Assembly: GCA_944380315.1 (NCBI GenBank)
Contig: CALWHG010000003.1
Span: 30,336-94,335 of the forward strand
Length of the DNA: 64,000 nucleotides
From: an uncultured Lachnospiraceae bacterium
GTDB lineage: Bacteria > Bacillota > Clostridia > Lachnospirales > Lachnospiraceae
Direction of reading: 5' to 3'
A program made the position numbers and the translations under genes. Each line of letters begins with the position of its first letter. The stretch's first letter is position 1. Below, piece by piece: positions 1 through 64,000 of this stretch. The notes under the pieces were generated by a model. The model was not told the origin of the DNA. It worked only from the letters and a program-made list of their open reading frames with translations, and did not search any database.

Positions 1-366
1 GGGAAGCCCTTCCTTGATCCAAAGCTTTGCTCAGATGAGAAATTTGTGTTGGCTTATCCGTCTCAAAGAGTAAGACAGGTCACAGATTCGATATTATCAA
101 AAGCCGGTGTGACTCCTGATATAACTTTTATGACCAGCAGCGTAGAAACTGCCATGAGAGTTGCCAGTGTAGGGGTCGGAATAACGCTTATGCCTCAAAG
201 CTACATCAGTCTGTTTACTTATCCTGAGGAGCCCGTCTTCTGCAGTATTGAAGATGAATATGAGGCCTGGTGGACCTTTGTGGCAGCCTATCCGAAGGAT
301 TCAGAGCTGTCTGCGCCTGCAGCTGAGATGGTCAAGATATTAAAGGATATATATAAAAAGGCATGA
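1..366 (+). CDS. LysR-family regulator, C-terminal part (cut by window start)
   Basis: The reading frame is open from base 1, so the start and the DNA-binding domain lie outside the window. The visible 121 residues look like the second half of a LysR effector-binding domain: a DEKFVLAYP strand, then a TSSVETAMRVASVGVGITLMP-like segment, which is the usual place of the late helix and the conserved GxGIxxMP turn. An internal GTG at 46 is only an artificial start. The gene ends just before a strong two-way terminator. The effector is unknown. Confidence 0.8.
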   Translation, partial: GKPFLDPKLCSDEKFVLAYPSQRVRQVTDSILSKAGVTPDITFMTSSVETAMRVASVGVGITLMPQSYISLFTYPEEPVFCSIEDEYEAWWTFVAAYPKDSELSAPAAEMVKILKDIYKKA

Positions 367-389
367 TAAAATTTTCTGTTGGTTTCGAT

Positions 390-469
390 AAGAAGCCCCC
401 ATTTTATATCAACGGGTGTCTGCAGCCTCGAAGAGGCAAAGGGCCCTTGATATAAAATGGGGGCTTCTT
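390..469. terminator. Bidirectional terminator with 23-bp perfect inverted repeat
   Basis: Bases 390-412 and 447-469 are perfect reverse complements (arm starts AAGAAGCCCCCATTTTATAT), separated by a 34-base loop. The arm ends in AAGAA/TTCTT, giving a T-rich tail on either strand. It sits between the converging LysR and histidine kinase genes, and the kinase stop codon touches its right edge. Confidence 0.85.
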
Positions 470-1257
470 TATGGTTCATATTTCTCCGGTATGCGCACTA
501 TGAACTCAGTGCCTGAGCCCACCTTGGAGTTGACCTCCACCGTTCCCTTATAGTAGCTCAATATATGCTTTACTATGGAGAGTCCCAGGCCGGTGCCGCC
601 GCTCTGGCGGCTGCGACCCTTGTCGACCCTGTAGAAACGCTCAAATATACGGCTGCATTCTCCCTTTGGTATGCCTATGCCAGTGTCCCTGACTCTAAGC
701 TCCATGAGTCCGTCCTCATTTGCCGCATGGATCCAGACCTTTCCGTTTTTGCGGTTGTAGCGTATGGCATTGCTGACCAGGTTGGATATGATCTCATCCA
801 TGTGTCCGTAATCCGCATATACGAAGACGCCCGGCTTTGCATAGTTGTACAGTGTGACCCCGGCCTCATCTGCCTTTGGCTTGAAGGTCTCTATGGTCTC
901 GTCTATCAGGAGGGTCACATCCACCCTCATGACCTCAGGCCGGATGTCATTGGACTCGAGCTTGGACACCTCCAGGATATCGGCTATGAGCATGTTCATG
1001 TGATCCGCTTCCTTCTTTATGCGGCTTATCATGTCCTTCCTCGTAGCCTCATCGGTTATCATGCCGCTCTCCAGAAGCTCAGCATAGCCCCGGATGGAGG
1101 TTATGGGAGTCTTGAGCTCATGGCTGGCGTTGGCAAAGAACTCCTGACGTATTTCCTTTTCCCTGATAAGCCTCTCGTTAAGCGCATCCATGTCCTTAAG
1201 TGTCTTTTTTATGTTGAGATATCTCAGATATTTGTTTTTCAAATAATCATTGATCAT
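469..1257 (-). CDS. Histidine kinase without sensor or membrane segment
   Basis: A 262-residue kinase core. A coiled-coil-like start (about residues 15-40) runs into the HisKA box FFANASHELKTP with the phosphorylated His at about 46. The N box (NLVSNAIRYN), a DTGIGIP G1 box and a GGTGLGLSIV G2 box follow. It lies 36 bases behind the response regulator gene and is surely its partner. PhoR-like partners normally carry one or two membrane spans and a sensor domain before HisKA. Here the frame hits a stop inside the end of the regulator gene, so no such part exists. It may be a truly soluble kinase or a shortened relic. The ATG at 1257 has only a weak CAGGA ribosome site. Confidence 0.85.
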   Translation of the reverse strand: MINDYLKNKYLRYLNIKKTLKDMDALNERLIREKEIRQEFFANASHELKTPITSIRGYAELLESGMITDEATRKDMISRIKKEADHMNMLIADILEVSKLESNDIRPEVMRVDVTLLIDETIETFKPKADEAGVTLYNYAKPGVFVYADYGHMDEIISNLVSNAIRYNRKNGKVWIHAANEDGLMELRVRDTGIGIPKGECSRIFERFYRVDKGRSRQSGGTGLGLSIVKHILSYYKGTVEVNSKVGSGTEFIVRIPEKYEP

Positions 1258-1293
1258 ATAATCCTGTCTGCCGTTCTGATCTGTATTTCCGTA

Positions 1294-2037
1294 TTATTTC
1301 AGTTTATATCCGACACCCCTTACGGTCTGAATGATCTCGCCCGCATCATCGCCTATCTTCTGGCGAAGGGACTTTATATGCATGTCCACAGTGCGGGACT
1401 CGCCGTCATAATCATAGCCCCAGACCGCATTAAGAAGCTCGTCTCTGGTGGCCACGAAGGAGGGCCTCTCCATCAGATAGCAGAGCAGACCGTACTCCTT
1501 GTTGGTAAGCTCCAGCTGCCTCTCGCCCACCTTTGCCTCATGCTTCCTTTCATCGACCACGATATCGTTGTAGCTGAGCACTCTCCTCTGGTGCTTTGCT
1601 CCATCCCTGTCGGACTCGTCCTCCGGCCCTCCGGCTCCGGCTGCATCCGCACCCTCATGTATGGCTGTCCCGCTCCTGCGAAGCAGGCTCCTGATCCTGG
1701 CTCCGAGCTCCAGGATACCGAAGGGCTTGACCATATAGTCATCAGCTCCGCCGTCAAGCCCTATGACCTTGTCGAGCTCCTTGTCCTTGGCAGTAAGTAT
1801 GAGTATGGGAATGCTTCCCACCGTAGGCATGGCCCTGACCAGCTTGATGGCAGATACTCCGTCCATGCCAGGGAGCATGAGATCGAATATGGCCATGTCA
1901 GGCTTATCCTTTTCTATGGAGGCCAGCGCCTCCTCTGCAGTCTCAAAGGCAACGGGCTCATAAAGGAAGCCACTCAGGGCTATCTTGAGCAGGTTCCTGA
2001 TATTTTCATCATCCTCTATAATGTATATCTTTTTCAT
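1294..2037 (-). CDS. OmpR/PhoB-family response regulator
   Basis: 247 residues. The receiver domain (about 1-120) has the acidic pair ED at 8-10, the phospho-acceptor Asp52 in FDLMLPGMDG and Lys104 in VKPF. The winged-helix DNA-binding domain covers about 155-245 (NKEYGLLCYLMERP, TVDMHIKSLRQKIGD, RGVGYKLK). The linker between them is long (about residues 122-150) and rich in Gly, Ala and Asp. It is the first gene of a two-gene unit with the short kinase downstream. The overall pattern is PhoB/PhoP-like, but no phosphate genes are nearby, so the signal is unknown. Confidence 0.9.
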   Translation of the reverse strand: MKKIYIIEDDENIRNLLKIALSGFLYEPVAFETAEEALASIEKDKPDMAIFDLMLPGMDGVSAIKLVRAMPTVGSIPILILTAKDKELDKVIGLDGGADDYMVKPFGILELGARIRSLLRRSGTAIHEGADAAGAGGPEDESDRDGAKHQRRVLSYNDIVVDERKHEAKVGERQLELTNKEYGLLCYLMERPSFVATRDELLNAVWGYDYDGESRTVDMHIKSLRQKIGDDAGEIIQTVRGVGYKLK

Positions 2038-2175
2038 ATCCGGCTCCGAAAAAACTATTCTTATCGTACTATAATAAGTTATTGTAAATCCTTATGCCGT
2101 CAATTGTAAAGTTTATGTAAATACTGGCCTGCAAAAGCTTGCAGATACTGCCGCAGGCGGACTCTTCGATCCCAG

Positions 2176-3117
2176 TCACGCAAGCCTGCCCTGCCAGGTA
2201 GCCCTTTCCCTGAGCCGCCTGGCTATGGTATTTAGCACCCTCTTTTTGTCCGTGCTCCAGAGCGGTGCGACCAGCAGACGCCTCGGCGCATCTCCGGTCA
2301 TGCGGTGTATGACCACATCTCCCGGTATCAGCTCCAGCAGATCCACTATGAGGTCCGCATACTCCTCCAGACTGTACTCATGAAGATGAGCCTCTCCCCG
2401 TTCATACAGCCTTCCAAGCTCGGTCCCCGAGAGCACATGCATGAGATGAAGCTTGATCCCGTCTATATGAAGGCCGGAGCTCCGAAACTTCGCAAGATAT
2501 CTGATGGTGGCTTTGGTCTCCTCAGGCCCCTCAAAGGGCAGCCCCACTATGACGTGCACCACCACCCCTATGCCGGCATCCCCAAGCTTCCTTACAGCCT
2601 CCTCAAAGACCTCCCTGTCATAGCAGCGGTTTATAAATCTGCCCACCTTGTCGTCCGCGGTCTGAAGGCCAAGCTCCACCCACACCGGCTTGCGCCCGGC
2701 AAGCTCCCCAAGGAGCTCCATGATCTCCGGGGGAAGGCAGTCCGGCCTGGTGGCTATCGAAAGTATGCGCACCTCAGGCTCATCCATGGCAGCCATAAAA
2801 AGCTCCCGAAGCCTCTCCGGATCCCCATAGGTATTTGAAAAGGACTGAAAATAGGCTATATAGCCTGCAGGATCGCTGCCAAGCTTTGACTCCACCAGCC
2901 TCCTTGCAGCCCTGAGCTGCTCTGCCACGTCCAGGGACGGGGCCTGGGCAAAGTCCCCCGAGCCGCCCTCGGAGCAGAAGATACAGCCTCCACTCCCTTT
3001 GTTTCCGTCCCTGTTCGGACAGGTACAGAAAGAAGAAAGGGAAAGCTTGTAAACTTTCCCTCCATACTCCTTCTTAAGCTCATGATCAAGACTGTGATAC
3101 CGTCTGTCTCCCCACAT
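2176..3117 (-). CDS. Radical SAM protein of the YhcC family
   Basis: About 313 residues from the ATG at 3117, chosen because AGGAG lies six bases upstream. A longer frame from 3159 would overlap the gene before it. The cysteine cluster near residues 31-48 (CTCPNRDG...GGCIFC) is typical of the YhcC/TIGR01212 group, which binds a 4Fe-4S cluster and S-adenosylmethionine. The YFQSFSNTYGDPE and VELGLQTADD segments and the C-terminal HRMTGDAPRRLLVAPLW motif are also conserved in the group. The substrate is not established; a role in RNA modification has been suggested for relatives. It may be co-transcribed with the NlpC/P60 gene 25 bases upstream. Confidence 0.88.
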   Translation of the reverse strand: MWGDRRYHSLDHELKKEYGGKVYKLSLSSFCTCPNRDGNKGSGGCIFCSEGGSGDFAQAPSLDVAEQLRAARRLVESKLGSDPAGYIAYFQSFSNTYGDPERLRELFMAAMDEPEVRILSIATRPDCLPPEIMELLGELAGRKPVWVELGLQTADDKVGRFINRCYDREVFEEAVRKLGDAGIGVVVHVIVGLPFEGPEETKATIRYLAKFRSSGLHIDGIKLHLMHVLSGTELGRLYERGEAHLHEYSLEEYADLIVDLLELIPGDVVIHRMTGDAPRRLLVAPLWSTDKKRVLNTIARRLRERATWQGRLA

Positions 3118-3142
3118 ATAAAGCTCCTGGCCAGCCGGCAGC

Positions 3143-4234
3143 TCAGCCGCCGACCACATTTATATAATTGGTAAATCCGTTGTAGGTGTTGTACATATCC
3201 ACATATTCCGCTATGACACCTGTGCTGGTCTCTGAGGAATGAACGAATATGCCGTCTCCTATATACACTCCCACATGTCCGGGCCTGCCCACTATATCTC
3301 CGGGCCTCAGGTCCTCTATGCTGATCTGCCCCGACATCTGGCAGATGGCACTGGACTGTCTGGGCACGCTGATGCCGTTCTGAGCCATGACATAATTTAC
3401 AAAGCCGGAGCAGTCAAACTCATCCGGTCCGGTCATGCCATAGGTATAGTCATCGCCCAGGTTCTCAATAGCCGTCCTTACTATGCCTATACGGGTCTGA
3501 TCCGTAGTCCTTATGGTCAGGGAGCTCAGCTCCGTACAGTCTGACTTTTTGAGCCAGAGCTCGGTAGCCATGCTGCCGTCCGCCGTATAATAATTGCCTA
3601 TCTTGGTGGCATGAGTCGCACATACATACCAGTCTATGCCCTGGGTATCCGTCACCTCCCGAAGCACACGGAAGTAAGGATTTCTGATATCGTAGTCATG
3701 GGTTATGGAGGCCCAGCTTCCGTCAGAGAGCTGCACGCTGCCCTCAGCCACCTTTATGCCTCCCTTCTGCACCGCCGGCGACACCAGCTTGAACCCAAGC
3801 TCCACCATAGTCCCCTGGTCAGAGGCATGGTTTGCACCGGCTATTCCGGAGGATGATCCTGCACCCGGCGATGAGACATTTGCAGAGGAAAATGCACCCG
3901 ACACTCCGGGGCCTGACATCCAGTACTCTCCAGAGGACCCGGAAGATGCTCCAGGCCCGGACACAGAGCTTACCGACTCAGTGCCGACTGACACAGAGCT
4001 TACCGAAGGAAGCTCACCGGTCACCTTCTCCATGGAGCTCCCCTGGGTGACATCAGAGCTCAGGGCAGGCGAGGTGATAGCTATGGGCTCAGAGGTCATG
4101 ACATAGGTGGACTCCGTCTCCGCAGCTCCCGGCGCCGTAGCCGTAGTTATGATGTCTGCACGTGCGACAAATGAACCGGCTGTCATAAGCACTGCCGTCA
4201 GATATGCCATTTTCCTTACTGAGCTCATCCTCAT
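3143..4234 (-). CDS. Secreted NlpC/P60 peptidoglycan endopeptidase
   Basis: About 363 residues from the ATG at 4234, where the N-terminus becomes a good signal peptide (MRMSSVRKMAYLTAVLMTAG, cleavage near ARA). AGAGG lies about ten bases upstream. Residues about 30-140 are a low-complexity Ser/Gly/Ala/Thr linker, as expected for an exported wall protein. A middle segment (about 140-250) may be an SH3-like wall-binding module. The catalytic domain is C-terminal: Cys at about 275 in FDCSGFV, His at about 320 in GHVGVYIG, and a possible third residue His332 in FVHSS. It would cut the stem peptide (D-Glu to diamino acid bond) outside the cell. Confidence 0.9.
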   Translation of the reverse strand: MRMSSVRKMAYLTAVLMTAGSFVARADIITTATAPGAAETESTYVMTSEPIAITSPALSSDVTQGSSMEKVTGELPSVSSVSVGTESVSSVSGPGASSGSSGEYWMSGPGVSGAFSSANVSSPGAGSSSGIAGANHASDQGTMVELGFKLVSPAVQKGGIKVAEGSVQLSDGSWASITHDYDIRNPYFRVLREVTDTQGIDWYVCATHATKIGNYYTADGSMATELWLKKSDCTELSSLTIRTTDQTRIGIVRTAIENLGDDYTYGMTGPDEFDCSGFVNYVMAQNGISVPRQSSAICQMSGQISIEDLRPGDIVGRPGHVGVYIGDGIFVHSSETSTGVIAEYVDMYNTYNGFTNYINVVGG

Positions 4235-4378
4235 AGCTTCATCGCCTCTTATCCATGATATATTTGTATATAGGATAGCACACCGCATGGCCTCCTGTCC
4301 CACGGATTTCCTTACATATTCTTGACGATTTTCCTTAATAAACTATACTGAAAGCTATAAAGACAAAGGAGACTTGCC

Positions 4379-4861
4379 ATGCTGGTATCAACGCTTTGCT
4401 ATATCGAAAAGGACGGAGCCTATCTCATGCTTCATCGCACAAAAAAGGAGCATGATGTCAACCACGGAAAATGGATAGGCGTGGGAGGAAAGCTCGAAAA
4501 GGGAGAAGCTCCTGAGGAATGTCTCATAAGAGAGGTCCTTGAGGAGACCGGCCTTAAGCTCACCTCCTTCCGCCTCCGGGGCCTCCTCAGCTTCATATAT
4601 GAGGATCGGGATCCGGAATACATCTTTACCTATACGGCAGACGGCTTTGAGGGAGAGCTTGCGGAATGCAACGAAGGAGACCTCATGTGGATCGGCTTTG
4701 ACCGCATACCCGATCTGGAGCTGTGGGAGGGGGACCGCTACATGCTGGACCATCTCATCTCCGGAGATACGGAATACTTTTCACTCAAGCTCTGCTATGA
4801 CAGATCGGACAGGCTGACAGAGGCCCTGCTGCTCCTTCCTGAGTTCAAAAAGCTTAAATAG
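4379..4861 (+). CDS. NUDIX hydrolase, MutT-like
   Basis: 160 residues. The Nudix box is complete at 37-59: Gly37, Glu43, then REVLEETGL at 51-59, giving the metal-binding glutamates. The opening STLCYIEKDGAYLMLHRTKK is typical of 8-oxo-dGTP diphosphatases of Gram-positive bacteria (YtkD/MutT type), so removal of oxidised nucleotides is the likely role, though other nucleoside diphosphate substrates are possible. AAGGAGA lies upstream of the ATG. It is transcribed away from the NlpC/P60 gene, with a 144-base divergent promoter region between. Confidence 0.88.
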   Translation: MLVSTLCYIEKDGAYLMLHRTKKEHDVNHGKWIGVGGKLEKGEAPEECLIREVLEETGLKLTSFRLRGLLSFIYEDRDPEYIFTYTADGFEGELAECNEGDLMWIGFDRIPDLELWEGDRYMLDHLISGDTEYFSLKLCYDRSDRLTEALLLLPEFKKLK

Positions 4862-4862
4862 G

Positions 4863-4901
4863 TTGACAAAGACAGGCCCATGTAATTATACTGTAATTAT
4901 A
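4863..4901 (+). promoter_or_regulatory. Promoter of the XRE-ImmA pair with overlapping repeat operator
   Basis: A perfect -35 (TTGACA, 4863-4868) is followed after 18 bases by TATACT (4887-4892). Two direct copies of TGTAATTATA, 11 bases apart (4881-4890 and 4892-4901), overlap the -10, and the whole block is nearly a TGTA...TACA dyad. Such a site suits repression by the downstream XRE protein. The autoregulation is inferred. Confidence 0.7.
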
Positions 4902-4969
4902 TACATCAACTACATTTCAGTGTCTTTGGCCGTGTCCCCTATAGGCGCCGGCAGAAATGGAGCGGACAT

Positions 4970-5389
4970 ATGCTTACTACGACCATAGGAAAAAAGATAG
5001 TTCAGAGAAGGAAAGAGATGCATTGCTCCCAGCAGAAGCTGGCAGACATGTGCGGAGTCACGAAGCGCACCATAGCCTCCTATGAGACCGACGGCAGGCT
5101 TCCCAGGGATTCTACACTCAAGAAGCTGGCTGCAGCTCTCGGCTGCTCTGTGGATTATCTGTCAAATGATACCATCACTGAGTTCTGTACTCCTACCAAG
5201 GAGGAGGTATACCTGACAAACATACGCGAGCTTTACGGACGTGAGACCGCAGATGAGATAGAGCTGCTGCTCAAGCGCAGCGCTGCCCTCTTTGCGGGAG
5301 GCAGGCTCAGTCAGGATGCCAAGGACAAGTATTTTGAGGCCCTGACCTCCGCCTACATGGCCTGCAAGGAAGCAGATCAGAAGGCCTGA
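4970..5389 (+). CDS. XRE-family HTH transcriptional regulator
   Basis: 139 residues. The HTH_3 domain is at about 8-65: KKIVQRRKEMHCSQQKLADMCGVTKRTIASYETDGRLP. The C-terminal half (80-139) is helical and may form the dimer. The gene is followed seven bases later by an ImmA/IrrE-type peptidase gene. In mobile elements and stress regulons such pairs work as a repressor and the protease that removes it. No phage or conjugation gene is nearby, so this looks like a domesticated or stand-alone pair. It probably controls its own promoter at 4863-4901. Confidence 0.88.
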   Translation: MLTTTIGKKIVQRRKEMHCSQQKLADMCGVTKRTIASYETDGRLPRDSTLKKLAAALGCSVDYLSNDTITEFCTPTKEEVYLTNIRELYGRETADEIELLLKRSAALFAGGRLSQDAKDKYFEALTSAYMACKEADQKA

Positions 5390-5395
5390 GCGTCC

Positions 5396-5926
5396 ATGAA
5401 CAAAGCCTCCATCATAGCCTGTGCCAGGCGGATAAGGGAGCAGTACGGCACCACGGATCCTGATGAGCTGTGCAGGGAAGCCGGCATCATACTCATGTAC
5501 AGTCAGATGGGTACTGAGGCCTCGGCCTGCAAGGGCTTCATACTTCAGTGCGGCAAAAGCACGGCCATAACCATAAACAGCGACCTTGCAGAGGACATGC
5601 AGCAGATCATCAAGCTCCACGAGCTGTCCCATTATTTCCTGCATGTATCCACGGGCCTCGCAGGGGCCTTCCAGGACTTTTCCGCATTTGACGAGGCAGC
5701 CGCAGAGGAGTACGAGGCCAACCTCCTCACTGCAGAGCTCCTCATATCCGATGATCAGGTGGAGGAGCTGCTAAATGAGGGCTGCGACTTTTTTGAATGT
5801 GCAGCCAGGCTGTCTGTGCCCGCGGAGCTCCTGGATTTCAAGCTGAGACTCATGCGCGAAAAAGGCGCTGCCATAGCCGAGGCTCCCATAGCGGCCCTCG
5901 GCACTTTTATGCAGCGCCTGAGATGA
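5396..5926 (+). CDS. ImmA/IrrE-family metallopeptidase
   Basis: 176 residues. The zinc motif HELSH is at 75-79, and the third ligand is expected in the EEYEANLLTAELL helix (Glu at about 107), the hallmark of the ImmA/IrrE (COG2856) family. Known members cleave a partner XRE repressor after a DNA-damage or other signal. The partner here is almost surely the gene upstream, since the spacing is only six bases and translation is probably coupled (no strong ribosome site of its own). It ends before a clear intrinsic terminator. Confidence 0.88.
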   Translation: MNKASIIACARRIREQYGTTDPDELCREAGIILMYSQMGTEASACKGFILQCGKSTAITINSDLAEDMQQIIKLHELSHYFLHVSTGLAGAFQDFSAFDEAAAEEYEANLLTAELLISDDQVEELLNEGCDFFECAARLSVPAELLDFKLRLMREKGAAIAEAPIAALGTFMQRLR

Positions 5927-5964
5927 TATATCCTGCCTGAGACATTTTCATGTACAGGCCTTAC

Positions 5965-5995
5965 ACAGGAGGGGATCCGGTCCTCTCCTGTTTTT
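5965..5995 (+). terminator. Intrinsic terminator of the XRE-ImmA operon
   Basis: A 10-base stem with one mismatch (ACAGGAGGGG, 5965-5974, with CCTCTCCTGT, 5982-5991) is followed by a run of five T. It separates the operon from the convergent response regulator gene that ends at 6000. Confidence 0.8.
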
Positions 5996-5999
5996 ATCC

Positions 6000-6707
6000 C
6001 TATCTTTTTACCTCGAACTTATAGCCTATGCCCCATACCGTGGATATGGCCCAGTGCTCGTTGTCCTGAAGCTTTTCCCGAAGTCTCTTTATATGCACGT
6101 CCACCGTCCTGGTATCTCCCAGATACTCATAGCCCCAGATGTGATCCAGCAGCTGCTCTCTGGTAAATACCTGATTGGGAGAAGAAGCAAGGAAATACAG
6201 AAGCTCCAGCTCCTTGGGGGGCATGTCCACCGTATGTCCCTTATATATGACCGCATAGTTCGTCAGATTGACTATCAGGTCCTCATATTCCACATAGTCT
6301 CCCACCTGATCCTGACTCTGGGACTTCTGGGGCCTGGCTCCGTAGCGCCTGAGCACTGCCTTGACCCTGGCCACCAGCTCCTTGGAGTCAAAGGGCTTGA
6401 TCATATAGTCATCGGCACCCAGCTCAAGACCCAGGACCTTGTCAAACACCTCTCCCTTGGCAGACAGCATGATGACCGGGGTATCGGATCTGCTCCTGAT
6501 CTCCCGGCACACCTGATATCCGTCCATGCCCGGAAGCATAAGATCCAGCAGCACCAGGTCCGGCTTATAGGCGGAAAACTCCTTAAGGGCCTCCTCTCCG
6601 TCCTCCACACACCTGGTATCATATCTTTCCTTGTTAAGATACAGCGCTATGAGCTCGGATATGGAGGGATCATCATCTACTATGAGTATCTTCTGCTTTT
6701 CTGTCAT
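6000..6707 (-). CDS. Orphan OmpR-family response regulator behind mutS2
   Basis: 235 residues. Receiver domain with DDD at 11-13, phospho-acceptor Asp55 (LLDLMLPGMDG) and Lys104 (IKPF). The winged helix lies at about 135-233 (PKELELLYFLASSPNQVFTREQLLDHIWGYEY, DVHIKRLREKL, GIGYKFEV). GGGAG precedes the ATG at 6707. No kinase gene is next to it; upstream, 24 bases away, is mutS2, so the two are probably co-transcribed. It may be phosphorylated by a kinase elsewhere, or act without one. Confidence 0.88.
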   Translation of the reverse strand: MTEKQKILIVDDDPSISELIALYLNKERYDTRCVEDGEEALKEFSAYKPDLVLLDLMLPGMDGYQVCREIRSRSDTPVIMLSAKGEVFDKVLGLELGADDYMIKPFDSKELVARVKAVLRRYGARPQKSQSQDQVGDYVEYEDLIVNLTNYAVIYKGHTVDMPPKELELLYFLASSPNQVFTREQLLDHIWGYEYLGDTRTVDVHIKRLREKLQDNEHWAISTVWGIGYKFEVKR

Positions 6708-6731
6708 GTTTCAACTCCCTGCTGAGGAAAA

Positions 6732-9140
6732 TCATTTAAATGTCACTATGGTGACTCCCGTGTCACCCTCGCCATACTCTCCAAGCCTGAAGCTCTTTAC
6801 ATAGGAGAGCTTCCTTAGCCTGCGGTGCACCGCATCCCTGAGGGCTCCTGTTCCGCGGCCATGGACCACCCTGACCGTCTCCAGATGGCCCAGATATGCG
6901 TCATCCAGGAACTTCTCCATCTCCGGTATGGCCTCATCCGTGGTCATGCCTATAAGGTTGACCTCCGATCTGGCCGACATGGCCTTGGGCATGAAGGAGC
7001 CTGAGCCTCCGGAGCCTCCCGTCAGGCCCTTCTGGCCCACAAAGGCCTGCTTCCTTTCCTTTCCCTCGGACTTTTCGTCCACCAGCTCTATATCCTTTAT
7101 ATTGACCTTGGACTTCATGATGCCCAGCTGCACGAACAAATTGCCGTCCTTGTCAGGAAGCGTGGACACGGTACCGGTCATGCCTCCCATGCGGGTGACA
7201 CGTATCCCGTCTCCTATGCGCAGCTTCCTTGCGGAGACCGGCTTCGAGGGGCCCTTGACCCTGAGTCCGCCCTGGGCTTCATTTTTGCGTATGCCAGCCC
7301 TCAGCTTTTCCCTTTCCGCCTCTGCCTCTGAAAATGCTCCCGTGGCCTTGAGCTTGTTTATGCCCTTTATGGCCTCGTCTGCCGTATCCTTGGCATCCTT
7401 GAGTATCCTCTGGGCCTCGGCCCTGGCATCCCTGAGTATCTTGTCCCGGCTCTCCTCGGTCCTGGCCTCCTTGCGTCTCAGCCTGTCCCGAAGTATCTCT
7501 ATCTCCTTTTTATAGCTCTCGGTCTCCTCCCGGGCCTTGAGTGCCGCTGCCCGGTCCTCGTTGAGCTTCGCCACCACATCCTCAAAGCCCGCATCCTCTG
7601 CGGCTATATAGCTCTCGGCCTCCTTGAGTATGTACTCGGGAAGCCCCAGCTTCCTGGATATGGCAAAGGCATTTGACTTGCCCGGTATGCCTATGAGCAG
7701 CCTGTAGGTAGGGCTCAGGGTCTCCACATCAAACTCGCAGCAGGCATTTTCCACCCGCTCTGTCTGCAGGGCATACATCTTGATCTCACTGTAGTGAGTA
7801 GTGGCTATGGTCCTGGTCTGCATCCTCCGAAGGAAATCCAGCACTGCCATGGCCAGGGCTGCGCCCTCCGTAGGATCTGTGCCTGAGCCAAGCTCGTCAA
7901 AAAGACACAGGGACCTGGAGTCCGCCTTAGAAAGTATGTCCACTATATTCTTCATATGGGCTGAAAATGTGGACAGGCTCTGCTCTATGCTCTGCTCATC
8001 GCCTATATCCGCATATACATCGTCAAATACTCCCAGCACCGAGCCCTCCGCCGCAGGTATGTGAAGTCCCGCCTGGCCCATCAGGCTGAGAAGTCCCGCA
8101 GTCTTGAGGGATACGGTCTTTCCGCCTGTATTTGGTCCGGTGATGATCAGAAGATCGAAGTCCTTACCGAGGCTCAGGTCTATGGGCACCACTCGATCCT
8201 TAGGTATGAGCGGATGCCTGGCTGCTTTAAGCTCCACGACCCGGTCCTTGCTGAACACAGGCTCACAGCCTGATATCTCATAGGAATACCTGGCCTTGGC
8301 AAATATCATGTCCAGCTTGCGAAGGAGCTTTACATCGTCTGCAAGCTCCACCGTATAGGGTGTCAGGCTCAGGCTCAGCCTCTCCAGCACCCTCTCTATC
8401 TCCTTCTTCTCCTGTATGGCCAGCTCACTCAGCTCATTGTTGAGGTTGACTATGACCATGGGCTCTATGAACAGGGTCATGCCCGTGGAGGAGGCATCAT
8501 GCACCATGCCGGGCACCCTGGATTTATACTCGGCCTTTACCGGCAGGCAGTACCTTCCGTCCCTCTGAGTGACCACGGAGTCCGTCAGATAATCTCTGTA
8601 GGTATTGAGTAGCCCATTTATGCTGCCATGTATGCGGTCCGAGGTCTGCCGCATCTTTTTGCGTATGGAAAAAAGCTCCGGTGAAGCATCATCGGAGATC
8701 TCGTCCTCAGACAGTATGCACCGCTTTATCTCGTTATTTACGTTCGTCAGGGGCTCCAGCAGGGAAAATGTCTCAGAAAGGCTGTCCTCCCTATCTTCCG
8801 ACTCATCCTCTGACATGCGCCCATACTGCTTGGCCCTGGCCGCCACCGTGAGCACTGCGCTGACCGCCAGCAGCTCCTGGGCCCCCAGAGATCCGGACAC
8901 CTCCACCCTCTTCAAAGACTCTCCTATGTCCTTCACTCCAGCAAAGGACAGGGCCTGCCCCTTGAGTCTGATCCTGTCTCGGGCATCGGAGGTATTTTTC
9001 TGCCACTCCCTTATGCGGCGGATATCCGAGCTCGGCCTGAGCTTTCGGCATAGATCGCTGCCCGCGGCGGAGGTGGCAAACTCCGCAAGTCGGTCTATGA
9101 TCTTATCATATTCAAGTATATGTAATGCTTTTTCTTCCAT
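6732..9140 (-). CDS. mutS2: Endonuclease MutS2 with C-terminal Smr domain
   Basis: About 802 residues from the ATG at 9140 (MEEKALHILEYDKI, the usual MutS2 start). The core and clamp helices fill about 1-320. The MutS-type ATPase follows, with Walker A GPNTGGKT at about 335-342 and a Walker B segment LFDELGSGTDPTEG. A long Glu/Arg/Lys-rich coiled coil spans about 510-620. The C-terminal Smr nuclease domain shows VRVVHGRGTGALRDAVH. MutS2 acts on recombination intermediates, and in Bacillus on collided ribosomes, not in classical mismatch repair. The length is normal for the family. It shares a unit with the downstream response regulator. Confidence 0.93.
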   Translation of the reverse strand: MEEKALHILEYDKIIDRLAEFATSAAGSDLCRKLRPSSDIRRIREWQKNTSDARDRIRLKGQALSFAGVKDIGESLKRVEVSGSLGAQELLAVSAVLTVAARAKQYGRMSEDESEDREDSLSETFSLLEPLTNVNNEIKRCILSEDEISDDASPELFSIRKKMRQTSDRIHGSINGLLNTYRDYLTDSVVTQRDGRYCLPVKAEYKSRVPGMVHDASSTGMTLFIEPMVIVNLNNELSELAIQEKKEIERVLERLSLSLTPYTVELADDVKLLRKLDMIFAKARYSYEISGCEPVFSKDRVVELKAARHPLIPKDRVVPIDLSLGKDFDLLIITGPNTGGKTVSLKTAGLLSLMGQAGLHIPAAEGSVLGVFDDVYADIGDEQSIEQSLSTFSAHMKNIVDILSKADSRSLCLFDELGSGTDPTEGAALAMAVLDFLRRMQTRTIATTHYSEIKMYALQTERVENACCEFDVETLSPTYRLLIGIPGKSNAFAISRKLGLPEYILKEAESYIAAEDAGFEDVVAKLNEDRAAALKAREETESYKKEIEILRDRLRRKEARTEESRDKILRDARAEAQRILKDAKDTADEAIKGINKLKATGAFSEAEAEREKLRAGIRKNEAQGGLRVKGPSKPVSARKLRIGDGIRVTRMGGMTGTVSTLPDKDGNLFVQLGIMKSKVNIKDIELVDEKSEGKERKQAFVGQKGLTGGSGGSGSFMPKAMSARSEVNLIGMTTDEAIPEMEKFLDDAYLGHLETVRVVHGRGTGALRDAVHRRLRKLSYVKSFRLGEYGEGDTGVTIVTFK

Positions 9141-9267
9141 GCCTATTATTTTACAGTAAAACAGCCGAATATCAACGGGAAAAATCAGATCCCGGGGCAT
9201 ATTGACATCCGAAAGCCTATATGATTATGATATCCATGATACAAAGGCCATGAAGGAGGAAGCTGAC

Positions 9268-10980
9268 ATGAAGGTCATCATAGTGGGAGGAGTAGCCGGA
9301 GGAGCAAGTGCGGCAGCGCGCATAAGGAGGCTTGATGAAGCTGCGGAGATCAGGATCTATGAGCGCTCAGGCTTCATATCATATGCCAACTGCGGACTTC
9401 CATATTATATAGGCGGAGTCATAACCAATGAAGAGGAGCTTACGATCCAGAGCCCTGAAAGCTTCAGGGAAAGATTCAATATAGACGTTCATGTGCGGCA
9501 CGAGGTCACCGCCATAGATCCCGGTTCAAAAAAGGTCACGGTCCATGACCTTGACTCCGGCAGATACTTTGAGGACAGCTATGATAAGCTGCTTTTATCT
9601 CCAGGAGCGAGGCCCACAGAGCCGGAGCTGAAAGGCCTTGATCTTCCTGGCCTCTTTAAGCTTCGCACCGTGGAGGACACCCTCGCCATACACACCTACA
9701 TACAGGAGCATCATCCCTCCTCAGCCGTACTGGCAGGAGGCGGCTTCATAGGCGTGGAGCTGGCTGAAAATCTGTGTCAGCTCGGGCTTTCGGTCACCAT
9801 AGTCCAGCGTCCCCGTCATCTCATGAATACCCTTGATCCCGAGATGGCTTCCTTCCTCCATGCTCGTATGAAAAGGGCAGGCATAAGGCTCGTGCTCGGG
9901 CATACGGTGGAGGGCTTCGAGGCTGCAGATCCCTCCGGTGCAGACTCAGGCAGGATACATATGCTCCTTAAGGATGAAGAGCCCATAGATGCTGACATGG
10001 CCATACTGTGCATAGGCGTGACTCCTGACACAGAACTGGCAAAAAGCGCCGGACTTGAGCTCGGTACAAAGGGCAGCATAGTCGTCAACGACCGTATGGA
10101 GACCTCTGCTCCCGATATCTACGCAGCAGGTGACGCCGTGGAGATCAGGCACAGGGTATCCGGGCAGAAGGCTGTCATATCTCTGGCAGGGCCTGCCAAC
10201 AGACAGGGCCGCATAGCTGCAGACAATATCTGCGGAGGAAACAGCCATTATCCCGGCTCCCTTGGGTCCTCTGTCATAAAGGTATTTGACATGACCGCAG
10301 CCTCTACCGGCCTTTCAGAGCAGGCAGCCATAAAGGCAGGCCTTTCCTGCGACAAGGTATACCTCTCACCCCAGAGCCATGCGGGCTACTACCCCGGAGC
10401 AAAGCCCATGTACCTCAAGGTCATCTTTGAAAAGGAAAACTATCGTCTCCTGGGATCTCAGGCTGTAGGCTATGAGGGCGTAGACAAACGCATGGATGTA
10501 TTGGCCACAGCCATATGCTCCGGCATGTCGGCCCTCGAGCTTAAGGATCTGGACCTCTGCTATGCTCCGCCTTATTCCTCAGCCAAGGATCCCGTCAACA
10601 TGGCAGGCTTCATGATAGACAATATAAAAAATGACAGACTGCGCCAGTATTTCTGGCACGATCTGTCTGAGCTCCCTCGTGATGGCAGCGCGACCTTGCT
10701 GGATGTCCGTACTCCCGGAGAATACTCTCGGGGCCACATCGACGGCTTCATAAACATACCCGTAGACGAGCTCAGGGACAGGCTCTCCGAGCTGGATCCC
10801 GGAAAGATCGCCTATGTCATATGTCAGAGCGGTATCCGAAGCTATATCGCCTGCCGCATACTGATGCAGCATGGCTTCGATGCACGCAACTTCTCAGGAG
10901 GCTATGGCCTTTATGCCGCCATAAGCCATGATGAGATGCTGGCAGAAAAAGTAAGCGCCTGCGGTATGGTAAAGGATTGA
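9268..10980 (+). CDS. CoA-disulfide reductase / NADH oxidase with rhodanese domain
   Basis: 570 residues from the ATG at 9268, where AAGGAGGA is well placed; an earlier in-frame start has no such site. It starts with the FAD-binding VIIVGGVAGGASAA. Cys42 in SYANCGLPYY is the redox cysteine of the CoADR/Nox family. A second Rossmann segment (VLAGGGFIGVELAENL) binds NAD(P)H, and the DIYAAGD motif binds the flavin. A rhodanese domain (about 470-565) carries its own active Cys at about 519 in VICQSGIRS. Relatives reduce CoA disulfides, CoA persulfide or polysulfide, so the fused form probably handles sulfane sulfur. Divergent from mutS2. Confidence 0.9.
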   Translation: MKVIIVGGVAGGASAAARIRRLDEAAEIRIYERSGFISYANCGLPYYIGGVITNEEELTIQSPESFRERFNIDVHVRHEVTAIDPGSKKVTVHDLDSGRYFEDSYDKLLLSPGARPTEPELKGLDLPGLFKLRTVEDTLAIHTYIQEHHPSSAVLAGGGFIGVELAENLCQLGLSVTIVQRPRHLMNTLDPEMASFLHARMKRAGIRLVLGHTVEGFEAADPSGADSGRIHMLLKDEEPIDADMAILCIGVTPDTELAKSAGLELGTKGSIVVNDRMETSAPDIYAAGDAVEIRHRVSGQKAVISLAGPANRQGRIAADNICGGNSHYPGSLGSSVIKVFDMTAASTGLSEQAAIKAGLSCDKVYLSPQSHAGYYPGAKPMYLKVIFEKENYRLLGSQAVGYEGVDKRMDVLATAICSGMSALELKDLDLCYAPPYSSAKDPVNMAGFMIDNIKNDRLRQYFWHDLSELPRDGSATLLDVRTPGEYSRGHIDGFINIPVDELRDRLSELDPGKIAYVICQSGIRSYIACRILMQHGFDARNFSGGYGLYAAISHDEMLAEKVSACGMVKD

Positions 10981-10983
10981 TCC

Positions 10984-11928
10984 TCAATCCTTTACCCACC
11001 TAAGGACCTCCTCGTAAGGCGCATCCACCATATCCGCTATCTGATCAGGACTCATTCCCGATTTGAACATCCTTAGAGCTATGATCTTTCGTTCTTCGGT
11101 CCTCCCTTCTTTGCGGCCTTCATTATGTCCTTCTTCCAAAAGCTCTTCTGACTTAAGCTTAAGTATATTTCCTCCCATGATCTCACCTAACCTTTCTCTT
11201 GCCTGACCTTCGGGTAAAACATGTTCAACGACCGTCCTCATAAGATCTGTCAGATCCACCAACAGCTCCGGCATATCTCTTTGCTCGCTCCAATCCATGA
11301 GACGTTCTAAAATATCCCGAAACTCATCAATCACCTCTCCCATCTTTGTATCATCGGGTGACCCTCTTTTTAAAAAATGCTCATATCTGAGCACATAGTA
11401 TGGGAGCAACATCAGCAAACCTTTTTCAAATATCTCTTCCGCATCAAACCTGTTTGCCCGTATCACAGGTACACTGTAGTCAATATACCTTCCATCAGGA
11501 AGATACAGTCTTACTTCATGTGCTACAGGCAGTCTCCGGTGGTTCCTGATGTAAAATACACAGGATCTCGGTAGTCTTATGCTTATTCGTCCGCCATCCT
11601 CCATCAACGCATGCTCCTGTGCTATGGCAATATCATATTCCAGCATACGTATCGCCATCCGGCCATCCCTTTGTGACTGGCACTCGATATGATAAATATT
11701 ACTGCCTATCTTCAATATCGAATCTGTAATGACCTTTCCATAGCTCTCATAAAACTCATTTCTGAGCTGCTCAAAAGTCTGATCCTCAGTATAATCAGTA
11801 CCAAATGCCTCGTTTATTATAGGTATCATCAAAAAAGGCATCTTCTGAGCCATGGTTCGGAATACATCATCAAAGGTCGAATTAAAGTCACTACAGCTAT
11901 ACTCCGTACTTTCCATATCCTTATTCAT
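10984..11928 (-). CDS. Rpn-family (PD-(D/E)XK) recombination-promoting nuclease/putative transposase
   Basis: 314 residues. The N-terminal half carries the typical run FDDVFRTMAQKMPFLMIPIINEAFG, then a nuclease core with DSILKIGSNIYHIECQSQRDGRMAIRMLEYD at about 72-101 (acidic residue, then E-x-Q). The C-terminus has a Glu/Lys/Arg-rich helix (GHNEGRKEGRTEERKI) and a short helical motif FKSGMSPDQIADMVDAP, as in many Rpn proteins. The family is PD-(D/E)XK and relatives promote RecA-independent recombination; some act in phage defence. AAGGAGA precedes the ATG. It converges on the CoA-disulfide reductase with three bases between stops. Confidence 0.87.
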   Translation of the reverse strand: MNKDMESTEYSCSDFNSTFDDVFRTMAQKMPFLMIPIINEAFGTDYTEDQTFEQLRNEFYESYGKVITDSILKIGSNIYHIECQSQRDGRMAIRMLEYDIAIAQEHALMEDGGRISIRLPRSCVFYIRNHRRLPVAHEVRLYLPDGRYIDYSVPVIRANRFDAEEIFEKGLLMLLPYYVLRYEHFLKRGSPDDTKMGEVIDEFRDILERLMDWSEQRDMPELLVDLTDLMRTVVEHVLPEGQARERLGEIMGGNILKLKSEELLEEGHNEGRKEGRTEERKIIALRMFKSGMSPDQIADMVDAPYEEVLRWVKD

Positions 11929-12176
11929 TTTTCTCTCCTTCGATTATATTTTAGTGGAATTTTGTTGTCAACGAATGTCGACTTTCAGATAAATCTCAGA
12001 TAAGATGGCCAAAGATTATATCAGAACTTATATGAAATATGTAATAGAAATGATCAATACCAGCATCAGGCAGAAAAGCCCGTGCTGATATTGACCATCT
12101 TAGCATACTCAAGAAAATATTAACAGAAGTTTATGAAAATTTCAGAGCTACTTTTTTTGTGTCAAGGTCAGCCCTG

Positions 12177-13031
12177 TTATTTCACCTCAGGATACTTCTC
12201 GGGATAAAAAGCCATGACGGCCTTTGCCCTGTCCATGAGGATGTCTCTCCAGGCATAGTCTGCCAGGAATACACTGTAGTCATTTGTATCCTCAGGTATG
12301 TTCGGCATGATGTTGCCCTGGTTGAGGTGGCTGGGCATGCATACATCCACCTTCCACTCTGCCATCTCAAGGCAGTCGGCAACGAATCTGTATGCCTGCT
12401 CCTTACTCTGTCCGTTTGCCTTGAGCATCTCCGGCTTCATGTGAGGCATGACACCCAGGCCTCCGTGCATGGCGCACCTGTAGGTCTTGCCTGTCTCCTC
12501 ATCGGTATCATCAAACCAGAAGCTGGTGGCACCGGGAGTATGTCCGGGGCAGAGCTTGGTATGTATCTCAAACCTGCCAAGCTTTATGGGCTTTGAGTCA
12601 TCATAAAAATGCTCCACATCATAGGGGATGGTAGGCATTGGCTTCGTATCATCCTTATGAAGCTGATGCTGCTGCTCGTCTATCTCAGAGATCCAGACCT
12701 CAGCGCCGCTCATCTCCTTGAGCATACGGCAGCCATTTACATGATCTCCATGCCAGTGGCTCAGGAGTATCATCTTTATGTCCCTGGGATCATGACCCGT
12801 GCGCCAGATACGGTCTATGAGCATATAAAGGGTCTGCTCATATCCGGTATCTATGAGGATCAGGCCTTCTCCTGAATCCAGCAGGTATGCCGCCACATCG
12901 TCCTGACCGCCCACGTTCCACACATGGGGAGCCACTCTGTAAGCAGGCACCTCATAAAGCCATCTGTGGTCCAGATCCTTTCCGCATCTCAGGGGAGGGA
13001 CTGCCGCATAGAAAAACTTTTTCTCTTCCAT
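12177..13031 (-). CDS. Metallo-beta-lactamase-fold hydrolase (paralogue 1, B3-like)
   Basis: 284 residues, cytoplasmic (no signal peptide). Metal ligands match subclass-B3-like enzymes: HWHGDH at 92-97, a His in CPGHTPG and a His in PSHLNQG. It is the most divergent of four paralogues here: it lacks the insert that the others have after the DEVEH segment and begins MEEKKFFYAAVPPL. It starts four bases after paralogue 2 and is the last gene of a unit with the DASS transporter. The fold serves many hydrolases, so the substrate cannot be named; lactone or ester opening of an imported organic acid fits the context. Confidence 0.85.
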   Translation of the reverse strand: MEEKKFFYAAVPPLRCGKDLDHRWLYEVPAYRVAPHVWNVGGQDDVAAYLLDSGEGLILIDTGYEQTLYMLIDRIWRTGHDPRDIKMILLSHWHGDHVNGCRMLKEMSGAEVWISEIDEQQHQLHKDDTKPMPTIPYDVEHFYDDSKPIKLGRFEIHTKLCPGHTPGATSFWFDDTDEETGKTYRCAMHGGLGVMPHMKPEMLKANGQSKEQAYRFVADCLEMAEWKVDVCMPSHLNQGNIMPNIPEDTNDYSVFLADYAWRDILMDRAKAVMAFYPEKYPEVK

Positions 13032-13034
13032 GGA

Positions 13035-13970
13035 TCAGCCCTTCTTTACCTCAGGATATACATCGGGATAGAATTCCTTCACTGCATCTGCCCTGTTGAT
13101 CAGCACGTCTGCCCATGCATAGTCCGCTACGAATACACTGTAATCGTTGGGGTCCTTCGGTATGTTGGGAAGGATGTTGGCCTGGTTCAGGTGGCTTGAA
13201 AGGGCTATGTCCACAGGCAGCTTCGCAAGCTCATAGCAGTCCTTTACGAACTGATGGGCCATGGATTCGGGATATCCGTCATATGCCAGCTGCTCAGGCC
13301 TCATCATGGGATTTACTCCAAGGCCTCCGTGAAGGGCTACCTTGTAGGTCTTTCCGGTCTCATCATCTGTATCCTCGAAGAAGAAGCTGGTAACACCGGG
13401 TGTATGTCCGGGGCAGAGCTTCGTCCTGATGGTGAACCTTCCCATGACTATGGGCTTGTCATCATCGTAGAAGTTGGTCACCTCGTAAGGATAGTCTGCC
13501 CTCTTTCCGGAAAGCTTGGCCTCCTCCGTGTCTGCATCCACCCAGGTCATGGTCCTTCTTCCCTCTATCATCTTGGGATATCCTACCTTACCCTCATGCT
13601 TCTTATGCTCCACCTCATCCTCACGGGACAGCCAGATCTCTGCTCCGCTAAGCTCATGAAGCACTCTTGCGTTGCAGCTGTGGTCTCCGTGCCAGTGGGT
13701 AAGGAAGATCTTCTTTATGTCTCTGGGATCATGGCCAGACTCCCAGATACGCTCTATAACGAGATAGCAGGTCTCTGCATTGAGTCCTGTGTCGATGAGT
13801 ATCAGGCCCTCTCCTGTATCAAGCAGGAATACGGCTACGTTGTCCTGGCCTCCCACGTTCCATACGTGGGGTGCGTTCCTGTATGCGGGTACCGTATGCT
13901 CCCAATGGGTGGACATGCTCTTGTCATCAAGGCGTCCTGTGGTGGGCGCGTAGAAGAATTTCTTTTCCAT
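13035..13970 (-). CDS. Metallo-beta-lactamase-fold hydrolase (paralogue 2)
   Basis: 311 residues. Ligand set His92, His94, Asp96, His97 (HWHGDH), His189 (CPGHTPG) and His260 (SSHLNQ), a B3-like pattern. No signal peptide, so it works in the cytoplasm. AAAGGA precedes the ATG at 13970. It lies 18 bases behind the first DASS transporter gene and is surely in one unit with it. Paralogue 4 (21074-22009) differs at only about eight residues, and part of the two genes is identical in DNA. The product probably acts on whatever the transporter imports; this is inference. Confidence 0.87.
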   Translation of the reverse strand: MEKKFFYAPTTGRLDDKSMSTHWEHTVPAYRNAPHVWNVGGQDNVAVFLLDTGEGLILIDTGLNAETCYLVIERIWESGHDPRDIKKIFLTHWHGDHSCNARVLHELSGAEIWLSREDEVEHKKHEGKVGYPKMIEGRRTMTWVDADTEEAKLSGKRADYPYEVTNFYDDDKPIVMGRFTIRTKLCPGHTPGVTSFFFEDTDDETGKTYKVALHGGLGVNPMMRPEQLAYDGYPESMAHQFVKDCYELAKLPVDIALSSHLNQANILPNIPKDPNDYSVFVADYAWADVLINRADAVKEFYPDVYPEVKKG

Positions 13971-13988
13971 ATGAGTCCTTTCCTTTCT

Positions 13989-15275
13989 TTATCCGTAGAT
14001 CGGGTACCAGAAGTTGGCTGAAAGAGCTATGGTCACGATGGCTATGATGATATAAGGGATCGTGAACTTGAGCACCTTTGATACCTGATAGTTTCCTGCA
14101 GCATATATAAGTGCGGTCTCTGCAGCTCCTGAAGGGAAGCCGAGGGAGATGACGTTTGCTATGGCGATGATGAGCATGACACCTCTGGGATCCCAGTTAC
14201 CTGCCAGACATACGGTAGCAGCTACTGTATACAGTATGTTTGCTGTAGCGGAGTTTGACATGAATGTGGTCATGACTACGCATACTGCGGTAAACAGGAA
14301 CATAACAGCGAGAGAGCTGGGCTGTCCGCCAAGTGCTGTGAGGATAGCGTTGCCCATGATCTCACCGGCTCCGGTGGAGGTCATAGCCTGAGCTACTCCA
14401 AGTACTCCGGCCATCAGGAAGATCATGTCAGATGTAAGTGCCTTTGTTACCTCGGGGACCTTGAGGGCCTTGCCGTATATAAGTACGAGTACGCCTGCAG
14501 CGGGAGCCACATACATAAGACTTCCGGTCCACTTGTTGAGCACCAGGACTGCCATGACTGCTATGAAGGTGACATATACGAGCTTCTCCTGTGCAGGAGG
14601 AAGCACTTCGGTATCCTTGACCTCCTTAAGTCCCTTGGTGGAGATGTTGCCATGCTTGGGAAGTACTCGCCAGAAGATCAGGCAGTATATGGTCAGGCAC
14701 ACAACAGGGAACATCATGACCTTGAACTTGTCGAACATCTGAAGCAGATAAGCCTCATTTGTGATGATCTCTGAATAACGGGCATTGATGGTAGCAAAGG
14801 AAGTAGCACCCATACCTATGGGCAGGAAGCCCTTCCATGCACAGGATATACCAAGCATGGGCATCAGCAGACGGCTGGGAGTGACCTCTCCTTCTTCACC
14901 GAGAGTAGTAAGGAACACTACCATGATGGAGAATGTAGCAGTTGCAGGGATGAACTGAACGAATGCTATGACTATCAGGAAGAAGAACACGATCAGGATC
15001 ATGCCTGTCTTTCCGCTCAGGTCATTGACCTTCTTTCTGATGGTGGGAACTATGCTGGTCTTTGTGATCGCCGAGCTGAGGGCCATCATGGGAGCTACCA
15101 GTATGATGGACTGGTTCGTAAATCCGGAAAATGCCTCCGTAGGACTAAGTATCCCAAATATGGCCAGCAGTGCACAGCAGGTCATGGTGGTCACGCCCAT
15201 GGGGAACTTCTGCCATACGAACATGAAGATCATGAACGCCATGATCAGCAGTGTGATGATAAGCTGAGTATTCAT
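13989..15275 (-). CDS. DASS/SLC13-type anion transporter (paralogue 1)
   Basis: 428 residues and very hydrophobic, with about 11-12 membrane segments. It belongs to the ArsB/CitT/SLC13 transporter superfamily. The repeated hairpin regions FIPATATFSIMVVF and SNSATANILYTVAA, and GNWDPRGVML, are typical of divalent-anion sodium symporters. AAAGGAG precedes the ATG. It heads a unit with metallo-hydrolases 2 and 1. Likely substrates are di- or tricarboxylates or sugar acids, given the enolase-superfamily gene upstream. Two paralogues occur in the window (22095-23363 and 28747-30024). Confidence 0.87.
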   Translation of the reverse strand: MNTQLIITLLIMAFMIFMFVWQKFPMGVTTMTCCALLAIFGILSPTEAFSGFTNQSIILVAPMMALSSAITKTSIVPTIRKKVNDLSGKTGMILIVFFFLIVIAFVQFIPATATFSIMVVFLTTLGEEGEVTPSRLLMPMLGISCAWKGFLPIGMGATSFATINARYSEIITNEAYLLQMFDKFKVMMFPVVCLTIYCLIFWRVLPKHGNISTKGLKEVKDTEVLPPAQEKLVYVTFIAVMAVLVLNKWTGSLMYVAPAAGVLVLIYGKALKVPEVTKALTSDMIFLMAGVLGVAQAMTSTGAGEIMGNAILTALGGQPSSLAVMFLFTAVCVVMTTFMSNSATANILYTVAATVCLAGNWDPRGVMLIIAIANVISLGFPSGAAETALIYAAGNYQVSKVLKFTIPYIIIAIVTIALSANFWYPIYG

Positions 15276-15336
15276 ACTCTTACCTCTCCTTTAAAATGAT
15301 TGATTCCGTATCTCAAGCGCGCTTTTGTGTATATTT

Positions 15337-15364
15337 ACTATACCACAGTCAGATAAAAAGTGAA
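15337..15364 (-). promoter_or_regulatory. Candidate promoter of the DASS-hydrolase unit
   Basis: On the minus strand TTCACT (15364-15359) and TATAGT (15342-15337) are 16 bases apart, about 60 bases before the transporter start. This is the best match in the 202-base gap between the transporter and the enolase-like gene. A LysR protein could bind the A/T-rich flank. No intrinsic terminator with a T tract is visible behind the enolase-like gene, so read-through from it is possible. Confidence 0.4.
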
Positions 15365-15477
15365 CGCTTGTGCAATCTATCTCATTTCGATGGGACTATT
15401 CAAAAAATCTATAGCATGTATCTGCCCTGCCTCTTGACTGGGGCTCCAGGTCTTCGGAGATCCCCGGCCTCAGAGCC

Positions 15478-16662
15478 TCAGTCTGAAAAGTACTGTATGC
15501 CCGCCAGGCAGCCATCTGCCCCGAGCCTGTCAAGGTCGACTCTCACTGGTATACCGGGTATGTCAGGCAGATACATCCTTCCGTCCCGAAGCTCACCATG
15601 CACAGAGTAGTAGTCCTCCACATAGTCCGAGTTGGGCTTATGGAACTCTATGAGCTCTCCCTCTTCAAGGAGCGCTCCCACGAGCACTCCCGGCAGGTAT
15701 CCCTGTCCGCTGGTTATGCGGCAGCCATGCCGCCTTCCATAGTCAGCGACTCTGAGGGTCTCCGCCAGGGTATACATGAAGGGCAGAGGCTGAAGCACCT
15801 TGACGCCCGCCTTCACATAGGAGACATAGTCATTGAAATGCTTCGCAGACTCACCCATGGCTATGGGCACCTCCAGGCCCTCCTCCTTCATCATGGACGA
15901 CAGCCTCTCTATCTCCTCCATCTCATAGGCCTGTACCGGCTCCTCGTACCACTCTATGCCGTATTCATGGGCTCCTCTGATGAATTCCATGCAGGTCTCC
16001 GCATCCCAGGCCTGGTTGCTGTCCACGGCTATCCGAAAATCAGGCCCCAGGGCCCTGCGGACCTTTTCCATGCGTCTTATGTCCCGCTCAGGCTCTGCTA
16101 TGCTGATCTTGAACTTGGTGGCCCTGAAGCCTGCCTCCTTTATAGCCACGAGCTCCTCCACCAGCTCCTCATCGGAGCGCAGCACTGAGCCGCCTCCCTT
16201 ATATACGTCACAGTAGTCCCGCTTTGCGCCCAGCATGCGATGAAGCGGCATGCCCTTTCGTCTGGCCAGCAGGTCAAACATCATGAGCTCCAGCTGAGAC
16301 ATGGCCTGGAAGGTACCTACTGCGGCCCTTTCCTTCCAGTAAAACAGCCGTCTCCACTCAAGGTTAGTCCTTGGTGTGCTGTCCCTGAGCATCATGGGGA
16401 GGAATATCTGCCATACCGCCGGCGAAGCCGTGCTCTCACCGTAGTAGCCCTCACTGTCATAGATGCGCATCCAGGTTGGAAAGCTCCACTCCCGACTCAC
16501 CTTGCCGGTGCCGTCCTTCCACACCTTTTCCCTGGGCTTTTTATTGAAGGTATAAAGCTCCGCCCGGACTATCCTTATCTTGTCGGGAAATGCCAGACCC
16601 TCGTTTATCTTCATAGCTATAGTCTGCTCTATCTCTCCGTCTATCATGTACTTCAGGCTCAT
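15478..16662 (-). CDS. Enolase-superfamily dehydratase/racemase (mandelate racemase group)
   Basis: 394 residues. The capping domain covers about 25-150 and the barrel the rest. The barrel shows a KxK pair (Lys183, Lys185 in TKFKIS), then three metal ligands: Asp214 (AVDSNQ), Glu240 (WYEEP) and Glu271 (AMGES). A KxK base with this order is seen in acid-sugar dehydratases such as glucarate dehydratase and in muconate-type enzymes. The exact sugar acid cannot be read from sequence. It lies between two LysR genes and the first DASS transporter, all on the same strand, so it likely acts on the transporter's cargo. GGGGGG eight bases before the ATG is the ribosome site. Confidence 0.85.
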   Translation of the reverse strand: MSLKYMIDGEIEQTIAMKINEGLAFPDKIRIVRAELYTFNKKPREKVWKDGTGKVSREWSFPTWMRIYDSEGYYGESTASPAVWQIFLPMMLRDSTPRTNLEWRRLFYWKERAAVGTFQAMSQLELMMFDLLARRKGMPLHRMLGAKRDYCDVYKGGGSVLRSDEELVEELVAIKEAGFRATKFKISIAEPERDIRRMEKVRRALGPDFRIAVDSNQAWDAETCMEFIRGAHEYGIEWYEEPVQAYEMEEIERLSSMMKEEGLEVPIAMGESAKHFNDYVSYVKAGVKVLQPLPFMYTLAETLRVADYGRRHGCRITSGQGYLPGVLVGALLEEGELIEFHKPNSDYVEDYYSVHGELRDGRMYLPDIPGIPVRVDLDRLGADGCLAGIQYFSD

Positions 16663-16784
16663 AAAAACAACCCCCCTTTGCCTGTACTTTACATCAGTAT
16701 AAGCAAAGAGGGATGAATTATAAAATATATAAAATCAATGGATGACTTTAAAAGTCCTATAGATGAGCTCCGGCCGGATCCTGA

Positions 16785-17696
16785 TCAATGCTCCGCCCAG
16801 TACTGGTCTGCAAGCTCCATGATAAGTCTGGCAGGCTGACTCAGCTGTCGGCCCTTTTTAAGCATGACCACCCATGTCAGCCTGGGATGTGTAGAAAGCT
16901 TCAGGCTCAGCACTGACTGAGGGAGATCCCTTTTATGGTGCTCCTCCATGAAGGCACAGCAGAGGTTCATCTCCACCATGGAGTAGCGCAGCTGCCAGCC
17001 TCCGCCCTCCTGATAGACTCTGGGCATGAAGCCTGCCTCCTCAAAGATACGTTCCTGCAGCTCTCCATTCGTCCCGGTACGGGCTCCCAGGGCAAAGTAC
17101 TCCTCCCGAAGCTTCCTTATGTCCATACAGAGAGACCCGTCCTCCTCCATATATGCCTCCGATACCAGCGGATTACGTTCGGACATGATGAGCAGCATCT
17201 CTATGGTCTTGAGCTCACGATAATCACAGTGTACAGTATCTCTATCCTCGGCCACAGTACCAACCGCCAGATCCAGGGCTCCGGATATCACAGCCTTCTG
17301 GAGCTCGTGGCTGTTGGCCTGGTGGATATGGAGCCTGACCTCCGGGTATATGCTGTAGAAGCGTCTGAACATCCACGAAAGCATCTGCCCTCCCATGCTC
17401 GGGGTCACTCCCACATTGAGCTCGACATTTTTAGTTTCGGCGATCTCCGCTATATGCGTATAGGCATTGTGCTTTATGTCCAGGATCCTTCTGGCAGCCT
17501 CCACATATATCTCTCCCGCCTCGGTCACACGCCAGTCTCCGCGCTTTCGCTGAAAGAGCTGGGTCCCAAGCTCCTTTTCCAGATTAAGGAGCTGCTGATT
17601 GAGGGCGGGCTGGGAGATGTAGAGCTTCTCCGCCGCCTTGGTTATGTTTTTTTCTTCTGCTATCTTAAGTATGTACTCCAGCTGTCTGAGATCCAT
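16785..17696 (-). CDS. LysR-family regulator (paralogue 1)
   Basis: 303 residues. Winged HTH at about 1-60 (MDLRQLEYILKIAEEKNITK, then SQPALNQQLLNLEKELG), then the effector-binding domain (about 90-300). It is closely similar to the LysR genes at 17732 and 23495, mainly in the DNA-binding part, so the three may read similar operators. It lies 35 bases downstream of the next LysR gene and upstream of the enolase-like gene, all on one strand. This is unusual, as LysR genes are most often divergent from their targets. The effector is probably the imported organic acid. Confidence 0.88.
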   Translation of the reverse strand: MDLRQLEYILKIAEEKNITKAAEKLYISQPALNQQLLNLEKELGTQLFQRKRGDWRVTEAGEIYVEAARRILDIKHNAYTHIAEIAETKNVELNVGVTPSMGGQMLSWMFRRFYSIYPEVRLHIHQANSHELQKAVISGALDLAVGTVAEDRDTVHCDYRELKTIEMLLIMSERNPLVSEAYMEEDGSLCMDIRKLREEYFALGARTGTNGELQERIFEEAGFMPRVYQEGGGWQLRYSMVEMNLCCAFMEEHHKRDLPQSVLSLKLSTHPRLTWVVMLKKGRQLSQPARLIMELADQYWAEH

Positions 17697-17731
17697 GTCT
17701 TACCCCGTTATACATTTTCCCGTAAGTTTCA

Positions 17732-18643
17732 TCAGTTATTTTCCCAAAAAAGCCTGGCGATGTTTATGAAATCCCGCTCAGCCATGGTGAGATGCCTGCC
17801 CTTTTTATATATGACCACGGATTCCAGCTTCGGATGCGTGGAAAGATGAAGCCTCTCCACCGTATCAGGCAGGGCCTCGCTGTGGTGCTCCTCGGAGAAG
17901 GTACAGCACTGATTCATCTCCACCATGGATAGTCTCAATGGAAATGCTCCTCCCTGATGGTATATCCTGGGCAGGAAGCCTGCCTCCTCAAAAAGCATGT
18001 CTGTCATCAGATGACTGGTGCCGGCAGTCGGTCCCAGGGCGAAGCTCTCATCCTTTAGATTCCTGAGATCTATACACCTTTGTCCACTTTCATCCACATA
18101 GGACTCCGAGAGATACGGGTCTTCCTTTGACATGACCAGGAGCATCTCCATGGTCCTGAGCACCTCATAGCAGAGCCTGCCCTCATCCTTTTCAGGTCCT
18201 ATGGTGCCTATGGCCAGATCCAGCTCTCCTGAGACCACAGCCTTCTGAAGGCTGACCGTATCCATCTGCTCTATGATGGTCCTGACCTCAGGATGTGCGG
18301 CATAGAACCTCTTGTATACCCATCCGAGTATACGGGCTCCCGACTTTGGTGTGACACCTACACGCAGCTGGGCATTTTTGACATCTGCCACATCCTCGAT
18401 GCGCGCATAGGCATCCTTTTTTATGTCCAGGATCTGGCGGCCCGCCTCCACATATACCCTTCCGGCCTCCGTAAGGCGCAGCTCTCCCCTCTGTCTGTCA
18501 AAAAGCGGCGTGCCCAGCTCCTTTTCCAGGTTGATGAGCTGCTGGTTAAGTGCTGGCTGGGAAATGAAGAGCTTCTCCGCCGCCCTTGATATGTTCTTTT
18601 CCTCTGCTATCTTGAGTATGTATTCGATCTGCCGAAGATCCAT
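17732..18643 (-). CDS. LysR-family regulator (paralogue 2)
   Basis: 303 residues. The N-terminal winged HTH MDLRQIEYILKIAEEKNISR is almost the same as in the two other paralogues. The effector domain is more different (RVGVTPKSGARILGWVYKRF, then DLAIGTIGPE), which suggests another ligand or partner promoter. AAAGGGGGG stands before the ATG. It is first of a tandem LysR pair, directly downstream of the remains of an ATPase gene. Confidence 0.88.
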   Translation of the reverse strand: MDLRQIEYILKIAEEKNISRAAEKLFISQPALNQQLINLEKELGTPLFDRQRGELRLTEAGRVYVEAGRQILDIKKDAYARIEDVADVKNAQLRVGVTPKSGARILGWVYKRFYAAHPEVRTIIEQMDTVSLQKAVVSGELDLAIGTIGPEKDEGRLCYEVLRTMEMLLVMSKEDPYLSESYVDESGQRCIDLRNLKDESFALGPTAGTSHLMTDMLFEEAGFLPRIYHQGGAFPLRLSMVEMNQCCTFSEEHHSEALPDTVERLHLSTHPKLESVVIYKKGRHLTMAERDFINIARLFWENN

Positions 18644-18654
18644 GACGCCCCCCT

Positions 18655-19771
18655 TTAAGCCTTTTCAAGCAGCCATTTCAAGACATTACGCTTCTGAACT
18701 CCTTCATAGTTCATTTCCCCAAATATCTCATCCAAAGTAAGCAGATACTTAGGATAGTTGTCGCCTATCTGCCTGAGCGGTTTAAGCTCCCTCTCAAGGA
18801 CATTTTCATCGATCGTGCTCAGGGCCACCTGATAATACACCGGTATCCCATCCTTTATGGCAACAAAGTCCACCTCTCCGTCTGAACCAAGCTGTCCTAT
18901 ATATACCTCCGGATACCTTCTCCTAAGCTCAAGATAAACTACATTTTCAAGTACATGACCCCGCGTCCTGACCACGTCCCCCTACCAGCAGCTCCCGAAA
19001 AGCCACATCACATAGGAAATACTTATTCATGGTAGACAGAAGCCTTTTCCCCTTTATATTATATCTTCTTACCTCATAAAACAGCAGACTGTCAGTAAGT
19101 CCACGAATATATCTGTCTACTGTCTTTGGATCTATCTTCATATGAGCAGAAGTCATGGTGTTGGCTATCGTCGACGGTGAGGTACGGTTTCCTATATTAT
19201 ACATCATGAATCTGGTTATGGACTCAAGCATATTGGCATCTGATACCTTCAATCGCTTTACCACATCGTTTAAAAGCACAGTATTATATATCCCACTCAG
19301 ATATTCTCTTGCCTCCTGCACATCAAGATCATATCGCAGGATATAGGGAAATGATCCCGAGCTCATATATTGATCAAACAGCTCCTGACGCGAGATCCCC
19401 TCCTCCATCGCCCCACTGCAATATTCGCTAAATGAAAGGGGGAGCATGGACAGCTCCACATATCGCCCTGTCAGAAGTGTGGCCAGCTCACCTGAGAGCA
19501 TGCAACCGTTTGAAACTGTTATGTAAATGTCTATATCCTCACGAAGGAAAAGGCTGTCCACCGCTCATTCAAAATTACGAACGTGCTGTATCTCATCCAG
19601 AAACACATAGTTTCTGCCGCTCTTACATAATCTTCCAATAATATGGTTGTACAGCTTTTCAGCTTCTGTCAGCTCAACATATGACAGATCTTCAAAATTT
19701 ATCGATATGATCTGCCTGTCCTTCCATCTTATAAGCCAGTCCAGATAAGACTTTCTTTCGATCCTTTTCAT
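18655..19771 (-). pseudogene. Decayed AAA/DUF4143 ATPase
   Basis: Three pieces line up as one protein of the AAA_14-DUF4143 family. The N-terminal piece (19771-19565) goes from WKDRQI straight to ISINFEDL, so the stretch that should hold the Walker A P-loop (about 30 residues) is missing; Walker B remains (FLDEIQHV). A TGA then stops the frame after RNFE, while the next codons (AVDSLFL) continue in the same frame, as expected of a nonsense change. A third lesion near 18950-18975 shifts the frame between GGRGQDAG and GHVLENVVYLEL; the DUF4143 tail continues to 18655. Such proteins are common in Clostridia and Bacteroidetes and are of unclear function. Not functional as read. Confidence 0.85.
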
Positions 19772-19794
19772 AATAGTACACCTTCCTTAAGAAA

Positions 19795-19823
19795 GGTATA
19801 CTCTCTGAAACCGATAATTGCAA
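19795..19823 (-). promoter_or_regulatory. Candidate promoter of the ATPase pseudogene
   Basis: On the minus strand TTGCAA (19823-19818) and TATACC (19800-19795) are 17 bases apart, 24 bases before the relic start codon. The large inverted repeat at 19826-19886 ends just upstream of the -35, so control from that repeat is plausible. Confidence 0.4.
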
Positions 19824-19825
19824 CA

Positions 19826-19886
19826 AAAATGGAATCCATTCCATTTTTGATCGATTTTCTCAAAAAGATGGAACGGATTCCATTTT
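19826..19886. repeat. Nested palindromes TGGAATCCATTCCA upstream of the pseudogene
   Basis: The arm AAAATGGAATCCATTCCA (19826-19843) recurs inverted at 19869-19886 with a single change. Each arm also holds its own small dyad (TGGAAT-N2-ATTCCA). The block lies directly upstream of the likely promoter. It looks like a double operator or a cruciform-forming element. Confidence 0.65.
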
Positions 19887-19950
19887 AATGCTCTTTTGTG
19901 ATGCTTAAGGCAACCTGTTATTGATGCTGCTCAGGGTCACCAGCCTCCAC

Positions 19951-20883
19951 TCAATCCTTCTTGGCCTCAGGATATATGTCGGGATAGTACGCCTTTGTAG
20001 CCTCAGCCCTGTTTATGAGCACATCGCCCCAGGCATAGTCTGCCACGAATACGGTGTAATCCATGGGATCCTTCGGTATGTTGGGAAGGATGTTTGCTTG
20101 GTTTAAGTGGCTTGAAAGAGCTATGTCCACAGGCAGCTTTGCAAGCTCATAGCAGTCCTTTATGAACTGATGGGCCATGGACTCAGGATATCCGTCAGCT
20201 GCCAGCTGCTCAGGTCTCATGAAGGGTACTCCCAGGCCTCCGTGAAGGGCTACCTTGTAGGTCTTGCCAGTCTCCTCATCTGTATCCTCAAAGAAGAAGC
20301 TGGTGGTTCCGGGTGTATGTCCGGGGCAGAGCCTGGTCCTGATGGTGAAGCTGCCAAGGACTATGGGCGTGTCATCGTCATAGAAGTTTGTCACCTCATA
20401 GGGATAGTCCAGTCTCTTACCGGTGGCCCTGCCCTCTTCCGAGTCAGCCTCCACCCAGCCAAGGATGTGCTTTCCGTCTATGACCATGGGCTTGTCCACT
20501 ACGGTCTCGTGCCTCTTGTGCTCCACCTCATCCTCACGAGAGAGCCAGATCTCTGCTCCGCTCAGCTCCTGGATGACTCTGGCGTTGCAGCTGTGGTCAG
20601 CATGCCAGTGAGTGAGCAGTATCTTCTTTATGTCCCTGGGATCGTGTCCGGACTCCCAGATACGCTCTATGACGAGATAGCAGGTATCTGCATTGAGGCC
20701 AGTATCTATGAGGATAAGGCCTGCTCCCGTGTCTATCAGAAATGCAGCCACGTTGTCCTGTCCGCCCACGTTCCATACGTGTGGAGCGTTCCTGTAGGCA
20801 GGTATGGTGTGCTCCCAGTGGGTAGACATGGTGTTGTTTTCAAGACGTCCCGCGGTGGGGGCGTAGAAGAATTTCTTTTCCAT
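19951..20883 (-). CDS. Metallo-beta-lactamase-fold hydrolase (paralogue 3)
   Basis: 310 residues from the ATG at 20883 (MEKKFFYAPTAGRLENNTMS), preceded by AGGAAGAG. The same ligand set as its paralogues is present (HWHADH at 92-97, CPGHTPG, SSHLNQ), with Gly95 changed to Ala. It is about as long as paralogues 2 and 4 but lacks one residue in the GLGVPFM loop and has many replacements between 125 and 165, the region likely to shape the substrate pocket. It stands alone behind a hairpin, so it may have its own promoter in the 190-base gap upstream. Confidence 0.86.
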   Translation of the reverse strand: MEKKFFYAPTAGRLENNTMSTHWEHTIPAYRNAPHVWNVGGQDNVAAFLIDTGAGLILIDTGLNADTCYLVIERIWESGHDPRDIKKILLTHWHADHSCNARVIQELSGAEIWLSREDEVEHKRHETVVDKPMVIDGKHILGWVEADSEEGRATGKRLDYPYEVTNFYDDDTPIVLGSFTIRTRLCPGHTPGTTSFFFEDTDEETGKTYKVALHGGLGVPFMRPEQLAADGYPESMAHQFIKDCYELAKLPVDIALSSHLNQANILPNIPKDPMDYTVFVADYAWGDVLINRAEATKAYYPDIYPEAKKD

Positions 20884-20992
20884 AATCATCTCTTCCTTTC
20901 CGGTCATATATTTATATATATGATAGCAAAAACCCGGGCCTGTTTCCACGTAATAAAACTTAGCCTGTCTCAAAGTCACGAACATATATTTA

Positions 20993-21027
20993 TAGCCAGG
21001 GCCTCTGTCAACAGAGAGCCCTGGCTA
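20993..21027. terminator. Hairpin between metallo-hydrolases 4 and 3
   Basis: Arms TAGCCAGGGCCTCTGT and ACAGAGAGCCCTGGCTA pair over about 16 bases with one bulge. On the plus strand a T-rich run follows (CGAGTTTTTA); on the minus strand the tail is A/T-mixed. It is the likely end of the DASS 2-hydrolase 4 transcript. Confidence 0.6.
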
Positions 21028-21073
21028 TTTCGAGTTTTTATAAAAATATGCATTTTCCCGAAGTGACTTTAAA

Positions 21074-22009
21074 TCAGCCCTTCTTTACCTCGGGATATAC
21101 ATCGGGATAGAACTCCTTAACTGCATCTGCCCTGTTGATCAGCACATCTGCCCATGCATAGTCCGCTACGAATACGCTGTAATCGTTGGGGTCCTTCGGT
21201 ATATTTGGAAGGATGTTGGCCTGGTTTAAGTGGCTTGAAAGAGCTATATCTACAGGCAGCTTCGCCAGCTCATAGCAGTCCTTTACGAACTGATGAGCCA
21301 TGGACTCGGGATATCCCTCATATGCCAGCTGCTCAGGCCTCATCATAGGGTTGACTCCCAAACCTCCATGCAGGGCTACCTTATAGGTCTTTCCCGTCTC
21401 TTCGTCTGTATCCTCGAAGAAGAAGCTGGTCACTCCCGGCGTATGTCCCGGGCACAGCTTGGTCCTGATGGTGAATCTTCCCATGACTATGGGCTTATCG
21501 TCATCGTAGAAGTTGGTGACCTCGTAGGGGTAGTCTGCTCTCTTTCCGGAAAGCTTGGCCTCCTCCGTGTCTGCATCCACCCAGGTCATGGTCCTTCTTC
21601 CCTCTATCATCTTGGGATATCCTACCTTACCCTCATGCTTCTTATGCTCCACCTCATCCTCACGGGACAGCCAGATCTCTGCTCCGCTTATCTCCTGAAG
21701 CACTCTCGCGTTGCAGCTGTGGTCTCCGTGCCAGTGGGTGAGCAGTATCTTCTTTATGTCACGGGGATCATGGCCTGATTCCCAGATGCGCTCTATGACC
21801 AGATAGCAGGTCTCTGCATTGAGGCCGGTATCAATAAGTATCAGTCCCTCTCCCGTATCCAACAGGAATACGGCTACATTGTCCTGGCCTCCCACGTTCC
21901 ATACGTGAGGTGCATTTCTGTAAGCGGGTACCGTGTGCTCCCAGTGGGTGGGCATGCTCTTGTCATCAAGGCGTCCTGTGGTGGGCGCATAGTAAAATCT
22001 CTTTTCCAT
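21074..22009 (-). CDS. Metallo-beta-lactamase-fold hydrolase (paralogue 4)
   Basis: 311 residues from the ATG at 22009 (AAAGGA ten bases before). By eye it differs from paralogue 2 at only eight residues (4, 6, 20, 89, 105, 107, 203 and 231), none of them metal ligands (His92, His94, Asp96, His97, His189, His260). Bases 21540-21688 equal 13501-13649 exactly, whereas the flanks show frequent silent changes. It lies 85 bases behind the second DASS transporter, the same order as paralogue 2 behind the first, so transporter plus hydrolase seem to have been copied together. Confidence 0.87.
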   Translation of the reverse strand: MEKRFYYAPTTGRLDDKSMPTHWEHTVPAYRNAPHVWNVGGQDNVAVFLLDTGEGLILIDTGLNAETCYLVIERIWESGHDPRDIKKILLTHWHGDHSCNARVLQEISGAEIWLSREDEVEHKKHEGKVGYPKMIEGRRTMTWVDADTEEAKLSGKRADYPYEVTNFYDDDKPIVMGRFTIRTKLCPGHTPGVTSFFFEDTDEETGKTYKVALHGGLGVNPMMRPEQLAYEGYPESMAHQFVKDCYELAKLPVDIALSSHLNQANILPNIPKDPNDYSVFVADYAWADVLINRADAVKEFYPDVYPEVKKG

Positions 22010-22094
22010 ATGTATGTCCTTTCTTATAGAGTTTGTTTTTTTAACAAGCGCCGCCTGCTCATACCTGATGAGAGGCGGCGTAAACTTCGATGAT

Positions 22095-23363
22095 TTACAA
22101 CGGATACAATATCTGGGCTGAAACTGCATATCCTATGATACTTAAAACTATATACGGCAAGGTATATCTAAGGACCTTAGCCGGGTTATAGCCTCCTGCT
22201 GCATAGGTGACCGCTGCCTCTCCTGAGCCGGAAGGAAGCGCTATATCCGCTGTGTTTGCCATGCCGGGGATAAGTATAAGTCCTCTGGGATCCCATCCAG
22301 CTGCAAGCGCAAGAGATGCAGCCAGGGGCACCAGCACTGTCTGGCACGCAGCATTTGACAGGAAGTTTGTCATGATGACCGTAACTGCCGAAAGTATGAA
22401 ATAGATCATGAAGGAACTGGTTCCAGGTCCTATGATGGTGAGCAGCCAGTCACCTATGGCCTCACTGGCTCCTGAGCTGCCAAGCGCATCAGATACTACA
22501 AGCACACCGGCCATCATCCAGATGGTATCCGTAGTCATGAGTCTGGAGGCTTCTGAAGCCTTAAGCACTCCTGTCCATACAAGTATAGCCACACCTATGG
22601 CAGGACCCAGATACATGAATCCGCCCACATTGGTAACCATCATGACCATAGCAAGAAGGAAGGCAAAATATACTATCTTCTCCTGTCCCGAAGTCATGTT
22701 ATTTTCAACGATCTTTGTGTCAGTTACTGACAGAGTGCCCTCATCCTTGGGCATGAGCCTCCAGCAGAAGATGCTGTATCCGCCAACTATGATCATGGGG
22801 ATGATGCTGAATATAAACGGCTCAAACATTGAAAGATGGAAGGCTTCATCAGTCACGATACCCTCATAAAGAGCATTGAGTGAGGCAAACTTGGTGGCTC
22901 CAGATCCTATCGGAAACCTTCCCTTAAACGCTGAAGATACACCCAGCATGGGAAGTATGAGCCTCGTAGGTGTTACGTTGCCAACAGTGCCTATCTGTGC
23001 AGCAAATATGACCATGATGGCCATGGTGGCAGTTGAAGGTATGAACTGAGTAAGCAATACTGTAAAAAAGAACATGAGCATGACCAGCATGGTTCCGTTC
23101 TTTCCCTTGGCATGTTCCATGACATTCCTGATCTTTCCTACCATGCTGGTCCTTCCCAGCACGTTTCCAAGGGCCATCATGGGGGCTACCAGGACTACTA
23201 TCTGGTTTCCAAAGCCTGTAAAGGCCTGTTTAAGGTCTATCACCCCAGTCAGCACAAGGATGATACAGCAGGTCATGGTCGTCAGTCCGAAGGGCACCTT
23301 GTGCCACACGAACATGACCATCATGAAGACCAGGACCGCCAATACGATGTACATCTGATCCAT
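22095..23363 (-). CDS. DASS/SLC13-type anion transporter (paralogue 2)
   Basis: 422 residues, about 11-12 membrane segments. Same layout as paralogue 1: FVWHKVPFGLTTMTCC near the start, the FIPSTATMAIMVIF and SNAACQTVLVPLAA hairpins, and AGWDPRGLILIPG. AGGAGG precedes the ATG at 23363. It is flanked downstream by metallo-hydrolase 4 and upstream, on the same strand, by LysR paralogue 3. Differences in the hairpin loops suggest a related but not identical substrate. Confidence 0.87.
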   Translation of the reverse strand: MDQMYIVLAVLVFMMVMFVWHKVPFGLTTMTCCIILVLTGVIDLKQAFTGFGNQIVVLVAPMMALGNVLGRTSMVGKIRNVMEHAKGKNGTMLVMLMFFFTVLLTQFIPSTATMAIMVIFAAQIGTVGNVTPTRLILPMLGVSSAFKGRFPIGSGATKFASLNALYEGIVTDEAFHLSMFEPFIFSIIPMIIVGGYSIFCWRLMPKDEGTLSVTDTKIVENNMTSGQEKIVYFAFLLAMVMMVTNVGGFMYLGPAIGVAILVWTGVLKASEASRLMTTDTIWMMAGVLVVSDALGSSGASEAIGDWLLTIIGPGTSSFMIYFILSAVTVIMTNFLSNAACQTVLVPLAASLALAAGWDPRGLILIPGMANTADIALPSGSGEAAVTYAAGGYNPAKVLRYTLPYIVLSIIGYAVSAQILYPL

Positions 23364-23494
23364 AAGCTTTTATACTCCTCCTGATTTTTGTGCACCAAGG
23401 CACATTTTTTTGTATAAAAGCACTATATCATCAGACATAAATATTTAAAAGTATATGCAACTTAGCAATTTTCAATAAGTGTATTCAAAAAAAC

Positions 23495-24409
23495 TTAGTT
23501 ATGTTCGCTCCAATATCGTTTTACTATATCCACAAATGTCTTTTCTGCCCGGCTCAGATGCCTGCCCTTCTTATATATCAGCACTGAGGTGATCTTGGGA
23601 TGACTGCTCAGCCTGAAGCTGACCACGTCCTCAGGAAGCTTGTCCATATGAAACTCTTCCATGAAAGAACAGCAAAGCCCCATCTCCACCATGGCCATCC
23701 GAAGGCTCAGGTTGCCTCCCTCATAATATACTCTCGGCTCAAATCCGGCCTCCTCAAATACCTTTTTCTGTATCTCCTCGTTGGTCCCGCCGGGATTGCC
23801 CAGAGCAAAGCTGTGATCCTTAAAGAGCCCAAGGTTTATGCACATATACCCGTCCTTATCCATATATGCATTGGAAACCAGAGGATCATCCTTCCTCATG
23901 ATGATACGCATCTCCATGGGGCAGAGCTCTATATACTCTCCGTGCAGTGTATCCCTGTCGCTGCTGACCATGCCTATGGCCAGATCCACATCCCCGGAAA
24001 ACACGGCCTTCTGAAGCCTGTGAGAATGCATCTGAGATATCTTAAGCCTTATATCAGGGTATAAGGGAGAAAACTTCCGAAAAGCCCAGGTCAGTATCTG
24101 GAGACCCGACATGGGAGTGACGCCTACTCTAAGCTCCATGTCCTTTACATTGGCCACATCAGCGATCCGGCTGAAGGCATCCTTCTTGATATCCAATATG
24201 CGCTTGCCCGCTTCTATAAATATCTCTCCTGCCTCAGTCACCTTCCATTCTCCCCGTTTTCTATGAAACAGGGAAGTGCCCAGCTCCTCCTCCAGATTGA
24301 TGAGCTGCTGATTAAGGGCCGGCTGGGAAAGATAAAGCTTTTCAGCAGCCTTAGATATATTTTTTTCCTCTGCTATCTTAAGGACATATTCTATCTGACG
24401 CATGTTCAT
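23495..24409 (-). CDS. LysR-family regulator (paralogue 3)
   Basis: 304 residues. Winged HTH MNMRQIEYVLKIAEEKNISK, then SQPALNQQLINLEEELG, followed by the effector-binding domain. It is a sister of the LysR genes at 16785 and 17732. AAGGAGC precedes the ATG. The transporter it most likely controls starts 131 bases downstream on the same strand. Confidence 0.88.
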   Translation of the reverse strand: MNMRQIEYVLKIAEEKNISKAAEKLYLSQPALNQQLINLEEELGTSLFHRKRGEWKVTEAGEIFIEAGKRILDIKKDAFSRIADVANVKDMELRVGVTPMSGLQILTWAFRKFSPLYPDIRLKISQMHSHRLQKAVFSGDVDLAIGMVSSDRDTLHGEYIELCPMEMRIIMRKDDPLVSNAYMDKDGYMCINLGLFKDHSFALGNPGGTNEEIQKKVFEEAGFEPRVYYEGGNLSLRMAMVEMGLCCSFMEEFHMDKLPEDVVSFRLSSHPKITSVLIYKKGRHLSRAEKTFVDIVKRYWSEHN

Positions 24410-24431
24410 GGTTATCTCTGCTCCTTAGCTT

Positions 24432-25166
24432 TCATATCGCGATCACGTTCTGCAGTTCATCCAAGGTGATATCCAGCTCCGGCTCCATCAGGTCCTCCAT
24501 ATCGCAGCCAAGGGCCCTTGAGAGATCATAAAGGGTCCCTGCTCTTGCCTTATTTATATCATTTTCCCGCTGCTCATAGAGCTGTATCATGCGAAGCTTA
24601 ACTCCTGAGGCTTCTGACAGCTCCTTCTGAGTATAGCCTCTTGCCTGTCTTATCTTTCTGAGCCTGGTCTCACTTTTGGCTATGTTATCAGAAAGGATCC
24701 GATCTGCTGCTGCCTCAAACCTGCTGACATCCGCCTCATGAAGTATGTACATGGACATGATCCTGCTCATGGTAAGTCCCAGCTCCACGATGGTCCTGAA
24801 GGCAAGTCCCTTTTTCCACTGATAATACGCCATGATCCATCCCGCCCAGTACTCTGGAGTTTTGTCCATGCTCTGTCGCTCCGGATCCTGACTGTCAGCC
24901 TCTTCCATCCCAGTTCTACCCTGACTGATCCCAGACTCGTCCCATCCAGCCCTCGCAAAGGTCTCTCTTAAAAGCTCCTCTCCGGACATGCCTCCTATAT
25001 AACGTGGGTTGCCCTTCTGAAACTCCGCAGCTACCCCTGATATCATAAACATCTCAAACAGAGTATCTGCATCGATACCCTCAAGGTTGACACCTATATC
25101 CATCATTGAGCCAAGAGACCTCATGGCATCAACCAGATATATTTTTTCGTAAGCGGGCATCCCCAT
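24432..25166 (-). CDS. HTH protein overlapping a DUF3990 gene; likely antitoxin
   Basis: 244 residues. The ATG at 25166 is favoured by GAGGAG seven bases before, and makes the gene overlap the end of the DUF3990 gene by 38 bases. An N-terminal helical part (about 1-70, YEKIYLVDAMRSL, MFMISGVAAEFQKGNPRYI) is found in partners of DUF3990 proteins. A variable Ser/Asp/Arg-rich linker follows, then a segment WAGWIMAYYQWKKGLAFRTI. The C-terminal XRE HTH is at about 175-232 (KIRQARGYTQKELSEASGVK). Position and overlap suggest an antitoxin that also represses the operon through the sites at 25834-25876. The role is inferred. Confidence 0.75.
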   Translation of the reverse strand: MGMPAYEKIYLVDAMRSLGSMMDIGVNLEGIDADTLFEMFMISGVAAEFQKGNPRYIGGMSGEELLRETFARAGWDESGISQGRTGMEEADSQDPERQSMDKTPEYWAGWIMAYYQWKKGLAFRTIVELGLTMSRIMSMYILHEADVSRFEAAADRILSDNIAKSETRLRKIRQARGYTQKELSEASGVKLRMIQLYEQRENDINKARAGTLYDLSRALGCDMEDLMEPELDITLDELQNVIAI

Positions 25167-25812
25167 CCTTCCACTCCTCTCTGAGTATGTCTATCATATA
25201 TACTGCATCCTCCGGATGTCTGGCACGTTCATCCTTAAAGGCCTGCCGTGCTTCACTGTCTCTTTTCATCCGTTTGGAATGATATACCACTCCTTCCGCA
25301 GATATCGCACTGACAAACTCAAGCCTGTCAAAGGCTTTCCGGCTCTTTATGACCACCTGCTCCCCAAGCTTCCCCAGGTACATGGCCTTTTCAAGCTGGG
25401 CAAGTGAGATATTGTTGTTTAAAAATGCAGAAGCAAAGGAAAAATAGGAATCATCTGCGCGATACCCGATGATGATGTCTCTTCCTTCATAATCGGGCAT
25501 AAAATGATCCATCAGATATTGCCTGGCTCTGGAGCCCAGATCCGAGCTCAGCTCAAACCTCCGATTTGCCAGCAGCACCGAAAGCCAATGCAGGATGCTG
25601 TATCTGTCATCAGAAAGCCTGAGTATATCCAGCCCTGATAGCTCGATGCTGTATTCATTTGCATAGCCATCGTTTTCGTCAACACAAGCCCATTCCTTTG
25701 CCAGGTCCAGGCTTTCAGTGCAGTAAAAGCCAAGGCCATAGTCATTGAACCTGCTGCCGTATCCAAATTCCGGAGCTCTTATGATCCTTGAGGATCCGTG
25801 ATAAATGATCAT
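25129..25812 (-). CDS. DUF3990 protein, ADP-ribosyltransferase-like; likely toxin
   Basis: 227 residues. It starts with MIIYHGSSRIIRAPEFG and then NDYGLGFYCTES, the pattern of DUF3990 proteins, which are linked to the ADP-ribosyltransferase fold (early YHG strand for NAD binding). The middle has ADDSYFSFASAFLNNNISLAQLEKAM, also conserved in the group. It is the first gene of a two-gene unit, with an HTH gene overlapping its end and a promoter covered by paired operators. That layout fits a toxin-antitoxin or defence module. The target is unknown, and the toxin role is inferred rather than shown. Confidence 0.75.
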   Translation of the reverse strand: MIIYHGSSRIIRAPEFGYGSRFNDYGLGFYCTESLDLAKEWACVDENDGYANEYSIELSGLDILRLSDDRYSILHWLSVLLANRRFELSSDLGSRARQYLMDHFMPDYEGRDIIIGYRADDSYFSFASAFLNNNISLAQLEKAMYLGKLGEQVVIKSRKAFDRLEFVSAISAEGVVYHSKRMKRDSEARQAFKDERARHPEDAVYMIDILREEWKDGDARLRKNISG

Positions 25813-25833
25813 ACAAACTTCCTTTCACAAAAA

Positions 25834-25885
25834 TATCGCCACAACGATACATTTACATTGTATCGTCACAGCGATATTCAGTCAA
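25834..25885 (-). promoter_or_regulatory. Promoter and twin operators of the DUF3990-HTH unit
   Basis: On the minus strand TTGACT (25885-25880) and TACAAT (25862-25857) are 17 bases apart, a near-consensus promoter. Two copies of TATCGYCACARCGATA stand at 25834-25849 and 25861-25876, 27 bases apart. The upstream copy fills the spacer between -35 and -10; the other covers the start-site region. Each copy is a TATCG-N6-CGATA dyad, and the pair forms a larger inverted repeat. Occupation would block transcription. Confidence 0.8.
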
Positions 25886-25933
25886 GTAAATCTTAGATAC
25901 CGTCGAGACCTTATGATCCTTGATCTCAAGGGC

Positions 25934-27298
25934 TCACGCCTCATACACGTTCCTGATCCATTTGCCGCTGTTCAGCCTGGATATGCACCATATGGACTTG
26001 ATGATGTAGTCTATACGAAGGGCTATGATAGTCAGCCAGCCGGGGCCGCCAAGCACAGGGCCCACGATGATGCCGAGGGGGATGCTGGCGATCCACATGA
26101 AGAGGATGTCCGCCTTGAGGAGGAACTTGGTGTCTCCGCCGCCGCGAAGGACGCCTTTGGTCATGACGCTCTGGATGTTAGCAAAAATGGTTATGAAGCC
26201 ATAAGCTGCCATCATCTGCTCTGCTATGATCACCGTATCAGCCTGCAGGTTGTAGAATCTGAGGGTGAAGGGGCCTATAAGGAATACCAGGGCTCCGTTT
26301 ACGAGACCGAAGATGACACTGAGCAGATAGAAGGTCTGGCCCTGCTCCATGGCCTCCTCCTTGCGTCCTGCACCTATGGTATTGCCTATGACTATGCTCG
26401 ATGCATTGGATATGCCCTGGATGACCACGGTAAATACCCGGTCTATGACCTGACATACGGAGTTGGCTGCGACCACAGCCGCTCCCATACGTCCCATGAC
26501 TATGCTTATGGAAGTGTTTCCAAGTCCCAGGAGACCGTCGCTTATGAGAGCCGGAGCTCCCAGGGTAAAGTACTTCTTTACTATGGGCAGGCCGGGATTT
26601 TTCAGGAAATCCCTGATCTTCATCCCAAGACTTTTGTCCACACGAAGCACATATATGAATGTCACCGCAAATTCGGCGCTCCTGGCTATAAGGGTCCCGA
26701 GAGCCGCACCGGCTATCTCCATCCTGGGCATGCCGAATTTCCCGAAGATAAATACCCAGTTTGCGAAAAGGTTGACTGCAAAGGATACTATGGAGACTAT
26801 GAGTCCAAGCTGCGCCTTCCCCACTGAGCGCATCAGGAAGGATACGACCTGGCTGCAGCCATGTATGATATATATAAATACGGTGATCTCAAGATATCTG
26901 ACTCCCGCATCTATGACCGCCTGCTCCGAAGTGAAGAGGCTCATGATCTGAGCGGGAAATGCCCAGGTGATAAGGGCAAAGATAAGTCCCAAAATTCCTG
27001 CCAGCCTAAGGGCCAGGCTGAACACCTCCTTGACCCGGGGCTTGTCCCCGGCTCCCCAGTACTGAGCCACCAGCACGCTGCAGCCTCCGATGATGCCCAT
27101 GCACAGGGTGGTGTAGAAGGAGTAGAAGGAGTTTGCCAGAGACGAGCCTGACAGCTGCACCTCTCCGAAGCTTCCCAGCATGACGGTGTCCATCATGTTG
27201 ACTCCCATGTTTATGGCCTGCTGGGCTGCCACCGGCAGCGCTATGGCCAGCACCTTTTCATAAAATCTCGGGTTCCTTACCAGTTTAATCTTATTCAT
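25934..27298 (-). CDS. MATE-family efflux transporter (1)
   Basis: 454 residues with about 12 membrane segments. The N-terminal half (ALPVAAQQAINMGVNMMDTVMLGSFGEVQLSGSSLA) and the matching second half (APALISDGLLGLGNTSISIVMGRMG) show the two-bundle build of MATE proteins. They export drugs or metabolites in exchange for sodium or protons. Closest in look to the NorM/MepA-like group of Clostridia. AAGGAGGG is present but about a dozen bases from the ATG. It stands alone between the toxin-like module and the enolase-like gene; substrate unknown. Confidence 0.9.
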   Translation of the reverse strand: MNKIKLVRNPRFYEKVLAIALPVAAQQAINMGVNMMDTVMLGSFGEVQLSGSSLANSFYSFYTTLCMGIIGGCSVLVAQYWGAGDKPRVKEVFSLALRLAGILGLIFALITWAFPAQIMSLFTSEQAVIDAGVRYLEITVFIYIIHGCSQVVSFLMRSVGKAQLGLIVSIVSFAVNLFANWVFIFGKFGMPRMEIAGAALGTLIARSAEFAVTFIYVLRVDKSLGMKIRDFLKNPGLPIVKKYFTLGAPALISDGLLGLGNTSISIVMGRMGAAVVAANSVCQVIDRVFTVVIQGISNASSIVIGNTIGAGRKEEAMEQGQTFYLLSVIFGLVNGALVFLIGPFTLRFYNLQADTVIIAEQMMAAYGFITIFANIQSVMTKGVLRGGGDTKFLLKADILFMWIASIPLGIIVGPVLGGPGWLTIIALRIDYIIKSIWCISRLNSGKWIRNVYEA

Positions 27299-27433
27299 CT
27301 CTATGACCCGGCCCTCCTTTATATTTATTCATCTTTTTACATATATTTTACTATACGCCCTTAGCGGATGAAGCTGCAAGTCAGACGCTTCATCGCCGAA
27401 GCATTTCCCTCATCCACTTTTTTATGAAATATA

Positions 27434-27470
27434 ACGCCCCGGAAGGAAAAGGGGGATCCCTCCGGGGCGT
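27434..27470 (-). terminator. Hairpin behind the second enolase-like gene
   Basis: A G+C-rich stem (CGCCCCGGA, 27435-27443, with TCCGGGGCG, 27461-27469) has a short A-rich loop. On the minus strand a T-containing tail (TTATATTTC) follows. It is placed 50 bases after the gene's stop codon. Confidence 0.6.
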
Positions 27471-27519
27471 GATCTGCTGCTAAGTCGGTCTGAGGCCGTG
27501 GCAGCCAGGGAAAAAGCTG

Positions 27520-28671
27520 TTACATGATATGAGGCGCGCCGTCCATGTCGTAAGCGCTGGGAGAATTGAGGTTCACACGGCTCCATACGATGGGAGGATG
27601 CTCCTCCAGGAACTCGTAGTTGAGATCCATGCCCCAGCCGGGCTTGTCGTTGGGAGCTATGAATCCGTCCTTTACCTTCAGCACATCCGTAACGAGATCT
27701 GCATCCATGCCCTCCTCTCTGGGCTCGTTCTCCAGGAAGGTGGTGTTGTAGGTGCACATGCAGAAATGTACATTTATGCAGTTTGCAAGAGTGCTGAGAG
27801 GGTTGTGAGGGCTGAGCTTGCGGAAGCTGGGCTCTGCCATGGCAGCTATCTTGCGCATGCCGGTAAATCCGCCTGCAAGCAGGATATCGGGCTGCAGGAT
27901 GTCTGCTGCATGGAGGCTTATGAGCTTCTCCCATGCCCAAGGCTCAAATATCTCCTCGCCGGTAGCCAGAGGCACATTTACTCCCTCTGCCATCTCTGCC
28001 CAGTTCTCAAGATTGTCTGAGCGTATGGGCTCCTCTACGAAGAAGGGTCTGTAGGGCTCAAGCAGATTGCAGACACGCTTGCCCTCGAAGGGCTCGTATA
28101 TCTTGCTCTGCATGTCTATGCCTATCTCCATGTCATCTCCAAGGGCAGTACGGAGGCCGTCAAACATCTCATCCAGCTCCTTCTCTGCCTTGCCATAGGG
28201 ATAGTAGCCAAGGGAGCGTACGCCCACCTTGAATGCCTTGTAGCCATACTTTTCCAGCTTGGGCATGACATTTTCGAGGGTCTCCTTGGAATCCTTTCCT
28301 CTTGCATGGCAGTATACGGGCACCTTGTCCCTTACAGCTCCAAGGAGCTTGTATACAGGAAGTCCTGCCACCTTGCCGGCTATGTCCCACAGAGCCAGGT
28401 CTATGGCGCTGGCTGCGGTATAGAGCACGGAGCCTCCGGGGAAACGGGAATAGTTGAATATGCGCTTCTGGATACGCTCGCGATCCAGGGGATCCATGCC
28501 GACCACCCATTCGGAGACGTATTTTACCATCTCCTGTACGGCCACGTCTGCACCTACGCAGAAGAGCTCACCGACTCCGTGTATACCCTCGTCGGTATCG
28601 ACCCTGACGAAGCTGAAGTTACGGAACTGAGTGGTGTGGACTGAATAAGTTGTAAGCTTGGTTATCTTCAT
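27520..28671 (-). CDS. Enolase-superfamily dehydratase, galactonate dehydratase-like
   Basis: 383 residues. N-terminal capping domain, then the barrel with metal ligands Asp186 (GIDMQS), Glu213 (VEEP) and Glu239 (ATGEE) and the C-terminal His289 in SPHNPLS, a mark of the galactonate/gluconate dehydratase branch. In classical DgoD a His two residues after the first metal Asp acts as base; here that place reads Gln (DMQ), so the reaction may differ (another sugar acid, or an epimerase). GAGGAC precedes the ATG. It lies 75 bases behind the third DASS transporter and is likely in one unit with it. Confidence 0.86.
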   Translation of the reverse strand: MKITKLTTYSVHTTQFRNFSFVRVDTDEGIHGVGELFCVGADVAVQEMVKYVSEWVVGMDPLDRERIQKRIFNYSRFPGGSVLYTAASAIDLALWDIAGKVAGLPVYKLLGAVRDKVPVYCHARGKDSKETLENVMPKLEKYGYKAFKVGVRSLGYYPYGKAEKELDEMFDGLRTALGDDMEIGIDMQSKIYEPFEGKRVCNLLEPYRPFFVEEPIRSDNLENWAEMAEGVNVPLATGEEIFEPWAWEKLISLHAADILQPDILLAGGFTGMRKIAAMAEPSFRKLSPHNPLSTLANCINVHFCMCTYNTTFLENEPREEGMDADLVTDVLKVKDGFIAPNDKPGWGMDLNYEFLEEHPPIVWSRVNLNSPSAYDMDGAPHIM

Positions 28672-28746
28672 AGTTTTAGTCCTCTCATTTATGTTTATCC
28701 CATGCGGACATCATACCACCGTCGGCAGATGTCCGCATCACTTATA

Positions 28747-30024
28747 TCACCAAAGGGGATAAAGCAGGTTTACGGATATGAATATGGCTATGGTGTGCAA
28801 TATGAATGCAGGCAGACAGGGAAGGAATACCTCCTTGAGCTTGTACTTGCCGGCACCAAAGGCTATGGCTACTGAAGGTGATGACATGGGAGTCAGCATG
28901 GCTCCGGTAGTTCCAAGGGATATGGCGAGCACCATGCCTCTGGGATCGAAGCCTCTTGCTACTGCAGTCATGATAGCTAGGGGCACCAGTACATTGTAGG
29001 TAGCAGTGTTTGACATGACCTGAGTCAGGCATGCACCGGTGATCAGGAATGCCAGCTCTATCATGACAGGTGAAGGGTTGCCTCCAAGGAGAGCAACTAC
29101 GGTATCTGCTACGACCTGTGCAGCTCCGGTCTTCTGCATGGCTGTGGACAGGCAGAGAAGTCCGGCCATCATGAGCACGCTATCAAAATTGATGGAATTC
29201 TTTGCCTCTCTCGCGGTCAGACATCCAAGTGCAGCAAGCACCAGGTCTGCTATGATGGGTATGATATGCATGGGTATGGGCAGATAGTTGCTGCATGCCA
29301 GGCATATCATGGTGATGATAAATACAGTGTAGATTATCTTCTCTGTCCTGGGATCGCAGCCCTTCTTTTCCTTTACCTCGGCGATCTGAGTAGTATCGAC
29401 CTCATGCTTGGGAAAAAGCTTGTAGCCTATAAATACGAAATAGATAAATGTCACTGTTGCAGGGAGTATGACGCTCAGGCACTTATCAAACATGCCCATT
29501 GGATATGCTGCAGCGCCATTTGCCTCCAGAAGTGCATTTGCAGTTACATAATAGGTAAGTCCCATACCAAGAGGAGTCAGGGCCTGGGTAGCATGTGACA
29601 TGACTGCTCCGGGATAGAGGAGCTGGGATGTGGACACGGGGCTGTCTTTACCGAGGGCCATGCTGAGGGGCAGCATCATGCTTATAACGCCCAGAGGGCT
29701 GACCAGCTGAGTAAGGAGTATGACTCCAATCAGATACAGGAACACTATGGTCCTGCCGCTGGTATTCCTTGACATGATGAAATCCCTTACCTTATTTACC
29801 AGAGAGGTCTTGTTGAGGGCTCCGGCCATGATGAACATGGCAGACATCATGATGACATTTGTGCTGGCGAAATTGCCATAGGCCTCATTGAAGTCCAGTA
29901 CTCCTACCAGACAAAGGAACGTGGAGCAGAACATACCTATGAAGCCAAAGTTAGCCTTGCCGCTCAGGAACATGATGATGACTACGATCAGTGTCCCCAG
30001 GGTCAGCATAAGTTCAGTACTCAT
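28747..30024 (-). CDS. DASS/SLC13-type anion transporter (paralogue 3)
   Basis: 425 residues, about 11-12 membrane segments. Features shared with the two other paralogues include the hairpin SNTATYNVLVPLAIM and the ARGFDPRGMVLAISLG segment; the first hairpin reads LVSPLGVISMMLPL. It is the most distant of the three. GGAAGGGG precedes the ATG. It is first in a unit with the galactonate dehydratase-like enzyme and divergent from two LysR genes, the classical layout for LysR control of uptake and first breakdown step of a sugar acid. Confidence 0.87.
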   Translation of the reverse strand: MSTELMLTLGTLIVVIIMFLSGKANFGFIGMFCSTFLCLVGVLDFNEAYGNFASTNVIMMSAMFIMAGALNKTSLVNKVRDFIMSRNTSGRTIVFLYLIGVILLTQLVSPLGVISMMLPLSMALGKDSPVSTSQLLYPGAVMSHATQALTPLGMGLTYYVTANALLEANGAAAYPMGMFDKCLSVILPATVTFIYFVFIGYKLFPKHEVDTTQIAEVKEKKGCDPRTEKIIYTVFIITMICLACSNYLPIPMHIIPIIADLVLAALGCLTAREAKNSINFDSVLMMAGLLCLSTAMQKTGAAQVVADTVVALLGGNPSPVMIELAFLITGACLTQVMSNTATYNVLVPLAIMTAVARGFDPRGMVLAISLGTTGAMLTPMSSPSVAIAFGAGKYKLKEVFLPCLPAFILHTIAIFISVNLLYPLW

Positions 30025-30219
30025 AATCTTTCCCCTTCCGCAGAAATATAACTATTTCTACTTTTTTACATAATTAAAATTAATGTTTGGTTGTTTTTTA
30101 CGTTTCATCCGGATGATTTTCTTTGTATATCCACTATATTACACAAAGGCCACATTGCCAAACTCGTTTTAATTATATATAATATTAGAAAATGTTATGC
30201 TTCAGAAAGGAAAAGCCGC

Positions 30220-31137
30220 ATGGATATCACTCAGCAGCAGTACATGATAGCACTGGCGGAGACCGGCTCCATCACAAAGGCTGCCGGCAGACTTGGAGTG
30301 TCACAGCCTGCCATATCGAACTGGCTGAAGGGCATAGAAAAGCAGCTCGATACTCAGCTGATCATAAGATCAAAAAGGGGACTAACACTGACCCCTGCAG
30401 GGGAGATATATCTTGAGGCCTCAAGAAGGATGGTGGAGACACGGGATCGGGTCTACCACGACATAGGAAGACTTACAGGCAGGGAAGCTGAGGTCGTCAC
30501 CATAGCCGGCACTCCAAACGGTGGTGCAGATCTTTTTGCCAGCATATATCACCATCTGAGCTCCGAGCTCCCTTCCCTGGAGCTTCGATTCATAGAAGGC
30601 TACAACAGGACCTCCATAGACATGGTCAGACAGGGCACGGTAGATATAGCCCTTGGCACCCTGGCAGGAGATCCTTCTGCCTATGGTGATGATATCGAAT
30701 ACATTGCGACCAACAGCCAGGAGCTGATACTTGCCGTACCCCACGGATACCCTACAGCCTATGATGCTTCAGGCATAAAGAGCACGGATCCGCTCCCCAG
30801 GGCAGACATGTCAAAGCTCACAGGGCTTCCCTTTATCATGCCCGATGGGGAGATATCCTATCATAACGCCCTGATAAGCTGGTTCCTGAAGACAGGCTAT
30901 GTTCCAAACGCCGTCTTTCAGAGCGCCAGCACCAGATCCATATACAACATGGTCAAAAACGGCAACGGCATAGGGGTCATGCAGAGGCGTTTCTTTTCTC
31001 CCCTTGACCGGATATCCCCATTTTCTCTGGATCCGCCCATCAGGGTCTTTTCCGCCATACTGTATAAAAAGGGCCGAAGCATGAGCCCGGAATTCAAGTC
31101 ACTGCTGGATAAGCTGTGCAAGCTGCTCAAGCGCTGA
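30220..31137 (+). CDS. LysR-family regulator (4), divergent from DASS 3
   Basis: 305 residues from the ATG at 30220, preceded by AGAAAGGA. Winged HTH at about 1-60 (MDITQQQYMIALAETGSITK, SQPAISNWLKGIEKQL), effector domain to the end. Not a close relative of LysR 1-3. It is transcribed away from the DASS 3-dehydratase unit across about 195 bases that hold both promoters, so it is the prime candidate for its control. Confidence 0.88.
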   Translation: MDITQQQYMIALAETGSITKAAGRLGVSQPAISNWLKGIEKQLDTQLIIRSKRGLTLTPAGEIYLEASRRMVETRDRVYHDIGRLTGREAEVVTIAGTPNGGADLFASIYHHLSSELPSLELRFIEGYNRTSIDMVRQGTVDIALGTLAGDPSAYGDDIEYIATNSQELILAVPHGYPTAYDASGIKSTDPLPRADMSKLTGLPFIMPDGEISYHNALISWFLKTGYVPNAVFQSASTRSIYNMVKNGNGIGVMQRRFFSPLDRISPFSLDPPIRVFSAILYKKGRSMSPEFKSLLDKLCKLLKR

Positions 31138-31150
31138 AGGAGACTGCCAT

Positions 31151-32044
31151 ATGGATATAAGGATCATGGAATATATGAAGGCCATAGAGGAGGAAGGCAG
31201 CATATCAAAAGCTGCCGAAAGGGTACATATCTCTCAGTCTGCCCTGAGCCAGAGCCTGGCCAAGCTTGAGCAGGAGCTGGGAACTCCCCTTTTTGAAAGA
31301 AGGGATAAAAGATGGGTGCCTACTGAAGCCGGAGATCTGTATCTTCGGGGAGCCACGACTATGATAGCCATAAAGGAGGAGGCCTACAGACGGATCAACG
31401 CCCTGTCCGTAAAGCGCAGCTATACCCTGAGCCTGGCCATCTGCCCTCAGGTGTTCATGCTGTATGGCAACAGTATGTTTTCTGCCCTGCGCTCGGGCCT
31501 GCCCGACATACATCTCAATGTATTCCGGACCGCCTCCACTCAGGCTCTGGAGCAGCTTAAGAGCGGAGTAGTAGACATGGCCATATACAGCGAGCTGCCC
31601 TTGGAAGGGAGGGCCCCAAGCGGAGAGCTCCTTTATAATGAGGAGCTCCTGCTGTCGGTGCCTATAAGCAGAGCCTGGGATGGAGACACCATAGACCCTG
31701 AAAGGATATCCATGTCTCCTCTCATCATACCTGTGGAGGGCTCACATATGGGTGACCTTGTATACCCTCTCATCCGCAGCTTCCACATAGATCCGGAAAG
31801 CTGCTATACGGCTGACAGCTCATCGGGAGTGGATCTGCTGCTTCAAAACGGCTACGGCTCAGCCTTCCTTCCGGGCCGGATACTGAACAGAGAGGGATAT
31901 GACGGCTTCGTATCCTATCACGCTGGCCCGCCCCTGGCCTATGATATAAGGTTCATGGCCGGGAAGCATTTTAAGGACGAAAAAACAGCCGCAGATATAC
32001 TGCGGCTGATAAGGGAGCTGGTGGCCCCTTCCGGATCAGTCTGA
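31151..32044 (+). CDS. LysR-family regulator (5), tandem to LysR 4
   Basis: 297 residues. HTH MDIRIMEYMKAIEEEGSISK, SQSALSQSLAKLEQELG, then a typical effector domain. It starts 13 bases after LysR 4, with AAGGAGA before the ATG, so the two are co-transcribed. Its last nine bases overlap the convergent deacylase gene. Confidence 0.87.
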   Translation: MDIRIMEYMKAIEEEGSISKAAERVHISQSALSQSLAKLEQELGTPLFERRDKRWVPTEAGDLYLRGATTMIAIKEEAYRRINALSVKRSYTLSLAICPQVFMLYGNSMFSALRSGLPDIHLNVFRTASTQALEQLKSGVVDMAIYSELPLEGRAPSGELLYNEELLLSVPISRAWDGDTIDPERISMSPLIIPVEGSHMGDLVYPLIRSFHIDPESCYTADSSSGVDLLLQNGYGSAFLPGRILNREGYDGFVSYHAGPPLAYDIRFMAGKHFKDEKTAADILRLIRELVAPSGSV

Positions 32045-32527
32045 CACACAGATGTCAGCAAGTCCATAGTCTACGGCCTTTTTAAGGTCCCTGGGAGCCA
32101 CCGCTACCTGGAAGCCTATCCTGCCGGCACTGAAATATATGACATCAAACCCGGCTGCACTCTGGTCAGCCGTAGTACGAAACTGCTTCTTCATGCCTAT
32201 GGGGGAGCAGCCTCCGTGCACATAGCCCGTCAGGGGAAGCAGCTCCTTTGACTTTATCATCTGTATGCTCTTTTCTCCCACGGCCTTTGCGGCCTTCTTG
32301 AGATCCAGCTCCCTAAGCACCGGCACCATGAACACATAGTGCTCCTTTGAGGCACCAACCGTGACCAGGGTCTTGAATACCCGCTCAGGAGGGAGCCCCA
32401 GCATAGCGGCCACCTCTCCTCCACTGGGAGCCGTATCTCCCGCTTCATATTCCAGGCTCTCATAGGGTATCTTCTTCTGCTCCAGGAGCCTCATCACATT
32501 TGTCTTTTCCTTACTGCCCTTTTTCAA
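32036..32527 (-). CDS. ybaK: Cys-tRNA(Pro) deacylase, YbaK/EbsC family
   Basis: 163 residues. The YbaK fold is shown by the opening NVMRLLEQKKIPYESLEY, the RVFKTLVTVG segment with the conserved Lys, and GYVHGGCSPIGMKKQF with the GxxxPxG loop. These enzymes hydrolyse tRNA(Pro) wrongly charged with cysteine. The gene overlaps the end of the lactate dehydrogenase gene by four bases (ATGA), so both are made from one transcript. Confidence 0.92.
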   Translation of the reverse strand: MKKGSKEKTNVMRLLEQKKIPYESLEYEAGDTAPSGGEVAAMLGLPPERVFKTLVTVGASKEHYVFMVPVLRELDLKKAAKAVGEKSIQMIKSKELLPLTGYVHGGCSPIGMKKQFRTTADQSAAGFDVIYFSAGRIGFQVAVAPRDLKKAVDYGLADICVSD

Positions 32528-33483
32528 AGCTCCAGCTCCTTTGCAACCTTTTTCAGAGTTTCCGCAGAATCTATGAGGCTCTCGGTCTCCTGCTTATTGA
32601 GGGATATGGGCACATGGGTCTCTACTCCCTCTCCGCCTACTATGGCAGGCATGCTGAGGGCTATATCGTCTATGCCGTATTCATCATGTATCATGGTAGA
32701 TATGGGCAATATGGATTTTTCGTCCCTGACTATGACCTCACATATCCTTTTTACGGACATGGCTATGCCATAATAGGTAGCCTGCTTCCTGGCTATGATC
32801 TCATAGGCGCTGTTTTTGACATTTTCAGCGATCTGTCTCATGGCCTGCACATGATCATAATGTCCTCTCATCTCGCAGAAATCATCTATGGGTATGCCGG
32901 AGACATTTGCACTGCTCCATACGGCTATCTCGCTGTCTCCATGCTCACCTATGATAAATGCATGCACGCTCCTTGAATCCACCGAGAGATGCTCTCCCAG
33001 CAGATACTTGAGCCTGGCGGTATCCAGCACCGTGCCCGAGCCTATGACCCTGTTTTCAGGCAGTCCGCTGAGCTTTACTGCCGCATAAGTCAATATGTCG
33101 ACGGGATTTGAGACTATGAGCAGTATCCCCTTATAGTCCCTTTTGGCGATCTCAGGTATGATGCTCTTGAAGATCTCCACATTTTTATGTACCAGATCCA
33201 GTCTGGTCTCATCCGGCTTCTGGTTTGCACCGGCGGTGATCACGATGATGCCCGCATCACATATGTCGTCATAGTCGCCGGCATATATCTTCATCTGTCC
33301 TGCAAACGGTATGCCATGAGCTATGTCCATGGCCTCTCCCTCCGCCTTTGCCCTGTTGGCATCCAGCAGCACCATCTCGGAAAACAGCCGGCTCTGCATG
33401 AGCGCAAAGGCAGTGGCTGAGCCTACAAAGCCGCAGCCTATGACTGCCACCTTCCTTATATCTATGGGAATGCTTCCTTCCAT
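32524..33483 (-). CDS. ldh: L-lactate dehydrogenase
   Basis: 319 residues from the ATG at 33483, with AAAGGAG nine bases before. The Rossmann motif reads VAVIGCGFVGSATAFAL. GANQKPDETRLDL holds the Gln that selects lactate (malate dehydrogenases have Arg there). Catalytic His is in IIGEHGDSE, and Asp/Arg partners are in place. It reduces pyruvate to L-lactate with NADH, regenerating NAD in fermentation. Operon with ybaK downstream. Confidence 0.92.
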   Translation of the reverse strand: MEGSIPIDIRKVAVIGCGFVGSATAFALMQSRLFSEMVLLDANRAKAEGEAMDIAHGIPFAGQMKIYAGDYDDICDAGIIVITAGANQKPDETRLDLVHKNVEIFKSIIPEIAKRDYKGILLIVSNPVDILTYAAVKLSGLPENRVIGSGTVLDTARLKYLLGEHLSVDSRSVHAFIIGEHGDSEIAVWSSANVSGIPIDDFCEMRGHYDHVQAMRQIAENVKNSAYEIIARKQATYYGIAMSVKRICEVIVRDEKSILPISTMIHDEYGIDDIALSMPAIVGGEGVETHVPISLNKQETESLIDSAETLKKVAKELEL

Positions 33484-33727
33484 GGGTATACCTCTCCTTT
33501 CAGAAAACGGCCTGCCCGGCAAACCGTATGACGGGCTCCGTCCTCTTATATGCTATTGTACTTCAGGTACGCCTCTTTGCATAGCTCATCCATATAAGCT
33601 TTGAGGATTTTACTTATCTTATACATTTTACCACTTGAAATATACGTGAAAATGATGTATTAATTATGAGTTTTTAACAGGCCCGGGCCGCCCCTGATCG
33701 GTCTGTCGGCATAAAGAGGTGTATGAA

Positions 33728-35116
33728 ATGGATGCTCAGAACGAGATGAAGATAAAAAAGGACAAGGGCAGCGCCGTCACGGACATGACCACCGGCTCCG
33801 TCACCGGCCACATACTGACCTTTGCCCTGCCCATGCTCATAGGCTATGTGTTCCAGCAGTTCTACAGCATGGTGGATACCATCATAGTCGGAAAGTTCGT
33901 GGGAGTGCATGCCCTGGCGGGAGTAGGCTCCACCGGAGCCATCAGCTTCATGATCATAGGCTTCTGCACGGGTATATGCGCAGGCTTTTCCATACCCATA
34001 GCCCAGAGCTTCGGAGCCCGGGACATGCAGAGGCTGCGCAGGTACATAGCAAACAGCATATGGATATCGGCAGCATTTTCAGTGGTCATCACCCTGCTGG
34101 TCTGCGCCCTCACCGGCACCATACTCCATGCCATGAACACTCAGGAGGACATATATCAGTATGCCTATGACTATATATTCATAGTCTTTGCGGGCATACC
34201 TGCCACCATACTCTATAACCTGACCTCCAGCATCATAAGGGCCTTCGGAGATTCCAGGACTCCCGTATGGTTCCTCCTGCTCTCCTCCCTGCTCAACATA
34301 GTGCTGGATCTGGTGACCATCATCTGCTTTGATATGGGGGTAAAGGGCGCAGCCTATGCCACGGTCTTTTCCCAGTTTGTCTCGGGAGTTCTCTGTGCCC
34401 TGTACATGTACAGGCATTTTGACATAGTCCGCTGCTCCAGGGATGAGCTTCGTCCCAGCATCACTCATATCAGGCAGCTTCTCTACATGGGAGTGCCCAT
34501 GGGCATACAGTATACCATCACAGCCATAGGCAATGTCATACTTCAGACCGCAGTCAACGGCCTGGGCTACATGGCAGTGGCCGCAGTCACCGCCGGAGGC
34601 AAGGTCAGGACCTTCTTCTGTACCCCCTACGATGCCCTAGGCAGCACCATAGCCACCTTTGCCGGACAAAATGTGGGGGCGGGACGTCTGGACAGAGTAA
34701 AAAAAGGAGTCATAAACTCCTTTATCATAGGCTGTATATATTCAGCTTTCGGCCTCGTGGTCATGATACTGCTCGGCGAGCCTCTGTCCCTTCTGTTCCT
34801 TGATCAGGGAGAGGCCGATATCATAGCCATGACCAAATATTTCATGGTGGTGGATGCAGTCTTTGGCGTGCTCCTTACGGGAGTCAATGTGTTCCGCTTC
34901 TGCATGCAGGGCCTGGGCTACAGCGGCCTGGCCATATTTGCAGGGGTGCTTGAGATGATAGGCAGGAGTGCCGTTGCCTTCCTGCTCATACCTGTATTTG
35001 GCTTCAGCGCAGCCTGCTTTGCGGCGCCTGCAGCCTGGCTGCTGGCAGATCTCTTTCTGATACCCACCTGCTTTGGCTGCATACGAAAGCTTGCCGGCAG
35101 GGTCAGGGCCGCTTGA
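33728..35116 (+). CDS. MATE-family efflux transporter (2)
   Basis: About 462 residues from the ATG at 33728, preceded by AAAGAGG. Twelve membrane segments. LPMLIGYVFQQFYSMVDTIIVGKFVGVHALAGVG is typical of the DinF/VmrA-like branch common in Clostridia; the second half repeats the plan (QYTITAIGNVILQTAVNGLG). Not close to MATE 1. Its stop codon abuts that of the convergent XRE gene with no base between. Confidence 0.9.
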   Translation: MDAQNEMKIKKDKGSAVTDMTTGSVTGHILTFALPMLIGYVFQQFYSMVDTIIVGKFVGVHALAGVGSTGAISFMIIGFCTGICAGFSIPIAQSFGARDMQRLRRYIANSIWISAAFSVVITLLVCALTGTILHAMNTQEDIYQYAYDYIFIVFAGIPATILYNLTSSIIRAFGDSRTPVWFLLLSSLLNIVLDLVTIICFDMGVKGAAYATVFSQFVSGVLCALYMYRHFDIVRCSRDELRPSITHIRQLLYMGVPMGIQYTITAIGNVILQTAVNGLGYMAVAAVTAGGKVRTFFCTPYDALGSTIATFAGQNVGAGRLDRVKKGVINSFIIGCIYSAFGLVVMILLGEPLSLLFLDQGEADIIAMTKYFMVVDAVFGVLLTGVNVFRFCMQGLGYSGLAIFAGVLEMIGRSAVAFLLIPVFGFSAACFAAPAAWLLADLFLIPTCFGCIRKLAGRVRAA

Positions 35117-35485
35117 TCATTCGTGGGTATATATGCCCAGAGAATCCAGAAATCCCCTCAGATTGGTGATGATGTCCTGACGCTGGTCTGAGGGAAAATC
35201 CTCAAAAAGTCCGGACATATCAGAGGGCTGCGACTTGCCTGCTCTCCCCGGATCCGAATACTCCGGAAGCAGCTGCTCCACGCTTATCTCCAATACATCC
35301 ATCATATCAAGGAGAGTGTACACGCCTACCATGGATTTTCCATTTTCCAGATTCGATATGACAGACGTAGATACGGCCACGGCGTCAGCCAGCTGCTTCT
35401 GACTCAGGCCCTTCCTTTTCCTGAAGTACCTGACTCTCTTCCCTATGGCCTCTCCCCTTTTTTCCTTCTTATCTGTTCCTGTCAT
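35117..35485 (-). CDS. XRE-family HTH regulator, small
   Basis: 122 residues. HTH_3 domain at about 15-70 (KRVRYFRKRKGLSQKQLADAVAVSTSVISNLENGK). The C-terminus is helical and without a known domain. It lies downstream of xpt, about 125 bases away, and tail to tail with MATE 2, which it might control. That link is only positional. Confidence 0.85.
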   Translation of the reverse strand: MTGTDKKEKRGEAIGKRVRYFRKRKGLSQKQLADAVAVSTSVISNLENGKSMVGVYTLLDMMDVLEISVEQLLPEYSDPGRAGKSQPSDMSGLFEDFPSDQRQDIITNLRGFLDSLGIYTHE

Positions 35486-35538
35486 TGCCGATCATCACCC
35501 AAAGCAAAGTATATCCAGAAACAGTTTATCAATTAATG

Positions 35539-35572
35539 AACAGCCTGCAAAATATGTAATCTGCAAGCTGTT
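35539..35572 (-). terminator. Possible terminator hairpin behind xpt
   Basis: Arms AACAGCCTGCA (35539-35549) and TGCAAGCTGTT (35562-35572) pair with one mismatch. On the minus strand the tail is A/T-rich but not a T run. It may end the xpt transcript before the XRE gene. Confidence 0.35.
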
Positions 35573-35610
35573 ATGCTGAGCGGAAATCTATGTTGTCTTG
35601 AGCTGTCCCC

Positions 35611-36195
35611 TTAGTCCTGGGCACGGAAGCTTATGTCTCCCGTAGCCGCATCCATGCTTTCCACTATGGCCAAAGACCTGAGCTTTATGCCCCTGCTGCG
35701 AAGCTCGTCTCCTCCGGGCTGGAAGCCCTTTTCGACCGCTACTCCACAGCCGCAGAGATGGGCACCTGCCTGGTCTATGATCTCTAGGAGGCCATTCAGG
35801 GCAGCGCCGTTTGCAAGGAAATCATCTATGACCAGCACCCTGTCCTCAGGCCCAAGGAAGCTCTTTGAAAGTATGATGTCATAGGTCCTTCCATGAGTAT
35901 AGGACACTACCTTTGAGGTATAGACATCTCCGGCGATATTTTTGGTCTGGTTCTTCTTGGCGAAGATCATGGGTACGCCGAAGACCCTGGCGGTCTCTAT
36001 GGCTATGGCTATGCCTGAAGCCTCTATGGTCAGTATCTTTGTGACCCCGTCCCCGGAAAACAGCCTGTAAAACTCCTCAGCTATCTGCTCCATGAGCGAA
36101 GGGTCGATCTGATGATTCAGGAAGGAATCCACCTTGAGGATGTCTCCCTCCTTCACTACTCCGTCTCTTTTTATCCTCTCTTCCAAAAGCTTCAT
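35611..36195 (-). CDS. xpt: Xanthine phosphoribosyltransferase
   Basis: 194 residues, the usual length. Starts MKLLEERIKRDGVVKEGDILKVDSFLNHQIDP. The PRPP loop reads VLVIDDFLANGAAL and the FAKKNQTKNI segment is typical of Xpt. It converts xanthine and PRPP to XMP in purine salvage. In Bacillus xpt sits behind a purine riboswitch; I do not see that structure in the 106 bases upstream, where the end of the PepSY unit and its terminator lie instead. Confidence 0.92.
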   Translation of the reverse strand: MKLLEERIKRDGVVKEGDILKVDSFLNHQIDPSLMEQIAEEFYRLFSGDGVTKILTIEASGIAIAIETARVFGVPMIFAKKNQTKNIAGDVYTSKVVSYTHGRTYDIILSKSFLGPEDRVLVIDDFLANGAALNGLLEIIDQAGAHLCGCGVAVEKGFQPGGDELRSRGIKLRSLAIVESMDAATGDISFRAQD

Positions 36196-36251
36196 ATCGT
36201 TCCTGCCTCCTGCTGCCTGTTTTTCTATATCATATCATATAAAAACGATTT

Positions 36252-36285
36252 GGGGACCCGAAAGTCACAAAACCTTCGGATCCCC
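36252..36285 (-). terminator. Terminator of the PepSY unit
   Basis: Arms GGGGACCCGAA (36252-36262) and TTCGGATCCCC (36275-36285) pair with one mismatch. On the minus strand the stem is followed by AAATCGTTTTT. It separates the PepSY gene from xpt. Confidence 0.65.
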
Positions 36286-36301
36286 TGAATTTATAACCGT
36301 A

Positions 36302-37285
36302 TCATCGTCTCTCAGATTCCCACTCGGTCACACTGCCGCTGTAGGCATCTATCTTGAACTCATACTCCATGCCCTCATGGAAGAGCTCGCCCTCGTACTC
36401 AAGCCTGCCGTCATCTCTCTCGAGCTTGAGCCAGATGTCCTGTGCAGCCGCACCGGGCACACGCTCCAGGACTATGGCCCTGGCTGCATCCTCGGAGATC
36501 AGCTCTCCGCCTGCACTCTGTCCGCTCTGTCCCTGGGAAGCGCCATGGCCGGCTCCATGTCCTGCGCCCTGATTGCCGCCCTGGCCTGCAGCCTGATAAT
36601 AATGCTCCAAATCCTGATCCATGCTGAGGATCTCTCCGCTGGTCGCATCTATGGTATAGTCATACTCCGCATAGTCTGAGGTCATGAACTCCACATCATA
36701 GGTGGCTATGCCGTCATCCCAGTCTCTCTCTATGCGTATGAAGGCTATGTCCTCCTCAGTCACTCCCGCATCCTCAAGGGCTATGAGCTTGGCCTCCTCC
36801 TCGTTGAGGCTGCCGCCCCACTGAGGCCTGTTCGTTCCGCTTACGCCTATGTAGCCTCTGCCGGTCGTATCGGTCTGACTCATAGCTATGCTGTCTGCGG
36901 TCTCAGGCTGGGTCTCCTGAGCTGCCTTTAATGACTCCGCAGCTGTTTCAGGCTGCGCTGCCTCTGTCTGGGCCTCGCTGCCCTCCGCAGGGCTTATGGC
37001 CTCCTCTATGATCACTCCCGTCAGGGCATCCACCGCATATCTGTACTCATCTCCGCCTGCAGTAAAACGGACCTCATAGTAAAATGTCCCGTCGTGGCTG
37101 TCGAGTCCCGATACGCTGAAATCAGCCTGCTCCTCAGTGACTCCCGCCGCCTCAAGGGCCGCAGCCTGAGCTGCATCGATACCTATATAATCGGCCATGC
37201 TCTGTTCCTGCCTTCCGCTGCAGCCTGCAAGCAACAGCCCCGATATGAGCAGGCAGCCTGCCGCAGTCCTTAAAGATCTTTTCAT
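36302..37285 (-). CDS. PepSY-domain lipoprotein
   Basis: 327 residues. Signal peptide with lipobox LLAGCS (Cys at about 22), so it is a lipid-anchored outer-surface protein. Three PepSY-like repeats follow (about 30-95, 160-220 and 260-325), each with an AAxALExAGVxEE start and a YxYxIDAxTGxIL strand. The linkers are rich in Glu/Ala/Thr/Gln and in Gly/Gln/Ala/His. PepSY domains are thought to restrain proteases or sense wall state. It lies 58 bases behind a two-component pair and is probably part of the same unit. Confidence 0.88.
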   Translation of the reverse strand: MKRSLRTAAGCLLISGLLLAGCSGRQEQSMADYIGIDAAQAAALEAAGVTEEQADFSVSGLDSHDGTFYYEVRFTAGGDEYRYAVDALTGVIIEEAISPAEGSEAQTEAAQPETAAESLKAAQETQPETADSIAMSQTDTTGRGYIGVSGTNRPQWGGSLNEEEAKLIALEDAGVTEEDIAFIRIERDWDDGIATYDVEFMTSDYAEYDYTIDATSGEILSMDQDLEHYYQAAGQGGNQGAGHGAGHGASQGQSGQSAGGELISEDAARAIVLERVPGAAAQDIWLKLERDDGRLEYEGELFHEGMEYEFKIDAYSGSVTEWESERR

Positions 37286-37343
37286 AATGTCCCTCCATGT
37301 CAGTTTATCCTTTTGCGGAACGATAACTATCCTCCGCAGTATT

Positions 37344-38702
37344 TTACCGTATCACATCTAATCTTATCACGAAGCAGCTGCCTTTTCCAGGCTCACTTTG
37401 CACGCTTACGCTTCCTCCATGAAGCTCCGTTATCTGCTTTACCATGGAAAGTCCGAGGCCCAGTCCGCTGCCGGTCTGTCTGGAAGAGTTGACCTGATAA
37501 AATCTCCTGAAGATCTTGTCAAGCTCCTCCTTATCCATGCCTATGCCGTCATCAGATACGCTCAGCTCCGCCTCGTCTCCGGCTCTTCTGAGACCTACCC
37601 TTATGTGTCCGCCATCCATGCCATATTTCCTGGCATTGTCCAAAAGGTTCGCTATGGCTCTGGAAAGCAGATGGGCGTCGGCCATGACATGTATGCCCGG
37701 CTCTATGTCTGTCTCGATGTCTATGCCCCGGTCTCCCGTATCCTGATCCTCGCACATGAGCCTCAGCATCTCACTGAGATCCGTATCCGCAAGCTCCGGC
37801 TTCCTGGTGCCAAAGTCCAGTCTGGTCATATCCAGCAGCCTGTCTATGAGCACCGACATCCGGTCTGCCTGCCTTTTTATGACTCCTATACCCTCTCTGT
37901 ATTCCTCCGTATCCTCTGCATACTTTTCCAGATATGCACACTGAGTCACTATGACCGCCGTAGGAGTTCGAAGCTCATGGGAGGCATCAGAGGCAAACTG
38001 CTTTTCTGCCTCAAAGGAGCTCTCCAGCCTGCCAAACATCTGATCGAAGGCCCTGGCCAGCCGCCCGGCCTCGTCATCTCCGTAGGACTGATCCTCCGAT
38101 ATGCGCTTGCTCAGGTCCTTCCCTCCCGATATGCTTCCGGCCAGCTCGGTTATGCGCTCTATGGGCCTGAGAGACCGCCTGACCAGCAGATATCCGCCTA
38201 TGGCGGCCATCAGTATGATGAAGGGAAGTATGATCAGGAAGACCGTGGCGCTCCTTCCGGCCGCATCCCTCATGTCCGGAGCCTCAGTGACTCCCCTGAC
38301 CCAGACTCCATCATCCCAGCCCGAAGGCATGAAAAGGTCAAATATGAGGAAGCTGTCCTCAGAGCCTGCCACCGTTCTTATGGCACCATTTTCCGTGGGC
38401 TCTCCCACCGGGAAGCCCGGAGGCGTCTCTCCTCCCAGCATGGCGCCGGAGGCATTGTATACCATGGTATAGACCCCATCCTCATAGAAGCTGAAGCCCT
38501 CCCGGAAGCTCAGTCTCCCGCCCTTATAGCTGATAGCCTCTATATCGCTCCTGACCACACGCTCCAGCCTGCTCCTGGCCTCATCATCCGATACCCTGCC
38601 TCCTATGACCACTATGAGGCCCAGGCATATGGCGGCTATGAGGCCCATGAAGGCCGTGAACCACAATGTCAGCTTAAGCTTTATGGACATCCTTCTTTTC
38701 AT
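37344..38702 (-). CDS. Membrane histidine kinase
   Basis: 452 residues. Membrane span at about 8-30, extracytoplasmic sensor about 31-150, second span about 152-175, HAMP (RRSLRPIERITELAGSISGG), HisKA with the phosphorylated His in SDASHELRTP, N box NLLDNARKYG and G boxes DDGIGM and GSGLGLGLSMV. It overlaps the end of the regulator gene by four bases (ATGA), so the two are translationally coupled. The sensor domain has no family I recognise. PepSY in the next gene suggests a cell-envelope signal. Confidence 0.9.
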   Translation of the reverse strand: MKRRMSIKLKLTLWFTAFMGLIAAICLGLIVVIGGRVSDDEARSRLERVVRSDIEAISYKGGRLSFREGFSFYEDGVYTMVYNASGAMLGGETPPGFPVGEPTENGAIRTVAGSEDSFLIFDLFMPSGWDDGVWVRGVTEAPDMRDAAGRSATVFLIILPFIILMAAIGGYLLVRRSLRPIERITELAGSISGGKDLSKRISEDQSYGDDEAGRLARAFDQMFGRLESSFEAEKQFASDASHELRTPTAVIVTQCAYLEKYAEDTEEYREGIGVIKRQADRMSVLIDRLLDMTRLDFGTRKPELADTDLSEMLRLMCEDQDTGDRGIDIETDIEPGIHVMADAHLLSRAIANLLDNARKYGMDGGHIRVGLRRAGDEAELSVSDDGIGMDKEELDKIFRRFYQVNSSRQTGSGLGLGLSMVKQITELHGGSVSVQSEPGKGSCFVIRLDVIR

Positions 38703-39385
38703 GACTCTGATCTCTCTCCCGATCTCAGCATCCAGCCCCGTCCCCAGACGGTCTGTATGAGCTTTTCCTCTCCCTTCAGGTCTATCTTCTTCCGAAGATA
38801 GCTGATATATACATCCACTACGTTGGTTCCACCCTCGTAGTCAAAATTCCACACGTGATCCTCTATCTGTTCTCTGGAGAGCACCCGTCCCTGGTTGGCC
38901 GCCAGGTACTTCAGTATGGCATACTCTCTGGATGACAGCTCTATGCTACGGTCACCCCGTCTGACCTCCTGACTCGCCGTATCTATGCGGAGGTCTCCTA
39001 TCTCTATGACACTGGTCTGCTGGCCGGTCCTGCGCCTGGTCATGACCCTGACCCGGGCCATGAGCTCCTCCAGATCAAAGGGCTTGATAAGATAGTCATC
39101 TGCTCCCAGATCGAGGCCCTTGACCCTGTCCGCCACACTGTCCCTGGCAGTGAGGAAGAGAACCGGGAGCTGACTCCCTCCTGCTCTCAGCTCTCTGACT
39201 ATCTGAAATCCGTCCCGTCCCGGCATCATCACATCCAGCACGGCACCGTCATAGTCGGTGCTCTGAAGGTACTCCATGGCCTCGTCGCCGTCAAAGCAGC
39301 TGTCTACTCCATAGCCCTCCTTCTCAAGCGCCCTGCTTATGAGCCTGTTCATATCTCTTTCGTCCTCTGCCACCAGTATCCTCAT
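38699..39385 (-). CDS. OmpR-family response regulator
   Basis: 228 residues. Receiver: ED at 8-9, phospho-acceptor Asp51 (VLDVMMPGRDG), LIKPF lysine near 101. Winged helix in the C-terminal half (SSREYAILKYLAANQGRVLSREQIEDHVW, VYISYLRKKID). QseB/CusR-like plan. It heads the unit regulator-kinase-PepSY. An A/T-rich 101-base gap with the promoter lies upstream. Confidence 0.9.
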   Translation of the reverse strand: MRILVAEDERDMNRLISRALEKEGYGVDSCFDGDEAMEYLQSTDYDGAVLDVMMPGRDGFQIVRELRAGGSQLPVLFLTARDSVADRVKGLDLGADDYLIKPFDLEELMARVRVMTRRRTGQQTSVIEIGDLRIDTASQEVRRGDRSIELSSREYAILKYLAANQGRVLSREQIEDHVWNFDYEGGTNVVDVYISYLRKKIDLKGEEKLIQTVWGRGWMLRSGERSES

Positions 39386-39486
39386 ATATCACCTCATAAA
39401 GCCAAAATAAGGGCTCCCGATCCTCTCGTCTTACGTATACAGCTTATACGGAAGATATTAAAGAATCATTAGAGCCCTGAAGCATT

Positions 39487-40182
39487 TTACATTTTTATCA
39501 AAAGTCCCGGAACCTCTGAAAGCCTCCTCACCACATGCTCCGGCACTACATCCTCTCTCACAGGAAGCTGCCGGCCCTCCGGCACATAGAGACAGGTATG
39601 TATGCCCGCCGCTATGCCTCCTCGTATGTCGGAGCTCAGGCTGTCGCCTATGATCACTGCTTTTTCGCTGTCATAGTCCTCTATGGCTTCAGCTGCCAGC
39701 TCAAAGAACCTGGGATCCGGCTTGTTGGCTCCCAGCTCCTCCGATATGAATATATGGCAAAAATACCCTTCTATGCCTGCCTCCCTGATGCGCTGCCACT
39801 GGGTAGACGCCGTGCCGTTGGAGGCTATATAGAGCCTGTAGCCCTGAGCCTTAAGCTCCTGAAGGAGCTCCTCAGCCCCGGGCATGAATACATGCTGATG
39901 CGAAAGCATGTCTGCATAGTCCTGCTCCACAAGCTCCGGATCCGCATCCAGGGAAAGCTCAGAAAACAACCTGGCAAAGCGCTCGGTCCTGAGCCTGTCC
40001 CGGGTCACCAGCCCCTCCTCCAGCTGCTCCCAGAGAGCCTTGTTTATGACATGGTACCGCTCCAGCACCTCCCTGGTCGGCTCTATGCCGTGCTTTCGCA
40101 TGGCGGTGGACAGAGCCACTGCCTCTCCTGCATCAAAGTCCAGTATAGTATTGTCCAGATCTATGAAAATGTCTCTTATCAT
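39487..40182 (-). CDS. HAD-family hydrolase, YjjG-like
   Basis: 231 residues. Motif I IFIDLDNTILDFD, motif II ASNGT, motif III region NKPDPRFFE with Lys, motif IV VIIGDSLSSDI. The helical cap lies between motifs I and II. YjjG-type enzymes remove phosphate from pyrimidine nucleotides and small phosphates. It is the last gene of the D-peptide operon and overlaps the start of its end with the M55 gene by four bases (ATGA). Confidence 0.88.
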   Translation of the reverse strand: MIRDIFIDLDNTILDFDAGEAVALSTAMRKHGIEPTREVLERYHVINKALWEQLEEGLVTRDRLRTERFARLFSELSLDADPELVEQDYADMLSHQHVFMPGAEELLQELKAQGYRLYIASNGTASTQWQRIREAGIEGYFCHIFISEELGANKPDPRFFELAAEAIEDYDSEKAVIIGDSLSSDIRGGIAAGIHTCLYVPEGRQLPVREDVVPEHVVRRLSEVPGLLIKM

Positions 40183-40982
40183 CCCAGTATGGCTCCGAAC
40201 ATGACATTGACCTCCGCAGGGCTGTGAGCCGTATAGGCCACCGTGTCCTCAGATATGCGCCTTACTCCCGGATAGCAGAGGGCCGCTCTGGCTATCTCGT
40301 GCTTCTTGAGCTTTACTATCAGCTCAAGGCTTTCAGGTATATCCCTTATGGGGGCCGGTGCCTTGAGAGCCTCTGCCACAGCTGCCTTTATAAGGTCCAG
40401 CGACTCCCGGGGATGCAGATTGAAGGTGGAGGTGCCCTTGCACTCCTTCGTAGCCATGGTCACTATGCCAGGTATCTCCTCCTTGGCACGCCTGCATATG
40501 CCCGCATCACCGCTTATGAATATGGAAGGAACGCCCTTTTCCGCCGCATACAGGGAATTGAGGGTAAACTCGGAAGCCAGTCTGCCGTTTATCTCAAGGC
40601 TGACCAGCTTGTCATAGTTCATAGTGTGAGCCAGAGGGCTCTCGTCAGAGCCTGCAGGACTGTGATAGCCTATATACAGCGCTCCTGCATACCTGTCGCT
40701 GATGCCCGCCATCATGGAACCGGGATGACATGCCCAGCCTCTCATGAGCCTGACTCCATAGGGCAGCATGTCATGTATGATGTTGCGGGCAGTCTCATGT
40801 CCGTCCCTGACCACCACCTCATGGCCTGCCTCAAGTATGGCCTCACAGGCTGCAGCCACCTCCTTTGTCATCTGGGTGCTGGCGGCCTCATAGCCATCCT
40901 TGCCCTTTTCAGTCTCACACCAGGCCGTCACATCGGTCACGCCCTCCAGATCAGCACTGATGAAATATGTCTTCTTATCCAT
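40179..40982 (-). CDS. M55-family D-aminopeptidase, DppA-like
   Basis: 267 residues from the ATG at 40982, where GGAGG lies six bases before. The opening ISADLEGVTDV holds the paired acidic metal ligands, RDGHETARNI the next His, and the GYHSPAGSDESPLAHT segment the further ligands. DppA of Bacillus is a self-compartmentalised zinc D-aminopeptidase that cuts D-Ala-D-Ala and similar peptides. It is co-transcribed with a P1 peptidase and an Asp/Glu racemase. Confidence 0.9.
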   Translation of the reverse strand: MDKKTYFISADLEGVTDVTAWCETEKGKDGYEAASTQMTKEVAAACEAILEAGHEVVVRDGHETARNIIHDMLPYGVRLMRGWACHPGSMMAGISDRYAGALYIGYHSPAGSDESPLAHTMNYDKLVSLEINGRLASEFTLNSLYAAEKGVPSIFISGDAGICRRAKEEIPGIVTMATKECKGTSTFNLHPRESLDLIKAAVAEALKAPAPIRDIPESLELIVKLKKHEIARAALCYPGVRRISEDTVAYTAHSPAEVNVMFGAILG

Positions 40983-41004
40983 AAGCATCCTCCAGTAAGT
41001 CTGT

Positions 41005-42165
41005 TTAAGCTTCCTTGTGTCCGTCTCCGTACTTCGATATGAAGTCACGAAGTCCCATATAATAGCTTTCGCCTATGCCCACTGTGGTCTCAGCATGATA
41101 GAGAGAGCTCACTATAGCCTCCTCAACCGCCTCCACCGCGGCTTCAAATACCAGGTCTATGTCCTCGTCATAAAACATCCTGGTGTCCAGGATACGCCTG
41201 TCACTGTAATGACTGAGCCTGTTTGCGGTGGTGAAGGCTATGGCTATGTCGCCGCTTCCGTTTCCGCTGTAGGAGCCCACCCGACCCAGGGCTATCATGG
41301 CACGCTTTGCCACCCTCTTAAGCTGCCGCTCATTGAGAGGTATGTCGGTGGCTATGAGCATGATGATGGAGCCCTTGTCCTTCTTATCCGAAGATCCTGC
41401 TAAAGGCTCTGCCCCTCCGGCCTCAGTCACCGCTCCGGTCTCAGCCTCAGTCCCGGTCACAGTCCCGCTCCCGGTCCCGGCGGGCTTCAGCCTGCTGTCG
41501 TATACCGAGGTGTCATAGTGTCTGCCGCCTATGACCAGATTGCCGGCGGAACCGAAATTGGACATGATCAGGGCCCCTATGGTATAGCTCTTTCCGTCTA
41601 TGTCGAGGACCCTCGAGGCAGAGCCTATGCCGCCCTTGAGTCCCAGGCAGACCATGCCTGTCCCCGCTCCGACGCAGCCCTCTGAAAATGTCTCAGAGGC
41701 CCCGGAGATGGCCTTCCTCACATGCTCTCCCTTTACATGCAGTCCCCTGATATCATTGACCCTGCCATCGTTGCACTCGGTTATGACACAGTTGACCGTG
41801 CCTGTAGTCGTGCCTATATCCTCATTTTGCTCCAGCATGTACCTTACCAGCTCGTCATAGGCAGTGCCCACACTCAGAGTATTAGTCATGATGATCGGAG
41901 TCTCGATGGAGCCAAGCTCCTCTATCTGGACAAGGCCTGTGCTCTTTCCAAAGCCGTTTATGACAGCCGCACCCGCCATGACCTTGTCGTGGAAAATGTC
42001 TCCCTCATGAGGGATCAGCGCAGTCACTCCCGTATGTATGTCTCTTTCCTGATCTATGAGCGTGACCTGGCCGACCTTCACACCGGGCACATCTGTGATG
42101 AGATCCCTCCTGCCGCTCGGCCACCTGGAATGCAGCTCAAGGCCACTGTCCTTGGGAAGTCCCAT
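41005..42165 (-). CDS. P1-family (DmpA-like) aminopeptidase
   Basis: 386 residues. Ntn-type autoprocessing peptidase: ITDVPGVKVGQVTL start, GGAAVINGFGKSTGL-like GAAVINGFGK region, GTTTGTVNCVITECND, and a nucleophile region GSIIMLIATDIPL where cleavage before Ser creates two subunits. Just before that Ser is an extra low-complexity insert rich in Thr, Glu and Gly (about residues 235-260). Family members cut D- or L-amino acids or beta-amino acids from peptide N-termini. AAAAGGAGG precedes the ATG. Confidence 0.9.
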   Translation of the reverse strand: MGLPKDSGLELHSRWPSGRRDLITDVPGVKVGQVTLIDQERDIHTGVTALIPHEGDIFHDKVMAGAAVINGFGKSTGLVQIEELGSIETPIIMTNTLSVGTAYDELVRYMLEQNEDIGTTTGTVNCVITECNDGRVNDIRGLHVKGEHVRKAISGASETFSEGCVGAGTGMVCLGLKGGIGSASRVLDIDGKSYTIGALIMSNFGSAGNLVIGGRHYDTSVYDSRLKPAGTGSGTVTGTEAETGAVTEAGGAEPLAGSSDKKDKGSIIMLIATDIPLNERQLKRVAKRAMIALGRVGSYSGNGSGDIAIAFTTANRLSHYSDRRILDTRMFYDEDIDLVFEAAVEAVEEAIVSSLYHAETTVGIGESYYMGLRDFISKYGDGHKEA

Positions 42166-42215
42166 GGTCCATCCTCCTTTTCCAGCTTATGTTTACTTAT
42201 GCTTGCCATTTGTGC

Positions 42216-42932
42216 TCAGAGCTTGTAGCATTTCCCTGAAAACTCTATGACTCTCTTAACAAGTATCTGCATCGGGTCTATGTAGAGACCTGGAAGCTGC
42301 TCCTGCTCCCTTATGACTGAGAGCTCCGTACAGCCCAGCACCACATGGCTGCAGCCTGCTGCCCTGTAGGCGGCATCTATACGCTCCATGCTCAACCGGT
42401 CATACCGAAGTCCCCTTTTGACCCTGTCATATATCTGATGCATGACCTCCCTCTGGATGTCCGCATCCGGACACCAGGTCTCTATGCCACGCCCTTCAAA
42501 GGCCTTCTGATAAAGTCTGGTCCTGATGGTGCCGTCAGTGGCCATGATCCCGACTCTGGCCGGTGTCCCGGCCTGCTCCTTAAGCGAAAGCTCTATGGCA
42601 TCCACGGTCCCGTTTATCATATGCAGTATGGGGATGTCGATCTGCCCCTCCAGCATGTCCGCAAAATAATGAGCGGTATTGCATATGATGGCTATAGCGG
42701 AGCAGCCGCAGTCCGAAAGCATCCTGGCATCCGAAAGGAGCCTTGAGTACACCGGCTCACAGTCTCCGCTCAGTATGGCCTCGGTGCGGTCGGGCATGGA
42801 GACATCATTGAGTATGATCATGTCCACATGCTCCTGATCCCGCTCAGCCCTTGTATGCTCTATGACATTTTTATAGAAGAACTCTGAGGCCGCAGGCCCC
42901 ATGCCGCCTATGATACCGACCGGTCCGCTCAT
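42216..42932 (-). CDS. Aspartate/glutamate racemase family protein
   Basis: 238 residues. Starts VGIIGGMGPAASEFFYKNV, the signature of the broad Asp/Glu racemase family. The two catalytic cysteines are in IICNTAHYF and VVLGCTELS. It would interconvert D- and L-aspartate or glutamate without a cofactor. Next to two peptidases able to free D-amino acids, it likely feeds those into normal metabolism. Confidence 0.9.
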   Translation of the reverse strand: MSGPVGIIGGMGPAASEFFYKNVIEHTRAERDQEHVDMIILNDVSMPDRTEAILSGDCEPVYSRLLSDARMLSDCGCSAIAIICNTAHYFADMLEGQIDIPILHMINGTVDAIELSLKEQAGTPARVGIMATDGTIRTRLYQKAFEGRGIETWCPDADIQREVMHQIYDRVKRGLRYDRLSMERIDAAYRAAGCSHVVLGCTELSVIREQEQLPGLYIDPMQILVKRVIEFSGKCYKL

Positions 42933-42976
42933 ATGCGCCTCTTTTCATCAGACATGCTCATGCTGCGGTCTCCCAC

Positions 42977-43690
42977 TCAGATATGATATATGCCGCAGTC
43001 TCCCACATGGTACTCCATGACCGGTGCTCCTCCGGGTGCGGTCATGGTGGCAGGTACGCCTTCCAGCACTCCCGCCATCAGGTCCTTTGCACAGTGGATG
43101 AGCTCCTCTATGCACGCTCCGTCTATGGGGCAGATATTGTGACAGGGATAGACATCTGCAAAATCTCCCTTGTCATAAAGGGCCTTCAGCTTCTCGAGAG
43201 TAGCTATGTAGGCATCCATGTCACGGCCATCTCCAAACATATATACAGGGCCATAGGATACGGTATCCCCTGAAAACAGTATGCCGTTGCCCGCATCCAG
43301 CAGGCTTATGGAGCCGGGAGTGTGTCCAGGGCAGGCTATGACCCTGAGAGACCTACCTCCAAGATCGAATACATGTCCCTCCTCTACGGTGACGAGCTCA
43401 AGGCCTTCTGCCTTTCCGGTCTTTCTGAAGCGCTCCTCCTCATCCTTATGAAGATAGATGGTCCCGAACTGGGAGACATTTGCGATATGATCCCTGTCAC
43501 TGTGGCTCATGCAAAAAACGAGGGGAAGATCAGTAAGTCCGCGGACTATGCCCATCAGATCATCCTCCTCGACCCCCGCATCAAAGAGCAGGGCTCTTTC
43601 ATCACCTATGATCAGCAGCGACCTTACCATGCTCTGCTCCAGCGCATAAACTCTGTCATGCTCATATCTTACTACCTTAGTTGCTCCCAT
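42977..43690 (-). CDS. Metallo-beta-lactamase-fold hydrolase (glyoxalase II-like), altered motif
   Basis: 237 residues, unlike the four paralogues at 12-22 kb. The metal motif reads SHSDRDH, so the second His of HxHxDH is Asp. Other ligands are present: CPGHTPG, FSGDT and PCHN. Such a change may alter which metal is bound or leave a single-metal site. It lies 44 bases ahead of the racemase gene in the D-peptide unit; a hydrolase for a D-amino-acid amide or lactam is possible but unproved. Confidence 0.82.
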   Translation of the reverse strand: MGATKVVRYEHDRVYALEQSMVRSLLIIGDERALLFDAGVEEDDLMGIVRGLTDLPLVFCMSHSDRDHIANVSQFGTIYLHKDEEERFRKTGKAEGLELVTVEEGHVFDLGGRSLRVIACPGHTPGSISLLDAGNGILFSGDTVSYGPVYMFGDGRDMDAYIATLEKLKALYDKGDFADVYPCHNICPIDGACIEELIHCAKDLMAGVLEGVPATMTAPGGAPVMEYHVGDCGIYHI

Positions 43691-43713
43691 AACCCTCTCC
43701 TTTCCGCCTGCTC

Positions 43714-44367
43714 CTAAGCGTTGATACGCTCCATGAGCTCAGGCAGTTCTCTTATATCTTTGATCTCATATACCGGATCCTCGGTCTCTCCAAAACCGTA
43801 GGCGGCATATATGAAGGGGATGCCCGCCTCAGCACTGGCTATCTGGTCTCCTCTGGTGTCCCCCACGTATATGGCATGCTTGAGACCATTGTCGCTCATG
43901 AGCCTCCTGATGGTCACGCTCTTTTTGTCCAGGGTATCCCCGAAGCACAGATGATCCAGTATGAGATCCTCTATATGGCACTGCATCATACAAGCCTCTA
44001 TGTAGCCCTTCTGGCAGTTGCTGACTATGTATCTCTTAAGCCCCATGTCACGGAGCCTCTCCATGGTCTCCCTGACACCCTCATATATGACCGCCTGCTC
44101 CTCGATCACTGCCCTGTCCTCATAGGCAAAGCATATCTGACTCAGCCTCTCTATCTCCTCCGGGGACTGGTCCGGAAGCAGTATGCGCCCGATCTCATCC
44201 ATGGGCTTTCCGAAGGCATGTGCCTTGAGGAATTCAGGGGTAAAGCTGATGTCCAGATCAGAGTTTTCCCTTATGGCCCGTGACCAGGACCTGGCCACTA
44301 TGTCCGAGGTGTCCCAGAGCGTTCCGTCAACGTCAAATATGATGGCATCTGTCCTTTGAACCTTCAT
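43714..44367 (-). CDS. HAD-family phosphatase, phosphoglycolate phosphatase-like
   Basis: 217 residues from the ATG at 44367, with AGGAGG five bases before. Motif I IFDVDGTLWDTS, motif II IVSNCQ, Lys in LDKKSVTI and motif IV YVGDTRGDQIAS. Helical cap after motif I. It is first in the operon that runs to 39487. Small phosphorylated metabolites are the usual substrates; this one is unknown. Divergent from the Crp/Fnr gene. Confidence 0.87.
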   Translation of the reverse strand: MKVQRTDAIIFDVDGTLWDTSDIVARSWSRAIRENSDLDISFTPEFLKAHAFGKPMDEIGRILLPDQSPEEIERLSQICFAYEDRAVIEEQAVIYEGVRETMERLRDMGLKRYIVSNCQKGYIEACMMQCHIEDLILDHLCFGDTLDKKSVTIRRLMSDNGLKHAIYVGDTRGDQIASAEAGIPFIYAAYGFGETEDPVYEIKDIRELPELMERINA

Positions 44368-44452
44368 AGTTCCTCCTAAGCTTGGTTTCCTCCAGTATAG
44401 CATAAGTTAAAGTCCTGAGGTATAATCAATTCATAATGGAAGGATGCTTAAC

Positions 44453-45148
44453 ATGGATATCGATATCAGTCTCATAAAAAGCAACATATTGTTTCGGGGA
44501 TTTGATGATGAAGAGCTCAGAGCCCTCATAGACAGGCTCTCCCCAAGGCTCATGTCCCTCAGGAAGGATGAGACCGCCGTATATGATGGAGACCGGATGA
44601 ATGAGGTGGGCATAGTGCTCTCAGGCAGTCTCCGGCTTTCCCACATCGATGAAAATGGCAACTGCAATCTTATGGAGGTGCTGACTCCGCCTCAGAGCTT
44701 CGGACTCATGAATGCCACCGGCAATTATAAGCTGGCGGTCTCAGCGGTGGCCTCTGAGCAGACCTCAGTGCTGTTCCTCACCATATCGGAGATTTATGAG
44801 CCTTCAGCCCTCAGGGACCCTCTGCTCATGCGCTTCCTTCAAAATGTGGCTGCAAGGCTGGCCCAGAAGTCCCAGGAGCTGGTCAAAAAGCTCAATGACA
44901 GCATAAGACGCTCCACCAGGGAGCGACTGTCCGACTACCTGTCCGATGAGTCAGAAAAAGCCGGCAGCCGGGTATTTACCATACCCCTCAGCCGCCAGGA
45001 GCTGGCAGACTTCCTCTTTGTGGACCGGAGCGCCATGTCAAATGAGCTTTCAAAAATGAGAGATGAGGGACTTATAAAATTCAGCAAGAATCATTTTGAG
45101 CTTCTGCTGGAGATGCCCGATGCCCAGAGCCGGGACAGGGAGAGGTGA
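44453..45148 (+). CDS. Crp/Fnr-family transcriptional regulator
   Basis: About 231 residues; the ATG at 44453 is preferred because GGAAGG lies nine bases upstream. The nucleotide-binding-like barrel is at about 15-120 (GIVLSGSLRLSHIDENGN), a long helix follows, and the winged HTH is at about 165-222 (TIPLSRQELADFLFVDRSAMSNELSKMRDEGLI). No Fnr-type cysteine cluster is seen, so it is more like the Clostridial Crp/Fnr group. It faces the D-peptide operon and may control it. Confidence 0.88.
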   Translation: MDIDISLIKSNILFRGFDDEELRALIDRLSPRLMSLRKDETAVYDGDRMNEVGIVLSGSLRLSHIDENGNCNLMEVLTPPQSFGLMNATGNYKLAVSAVASEQTSVLFLTISEIYEPSALRDPLLMRFLQNVAARLAQKSQELVKKLNDSIRRSTRERLSDYLSDESEKAGSRVFTIPLSRQELADFLFVDRSAMSNELSKMRDEGLIKFSKNHFELLLEMPDAQSRDRER

Positions 45149-45154
45149 GACAGC

Positions 45155-45191
45155 AAAAAGCACCGGCCCTTTAGCAAGGTCAGTGCTTTTT
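45155..45191. terminator. Bidirectional terminator
   Basis: AAAAAGCAC (45155-45163) and GTGCTTTTT (45183-45191) are perfect reverse complements with A/T ends useful on both strands. It lies between the converging Crp/Fnr and DUF308 genes. Confidence 0.8.
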
Positions 45192-45203
45192 CGTTATGTT
45201 TTA

Positions 45204-45833
45204 TTATCTTTCTGCGCCATCCTCAAGCTCCCTAAGCTCCGGCACTGTGATGGAACGGGTCTCTATGAAGAGAGATATGGCTGTGATCATCATGAAGATA
45301 CCCAGTATCATCTGTATGGAAAAATATCCGAAGAAGGGATCCATGATGATGAGCCCTCCAAGGAGCATACGGAGTATGCCGCTGAAAAGTATGAAGCCTG
45401 CTCCCGGAAATCCCGCCTTCCTGAGGCTGAAATAATCCGCCGTCTCACTGACTCCGTTGAACAGTGCCATGAAGCCTGCCGCAAATGCCAGTGTGGCTAT
45501 CATGCCTGCCTTGCCCTCCGGACCACTGAAGGCATCAAAGAGTATCATGCCTCCCAGGAACGAGGAGAGCAGTCCGTCTGCCAGCATATATCCGCTGCGC
45601 AGGGGCTTGGGCATCTTGACATAGGAAACTATCTTGTATATGCCGTAGGCGGTAAATCCACCAGTAAAGAGATAGGCCGTGGTGACCGCTGTAAATGCAG
45701 GAGCAAATATGGCTGCTGCAGCTATGGCTCCCATGACCACTGCGGCTATGGTACCCGCTGACTTTATCTTCTTAAACAGGCTCCTCTCATCAACATCATC
45801 TACTATAACTAAGCTATCATCGTATCCTGACAT
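45204..45833 (-). CDS. HdeD/DUF308-family membrane protein
   Basis: 209 residues. After a charged N-terminus (about 1-25) come six hydrophobic segments in the DUF308 pattern, with pairs of helices such as SGILRMLLGGLIIMDPFFGY. HdeD in E. coli is linked to acid resistance, but most family members have no known role. It appears to be a single-gene unit. Confidence 0.8.
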   Translation of the reverse strand: MSGYDDSLVIVDDVDERSLFKKIKSAGTIAAVVMGAIAAAAIFAPAFTAVTTAYLFTGGFTAYGIYKIVSYVKMPKPLRSGYMLADGLLSSFLGGMILFDAFSGPEGKAGMIATLAFAAGFMALFNGVSETADYFSLRKAGFPGAGFILFSGILRMLLGGLIIMDPFFGYFSIQMILGIFMMITAISLFIETRSITVPELRELEDGAER

Positions 45834-46046
45834 ATGGTCCTCCGATCTTTATCTTTCCTGCCAGCTATGGGGCAGGTGATATACTTTTATATTTACAGGC
45901 TGCCTCAGGCTGTCTGCTGAGGTCTTTTCTCAACCTGTGACCTAAGTATAACCTAAAGACGAAGGATAGTATGTTTGAAAAACAACAAAACTAAAAATAA
46001 TAATTATTCTTATTTTTGAATAGAGACAGCTTCATTAATATTCAAA

Positions 46047-46085
46047 ATAATAAAATCACGATTCAGTAAATCGTGATTTTATTAT
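46047..46085. terminator. Bidirectional terminator with 17-bp perfect stem
   Basis: ATAATAAAATCACGATT (46047-46063) and its exact reverse complement (46069-46085) flank a five-base loop. T runs occur on both strands. It ends the long SIS/ABC gene run that stops at 46110. Confidence 0.85.
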
Positions 46086-46109
46086 GAGTCAATATAATGA
46101 TCCGTTTCT

Positions 46110-47279
46110 TTACAGCTCCACCACATCTATGGGCGAGAAGTAGGTCGGCGTAAATATGGTAGGATCCATGCCTCCGCGGAACATGGGCTCTCCTATGGTA
46201 GTATGCCTGAAGCCTGCAAATATGGCTCCAGGAAGGAAAGCATACAGGGCTGACAGGAAATTCCATTCCTTTTCAGGGGCAGGCATGGGACAGTAGCTGA
46301 CCTTTTCAGTTATGCCTATCTCCGCAGGCTCCCTGTCGCAGAATACCAGCACATCCCTCTTTCCCCTTGTGACCATGGCATTGACTGTGTCCGCTATGCG
46401 GGAGACATTTTCATCGTTTGTATTTATGAGCACCAGCTCACCTATGTCCTCTCCGGGCTCCATCATGACATTGACATGGAGATAATCCTCACTGTCTATG
46501 ACGCCGCAGGCATCGCCGGAAAGCTCCACCACCTTGGCCTGGATGATCTTGCCGGCCCAGAACATGGGACCATCGCCCACCACGCCAAGCACCTTCTTGT
46601 CCATCCATGCTATGGCCTGGGCAAAGCAGGTATCGTCTATGACGTCAAGCTTGGCAAAGAAGCTGTCGTGATAGCGCTGCACCGCATCATGAAGCTCACG
46701 AAGCCGGTCTCCCCCTGTGCGAGTCTCCGCCATGGCTGCCGCCAGTATGATGGTGCTGACCGTATTTGAATAAATGGTACGAAGCCCTGCGTTGTTGTCT
46801 CCCGGTGGATTGTTTGTATAAAACAGTATGTCCGCCTCCTTTGCAGTAGGAGACTCAGGGCTGTCCGTGATGGCCACCGTGGTTATGCCATGCTTTTTAC
46901 ACTGCTTCATGGCCTCTATGGTCCTGTATATACGTCCGGATACGCTTATGAACAGAGCTATGGTATCCTCACTCTGCCCCTCGTAGTCATAATGACGGCT
47001 CAGCTCTATGGCCTCCACAGCCTCGTATTCCACATCGGGAAGATAATGCTCAAAGGCAGCCTTGGCGGAAAATGCCACCAGGTTGGAGTCACCGCAGCCC
47101 GTAGCCAGCACATGCTTCGCTCCCTTCAGAGCGGGATGCTCCATGATCTTCTTCACTCCCTCGATGGAGCGCTCCACCTGAGCCATGGTAAGGGGATCCA
47201 CGTCCATGCACTGAGCATGGAAGCTATCCTGAAAATAAAACTTCCTATAATATTTCTGATCATTCAGTCTTCTGTACAT
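46110..47279 (-). CDS. SIS-domain sugar-phosphate isomerase/deglycase-like protein (1)
   Basis: 389 residues, two SIS subdomains. First: LATGCGDSNLVAFSAK (about 60) and FISVSGRIYRTIEAM (about 110). Second: DGPMFWAGKIIQAK and the family motif SEDYLH (SE-x-[YFW]-x-H, shared by all four SIS proteins here), where GlmS-type enzymes carry catalytic residues. C-terminal FLPGAIFAGF matches the others. GAGGTGA precedes the ATG. Likely splits or isomerises an amino-sugar or fructosamine phosphate. Last gene of the run, nine bases behind SIS 2. Confidence 0.82.
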   Translation of the reverse strand: MYRRLNDQKYYRKFYFQDSFHAQCMDVDPLTMAQVERSIEGVKKIMEHPALKGAKHVLATGCGDSNLVAFSAKAAFEHYLPDVEYEAVEAIELSRHYDYEGQSEDTIALFISVSGRIYRTIEAMKQCKKHGITTVAITDSPESPTAKEADILFYTNNPPGDNNAGLRTIYSNTVSTIILAAAMAETRTGGDRLRELHDAVQRYHDSFFAKLDVIDDTCFAQAIAWMDKKVLGVVGDGPMFWAGKIIQAKVVELSGDACGVIDSEDYLHVNVMMEPGEDIGELVLINTNDENVSRIADTVNAMVTRGKRDVLVFCDREPAEIGITEKVSYCPMPAPEKEWNFLSALYAFLPGAIFAGFRHTTIGEPMFRGGMDPTIFTPTYFSPIDVVEL

Positions 47280-47287
47280 ATCTCACC

Positions 47288-48490
47288 TCAGCTTACCCAG
47301 GTCTCAGTCCTGAAATCATAACGTCCGTTGAAAAAGTTGTGCTCCCTCACTGCTGCCTGATATGCCGCCAGCAGAGATCCCGGTATGAAATCCACCAGTG
47401 GAGACATCCACTGCTCAGGAGCCTTTACGATGCGGCAAACACTTGCAGTGCCTGCTGCAGCCATGGAATCATAGCCGCTGTCTGCTATGCCGTAGATGTT
47501 GTCCGGCTCCTCTCCCTCCTTTTTCTCCATGCGGAATGCTTCCTCCGGAAGGTCCGTAACTATGAGTGTGGGCCTGTGCTGCGCCAGACATCCGTTGATC
47601 GTATCCTTCATACGGCTGAGGCTCAGATCTGCCTCGTTGATCATGACTATGGTACCGACCTCCTCCGGCGCCCTAAGGAAATAGCTGATATGGGCAAACT
47701 CCTCAGAGGTGGTATGGTCACAATAGACTCCGCCGCATTCTATGAACTTCTGCTCCACGAACTGAGCCGAGAAGCCCTCGTTGGCATCTGCTATGAGCTC
47801 GAACTTGCTGAGGTCCTTCATGCGTATGGCCTCCTCAAACATCTGCTCCTCTATGCGGGGCAGGTCCTCAAGAAAGCTCTGAACATAGGAGACCACCTCT
47901 CTCTTAAGGCTGTAAAAGCCTGCCTCATCAAGTACCCCACGGCATACGCCTATATAAGCCGCAAGAGCCGTAAGACCCATCATGCTGGCAAAATAGGACC
48001 TAAGTCCCGGAGAGTTGCAGCCGTCAGGAGTCTCCACATTGAATATCCTCTTGGCTGCCCTTCCGCCTCTGGAATCAGGCGTCCTGGTGATCAGCATGGA
48101 ATCGAGTCCATGATCTGCAGCCTTGTTGAGCGCGACAGCCAGCCTTTCTGCAGATCCGCTGAAGCTGATGGCCACCACCAGCACCTCCTCAGGTGCATAT
48201 CCCTTCCTGAGCCTTGCATCGCTGTAGAAGGCGCAGAGGTCCATGATGTCAGGAGCATTGACCTTTTTGAGACCGCTGAGCTTCCTGAAGCCCTTGAGCA
48301 TGGCTCCCGCCGCAGAGTAGGAATCTCCGCATCCGGTCAGTATGACACGCCTGATGCCCGCGGCAGTCTTCCTGTCCATGACCTTTTCCAGCTTCCCAAG
48401 GTCAAAGCACAGGTCAGCCTGGACCCCGCACAGCTCTCTCAGATCCTCCACCTGATGTGTGATCGAGTTGAAATAATCTTCTTTTTTCAA
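47288..48490 (-). CDS. SIS-domain sugar-phosphate isomerase/deglycase-like protein (2), TTG start
   Basis: 400 residues. The start is TTG at 48490, marked by a very strong AAAGGAGGT just upstream. First SIS: ILTGCGDSYSAAGAM and VAISFSGSAERLAVAL. Second: motif SEEFAH, then IVMINEADLSLSRMKDTING. The end DFIPGSLLAAYQAAV is shared with SIS 3 and 4. DNA here is still of moderate G+C, like the left of the window. Role as for SIS 1; the different pockets suggest different amino or sugar parts. Confidence 0.82.
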   Translation of the reverse strand: MKKEDYFNSITHQVEDLRELCGVQADLCFDLGKLEKVMDRKTAAGIRRVILTGCGDSYSAAGAMLKGFRKLSGLKKVNAPDIMDLCAFYSDARLRKGYAPEEVLVVAISFSGSAERLAVALNKAADHGLDSMLITRTPDSRGGRAAKRIFNVETPDGCNSPGLRSYFASMMGLTALAAYIGVCRGVLDEAGFYSLKREVVSYVQSFLEDLPRIEEQMFEEAIRMKDLSKFELIADANEGFSAQFVEQKFIECGGVYCDHTTSEEFAHISYFLRAPEEVGTIVMINEADLSLSRMKDTINGCLAQHRPTLIVTDLPEEAFRMEKKEGEEPDNIYGIADSGYDSMAAAGTASVCRIVKAPEQWMSPLVDFIPGSLLAAYQAAVREHNFFNGRYDFRTETWVS

Positions 48491-48568
48491 GTCTTACCTC
48501 CTTTCTTTTACAGGAAGCAGACCAAACCTCCTGTCAAAGGGATATATTTTGATATATCTCAAGCCTGC

Positions 48569-49828
48569 TTATGCCGATGCATGGCTTGCCCGATATTTTC
48601 TGCTCATACTGAGTGCTATGCAGCCGAAAACAAAGGCTGCTGTGTAGGTCACTATGCCTATGACAAAAGCTCCGGTAAAGGATCCGGTGGCATCGTAAAT
48701 GCCGGCTATGGGAGATGAAACAAATGCTGCTATCATACTGTTTCCGATCATAAGTATAGACCAGATATCGGAATAATATTTGTCTCCCACTACTGTACGG
48801 GCTACCAAAGGTGCCTGCACGCTGTACATGTTGAGTCCTCCAAAGCCTGTCAGGAAGCATGCAGGGATCAGAAGCGAATGATTCTGTATGGACAGCATCA
48901 TACCGCCCATACCAAGTGCCATGAATACCATGCCCCAGATCATGCCCGCTTTAACTCCAAACTTATCATTTATCTTTCCAAGGATAAATCCACAGCAGAC
49001 TGCGCCCACACTGTAAATGCTTGAAGCTATGGATCCGATCTCAACGCTCTGTCCCAGCTCAAGTGTGGCAAAGGTGGCGATGTTATTGGGCACACTACTT
49101 CCAACGCTATAACAAAGGCAAACCGCCCATGCGAAATACAACATGGGAAGTCCAAAAGCTATTTTCCTATCAACACCCCATACTTTTGAGTCATTATCAT
49201 TTGATTTTAAGTTTTCATCCTCAGCGCCATAAGGAAGTATCCCCATCTCAGAGGGACTCTTAAGATGTGTAAAGATATAAGGTATAGCCACTATGAGAGG
49301 TATAATGGGAAGTATGTGATACGCAGACCTCCAACCGAACCTGACGATGAGCTGAGCGCTTATAAGGTTGAATATGATACCAAACGCATTGCCGCAGGAA
49401 ACACAGATACCAAGAGCTGTACCCGTCTGCTTTTTGAACCACATGTTTATGATGAGGGGCATAGCCAGGTACTGGGTGAACGCACAGCCTATACCTATCA
49501 TGACAGCTGAAACATAAAAGCCATTGATAGAGCTGTATGAACCCATCAGGAACATGCCAAGCAGCATGAGAAGGAGCATAGGCGGTACTACATACCTAAG
49601 CTTTTTGGTATTTAGCACCTTGCCAGCCACAGGATAAAGCACCGCCATGACAGCGCACTCTATACTGCTTACCAGCATCATCTGCCATACCTGTATGCCA
49701 AAATCATTAACAACGGGAGATACAAAGTTACCAAGACTGACCGTAACTACACTGGTGGTAAAATACACAAGCACACAGCATATCACTATAGTCCAGGCAT
49801 AATGTCTTTTTTGTTTAGTCTCTTTCAT
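48569..49828 (-). CDS. MFS transporter (1), oxalate/formate antiporter-like
   Basis: 419 residues, 12 membrane segments. The opening HYAWTIVICCVLVYFTTSVVTVSLGNFVSPVVNDFG is typical of the OxlT-like/MCT branch. A cytoplasmic loop (about 200-215) divides the halves. Paralogue of MFS 2, with which it overlaps by four bases (ATGA). It exports or imports a small organic acid or amino compound; given the gene run, a sugar-amine or its product. Confidence 0.85.
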   Translation of the reverse strand: MKETKQKRHYAWTIVICCVLVYFTTSVVTVSLGNFVSPVVNDFGIQVWQMMLVSSIECAVMAVLYPVAGKVLNTKKLRYVVPPMLLLMLLGMFLMGSYSSINGFYVSAVMIGIGCAFTQYLAMPLIINMWFKKQTGTALGICVSCGNAFGIIFNLISAQLIVRFGWRSAYHILPIIPLIVAIPYIFTHLKSPSEMGILPYGAEDENLKSNDNDSKVWGVDRKIAFGLPMLYFAWAVCLCYSVGSSVPNNIATFATLELGQSVEIGSIASSIYSVGAVCCGFILGKINDKFGVKAGMIWGMVFMALGMGGMMLSIQNHSLLIPACFLTGFGGLNMYSVQAPLVARTVVGDKYYSDIWSILMIGNSMIAAFVSSPIAGIYDATGSFTGAFVIGIVTYTAAFVFGCIALSMSRKYRASHASA

Positions 49829-51090
49829 ATCTCCTTCTTTCTATTAGCCACAGAAAAATTATTTGCTGTGATACCAATAACCATTGCTATAAAATACAAA
49901 ACTATGGCCATTAAAAATGCACCCGCGTATGTCCCGAACTTATCATAGAATAGTCCTATTGAAGAATATAATCCTCCTCCTATAAGGCTATTTGCCATCA
50001 TCATCCAGGACCAAATCTCAGAGTAATTTCTTGTTCCAACTATACTTTTGGCAAGAAGCGGGCATTGAACAGCATACATGCTTGCGCCAAGCCCCACTAT
50101 AAAGCCTCCAGGTATCACAAATAGTGGAGTTGCTCTGCTTAGAAGCATTATCGAATACCCAATAAGCGCTGTTCCCGCACCCCAAATCAGGCCTGCCTTA
50201 ACGCCAAATTTGTCATTTAATCTGCCAAGAACAAGACTGCTTATTATAGTTCCTATATTGACCGCTATTCCAGCCACAGACCCAAAAGATATACTCTGTT
50301 CCAACTCCATAGTAGTATACGTTGCGGTATATCCAGATACGCCGCTAGCATAGCTTATAACTATGCAGGCAAGCCATGCCAGATAAAAAAAGCCTGATCT
50401 AAATGCCTGTTTTAAAGTAAGTCCCCATTCCTGAATACTGCTTTCGGATGTTTCTCTCGAGTCAGTTTCAAAGCAATGGCTTTCTTTAATTCCATACGGT
50501 TGCTCCCCAATTTCTTTGGGAGTTCTAATTATTAAAAATACTGCTGGAAGCGTGATGACTGATGCGATCAATGCCAAGATCAAATAAGCTACTCGCCAAC
50601 CAAATACTACTATAAGTTGAGCAGATAGCATATTATATACGATACCGGCTGCACTACCCACAGCAATAACAGCACCCAAAACTGTTCCTGCTCTTTTCCT
50701 GAACCACATATTGATCACGGTCGGTATAGCTACATATCCAGTAAAAGCCTGAGCTATTCCTGTGATCAAGCCTGAAAAATAAAACATATATGGAGATCTA
50801 TATGTCGACATTAACGCAAGTCCAGTGATCTCAGCGATTGAAGCGATCCCCATGACCAGATTTATCTTCCGGCTAAGTAGAATCTTTGACGCAGTCGTAT
50901 ACATTAATGCCATTGAGATAGCCTGAATGCTAACATACATGGTCAAACTACTTACTTCACATCCAAGGTCTTGAACTATGGGGGTAACAAAATTTCCCAT
51001 AGCAACAGTAAGTGCCCCTGCAGAGCCCATCTTGATGCACATACAGGCTATCATTATTTTCCAGGCATAATGTATTTTCTTATTATTCAT
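49825..51090 (-). CDS. MFS transporter (2), oxalate/formate antiporter-like
   Basis: 421 residues from the ATG at 51090, with GGAG nine bases before. Same start pattern (IHYAWKIMIACMCIKM, VAMGNFVTPIVQDLG) and same loop position as MFS 1, so the two are tandem duplicates. Their base composition differs: MFS 2 is clearly A+T-richer than MFS 1. The C-terminus reads ITANNFSVANRKKE. Confidence 0.85.
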   Translation of the reverse strand: MNNKKIHYAWKIMIACMCIKMGSAGALTVAMGNFVTPIVQDLGCEVSSLTMYVSIQAISMALMYTTASKILLSRKINLVMGIASIAEITGLALMSTYRSPYMFYFSGLITGIAQAFTGYVAIPTVINMWFRKRAGTVLGAVIAVGSAAGIVYNMLSAQLIVVFGWRVAYLILALIASVITLPAVFLIIRTPKEIGEQPYGIKESHCFETDSRETSESSIQEWGLTLKQAFRSGFFYLAWLACIVISYASGVSGYTATYTTMELEQSISFGSVAGIAVNIGTIISSLVLGRLNDKFGVKAGLIWGAGTALIGYSIMLLSRATPLFVIPGGFIVGLGASMYAVQCPLLAKSIVGTRNYSEIWSWMMMANSLIGGGLYSSIGLFYDKFGTYAGAFLMAIVLYFIAMVIGITANNFSVANRKKEI

Positions 51091-51144
51091 GAACAGCATC
51101 TCCAAGCAAATTACTATTTGATATAATCTCTGATTTAATGACAC

Positions 51145-52131
51145 TCAGAATAAATAATAAATACCAAGCAACATTACCCCAACAAAATACAACCCTATTC
51201 CACAGCATAAAAGGAGTTTTGTTTTTTTGCTGATATTTGAGAATTCCTTATAGTATATTCCCCAAAATATAGTCCATACATTTGCTGTCTTTCCAAATAA
51301 AAATGAAACGGTGGCACTTAATGCAGGCATGGAATATATAGACATCAGATTACCGCCGTAATGGCAAAGCGCGGCAATAGCAGACATTATAATAGGCTTC
51401 TTGCTTTGTCCAACACCAAAAACTACTTTCCACTGTTTTTTTACAGAAAACTGTATTCCAGTGACTATTGCAACACTAATAAATGATCCAGATGCCATGT
51501 ATGCACATGTCAATACCGGTGCAAATCCACGTGCAGTACCTGCTGCCGTACCCATTGACCAACCGTTTTGAAGGATCGCTGTGAACAGCATAAGGATTAT
51601 TACGCCAATTGATATTGTTCTTGAATCATTTTGGACATTATGATCTTTATCTCTTGATCTTGAAGCAAAGGCGCAAACAAAGCCTGCCAAAATCAAAATA
51701 ACCGTAGTTGCTATGATCAAAACCAATGCCGTTTCATCTTTAGGAAGTCCTTCTTCAGCTATCGACGTAAATACTCCAAGTATTATACCTATACCACCAC
51801 TTATCGTAGTCGATAATAATAATCCGACCTTTCCTATAACCACAAGGGAGCAATACAGCCCCAAAGACATCAGGCCGCCACCTATGAGTATATCTATTAC
51901 TGTATCTATGTTTTCCATCGATATGGAAAATATACTACGGTCTAACAGAAACGGTGATACCACAATGGTGATGGCCCAGATCAAAATAAAAGAAAAAGTA
52001 TATAGCCAAAAGATTACTCCAGCTATAGGATATCCATTTAAATGTTTTTGAATCTGCATCCAGCTTCCCCACATTGCCGCTGCAAGCAATGTGAGGAACA
52101 TAGATACTTCCAAAGAAAAATAGGTTTCCAT
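51145..52131 (-). CDS. DMT-superfamily transporter (RhaT/glucose-uptake-like)
   Basis: 328 residues from the ATG at 52131; an upstream TTG is less likely. Ten membrane segments in two repeats, with MWGSWMQIQKHLNGYPIAGVIFWLYTF at the start, as in RhaT and GRP-type sugar carriers. The ribosome site is poor (GGGAC), so translation may depend on the gene before it, which ends 20 bases upstream. Sugar or fructosamine uptake fits. Confidence 0.75.
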   Translation of the reverse strand: METYFSLEVSMFLTLLAAAMWGSWMQIQKHLNGYPIAGVIFWLYTFSFILIWAITIVVSPFLLDRSIFSISMENIDTVIDILIGGGLMSLGLYCSLVVIGKVGLLLSTTISGGIGIILGVFTSIAEEGLPKDETALVLIIATTVILILAGFVCAFASRSRDKDHNVQNDSRTISIGVIILMLFTAILQNGWSMGTAAGTARGFAPVLTCAYMASGSFISVAIVTGIQFSVKKQWKVVFGVGQSKKPIIMSAIAALCHYGGNLMSIYSMPALSATVSFLFGKTANVWTIFWGIYYKEFSNISKKTKLLLCCGIGLYFVGVMLLGIYYLF

Positions 52132-52151
52132 AATTAAATGTCCCAAACGAT

Positions 52152-52541
52152 TTAAATGCAATTGATTATTAAATCAACCTCTGCTGACTTATCAAAAGCT
52201 TTGATTATAATCCTTTGAAAAATCAATGCTTTTCCATCATGAATAATGATATCTTTAGACGAACCAACTAAAGCCGTTTTACTTTTCCCTGCTGCCTCTT
52301 CCGGGCCACTGTCGCCATTATAATTGCATCGAGGCGGAAATACTCGTTCCAGATCATCGCTGATGTCTTCTACAATTTCCATCCTTGCCTCAGGTATGAA
52401 GATTATGGCAACATTAGGATCATGCACAGAAATAGTACAAAGGCCTTCTGTAATACCACTCTCCTTAATTGCTTTGTTAACTGTATCTGTGATATCATAA
52501 TTTTCTGATTTATCTATTATAATATTTGTAGAGTAAATCAT
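52152..52541 (-). CDS. YjbQ-like (UPF0047) protein, probably without the usual histidines
   Basis: 129 residues, one YjbQ-like unit. The order GLCTISV, DDLERVFP, KTALVGSSKDIIIHDGKALIFQ matches the YjbQ fold (trimeric, once called secondary thiamine-phosphate synthase). The His of the HTSA motif seems displaced (VHDPNVA), and the two His of the EHD and SHIK motifs are Asn/Gly and Lys. The site is therefore likely changed or dead. AGAGGGGG stands before the ATG. Confidence 0.7.
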   Translation of the reverse strand: MIYSTNIIIDKSENYDITDTVNKAIKESGITEGLCTISVHDPNVAIIFIPEARMEIVEDISDDLERVFPPRCNYNGDSGPEEAAGKSKTALVGSSKDIIIHDGKALIFQRIIIKAFDKSAEVDLIINCI

Positions 52542-52551
52542 TTTTCCCCCT

Positions 52552-53709
52552 CTATATGATCTCCACCTTACTATTACCTATGGTCGATCCTATCTTTGAT
52601 TTTTTTTGTAAAGAATCTTCTCCCCTGAAATATACTTCATTATTAAGAGCAGCAACATAAGCTGCCAATAGTGTTCCAGGAATGAAGTTTAATAGAGGCA
52701 TCAAAATCTCAAAATCTTTTGGAGTTTTAGGCACCTCGCATACGATAACATCATCGGGGGCTCCATAAACATCCTTTGTGGAATCAACGATCAACACGCA
52801 GGGTCGACCTATTTTTCTTGCCTGCTGCATAGTTTCTATCATCCTTGAATGATCCTTATCGTTTGCACTGGCAATAAAAATAAGTCCTATCTTTTCAGGA
52901 TCATGTCTGAAATAATTGACATGACACCAGTTCTCTGAATCGATCGCATTTGTCATCATTCCTGCTGCTTCTACATATTTTGCTCCCACAAATGCAGCTG
53001 TAGAATATAAAGGACCATCCCCTATAACCTCCGCAGCTATATGGTCTTTCCAAGCAACTGCTGTTTCAAACATCAACGAATCTATAGATTCAAATTCCTG
53101 TTTGTATGCTTCAGTGTATGATTTCACTGCATCACAAAATACGTCCATTGCAGAGGCATCTATCAGCCCTTTAGAGATCCCCAGTTTTACCCCAAGCATG
53201 GAAAGTCCTAAAATAGAAGCATAATAATTCCTCAGTCCAGGACCAGGCTCAGGAAATACAGGGGTATTAACTATAAGCGCATATTCCGCTTCTTTAGCAG
53301 CACGTGAATCAGGAATATTAGTCACCGCCATAGTATGACATCCCTTGCTATTCGCCCTGCGCAATGCCTCCATTACTCTTATCGGGCTTCCGGATGCACT
53401 TATGCCAATCACTAAAGTAGTATCTTCCTGTCCTTCTCCATACTCAATATATCTGGCAGCATCAATACAACGTATTGCTTCAAAGTTTGACCCAAACACT
53501 CCGGCATATTTTTTGAATACAGGGACAGAAGCTATTCCAGCCAGATAAGAATCTCCGCATCCTGTAAGATAGATCTTTCTTATCTTCTTAAGAAGATCTC
53601 CCGGTACAGCTTCCAAGCCCTTTTTTATACCTTCGATCTGTGTCTCACACATAACAGGTATATTTAAACATTGCCTACGGAGCTGATTGTCGAATTGTAT
53701 TTTTTCCAT
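52552..53709 (-). CDS. SIS-domain sugar-phosphate isomerase/deglycase-like protein (3)
   Basis: 385 residues from the ATG at 53709, chosen for GGAG six bases upstream; an ATG four codons earlier is possible. First SIS: YLTGCGDSYLAGIAS and IGISASGSPIRVMEAL. Second: VGAKYVEAAG, motif SENWCH, IFIASANDKDHSRMIETM. End: NFIPGTLLAAYVAAL. Lies between the single and the double YjbQ-like genes. Confidence 0.83.
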   Translation of the reverse strand: MEKIQFDNQLRRQCLNIPVMCETQIEGIKKGLEAVPGDLLKKIRKIYLTGCGDSYLAGIASVPVFKKYAGVFGSNFEAIRCIDAARYIEYGEGQEDTTLVIGISASGSPIRVMEALRRANSKGCHTMAVTNIPDSRAAKEAEYALIVNTPVFPEPGPGLRNYYASILGLSMLGVKLGISKGLIDASAMDVFCDAVKSYTEAYKQEFESIDSLMFETAVAWKDHIAAEVIGDGPLYSTAAFVGAKYVEAAGMMTNAIDSENWCHVNYFRHDPEKIGLIFIASANDKDHSRMIETMQQARKIGRPCVLIVDSTKDVYGAPDDVIVCEVPKTPKDFEILMPLLNFIPGTLLAAYVAALNNEVYFRGEDSLQKKSKIGSTIGNSKVEII

Positions 53710-53731
53710 CGCTATCTCCATTCTACATACA

Positions 53732-54532
53732 TTAGTGAACTACTCCAACATATATCGTCCTTGGTCTAGGACCATCATAATCGGCAAAAACTATTGCCTG
53801 ATCTTTTCCTATTTGAAGCTCACCATCATGAATAGATAAAGAAATCTGGCTGTCGGTTAAAGCTGTTTTTACATGTCCTCCTGCATCTGATGCGGTTTCT
53901 CTATGCTTAAAATCTGCTCTTGTCGGAACCATCCTTTCAATATCATCCATTATGTTTTTCATGGAGTCTGGTGAATTATCACATAATAATAATCCCGCAG
54001 TTGAATGAAGCTGAGAAACATGACATATTCCTTCTTTAATTCCACTTTCAGCAACATACTGGCGTACATTGTCAGTTAAGTCTATCATACCCATATATTG
54101 AGTTTTAAAACTATGCTTATACAGGCTTAAGTTCTTTTCTATGATCTGAATATCAAACGCCCTTTCTCTGGGCCCATCAAATTCCAGTAGTACAATGCCT
54201 TGAGAAGAACCTAGTACTAACTTTCCATTGTTGATCAATATCGTTGTACTTCTTCCAACAACTGCAGCCTTGACATTTCCGGAAGCATCAAATGGAGTTA
54301 TCTGGCTTTTATAATGTACCCTGGCTGGAAAATTCCTATCGATCTCATCATTTAGATCATCCAGTCCTCTTTTATCCCAAAATGAAGTTATACATAAAGC
54401 CGTAGTCATATCTGGTACACTTATTATGCATAATCCTTCTTTTACTCCACTCTGCTCTACAGCTTTAACTACATTTTCAGTTATTGAAGGATACCCCTTA
54501 AATTCTGTCTGAATATAATCCCGAACGAACAT
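53732..54532 (-). CDS. Tandem YjbQ-like protein, second domain with intact histidines
   Basis: 266 residues, two YjbQ-like units (about 1-130 and 140-266), where usual family members have one (about 130-140). Domain 2 keeps the family histidines: LHSTAG, FKHRE and GGHVK. Domain 1 has lost them (PDMTTA, YKSQ, GNVK) but keeps the NGKLVLGSSQGIVLLEFDGPR core; domain 2 has the equal GELQIGKDQAIVFADYDGPR. The normal Trp of GTWQ is Ser or Asp. It looks like one active and one structural unit. GAGGT precedes the ATG. Confidence 0.78.
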   Translation of the reverse strand: MFVRDYIQTEFKGYPSITENVVKAVEQSGVKEGLCIISVPDMTTALCITSFWDKRGLDDLNDEIDRNFPARVHYKSQITPFDASGNVKAAVVGRSTTILINNGKLVLGSSQGIVLLEFDGPRERAFDIQIIEKNLSLYKHSFKTQYMGMIDLTDNVRQYVAESGIKEGICHVSQLHSTAGLLLCDNSPDSMKNIMDDIERMVPTRADFKHRETASDAGGHVKTALTDSQISLSIHDGELQIGKDQAIVFADYDGPRPRTIYVGVVH

Positions 54533-54541
54533 GTTTATACC

Positions 54542-55732
54542 TCAAATATATATTTCGATCTTACTATTCTTCATTGTTCTAGTGCCATCAGCAAAATATT
54601 TACCAGATCCATTATATTCTTTAGCCTTGGGGTCATATTCATTAAAGAATTTCCTATCTGCCAGAGTACAGCAATATCCCGCTAACAATGCCGCCGGTGA
54701 ATAATCCATAAGCGGAAGCATCCATTCAAATCCAGGTTTTGTTTCCGGAATGTTAACTACATTTGCCTGCTCCGGGAAATCCTTTATATCTCCATTAGTT
54801 ATAACCAGGACTGGACGACCTATACCAACTGCGGCATTTACAGTTTCTATAGTCCTGCCATAGCTATTGCTTGTTCTGTCTGCAAAGATTACTGTGCCGA
54901 TAGTTTCAGGACCACTGATATGATAGTCTATATGACACCAATCCTCTGAATCATCATAATTTCCCATCGTACCTGTGCACTCCGCAAACTTTTCAAGGCC
55001 AAATAATGCAGAATACAATTCCACACCATCCCCTATAAAATCAAACCGCTCAAAGTCTTTCCAAGTCTGTGCCAGTTCAAACATCTTTTCATCTATTTCA
55101 GAAAGACATTCCTCATAACTATGTACATAAGCTTTGATTTCCTCTGCTATTGCTTTATCTTCGCCGGGCTTCAATACATTCCTCACTCTGCCCATCCTAC
55201 AGGCTATGGCTAATAACCCTACCATGCTTGCAAGATAGGATCTAAGTCCGGGAAAATCATCCTTCATTTTAGGAGTATTTAATACCAAGGATCTTTTTGC
55301 TTCTTTTGCTACTGCGCTTTCTCCATTATTTGTAAGTGCAAAGCTGAAGGCTCCCATTTCATTAGCTTTTTTTAAAGCTTCAATCACCCTGGAGGTACTT
55401 CCCCCCGCACTTATCCCTATCACTAACGGACTATTAGGCTCCCCTATACCAATATCTTTTGACATCATATACCTGGTAAAATCTATGCTTTCTACCATGT
55501 CGCAATTAAAAACTCCTGATAGCTTTAGCATTATAGAAGCCATTGCACCGGCTGCGGCGATAGAATCGCCACAGCCGGTAATATAGATTTTCCTTATGTC
55601 AAAAGCTTCAGCCATAGTCATAATACTCTGCTGAACTTCGTCGGAAAAGCAGTAATCAACCTGCTCATCAATCATTTTAGGCAAGCTTAATACCTGGTCA
55701 CCAAGTGGATTGGAATATACATTCTTATCCAT
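54542..55732 (-). CDS. SIS-domain sugar-phosphate isomerase/deglycase-like protein (4)
   Basis: 396 residues from the ATG at 55732, with GGAGGG before it. First SIS: YITGCGDSIAAAGAMAS and IGISAGGSTSRVIEAL (the middle Ser of SxSG is Gly). Second: LEKFAECTG, motif SEDWCH, IFADRTSNSYGRTIETV. End: DYSPAALLAGYCCTL. It lies 16 bases behind the kinase gene, an order like frlD-frlB pairs though reversed. Confidence 0.83.
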   Translation of the reverse strand: MDKNVYSNPLGDQVLSLPKMIDEQVDYCFSDEVQQSIMTMAEAFDIRKIYITGCGDSIAAAGAMASIMLKLSGVFNCDMVESIDFTRYMMSKDIGIGEPNSPLVIGISAGGSTSRVIEALKKANEMGAFSFALTNNGESAVAKEAKRSLVLNTPKMKDDFPGLRSYLASMVGLLAIACRMGRVRNVLKPGEDKAIAEEIKAYVHSYEECLSEIDEKMFELAQTWKDFERFDFIGDGVELYSALFGLEKFAECTGTMGNYDDSEDWCHIDYHISGPETIGTVIFADRTSNSYGRTIETVNAAVGIGRPVLVITNGDIKDFPEQANVVNIPETKPGFEWMLPLMDYSPAALLAGYCCTLADRKFFNEYDPKAKEYNGSGKYFADGTRTMKNSKIEIYI

Positions 55733-55748
55733 AAACCCTCCAAATGTT

Positions 55749-56690
55749 TTAAGCATACTGAGCCTTATACTTCTTATAAAGCTCCTCTGCCTGATTAAAC
55801 GCAAACTCTCTTACTGCCTTAAAGTCAGGAATAACTCCGAACTGCCTTATGTTCTGAGCAGCTGCAACATTCGCCATAATACCAACCATTAATGCATCAT
55901 ACCCCTCTGCATATGCATATAATGCTGCTCCTGTTGAAGTATTTCCACAGCCCGTCGGATCTACTATCTTGTCAGACGGCGCAGGAGGGAGATAATAGTA
56001 CTTATTCGGAGTTACCATATAAGCACCTTTTCCGCCTACCCTGAAAAGAGTCATATCTACCGGGAGCTTTTGAAGCTCCTTTATACATTCTTCCTCAGTC
56101 TCTACTTCAAATAAGTGTCGTGCTTCCTGTACATTGATACTAAATATGTCAACGTTCTCAATGGCATTCAATACCTCAGGCATGAACTCTTTATACGAGC
56201 TGGGGCCTTCGATCTCCCACATGAGCTTAAAACCGTCTCGTGCCTTTATCTCTTTCATTTTTCTCCAATAAACACGATCAACGTTTTGAGCTACATATAC
56301 TCCCTTTACACCGCCCTGCTGAGTCCATACTCCTATTTCTTCAGGAGACGTTTTCATATAGCCAAAATCCTGGATCCAGTCACTTCTAAATCTCTTTGCA
56401 GAAGGATCAGGGCTATATGTACCATCTTCGTTATAAACTAAATATGAATGATTGCAATGTTCACACTTTACCTTTATTCCATCCGGTATAACATCGTTTT
56501 TAGCCATCCAAGGGTCAAATAACGGATGATAATCCTCTCCAACATTAGAGCACTGCATCACGCTGTCTGTATAAAGTCTTACTCCTGAATAAGCAAATGT
56601 TGCAGGACCTCCAATATGTTCTGATGATTTAGTTCCATCAAGAAATGTAACTCTGTCAAGCATCACATTTCCGCCTATAACATAATCCAT
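55749..56690 (-). CDS. PfkB-family carbohydrate kinase, MAK32-like, Asn at catalytic Asp
   Basis: 313 residues. N-terminal GGNVMLDRVTF and SEHIGGPATFAYSG are PfkB-like. The C-terminal signature is DPTGCGNTSTGAALYAYAEG; the usual D-T-x-G-A-G-D ends in Asp, the catalytic base, here Asn. The same Asn is known in MAK32-type relatives, so the change may mark a subfamily and not decay. A metal-like site HCNH (about 75-78) is unusual. GGAGGCG precedes the ATG. In Amadori pathways a PfkB kinase phosphorylates fructosamines before a SIS deglycase acts. Confidence 0.82.
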   Translation of the reverse strand: MDYVIGGNVMLDRVTFLDGTKSSEHIGGPATFAYSGVRLYTDSVMQCSNVGEDYHPLFDPWMAKNDVIPDGIKVKCEHCNHSYLVYNEDGTYSPDPSAKRFRSDWIQDFGYMKTSPEEIGVWTQQGGVKGVYVAQNVDRVYWRKMKEIKARDGFKLMWEIEGPSSYKEFMPEVLNAIENVDIFSINVQEARHLFEVETEEECIKELQKLPVDMTLFRVGGKGAYMVTPNKYYYLPPAPSDKIVDPTGCGNTSTGAALYAYAEGYDALMVGIMANVAAAQNIRQFGVIPDFKAVREFAFNQAEELYKKYKAQYA

Positions 56691-56708
56691 AAACGCCTCC
56701 AGTTTGAT

Positions 56709-57665
56709 TTACTCCTGAGTTTCACTCGCCTTAAGTGCAGCCAGTTTTCTCTTTCTCATATCACTCTCATTTTTCTTTACACGTACATAGGAAAGTATAA
56801 ATAAGAGAGAGGTTGTAATTATATAAGGCATCGCTGAAAGAAACTGCGAATCCGTGATATAAAGCTTTGAATAATTTGTGATAGCATCTGCCAATCCAAA
56901 TACTATTGCCAGGAGAGCAGCTCCTATAGGAGAAGCATTTGCTATGGTTGCAGCAGCCATTCCGATAAAGCCTTTACCACCTGTCATATCACGAATAAAC
57001 ATGTTCTGATATCCCATTGACAGGAACATTCCACCAAGGCTGGCGATCAGGCTTGCCATTACAAATGCTATCGTATAGATCTTATAAGGATTTATTCCTA
57101 CAGACTCTGCAGCCTGGGGATTCTGACCCACAGCTCTGATCCTAAGTCCAAGCTTTGTCCTGAATATAAGGAACCAAACCACGAATATCATAATGATAGC
57201 AATATAGGTAAACCCATTTTGTCCGGAAATGATATTTCCTATAAATGGAATATGCTGAATAATAGGAATATTAACCTCGGGCATCTGAAGGGACGCAAAA
57301 TATCCAGCAGTATTTGCTTTATTTCCAGTCATCACCCACATGATATAAATAGTTGCTCCTGACATTGCTGTATTCAGAGCAATGGACATGAGGTACAGAT
57401 CGACCTTCATTATAAATGCCGCAAAGCAAAGGAACAGCGTGATCAGAACAGAGCTCAATGCTCCAGCCAATATTCCTAATAACAGATTTTGTGTCAAAGC
57501 ACTAAAAATAACTCCGGTAACAGCAGATATAAGCATCATTGACTCTGCTGCCATATTTGTCAAACCACCCTGTAGTGATATGGTTGCGCATAAAGCAACA
57601 TACATTATCGGGGTAGCTATTCTTAAAGCTGAGAAGAAAAATGTCTCGATATATTCTATGCTCAT
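56709..57665 (-). CDS. BMP-type ABC transporter permease (2)
   Basis: 318 residues, about nine membrane segments. LRIATPIMYVALCATISLQGGLTNMAAESMM and GQNPQAAESVGINPYKIYTIAFVMASLIASLGG are typical of the second permease (NupC/YufQ-like) of nucleoside-type importers. It overlaps permease 1 by four bases (ATGA). Confidence 0.88.
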   Translation of the reverse strand: MSIEYIETFFFSALRIATPIMYVALCATISLQGGLTNMAAESMMLISAVTGVIFSALTQNLLLGILAGALSSVLITLFLCFAAFIMKVDLYLMSIALNTAMSGATIYIMWVMTGNKANTAGYFASLQMPEVNIPIIQHIPFIGNIISGQNGFTYIAIIMIFVVWFLIFRTKLGLRIRAVGQNPQAAESVGINPYKIYTIAFVMASLIASLGGMFLSMGYQNMFIRDMTGGKGFIGMAAATIANASPIGAALLAIVFGLADAITNYSKLYITDSQFLSAMPYIITTSLLFILSYVRVKKNESDMRKRKLAALKASETQE

Positions 57666-58768
57666 GCCACAACCTCTCCTTTCTTTTCCTGTTTTTCATT
57701 TTCCATCGACATCTTGTAAATGACTTTATCCTTTGACTTCTTCAGGAAATTCTGAGCAGCTATAAACAGTATAAGTACTGCCTGCATCATATTTACAAAC
57801 TCGATAGGAATGTTGGAAGAAAGATTAAGTACAACTGCAGATGTTCTTACATAAGCCAATACAAATGCAGCTAAAGGTATATAGATAGGTTTCTTCCTAG
57901 CAATAACTGCAACTATCAGCGCATCCATACCGATGTTTGTCAGTGTGCTGTACTGATAACGGGTATACATTCCAAAAGCATCTACGCAAGCGGCAGCTCC
58001 GGCATATAATCCTCCTATAAGCTGTGCTATAAGTATTACCTTTGTAGTATTAAGTCCAGAATACTTTGCAAACATTCCATTAGATCCACATATACGGATC
58101 TTTGTTCCTATACGCATTCTGTCATACATAAGACATGCGATCACCCATCCAATAATACTTATAAATATTCCTGCGTGAAGATTAGTGCCAGATATAAGCT
58201 GAAAAAACTTTCCATTATCAGGATACATCGGGCTGCAAAGGAATGCTTGTCCTCTATCAGTAAAGAACATCTTTAAAAGCCATAAAGACAGGTAAAGCAG
58301 CATATAGTTCATTATGATCGAAGTTACCATTTCCGAAACTTTAAGCTTTTCTCTACCTATTGCCGGCACCATGGCAAGTGCGCCACCAACTGCACAGCAT
58401 ATTATGAGCAATATCGCCACTCCCAGGATCCAAGGAATACCATCAAAGATCGGAGTATTAAACAGCACTATACAAGCCACTGCAGGAGCAAAATTTACTA
58501 TACCTTCTCCTATAAGATTGAATCTTCCACATCCATAAATGAAGCACATTCCGCATCCACCTAATACATAGGGGATAAACTTACCCATCAACTGGCCAAA
58601 CCTTCTAGGAGTTGTAAAAGGACCAAGAACAAAGTTCTGAATGACCTCACCAGCTGAAACATCAGAAGTAATCACTATAAGCACAAGTGTGATACAATAT
58701 GCTACGAGCAGGCCCAAAACTACGCGCAAAAGCTCAAATATGGCCTCAACTCTCTGTACTTTTTTCAA
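57662..58768 (-). CDS. BMP-type ABC transporter permease (1)
   Basis: 368 residues, about nine membrane segments. YGCGRFNLIGEGIVNFAPAVACIV and ICGSNGMFAKYSGLNTTKVI are typical of the YufP/NupB-like permease. Four-base overlaps (ATGA) join it to the ATPase gene before and permease 2 after. Confidence 0.88.
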   Translation of the reverse strand: MKKVQRVEAIFELLRVVLGLLVAYCITLVLIVITSDVSAGEVIQNFVLGPFTTPRRFGQLMGKFIPYVLGGCGMCFIYGCGRFNLIGEGIVNFAPAVACIVLFNTPIFDGIPWILGVAILLIICCAVGGALAMVPAIGREKLKVSEMVTSIIMNYMLLYLSLWLLKMFFTDRGQAFLCSPMYPDNGKFFQLISGTNLHAGIFISIIGWVIACLMYDRMRIGTKIRICGSNGMFAKYSGLNTTKVILIAQLIGGLYAGAAACVDAFGMYTRYQYSTLTNIGMDALIVAVIARKKPIYIPLAAFVLAYVRTSAVVLNLSSNIPIEFVNMMQAVLILFIAAQNFLKKSKDKVIYKMSMENEKQEKKGEVVA

Positions 58769-60315
58769 TACAGCTCACCCCTTTCTTCTTCTGTCATCTT
58801 CTTGATGCCGAGCATATACTCACCCATCATTTCATCATTGACCTTAGAAGTATCTGTAAACTGAGCAGCAATCTTACCATTTCTCATGATCAGAAGCCTG
58901 TCTGACAAATTCATTACTTCATTAAGATCAGAAGAAATAAGGAGTACCCCAAATCCCTTTTCTCTAGTATACTTATGAAGCAATTTATGTATAAGTGATG
59001 CAGTTCCTACATCAATACCACGAGTAGGCTGATTAGCAATGATTATATTAGCCCCACTGGTAAATTCCCTCGCAACGATTACCTTTTGAATATTTCCTCC
59101 TGAAAGCATCCTGACCGGGCTCTTTTCCGAATCACAAGCGATCTCAAATTCCTCTATGCAATCCTTTACGTATTTCGACAGCGCTTTCTGATCAATAAAT
59201 GCTCCCTTTATAAATTTAGGATTGTCCAGGTAAATTGAAGCAAGATTGTCATAGATCGACATATCCTGAGCACATCCATAGGTCATACGATCCTCCGAGA
59301 TATGCGCTATACCCAGCTTCCTGATCTGATTTATATTTAGACCCTTGATTTCCGTTCCATTTATAACTATTGATCCTTCGGTCATAGGAAGAAGGCCTGT
59401 GATCATTTCAGAGATTTCATTCTGGCCGTTTCCCTCTACTCCGGCTATACCAACTATCTCTCCAGCTCTTACTCCAAAGGACACATCATTTACGATCTTC
59501 TTACCAATATCATCTACATATGAAACATTTCTTATCTTAAGTATTGTTTCCCCTGTACTTGCATCATCCTTTTCTATAGAATTTACTATATCTCTTCCAA
59601 CTATGAGTCTTGAAAGAGTCTTTTCATCCATGTCCTCTCTCTTTATAAAGCCCGATACTCTTCCATGTCTAAGTACAGTAGCTGAATCACACAGCTCCAT
59701 AACTTCATCAAGCTTATGAGAGATAAAGATTATTCCATATCCATTCTCTTTCAAATTTTTAAGCTGAACAAAAAGTTCTCTTACCTCCTGCGGTGTCAGT
59801 ACCGCTGTAGGCTCATCAAGGATCAAGACTTTAACACCTCTGATCAATGCTTTTAAGAGCTCTACTTTTTGTTTAAGACCGACACTTATGTCTCTGACTA
59901 GGGCATTGGGATCTACCTTCAGCTGGAACTTTTCCGATGCCTCTTCTGTCATCTTTATAGCTGTTTTCTTATCAAAGATCTGCCCAGGGCCTGGCTCTAT
60001 ACCCAAAACCACATTCTCTGCTACAGTAAGATTCGGGACAAGCATAAAATGCTGGTGAACCATTCCTACACCTTTAGCTATAGCATCCAAAGGATTTTCC
60101 ATATGGCATTCTTTGCCTTCAATAAAGATCTTTCCTTGCTGGCAATCTTCCAGTCCGAAAAGGATCTTCATGAGCGTGGTCTTGCCTGCGCCATTTTCCC
60201 CTATAAGCGCATGGATCTCTCCTTCATTAACGGTAAAGGATATATCTTTATTAGCCATGAATCCATTGCTATAGATCTTGGTAATCCCTTCCATTTTTAA
60301 AAGTTCTTTAGCCAT
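58765..60315 (-). CDS. BMP-type ABC transporter ATPase, double ABC domain
   Basis: 516 residues from the ATG at 60315 (GGTGGAGTG before it). Domain 1: Walker A GENGAGKTT, signature ISVGLKQKVELLKAL, Walker B LILDEPTAVL. Domain 2: degenerate Walker A GVEGNGQNE, signature LSGGNIQKVIVAREF and Walker B-like IIIANQPTRGID, as in sugar and nucleoside importers (RbsA, NupA). Works with both permeases and the BMP lipoprotein. Confidence 0.92.
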   Translation of the reverse strand: MAKELLKMEGITKIYSNGFMANKDISFTVNEGEIHALIGENGAGKTTLMKILFGLEDCQQGKIFIEGKECHMENPLDAIAKGVGMVHQHFMLVPNLTVAENVVLGIEPGPGQIFDKKTAIKMTEEASEKFQLKVDPNALVRDISVGLKQKVELLKALIRGVKVLILDEPTAVLTPQEVRELFVQLKNLKENGYGIIFISHKLDEVMELCDSATVLRHGRVSGFIKREDMDEKTLSRLIVGRDIVNSIEKDDASTGETILKIRNVSYVDDIGKKIVNDVSFGVRAGEIVGIAGVEGNGQNEISEMITGLLPMTEGSIVINGTEIKGLNINQIRKLGIAHISEDRMTYGCAQDMSIYDNLASIYLDNPKFIKGAFIDQKALSKYVKDCIEEFEIACDSEKSPVRMLSGGNIQKVIVAREFTSGANIIIANQPTRGIDVGTASLIHKLLHKYTREKGFGVLLISSDLNEVMNLSDRLLIMRNGKIAAQFTDTSKVNDEMMGEYMLGIKKMTEEERGELY

Positions 60316-60336
60316 CACTCCACCTACCTTTAAAAA

Positions 60337-60364
60337 GGCTGCCGCACGCCTTTGTGCGGCAGCC
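60337..60364 (-). terminator. Intercistronic hairpin/attenuator between binding protein and ATPase
   Basis: GGCTGCCGCAC (60337-60347) and GTGCGGCAGCC (60354-60364) form a perfect 11-base stem with a 6-base loop. On the minus strand TTTTTAAA follows. It looks like a partial terminator that gives more binding-protein mRNA than transporter mRNA. Confidence 0.8.
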
Positions 60365-60385
60365 CTATAAAAACTCAAGTTACTA

Positions 60386-61612
60386 TTAGTTTGAAAATCC
60401 TTCTAAGCGATAATCAGGGTCATCTCTGAACTGAGCGAAAGTCTCATAATCAGGAAGATCATAATAGCTAGGAACTACGATCTCACCATTCTTTATCTTA
60501 TTTTCAACCTCAGTTACCTGCTCCTGAACATCCTCAGGGGTATGTGCATAGTAGTTATCGTTGTAGGAAAGTCCTACACCATTATTAGCAATGCCGAATC
60601 TAACATTGCCCATCTCAAGGCTTCCGTCAACTATACCATCAAATGCCTGTACGCAGCACTCTGTGATCCTCTTCTCCATTGATGTTACAAGGTTCTCATA
60701 TCCCTGAACATCTGCATCAGAGTTTGCATATGTTGTCCACTGGTCATAGTCAACACCGATCAGATACTTGCCATTTTCAATTCCTCCAGCCTCTGTACAA
60801 GCCTGAAGAGCACCAAGGCAATAAGATCCACCGATGTTATATACAACATCACAACCATTTCCATACAGTACGTTTACAGTCTCATAGCAACCCTGAACTG
60901 TCTGATCAGAATAGTAAGCTATATCGTACTCAACCTCTTCACCCTCGGCTGCCATATTATCGTTATAATACTTTACGCCTGCAAGCCATCCGGTTACAAA
61001 GTCATTAAGTATAGGAGAGTCCTGGTTCGCAGCTGCTCCGATATGATTTGACTCTGTCATAAGACACTGATAGATAGCTGTAAGGAAAGAACCTTCATCC
61101 TGTCTGAAACTTACACCAAATACATTGGGATACTCACTAAGATCAAGTGTAGGTGCTGTATCATAAAGAATGAACTTCATATCAGGGAAGTTGCCCACAT
61201 TCGCAAGCAGGTCATCCTGAATATACCAGCTTGAGCTTATTACATAATCATAACCACCTGTCTCAATGGCATCCAGAAGTGTGGTAGTTCTTGTTGAAGC
61301 ATCAAGACCTCCCTCTACCAGGGTCATCTCTACACCATGCTTCTCTGCAATCTCCTGAGCTGCATAGTATCCAAGGTCATTTGTTCCATAATCTCCTATG
61401 TTCTGGAAAGCAAAGAACAAAAGCTTCTTGCCTTCAACGGAATCCTCTCCGCCTGCCTCTGCTGCTTCTTCTCCCGCAGCTTCTGTTTCTGCTTCTGCTG
61501 CAGCCTCAGTCTCAGCCGCTGCAGCTGTGGTTTCTTCTGCAGAGCTTCCACATGCTGCAAGTGATGCAGCCATCATAGCTACTGCCAAAAGTCCTGCAAT
61601 ACGTTTTTTCAT
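60386..61612 (-). CDS. BMP-family substrate-binding lipoprotein
   Basis: 408 residues from the ATG at 61612, with AAGGAGG before it. Signal peptide and lipobox LAACGSS (Cys at about 21), then an Ala/Glu-rich linker. BMP (PnrA-like) domain: LLFFAFQNIGDYGTNDLGYYAAQEIAEK, VISSSWYIQDDL, GCDVVYNIGGSYCLGAL and LIGVDYDQWTTY. Known relatives bind purine nucleosides or other small polar molecules. Feeds the ABC importer downstream. Confidence 0.9.
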   Translation of the reverse strand: MKKRIAGLLAVAMMAASLAACGSSAEETTAAAAETEAAAEAETEAAGEEAAEAGGEDSVEGKKLLFFAFQNIGDYGTNDLGYYAAQEIAEKHGVEMTLVEGGLDASTRTTTLLDAIETGGYDYVISSSWYIQDDLLANVGNFPDMKFILYDTAPTLDLSEYPNVFGVSFRQDEGSFLTAIYQCLMTESNHIGAAANQDSPILNDFVTGWLAGVKYYNDNMAAEGEEVEYDIAYYSDQTVQGCYETVNVLYGNGCDVVYNIGGSYCLGALQACTEAGGIENGKYLIGVDYDQWTTYANSDADVQGYENLVTSMEKRITECCVQAFDGIVDGSLEMGNVRFGIANNGVGLSYNDNYYAHTPEDVQEQVTEVENKIKNGEIVVPSYYDLPDYETFAQFRDDPDYRLEGFSN

Positions 61613-61659
61613 TTTTTTCCTCCTTCTACATATATAGTTAATGGGATCTCCCATTAAGT

Positions 61660-62469
61660 TCAGCCTGATATGCTTCTTACCTCTTTCATATAAGAAGCAA
61701 CTATCGCCTCGTCTATTCCACCGCCCCAATTATTTCCTTCAAAACATCTGCCGACCAGCGCGCCATCTGCATTTCTCAGTCTCGAAGCAGCACTCTTTAC
61801 ATCAGTTCCTCCTCCAAGAATGATCGGAAGGTCTGGATAAGCTTCTCTTATATCAAGCTCCATCCTATTATTCTCTTCCTCATTTTTACTCATTATCTCT
61901 ACGGCGTTAGCTCTAACCATTACTGCAGATGCAACTCTGCTGAGTAGAGCTTCCTTATCGTATCCTCCATGGAAATGGTAGCCCGCTATCTCAGCAAGAA
62001 GCTCTACATCTTCGGCTTCTATCTTCTTCCTATACTCTAATACCTTCAGTGGATCAGCATTGATAACACCTCCAAATGGAGAAGTCGTTTGCCCAACCAG
62101 CGCCGTACACCTTGTATAATCAGCTTTAACTGATTTTGCGACTGCAATTGATGGTGTTATGCAGTTCCACATAAGCTGAACTCCGATTTTAAAATCCGGT
62201 CCAACATTTTTCTTCACTTCATTAGCTATAACTGCCAAGCAAGTGGCTCTTACATAATCACTGTCATCTCCAACCGGATAAACCTTGTCCACGGTTTGTA
62301 TAAGACATCCAGATGCTCCTCCATTTTCCAGAGCCTTCGCATCTCTTATAGCCTTCTCAATAGATGCTTCATAATCTCCATCCTGGTAGAAAGGAGTACC
62401 AGGCATAGGCTTTAAATGTATAAGCCCAAATATCAACTTTTGATTATTTTTCCTAGCCTCTTTGAACAT
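61660..62469 (-). CDS. BtpA/SgcQ-family protein
   Basis: 269 residues from the ATG at 62469, with AAAGAGG eight bases upstream; an ATG at 62487 is the alternative. TIM-barrel: LIFGLIHLKPMPGTPFY, GCLIQTVDK, VGVQLMWN-like IGVQLMWNC, RCTALVGQT and PIILGGGTD with GALVGRCF at the end, a phosphate-binding pattern. SgcQ is the E. coli relative in a sugar operon and BtpA was first tied to photosystem I; no reaction is firmly known. First gene of the run. Confidence 0.85.
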   Translation of the reverse strand: MFKEARKNNQKLIFGLIHLKPMPGTPFYQDGDYEASIEKAIRDAKALENGGASGCLIQTVDKVYPVGDDSDYVRATCLAVIANEVKKNVGPDFKIGVQLMWNCITPSIAVAKSVKADYTRCTALVGQTTSPFGGVINADPLKVLEYRKKIEAEDVELLAEIAGYHFHGGYDKEALLSRVASAVMVRANAVEIMSKNEEENNRMELDIREAYPDLPIILGGGTDVKSAASRLRNADGALVGRCFEGNNWGGGIDEAIVASYMKEVRSISG

Positions 62470-62588
62470 TCTGATTGCCTCTTTCATAAAAAGTGTGAAC
62501 AAAAATGCGTTTGTATTGTCGCATAATGTTCGTTTAAATTTGTTTTGACTGTTTTTTGTTTGTTGGGTTTTGTATATTTTCACAACAA

Positions 62589-62618
62589 TATATACATCAT
62601 TTCACACTTTATAGTCAA
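62589..62618 (-). promoter_or_regulatory. Candidate promoter of the SIS/ABC gene run
   Basis: On the minus strand TTGACT (62618-62613) and TATATA (62594-62589) are 18 bases apart. About 120 bases of untranslated leader would follow before the BtpA-like start; it contains one TGTTCG half-site (62528-62533). Confidence 0.45.
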
Positions 62619-62653
62619 TATATACATGCGGCATTTCATTAAATGGCATGTTG

Positions 62654-62671
62654 CGAACACAAAAATGTTCG
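62654..62671. promoter_or_regulatory. DeoR/GlpR-like operator CGAACA-N6-TGTTCG
   Basis: A perfect dyad of CGAACA (62654-62659) and TGTTCG (62666-62671) lies between the two divergent promoters. The half-sites match those of the E. coli GlpR operator (TGTTCG/CGAACA). A further TGTTCG occurs at 62528. A likely binding site for the DeoR-family protein encoded beside it. Confidence 0.65.
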
Positions 62672-62688
62672 TATTCTTACATTATTGC

Positions 62689-62716
62689 TTTACTATTTCA
62701 TTTATTTTATTATAAT
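62689..62716 (+). promoter_or_regulatory. Candidate promoter of the DeoR-family gene
   Basis: TTTACT (62689-62694), 16-base spacer, TATAAT (62711-62716), followed by the start codon 34 bases later. The dyad at 62654-62671 ends 18 bases upstream of the -35. Confidence 0.45.
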
Positions 62717-62749
62717 TACTATATAAATATATCTGTGGAGGGAATATCC

Positions 62750-63520
62750 ATGGCTTTGAAAAACAATCCTCGACAAGATGCTATTATGAAGTTATTGATA
62801 CAGAAAAAAATCGTGTCAGTTGATGAACTATCGAAAATGTTTTCAGTCACACCAACCACCATCCGGCGTGACCTTCTTGAATTGGAAGCAAATCATCAAC
62901 TATCACGATCAAGAGGATATGCGTATTTAAATGAGAATTTTAATAATAGTGACAATAAAGACCGTATAAACATGTTCCAGGCTGAAAAACGGCGGATAGC
63001 AACTTGTGCTATTCAAATGATTCATTCAAATAGTTCTGTGCTTTTAGATTCTGGAACTACTATATTGGAACTGGCGCGACAATTAAACACGCATACAGAA
63101 ATGGAAAATGTTTGCATTATTACAAATGGATTAGATGTCGCGCTGTCTTTAACAAACTTCTCCACAGTTTCAATGCCTCCTGGAGTCGTTCACCATTACA
63201 GCAAAGCGATCTTCGGTGTAAACACAACTGAGTTTTTTTCTGAGATCAGAGCTGACATAACGTTTATGGGATCTTGCGGAATCCTTCACACTACCGGCCC
63301 TACTATATCCACACCATTCTTAATGGATATCAAACATAAAATGGTAGAAATCTCAAACAAAGTAATTTTGTTGATAGATTCTTCCAAGTTCCTCTCTAGT
63401 GGATTTTATCCTGTTTGTAGCTTCAGAGATATTGACGCAATAATAACTGTAGAAACTGAAGAGAATAAAGACAGCATTTCTCAGTTTAGGAATTCTGGCA
63501 TAGAAGTTATTCTTGCTTAA
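62750..63520 (+). CDS. DeoR-family regulator
   Basis: 256 residues from the ATG at 62750, with GGAGGG before it. DeoR HTH at about 7-60 (RQDAIMKLLIQKKIVSVDEL, FSVTPTTIRRDLLELE), then the effector domain with LLDSGTTILELARQL, CIITNGLDVALSL and MGSCGI. Effectors are usually sugar phosphates. Divergent from the long gene run and most likely its regulator. A+T-rich. Confidence 0.9.
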   Translation: MALKNNPRQDAIMKLLIQKKIVSVDELSKMFSVTPTTIRRDLLELEANHQLSRSRGYAYLNENFNNSDNKDRINMFQAEKRRIATCAIQMIHSNSSVLLDSGTTILELARQLNTHTEMENVCIITNGLDVALSLTNFSTVSMPPGVVHHYSKAIFGVNTTEFFSEIRADITFMGSCGILHTTGPTISTPFLMDIKHKMVEISNKVILLIDSSKFLSSGFYPVCSFRDIDAIITVETEENKDSISQFRNSGIEVILA

Positions 63521-63540
63521 AATATAAAAGGAGCAACATC

Positions 63541-63855
63541 ATGAACGATCAAATAACTTTATGGGGATTAGCCATAATTCCCCTGACTATATCAATCATA
63601 TTGCATTTACTTTTGAGTGACATAGCTTTAGTTTTTATCATAGTTTTTATTTTTAATATAATCTTTTTATCGTATGATTATTTTAAAAACAGAGCATCTC
63701 ATGAGTATCCTTTGTATATGTTCATACTCGGATTAGTTTTTATCCCAATTTATCTATACTTTAGAACAGTCAAAGATGATCATAAAATTCGTTTTATACT
63801 AGTATGGATATTACTATATATCTTTGATCTTACCATTCTTCAAATGGCAATATGA
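63541..63855 (+). CDS. Small membrane protein, unknown
   Basis: 104 residues with four predicted membrane segments (about 8-26, 28-47, 58-76 and 84-102) and a short charged loop RTVKDDHKIR. AAAGGAG stands before the ATG. It lies 20 bases behind the DeoR gene and is probably co-transcribed. I recognise no family. Confidence 0.6.
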   Translation: MNDQITLWGLAIIPLTISIILHLLLSDIALVFIIVFIFNIIFLSYDYFKNRASHEYPLYMFILGLVFIPIYLYFRTVKDDHKIRFILVWILLYIFDLTILQMAI

Positions 63856-63930
63856 AAACTTTAGCTAAAATTTAAGTAAAGCAATAAAATACCATATTAA
63901 TACGAAAAAAGTAACCGCCCACGTGATATG

Positions 63931-63964
63931 TACCCTCTTTACTGGACAACCAGTAAGGAGGGTA
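63931..63964 (+). promoter_or_regulatory. Hairpin covering the ribosome site of the IS-like gene
   Basis: TACCCTCTTTACTGG (63931-63945) pairs with CCAGTAAGGAGGGTA (63950-63964) except for one position, with a four-base loop. The AAGGAGG ribosome site lies in the right arm, so the stem would hide it from ribosomes on long read-through transcripts. Confidence 0.7.
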
Positions 63965-63971
63965 TTTTCAT

Positions 63972-64000
63972 ATGCGATATTCTTATGAATATAAGCGTAA
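63972..64000 (+). mobile_element. Start of an IS3-like transposase gene (cut by window end)
   Basis: Only nine full codons are in the window: MRYSYEYKR. This opening is typical of the helix-turn-helix OrfA-type protein of IS3/IS150-like elements (MRYSYE[FY]K). The hairpin and ribosome site upstream support a real gene. The right part and the ends of the element are outside. Confidence 0.55.

Follow-up and report, generated by a model that had tools for sequence, protein, structure and literature searches.

Known systems and the locus under study

In the Frl/Fra operons for Amadori products (FrlB/FrlD, FraB/FraD) a SIS protein stands beside a PfkB-fold protein, and in the sgc operon of E. coli SgcQ belongs to the BtpA family. 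BMP/PnrA importers, represented by PnrA/TmpC of T. pallidum, BmpD of B. burgdorferi and NupDABC of T. kodakarensis, are composed of a lipoprotein, a two-domain ATPase and two permeases. For YjbQ (UPF0047) and BtpA we know of no settled catabolic role; an initial annotation of the locus had placed both outside the known pathways, which agrees with the Frl/Fra pathways as they are known. In the pentose bisphosphate nucleoside pathway of T. kodakarensis, a BMP nucleoside importer feeds ribose breakdown (PMC12628685).

The operon studied here lies in the window, a 64,000-nucleotide stretch of DNA from an uncultured Lachnospiraceae bacterium; it resembles each of these systems and also departs from them. 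As in the Frl/Fra operons, a SIS gene lies next to a PfkB-fold gene, but the SIS proteins are far from the FrlB model, the PfkB-fold protein lacks the catalytic base, YjbQ and BtpA are present, and the importer is of the nucleoside type. As in sgc, the BtpA family is represented in an operon of sugar type; however, the partners of the window protein are different and it scores below the cut-off of the BtpA/SgcQ model TIGR00259 (106.5 against 153.4). The importer has the same composition as the BMP/PnrA sets, yet it is coupled to genes for SIS, YjbQ, BtpA and PfkB(Asn), the last name denoting PfkB-fold proteins whose catalytic Asp is replaced by Asn. The likeness to the T. kodakarensis pathway lies in the BMP importer and in the PNP and IF-2B-type protein carried by a related locus (L023), whereas the 15-gene operon of the window has no such isomerase gene. 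A literature search found no description of the SIS-YjbQ-PfkB(Asn) core or its joint chemistry, and nothing joining YjbQ with BtpA or UPF0047 with the SIS domain. The catalytic residues of FraB were looked for in PMC12051030 without success.

Organization and conservation of the operon

As seen in Table 1, 15 consecutive genes lie on the minus strand, from BtpA (ATG at 62469) to SIS4 (end at 46110), and a DeoR gene is divergent from them. BtpA and the four importer genes are followed by the PfkB-fold gene, SIS1, the tandem YjbQ, SIS2, the single YjbQ, the DMT-type transporter, MFS1, MFS2, SIS3 and SIS4. The compact, overlapping run on one strand that had been described initially is confirmed by open reading frames, Pfam/NCBIfam matches and gap measurements: intergenic distances range from -4 (three 4-base overlaps) to 78 bases, with 47 bases between BtpA and the BMP gene.

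Table 1. Genes and upstream sites of the operon region, in window coordinates
Feature	Position	Strand	Basis
BtpA/SgcQ-family protein, predicted phosphate-binding-kind TIM barrel	61660..62469	-	PF03437 104.9 bits; model; Foldseek
BMP/PnrA-type substrate-binding lipoprotein	60386..61612	-	PF02608; PDB relatives include Lbp, BmpA, BmpD, TmpC/PnrA
Two-domain ATPase of the ABC transporter; start perhaps 60315	58765..60378	-	PF00005, 2 stretches
ABC permease A	57662..58768	-	PF02653
ABC permease B	56709..57665	-	PF02653
PfkB/ribokinase-fold protein, catalytic Asp replaced by Asn (DPTGCGN)	55749..56690	-	Pfam, alignments, structure model
SIS1, GlmS-type, Lys/Glu/His retained	54542..55732	-	Pfam, alignment, tree
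Tandem YjbQ (UPF0047), two domains in one 266-aa chain	53732..54532	-	Pfam, alignment
SIS2	52552..53709	-	Pfam, alignment, tree
Third YjbQ domain (single copy), His motifs lost	52152..52541	-	Pfam, alignment
DMT-type transporter, weak RhaT match	51145..52131	-	NF010022 25 bits, cut-off 369
MFS transporter 1, closest to organic-anion types	49825..51090	-	PF07690; NCBIfam 86.6 bits, cut-off 400
MFS transporter 2, closest to organic-anion types	48569..49828	-	PF07690; NCBIfam 87.2 bits, cut-off 400
SIS3, clusters with SIS1	47288..48490	-	Pfam, alignment, tree
SIS4, clusters with SIS2	46110..47279	-	Pfam, alignment, tree
DeoR/AgaR-type repressor, divergent; true start uncertain, perhaps 62750	62648..63520	+	Pfam DeoRC and HTH_DeoR
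Palindrome CGAACA-N6-TGTTCG, candidate DeoR operator	62654..62671	-	operator role inferred
Promoter-like TTGACT-N18-TATATA, 5' of BtpA	62589..62618	-	conserved in aligned loci

The conserved neighbourhood that had been proposed as a check was found in other genomes. All 15 genes and DeoR are collinear in L004, L005, L006, L051 and L054, which represent five species of one other genus. Together with the window and L022, these loci make up the seven BtpA-bearing (type-A) loci, so that full synteny is seen in 5 of the 6 others, all five from a single genus. Shorter forms of the operon exist in L022, L007 and L057. L022 retains 11 of the 15 genes, and the MFS pair, SIS3 and SIS4 were not seen within its 20-kb stretch. 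L007 retains SIS-YjbQ-YjbQ-SIS-YjbQ-PfkB. In L057, from the window's own genus, the order is IUNH-BMP-ATPase-permease-permease-PfkB-SIS-YjbQ-SIS-YjbQ-IUNH-IUNH, and IUNH occupies the place of BtpA. At family level, in-clade PfkB(Asn) is present in 9 genomes (7 genera), all of which have YjbQ, whereas YjbQ occurs in 72 of the 397 family genomes taken together (hypergeometric 1.4e-7, kinship ignored). YjbQ lies within 5 kb at 11 of the 12 in-clade PfkB(Asn) places. Counting against the reading favoured below, SIS and YjbQ are both missing from the PfkB(Asn) loci L030 and L031, and L023 has SIS without YjbQ.

A chimeric metagenome assembly or a set of unrelated neighbours might be imagined, given that the genome is in 80 contigs and that GC content steps within the run from 0.35-0.45 (BtpA to MFS2) to 0.53-0.54 (SIS3 and SIS4). 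However, gene order is identical across this step in the five other loci, and chance neighbourhood or a chimeric contig, contradicted by this synteny, is hardly credible. Judged from sequence, a single conserved operon of catabolic type with a predicted BMP importer is supported.

The PfkB-fold protein

The PfkB-fold protein matches PF00294 with 69.4 bits, and the motifs NxxE and GxG are present, with N186/E189 and G247/G249 invariant in the alignments. Its model (pLDDT 87.8) finds ribokinases and nucleoside/adenosine kinases as nearest Foldseek matches. The catalytic Asp of GAGD is absent; Asn was read in 13/13 and 19/19 alignment rows and at 19/19 places (L032-L050), these sets overlapping. 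Four further PfkB matches in the window's genome (E 1e-8) all keep the Asp, as do 5/5 PDB alignments shown, among 6 matches. A PfkB-fold family without this residue in every copy read is unusual. Because of the Asn, phosphorylation by this protein cannot be assumed, and the substrate phosphorylation proposed initially is not supported.

The SIS proteins

Like the GlmS isomerase domain, the SIS proteins have the SIS fold and equivalents of Lys485, Glu488 and His504. These were found in 40 of 40 SIS sequences above 250 bits, and all four SIS proteins of the window keep them; the SIS of L023 (148 bits), left out by this cut, retains them by eye. At the presumed phosphate-site positions, the equivalent of Ser303 is found in 38/38, that of Ser347 in 39/39, that of Ser349 in 32/39 (Gly in 7) and that of Thr352 in 6/39. 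Differences from GlmS consist of the absence of a glutaminase domain, the YjbQ that follows, Asp at the Thr302 equivalent in 38/38 proteins having a residue there, and an additional Arg conserved in 39/39 but missing, by eye, from the L023 SIS, which is outside the count.

Amino-sugar catabolism, in which the SIS proteins would be GlmS/AgaS-like ketose-aldose isomerases or deaminases under an AgaR-like repressor, draws on the best NCBIfam models, which are GlmS for all four SIS proteins and AgaR for the regulator. The scores are nevertheless far below the cut-offs (35-70 bits against 381-418 for GlmS; 141 against 260 for AgaR), and the Asp and extra Arg described above also speak against this explanation, as do the Pfam matches of the 15 genes, which include neither an amino-sugar deacetylase nor a PTS family. 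It is quite improbable.

In the tree, SIS4 groups with SIS2 (100/100) and SIS3 with SIS1 (91/82); the latter fork is unstarred, the root is a midpoint root, and a long-branch warning applies, including to SIS4 with the SIS of L007. SIS3 and SIS4 are thus better read as a second pair, apparently derived by duplication of the SIS1/SIS2 pair. Of the several SIS enzymes of different specificity that had been suggested, the four proteins stand, while their separate specificities give way to this duplicated pair.

The YjbQ domains

PF01894 is matched in this genome by the two YjbQ genes alone, which together encode three domains (tandem 187.9 bits, single copy 54.6, cut-off 27). For TIGR00149 (cut-off 67.75) the tandem protein is above with 162.8 and the single copy below with 56.6. 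In the alignment, the His motifs (HxTA, KH, GH) are kept by the tandem's second half and by neither of the other two domains, the first half and the single YjbQ. The single YjbQ is also fast-evolving, sharing 41-49% identity with its counterparts in the five loci of full synteny. Since one domain keeps the motifs and two have lost them, a hetero-oligomer of one active and two inactive domains is suggested.

A general tie of YjbQ to the chemistry of this operon was considered and rejected. Twenty hand-picked regions, covering 21 of the 89 YjbQ places without an adjoining in-clade PfkB(Asn) gene, were inspected, and SIS adjoins YjbQ in just two (L066, L077); therefore only one YjbQ branch appears linked to this chemistry. 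YjbQ scores are 163 and 192 bits in L066 and L077 and at best 63-127 in the remaining regions, with a profile that was built from the core loci and favours them. L080 has a weak SIS match 7 kb from YjbQ. Three of the 20 regions (L064, L065, L078) have BtpA and YjbQ no more than 12 kb apart, but no SIS or PfkB(Asn) matches.

BtpA, the transporters and the nucleoside link

BtpA matches PF03437 well above the cut-off of 30. Its model is moderate (pLDDT 75.4, pTM 0.81, from 5 near-identical rows), and the Foldseek matches, with thiamin phosphate synthase first, overlap partially (TMq about 0.55); a TIM barrel of the phosphate-binding kind is predicted. The DMT-type transporter has no Pfam match at E 0.001, and the best NCBIfam model for MFS1, under its cut-off, is a conjugated bile salt MFS. 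Salvage of B6 or thiamin precursors, with the ABC transporter importing a vitamin precursor and PfkB, YjbQ and BtpA acting in a ThiD/ThiE-like manner, would fit these Foldseek matches, the name of the YjbQ model (secondary thiamine-phosphate synthase) and the 'putative B6 ABC transporter' models that are best for all four transporter parts. Yet every transporter score is below cut-off, four SIS proteins are left without a role, Rfam gave 0 riboswitch matches at gathering scores, and the company of the relatives is nucleoside-type. Such salvage is very unlikely.

The importer set, with PF02608, PF00005 and two PF02653 proteins, matches that of the BMP/PnrA class. Guanosine is reported to have fitted the density of Lbp (PMC9601137), and adenosine to be bound by BmpD (PMC7093131). 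The base-contacting positions of the window lipoprotein appear to differ from those of BmpD, and the aglycone may therefore be something other than a normal base. Nucleoside-type genes (IUNH, PNP/uridine-phosphorylase, ADP-ribosylglycohydrolase or deoxyribosyltransferase type) were found near 11 of 20 PfkB(Asn) loci, a count made by Pfam on chosen loci and with profiles partly derived from these loci. The 20 do not include L056 and L058, whose matches are weak and whose stretches, some 6 kb long, gave no SIS or YjbQ match. L007 has two IUNH genes past an opposite-strand gene. No nucleoside hydrolase or phosphorylase was seen in the stretches of the seven type-A loci, and the nucleoside link of the window therefore consists of kinship and importer only. 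The four IUNH matches of the window's genome are all on other contigs. The window operon itself contains none of these nucleoside-type genes.

Catabolism of Amadori products, with an imported glycated amine phosphorylated by PfkB and cleaved by SIS deglycases, had been the pathway model offered at the outset. The GlmS-type Lys/Glu/His positions are compatible with it, the FrlB model weakly matches SIS1 (28.2 bits) and SIS2 (15.9), and in L064, of the same genus, two PfkB proteins that look FrlD-like by eye lie near BtpA and YjbQ. However, the FrlB cut-off is 430, SIS3 and SIS4 have no match at E 0.01, and all four SIS proteins are nearer to GlmS models. With the kinase base lost, the importer nucleoside-type and the neighbours of relatives likewise, a plain Amadori system is out as first choice and seems unlikely. 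The nucleoside-type genes near related loci and the PnrA/BmpD-type importer favour instead a nucleoside-like N-glycoside; a nucleoside-like compound had also been named as a possible substrate in the initial annotation.

Proposed pathway

The explanation to which slightly better than even chances are given is a DeoR-controlled operon that imports and dismantles a nucleoside-like N-glycoside. This would probably be a ribosyl compound whose aglycone is unusual. The type of importer and the purpose are both known from other systems. Gene order, families, active-site residues kept or lost, conservation and the nucleoside-type neighbours of relatives are observed, while the identity of the substrate and the order of the steps are what we infer. 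The compound would enter the cytoplasm through the PnrA/Nup-type BMP ABC transporter. The PfkB-fold protein would bind nucleoside and ATP, and may either phosphorylate a group needing no general base or serve as a non-kinase partner. BtpA, whose place is taken by a nucleoside hydrolase in L057, might by analogy to TrpF-like barrels act on a phosphorylated intermediate and rearrange or split its glycosidic bond. SIS1 and SIS2 would act as a pair on the sugar part, through either aldose-ketose isomerisation of the GlmS type or deglycation, and the putative YjbQ hetero-oligomer, as YjbQ directly follows SIS, would handle the SIS-made intermediate. The DMT and MFS transporters may carry substrate or aglycone, and SIS3/SIS4 with the MFS pair would be a later, duplication-based extension.

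A more far-reaching idea, tentative and rather doubtful, is that SIS, the YjbQ hetero-oligomer and the base-less PfkB-fold protein form a new enzymatic route opening nucleoside-like N-glycosides, in the window without any nucleoside hydrolase or phosphorylase in the operon; the key phosphorylated intermediate would be formed or cleaved by BtpA. If true, this YjbQ branch and the Asn-type PfkB proteins would gain a physiological role. If the nucleoside-like reading is right, the operon shows how some gut Lachnospiraceae use nucleoside-like compounds maybe beyond the standard hydrolases and phosphorylases. SIS-YjbQ adjacency, Asn-type PfkB and nucleoside-type company offer testable candidates for the functions of these families.

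Regulator and upstream region

In five relatives, the alignment of the DeoR protein starts at residue 34-35 (three), 26 (L006) or 3 (L005). Besides the palindrome, a further CGAACA occurs at 62527-62532; one GAACA is invariant across the 6-locus alignment, and the complete palindrome was seen in the window only. Consensus promoters are not in excess, a scan giving 34 sites as against 45.6 in shuffled sequence, and the conserved site is absent from the list of that scan. All 6 loci of the alignment have TTGAC(T/G)-N18-TATA(T/A)A upstream of BtpA. Terminator-like sites in a general scan number 18 against 10.7, and ten are on the operon strand, all within operon genes.

Organization and distribution of the putative operon

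The putative operon consists of 15 consecutive open reading frames on the minus strand, bearing out the run of fifteen same-strand genes claimed in the initial annotation, and the conserved neighborhood sought for it was found as well. All 15 genes and the DeoR/AgaR-like gene are collinear in five species of a single other genus (L004, L005, L006, L051, and L054; L-numbers denote loci fetched from other genomes). Intergenic gaps range from -4 to 78 bases, with three overlaps of 4 bases. The gene cluster is genuine and conserved, and it bears the hallmarks of an operon.

Two starts of the regulator gene are possible, because alignments with 5 relatives begin at differing residues (34-35 in three, 26 in L006, and 3 in L005). 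Across the divergent region, a TTGAC(T/G)-N18-TATA(T/A)A site and one GAACA are conserved in an alignment of six loci. A consensus promoter scan found 34 sites versus 45.6 in shuffled sequence, no excess, and the conserved site was absent from its list. Terminator-like sites numbered 18, compared with an expectation of 10.7; all ten of those on the operon strand fall within operon genes. An Rfam search of the window gave zero matches. GC content is 0.35-0.44 from BtpA to the first MFS transporter, 0.45 in the second, 0.54 in SIS3, and 0.53 in SIS4; this step, seen despite identical gene order in the relatives, suggests horizontal gain, piecewise transfer, or recombination.

Features located in the window and in related loci
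Sequence	Feature	Position	Strand	Basis
Window	Operon, in order: BtpA; BMP lipoprotein; ABC ATPase; two permeases; PfkB-fold protein; SIS1; tandem YjbQ; SIS2; single YjbQ; DMT-type transporter; two MFS transporters; SIS3; SIS4	62469-46110	minus	family searches
Window	DeoR/AgaR-like gene	start 62648 or 62750	divergent from operon	family searches
Window	CGAACA-N6-TGTTCG	62654-62671		
Window	GC step	46110-49828		
L022	frame-split SIS1	about 10900-12155		
L023	PfkB (Asp type)-IF-2B type-BtpA-SIS-PfkB(Asn)-PNP, one run	4305-9953		
L025	YjbQ lacking inner stretch	13448-13780		
L031	BtpA relative and PfkB(Asn) gene	4697-9867		
L064	BtpA and YjbQ run	5214-12768		
L070	BMP-type importer, IUNH, YjbQ	2228-9011		

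The locus is accessory. The PfkB protein occurs in 5 of 9 genomes of the genus holding the five collinear loci. In overlapping genome draws that each include the window's genome, the PfkB family was detected by single-sequence search in 2/391 class genomes (E 1e-20) and 8/250 family genomes (E 1e-15), and by profile in 1/398 phylum genomes (E 1e-40) and 11/397 family genomes (E 1e-35). Within the window's genus the profile matched 3 of 25 genomes, strongly only in the window's own (470 versus 285 and 268 bits). Matches occur in 4 of 72,556 plasmid records, one spanning most of the query. The 20 kb fetched of L022 hold 11 of the 15 operon genes; its split SIS1 reflects decay or assembly error.

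Core proteins

The PfkB-fold protein retains the NxxE motif and the GxG turn, and its predicted structure (pLDDT 87.8) is closest to ribokinases and nucleoside or adenosine kinases. The catalytic Asp, which we take to be the general base of the fold, is replaced by Asn in 13/13 rows, 19/19 places, and 19/19 rows of three overlapping sets, hence PfkB(Asn); Asp is present in the genome's four other PfkB matches and in the 5 PDB alignments shown.

Among 40 SIS sequences above 250 bits, with sites taken from an alignment with GlmS and numbered accordingly, equivalents of Lys485, Glu488, and His504 are present in 40/40, Asp occupies the Thr302 position in all 38 proteins with a residue at that site, and 39/39 share a conserved Arg. 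The SIS of L023 falls below this cut and by eye has Lys, Glu, and His without the conserved Arg. Amino-sugar catabolism, an alternative reading of the locus, is distinctly improbable. SIS1, SIS2, SIS3, and SIS4 each form a six-member clade (support 100/96, 100/99, 100/100, and 100/100). Since SIS4 groups with SIS2 (100/100) and SIS3 with SIS1 (91/82), in a tree carrying long-branch warnings, one SIS pair was probably duplicated to give the second. Active-site residues of GlmS-type enzymes are shared across subunits, which makes SIS1:SIS2 heterodimers plausible by analogy.

No system that we could name explains the chemistry of the SIS-YjbQ-PfkB(Asn) core. A literature search, with most subscription papers outside its reach, found no description of the system.

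Importer and nucleoside-type genes

The importer and the general goal of the operon are of known kinds. The initial annotation proposed that a glycated or nucleoside-like compound is imported, phosphorylated, and split by SIS enzymes. Catabolism of an imported nucleoside-like N-glycoside is the best supported reading, and by a slight balance the probable one; catabolism of Amadori products, the glycated option, is rather unlikely.

A PDB search with the BMP protein yielded nine distinct relatives at E 1e-5: Lbp, a membrane lipoprotein (4pev), BmpA, BmpD, TmpC, and four entries named 'Lipoprotein'. Excerpts of published reports describe guanosine fitting the density in Lbp (PMC9601137), adenosine held by BmpD through stacking on two Phe (PMC7093131), and a BMP transporter as the nucleoside transporter of T. 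kodakarensis (PMC12628685). Mapped on BmpD, the window protein keeps Asn28 but replaces Phe176 by Tyr, Asp19 by Phe, and Phe27 by Thr, which may point to a nucleoside-like ligand whose base part is unusual.

In the more distant loci L024-L029 and L055, PfkB, SIS, and one YjbQ stand together with nucleoside-type genes (layout, with Pfam on chosen proteins), the set varying by locus: IUNH, PNP-type or uridine-phosphorylase-like, ADP-ribosylglycohydrolase-like, and deoxyribosyltransferase-like. By eye, L024, L028, and L029 also encode a sugar-type ABC importer, as does L055 by similarity. L010, on a Rhizobium plasmid, carries SIS-YjbQ-uridine-phosphorylase-like along with PfkB, genes for an importer, and an IUNH that looks broken. 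L007, from an Oscillospiraceae genome, has SIS-YjbQ-YjbQ-SIS-YjbQ-PfkB, with two nucleoside hydrolase genes ~2 kb farther, past an opposite-strand gene. In a layout with profiles built partly from the same loci, a nucleoside-type gene was present at 11 of 20 PfkB(Asn) loci and absent from L030, L031, and the seven window-type loci (window, L004, L005, L006, L051, L054, and L022); L056 and L058, weak matches on stretches of about 6 kb, lie outside the 20.

L057, a locus of the window's own genus, bridges the window-type locus and these relatives. Its order is IUNH-BMP-ATPase-permease-permease-PfkB-SIS-YjbQ-SIS-YjbQ-IUNH-IUNH, IUNH taking the position of the window's BtpA, and its genome has zero BtpA matches at E 1e-5. 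IUNH is matched 4 times in the window's genome, always on other contigs.

The BtpA model (pLDDT 75.4, pTM 0.81, 5 rows) resembles barrels of the phosphate-binding kind at a TMq of about 0.55, with ThiE as the top match, followed by ribulose-phosphate epimerase, TrpF (TMt 0.74), and TrpA. By sequence, nothing in the PDB matches better than E 0.22. The fold matches are generic evidence. A TrpF-like role would be a guess from the model. A vitamer as substrate is very improbable.

The L023 run looks like a ribose-1-phosphate route starting from nucleosides. L031 (genome G368) combines a weak BtpA relative with a distant PfkB(Asn) gene ~4 kb away; the interval holds an ABC transporter that by eye is of amino-acid type, and SIS and YjbQ are without match.

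Association and domains of YjbQ

YjbQ is present in 72/397 family genomes and in 9/9 genomes (7 genera) with in-clade PfkB, that is, 390 bits or more, a cut placed at a score gap, several of the nine being profile rows (hypergeometric 1.4e-7, kinship ignored). Genomes G418 and G1110, with weaker PfkB (237 and 243 bits), lack it. At 11 of 12 in-clade places, one a partial copy, YjbQ lies within 5 kb of PfkB, the exception being L023. Among 20 hand-picked control regions with YjbQ away from in-clade PfkB loci, covering 21 of 89 such places, SIS adjoins YjbQ in only 2, so the SIS-YjbQ link is limited to one YjbQ branch.

The three UPF0047 matches in the window's genome are all the operon's YjbQ domains. 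Of these, the His motifs survive in just one, the second half of the tandem. YjbQ proteins of solved structure form trimers. With one domain keeping the motifs and the others having lost them, the idea is proposed that the domains may form a hetero-oligomer. The single-copy YjbQ of L024, L026-L029, and L010 has intact motifs; in L057, by eye, one copy is intact and the other lacks the first two. The stretch missing from the L025 YjbQ includes the first motif, through decay or assembly error.

In L070, an ordinary YjbQ (115 bits) has a BMP-type importer and IUNH as neighbors ~2 kb away, SIS and PfkB(Asn) being without match. L064 (genome G503, window's genus) is a different YjbQ-BtpA cluster, with an FGGY-like kinase, an amidohydrolase-like gene, and two FrlD-like PfkB in one run; SIS is without match and names are partly by eye. 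In L066 and L077, SIS-YjbQ pairs without PfkB(Asn) adjoin a sugar-type ABC importer and a gene for a xylose-isomerase-like TIM barrel, with IUNH and deoxyribosyltransferase-like genes in L066 and an ADP-ribosylglycohydrolase-like gene in L077 (names partly by eye).
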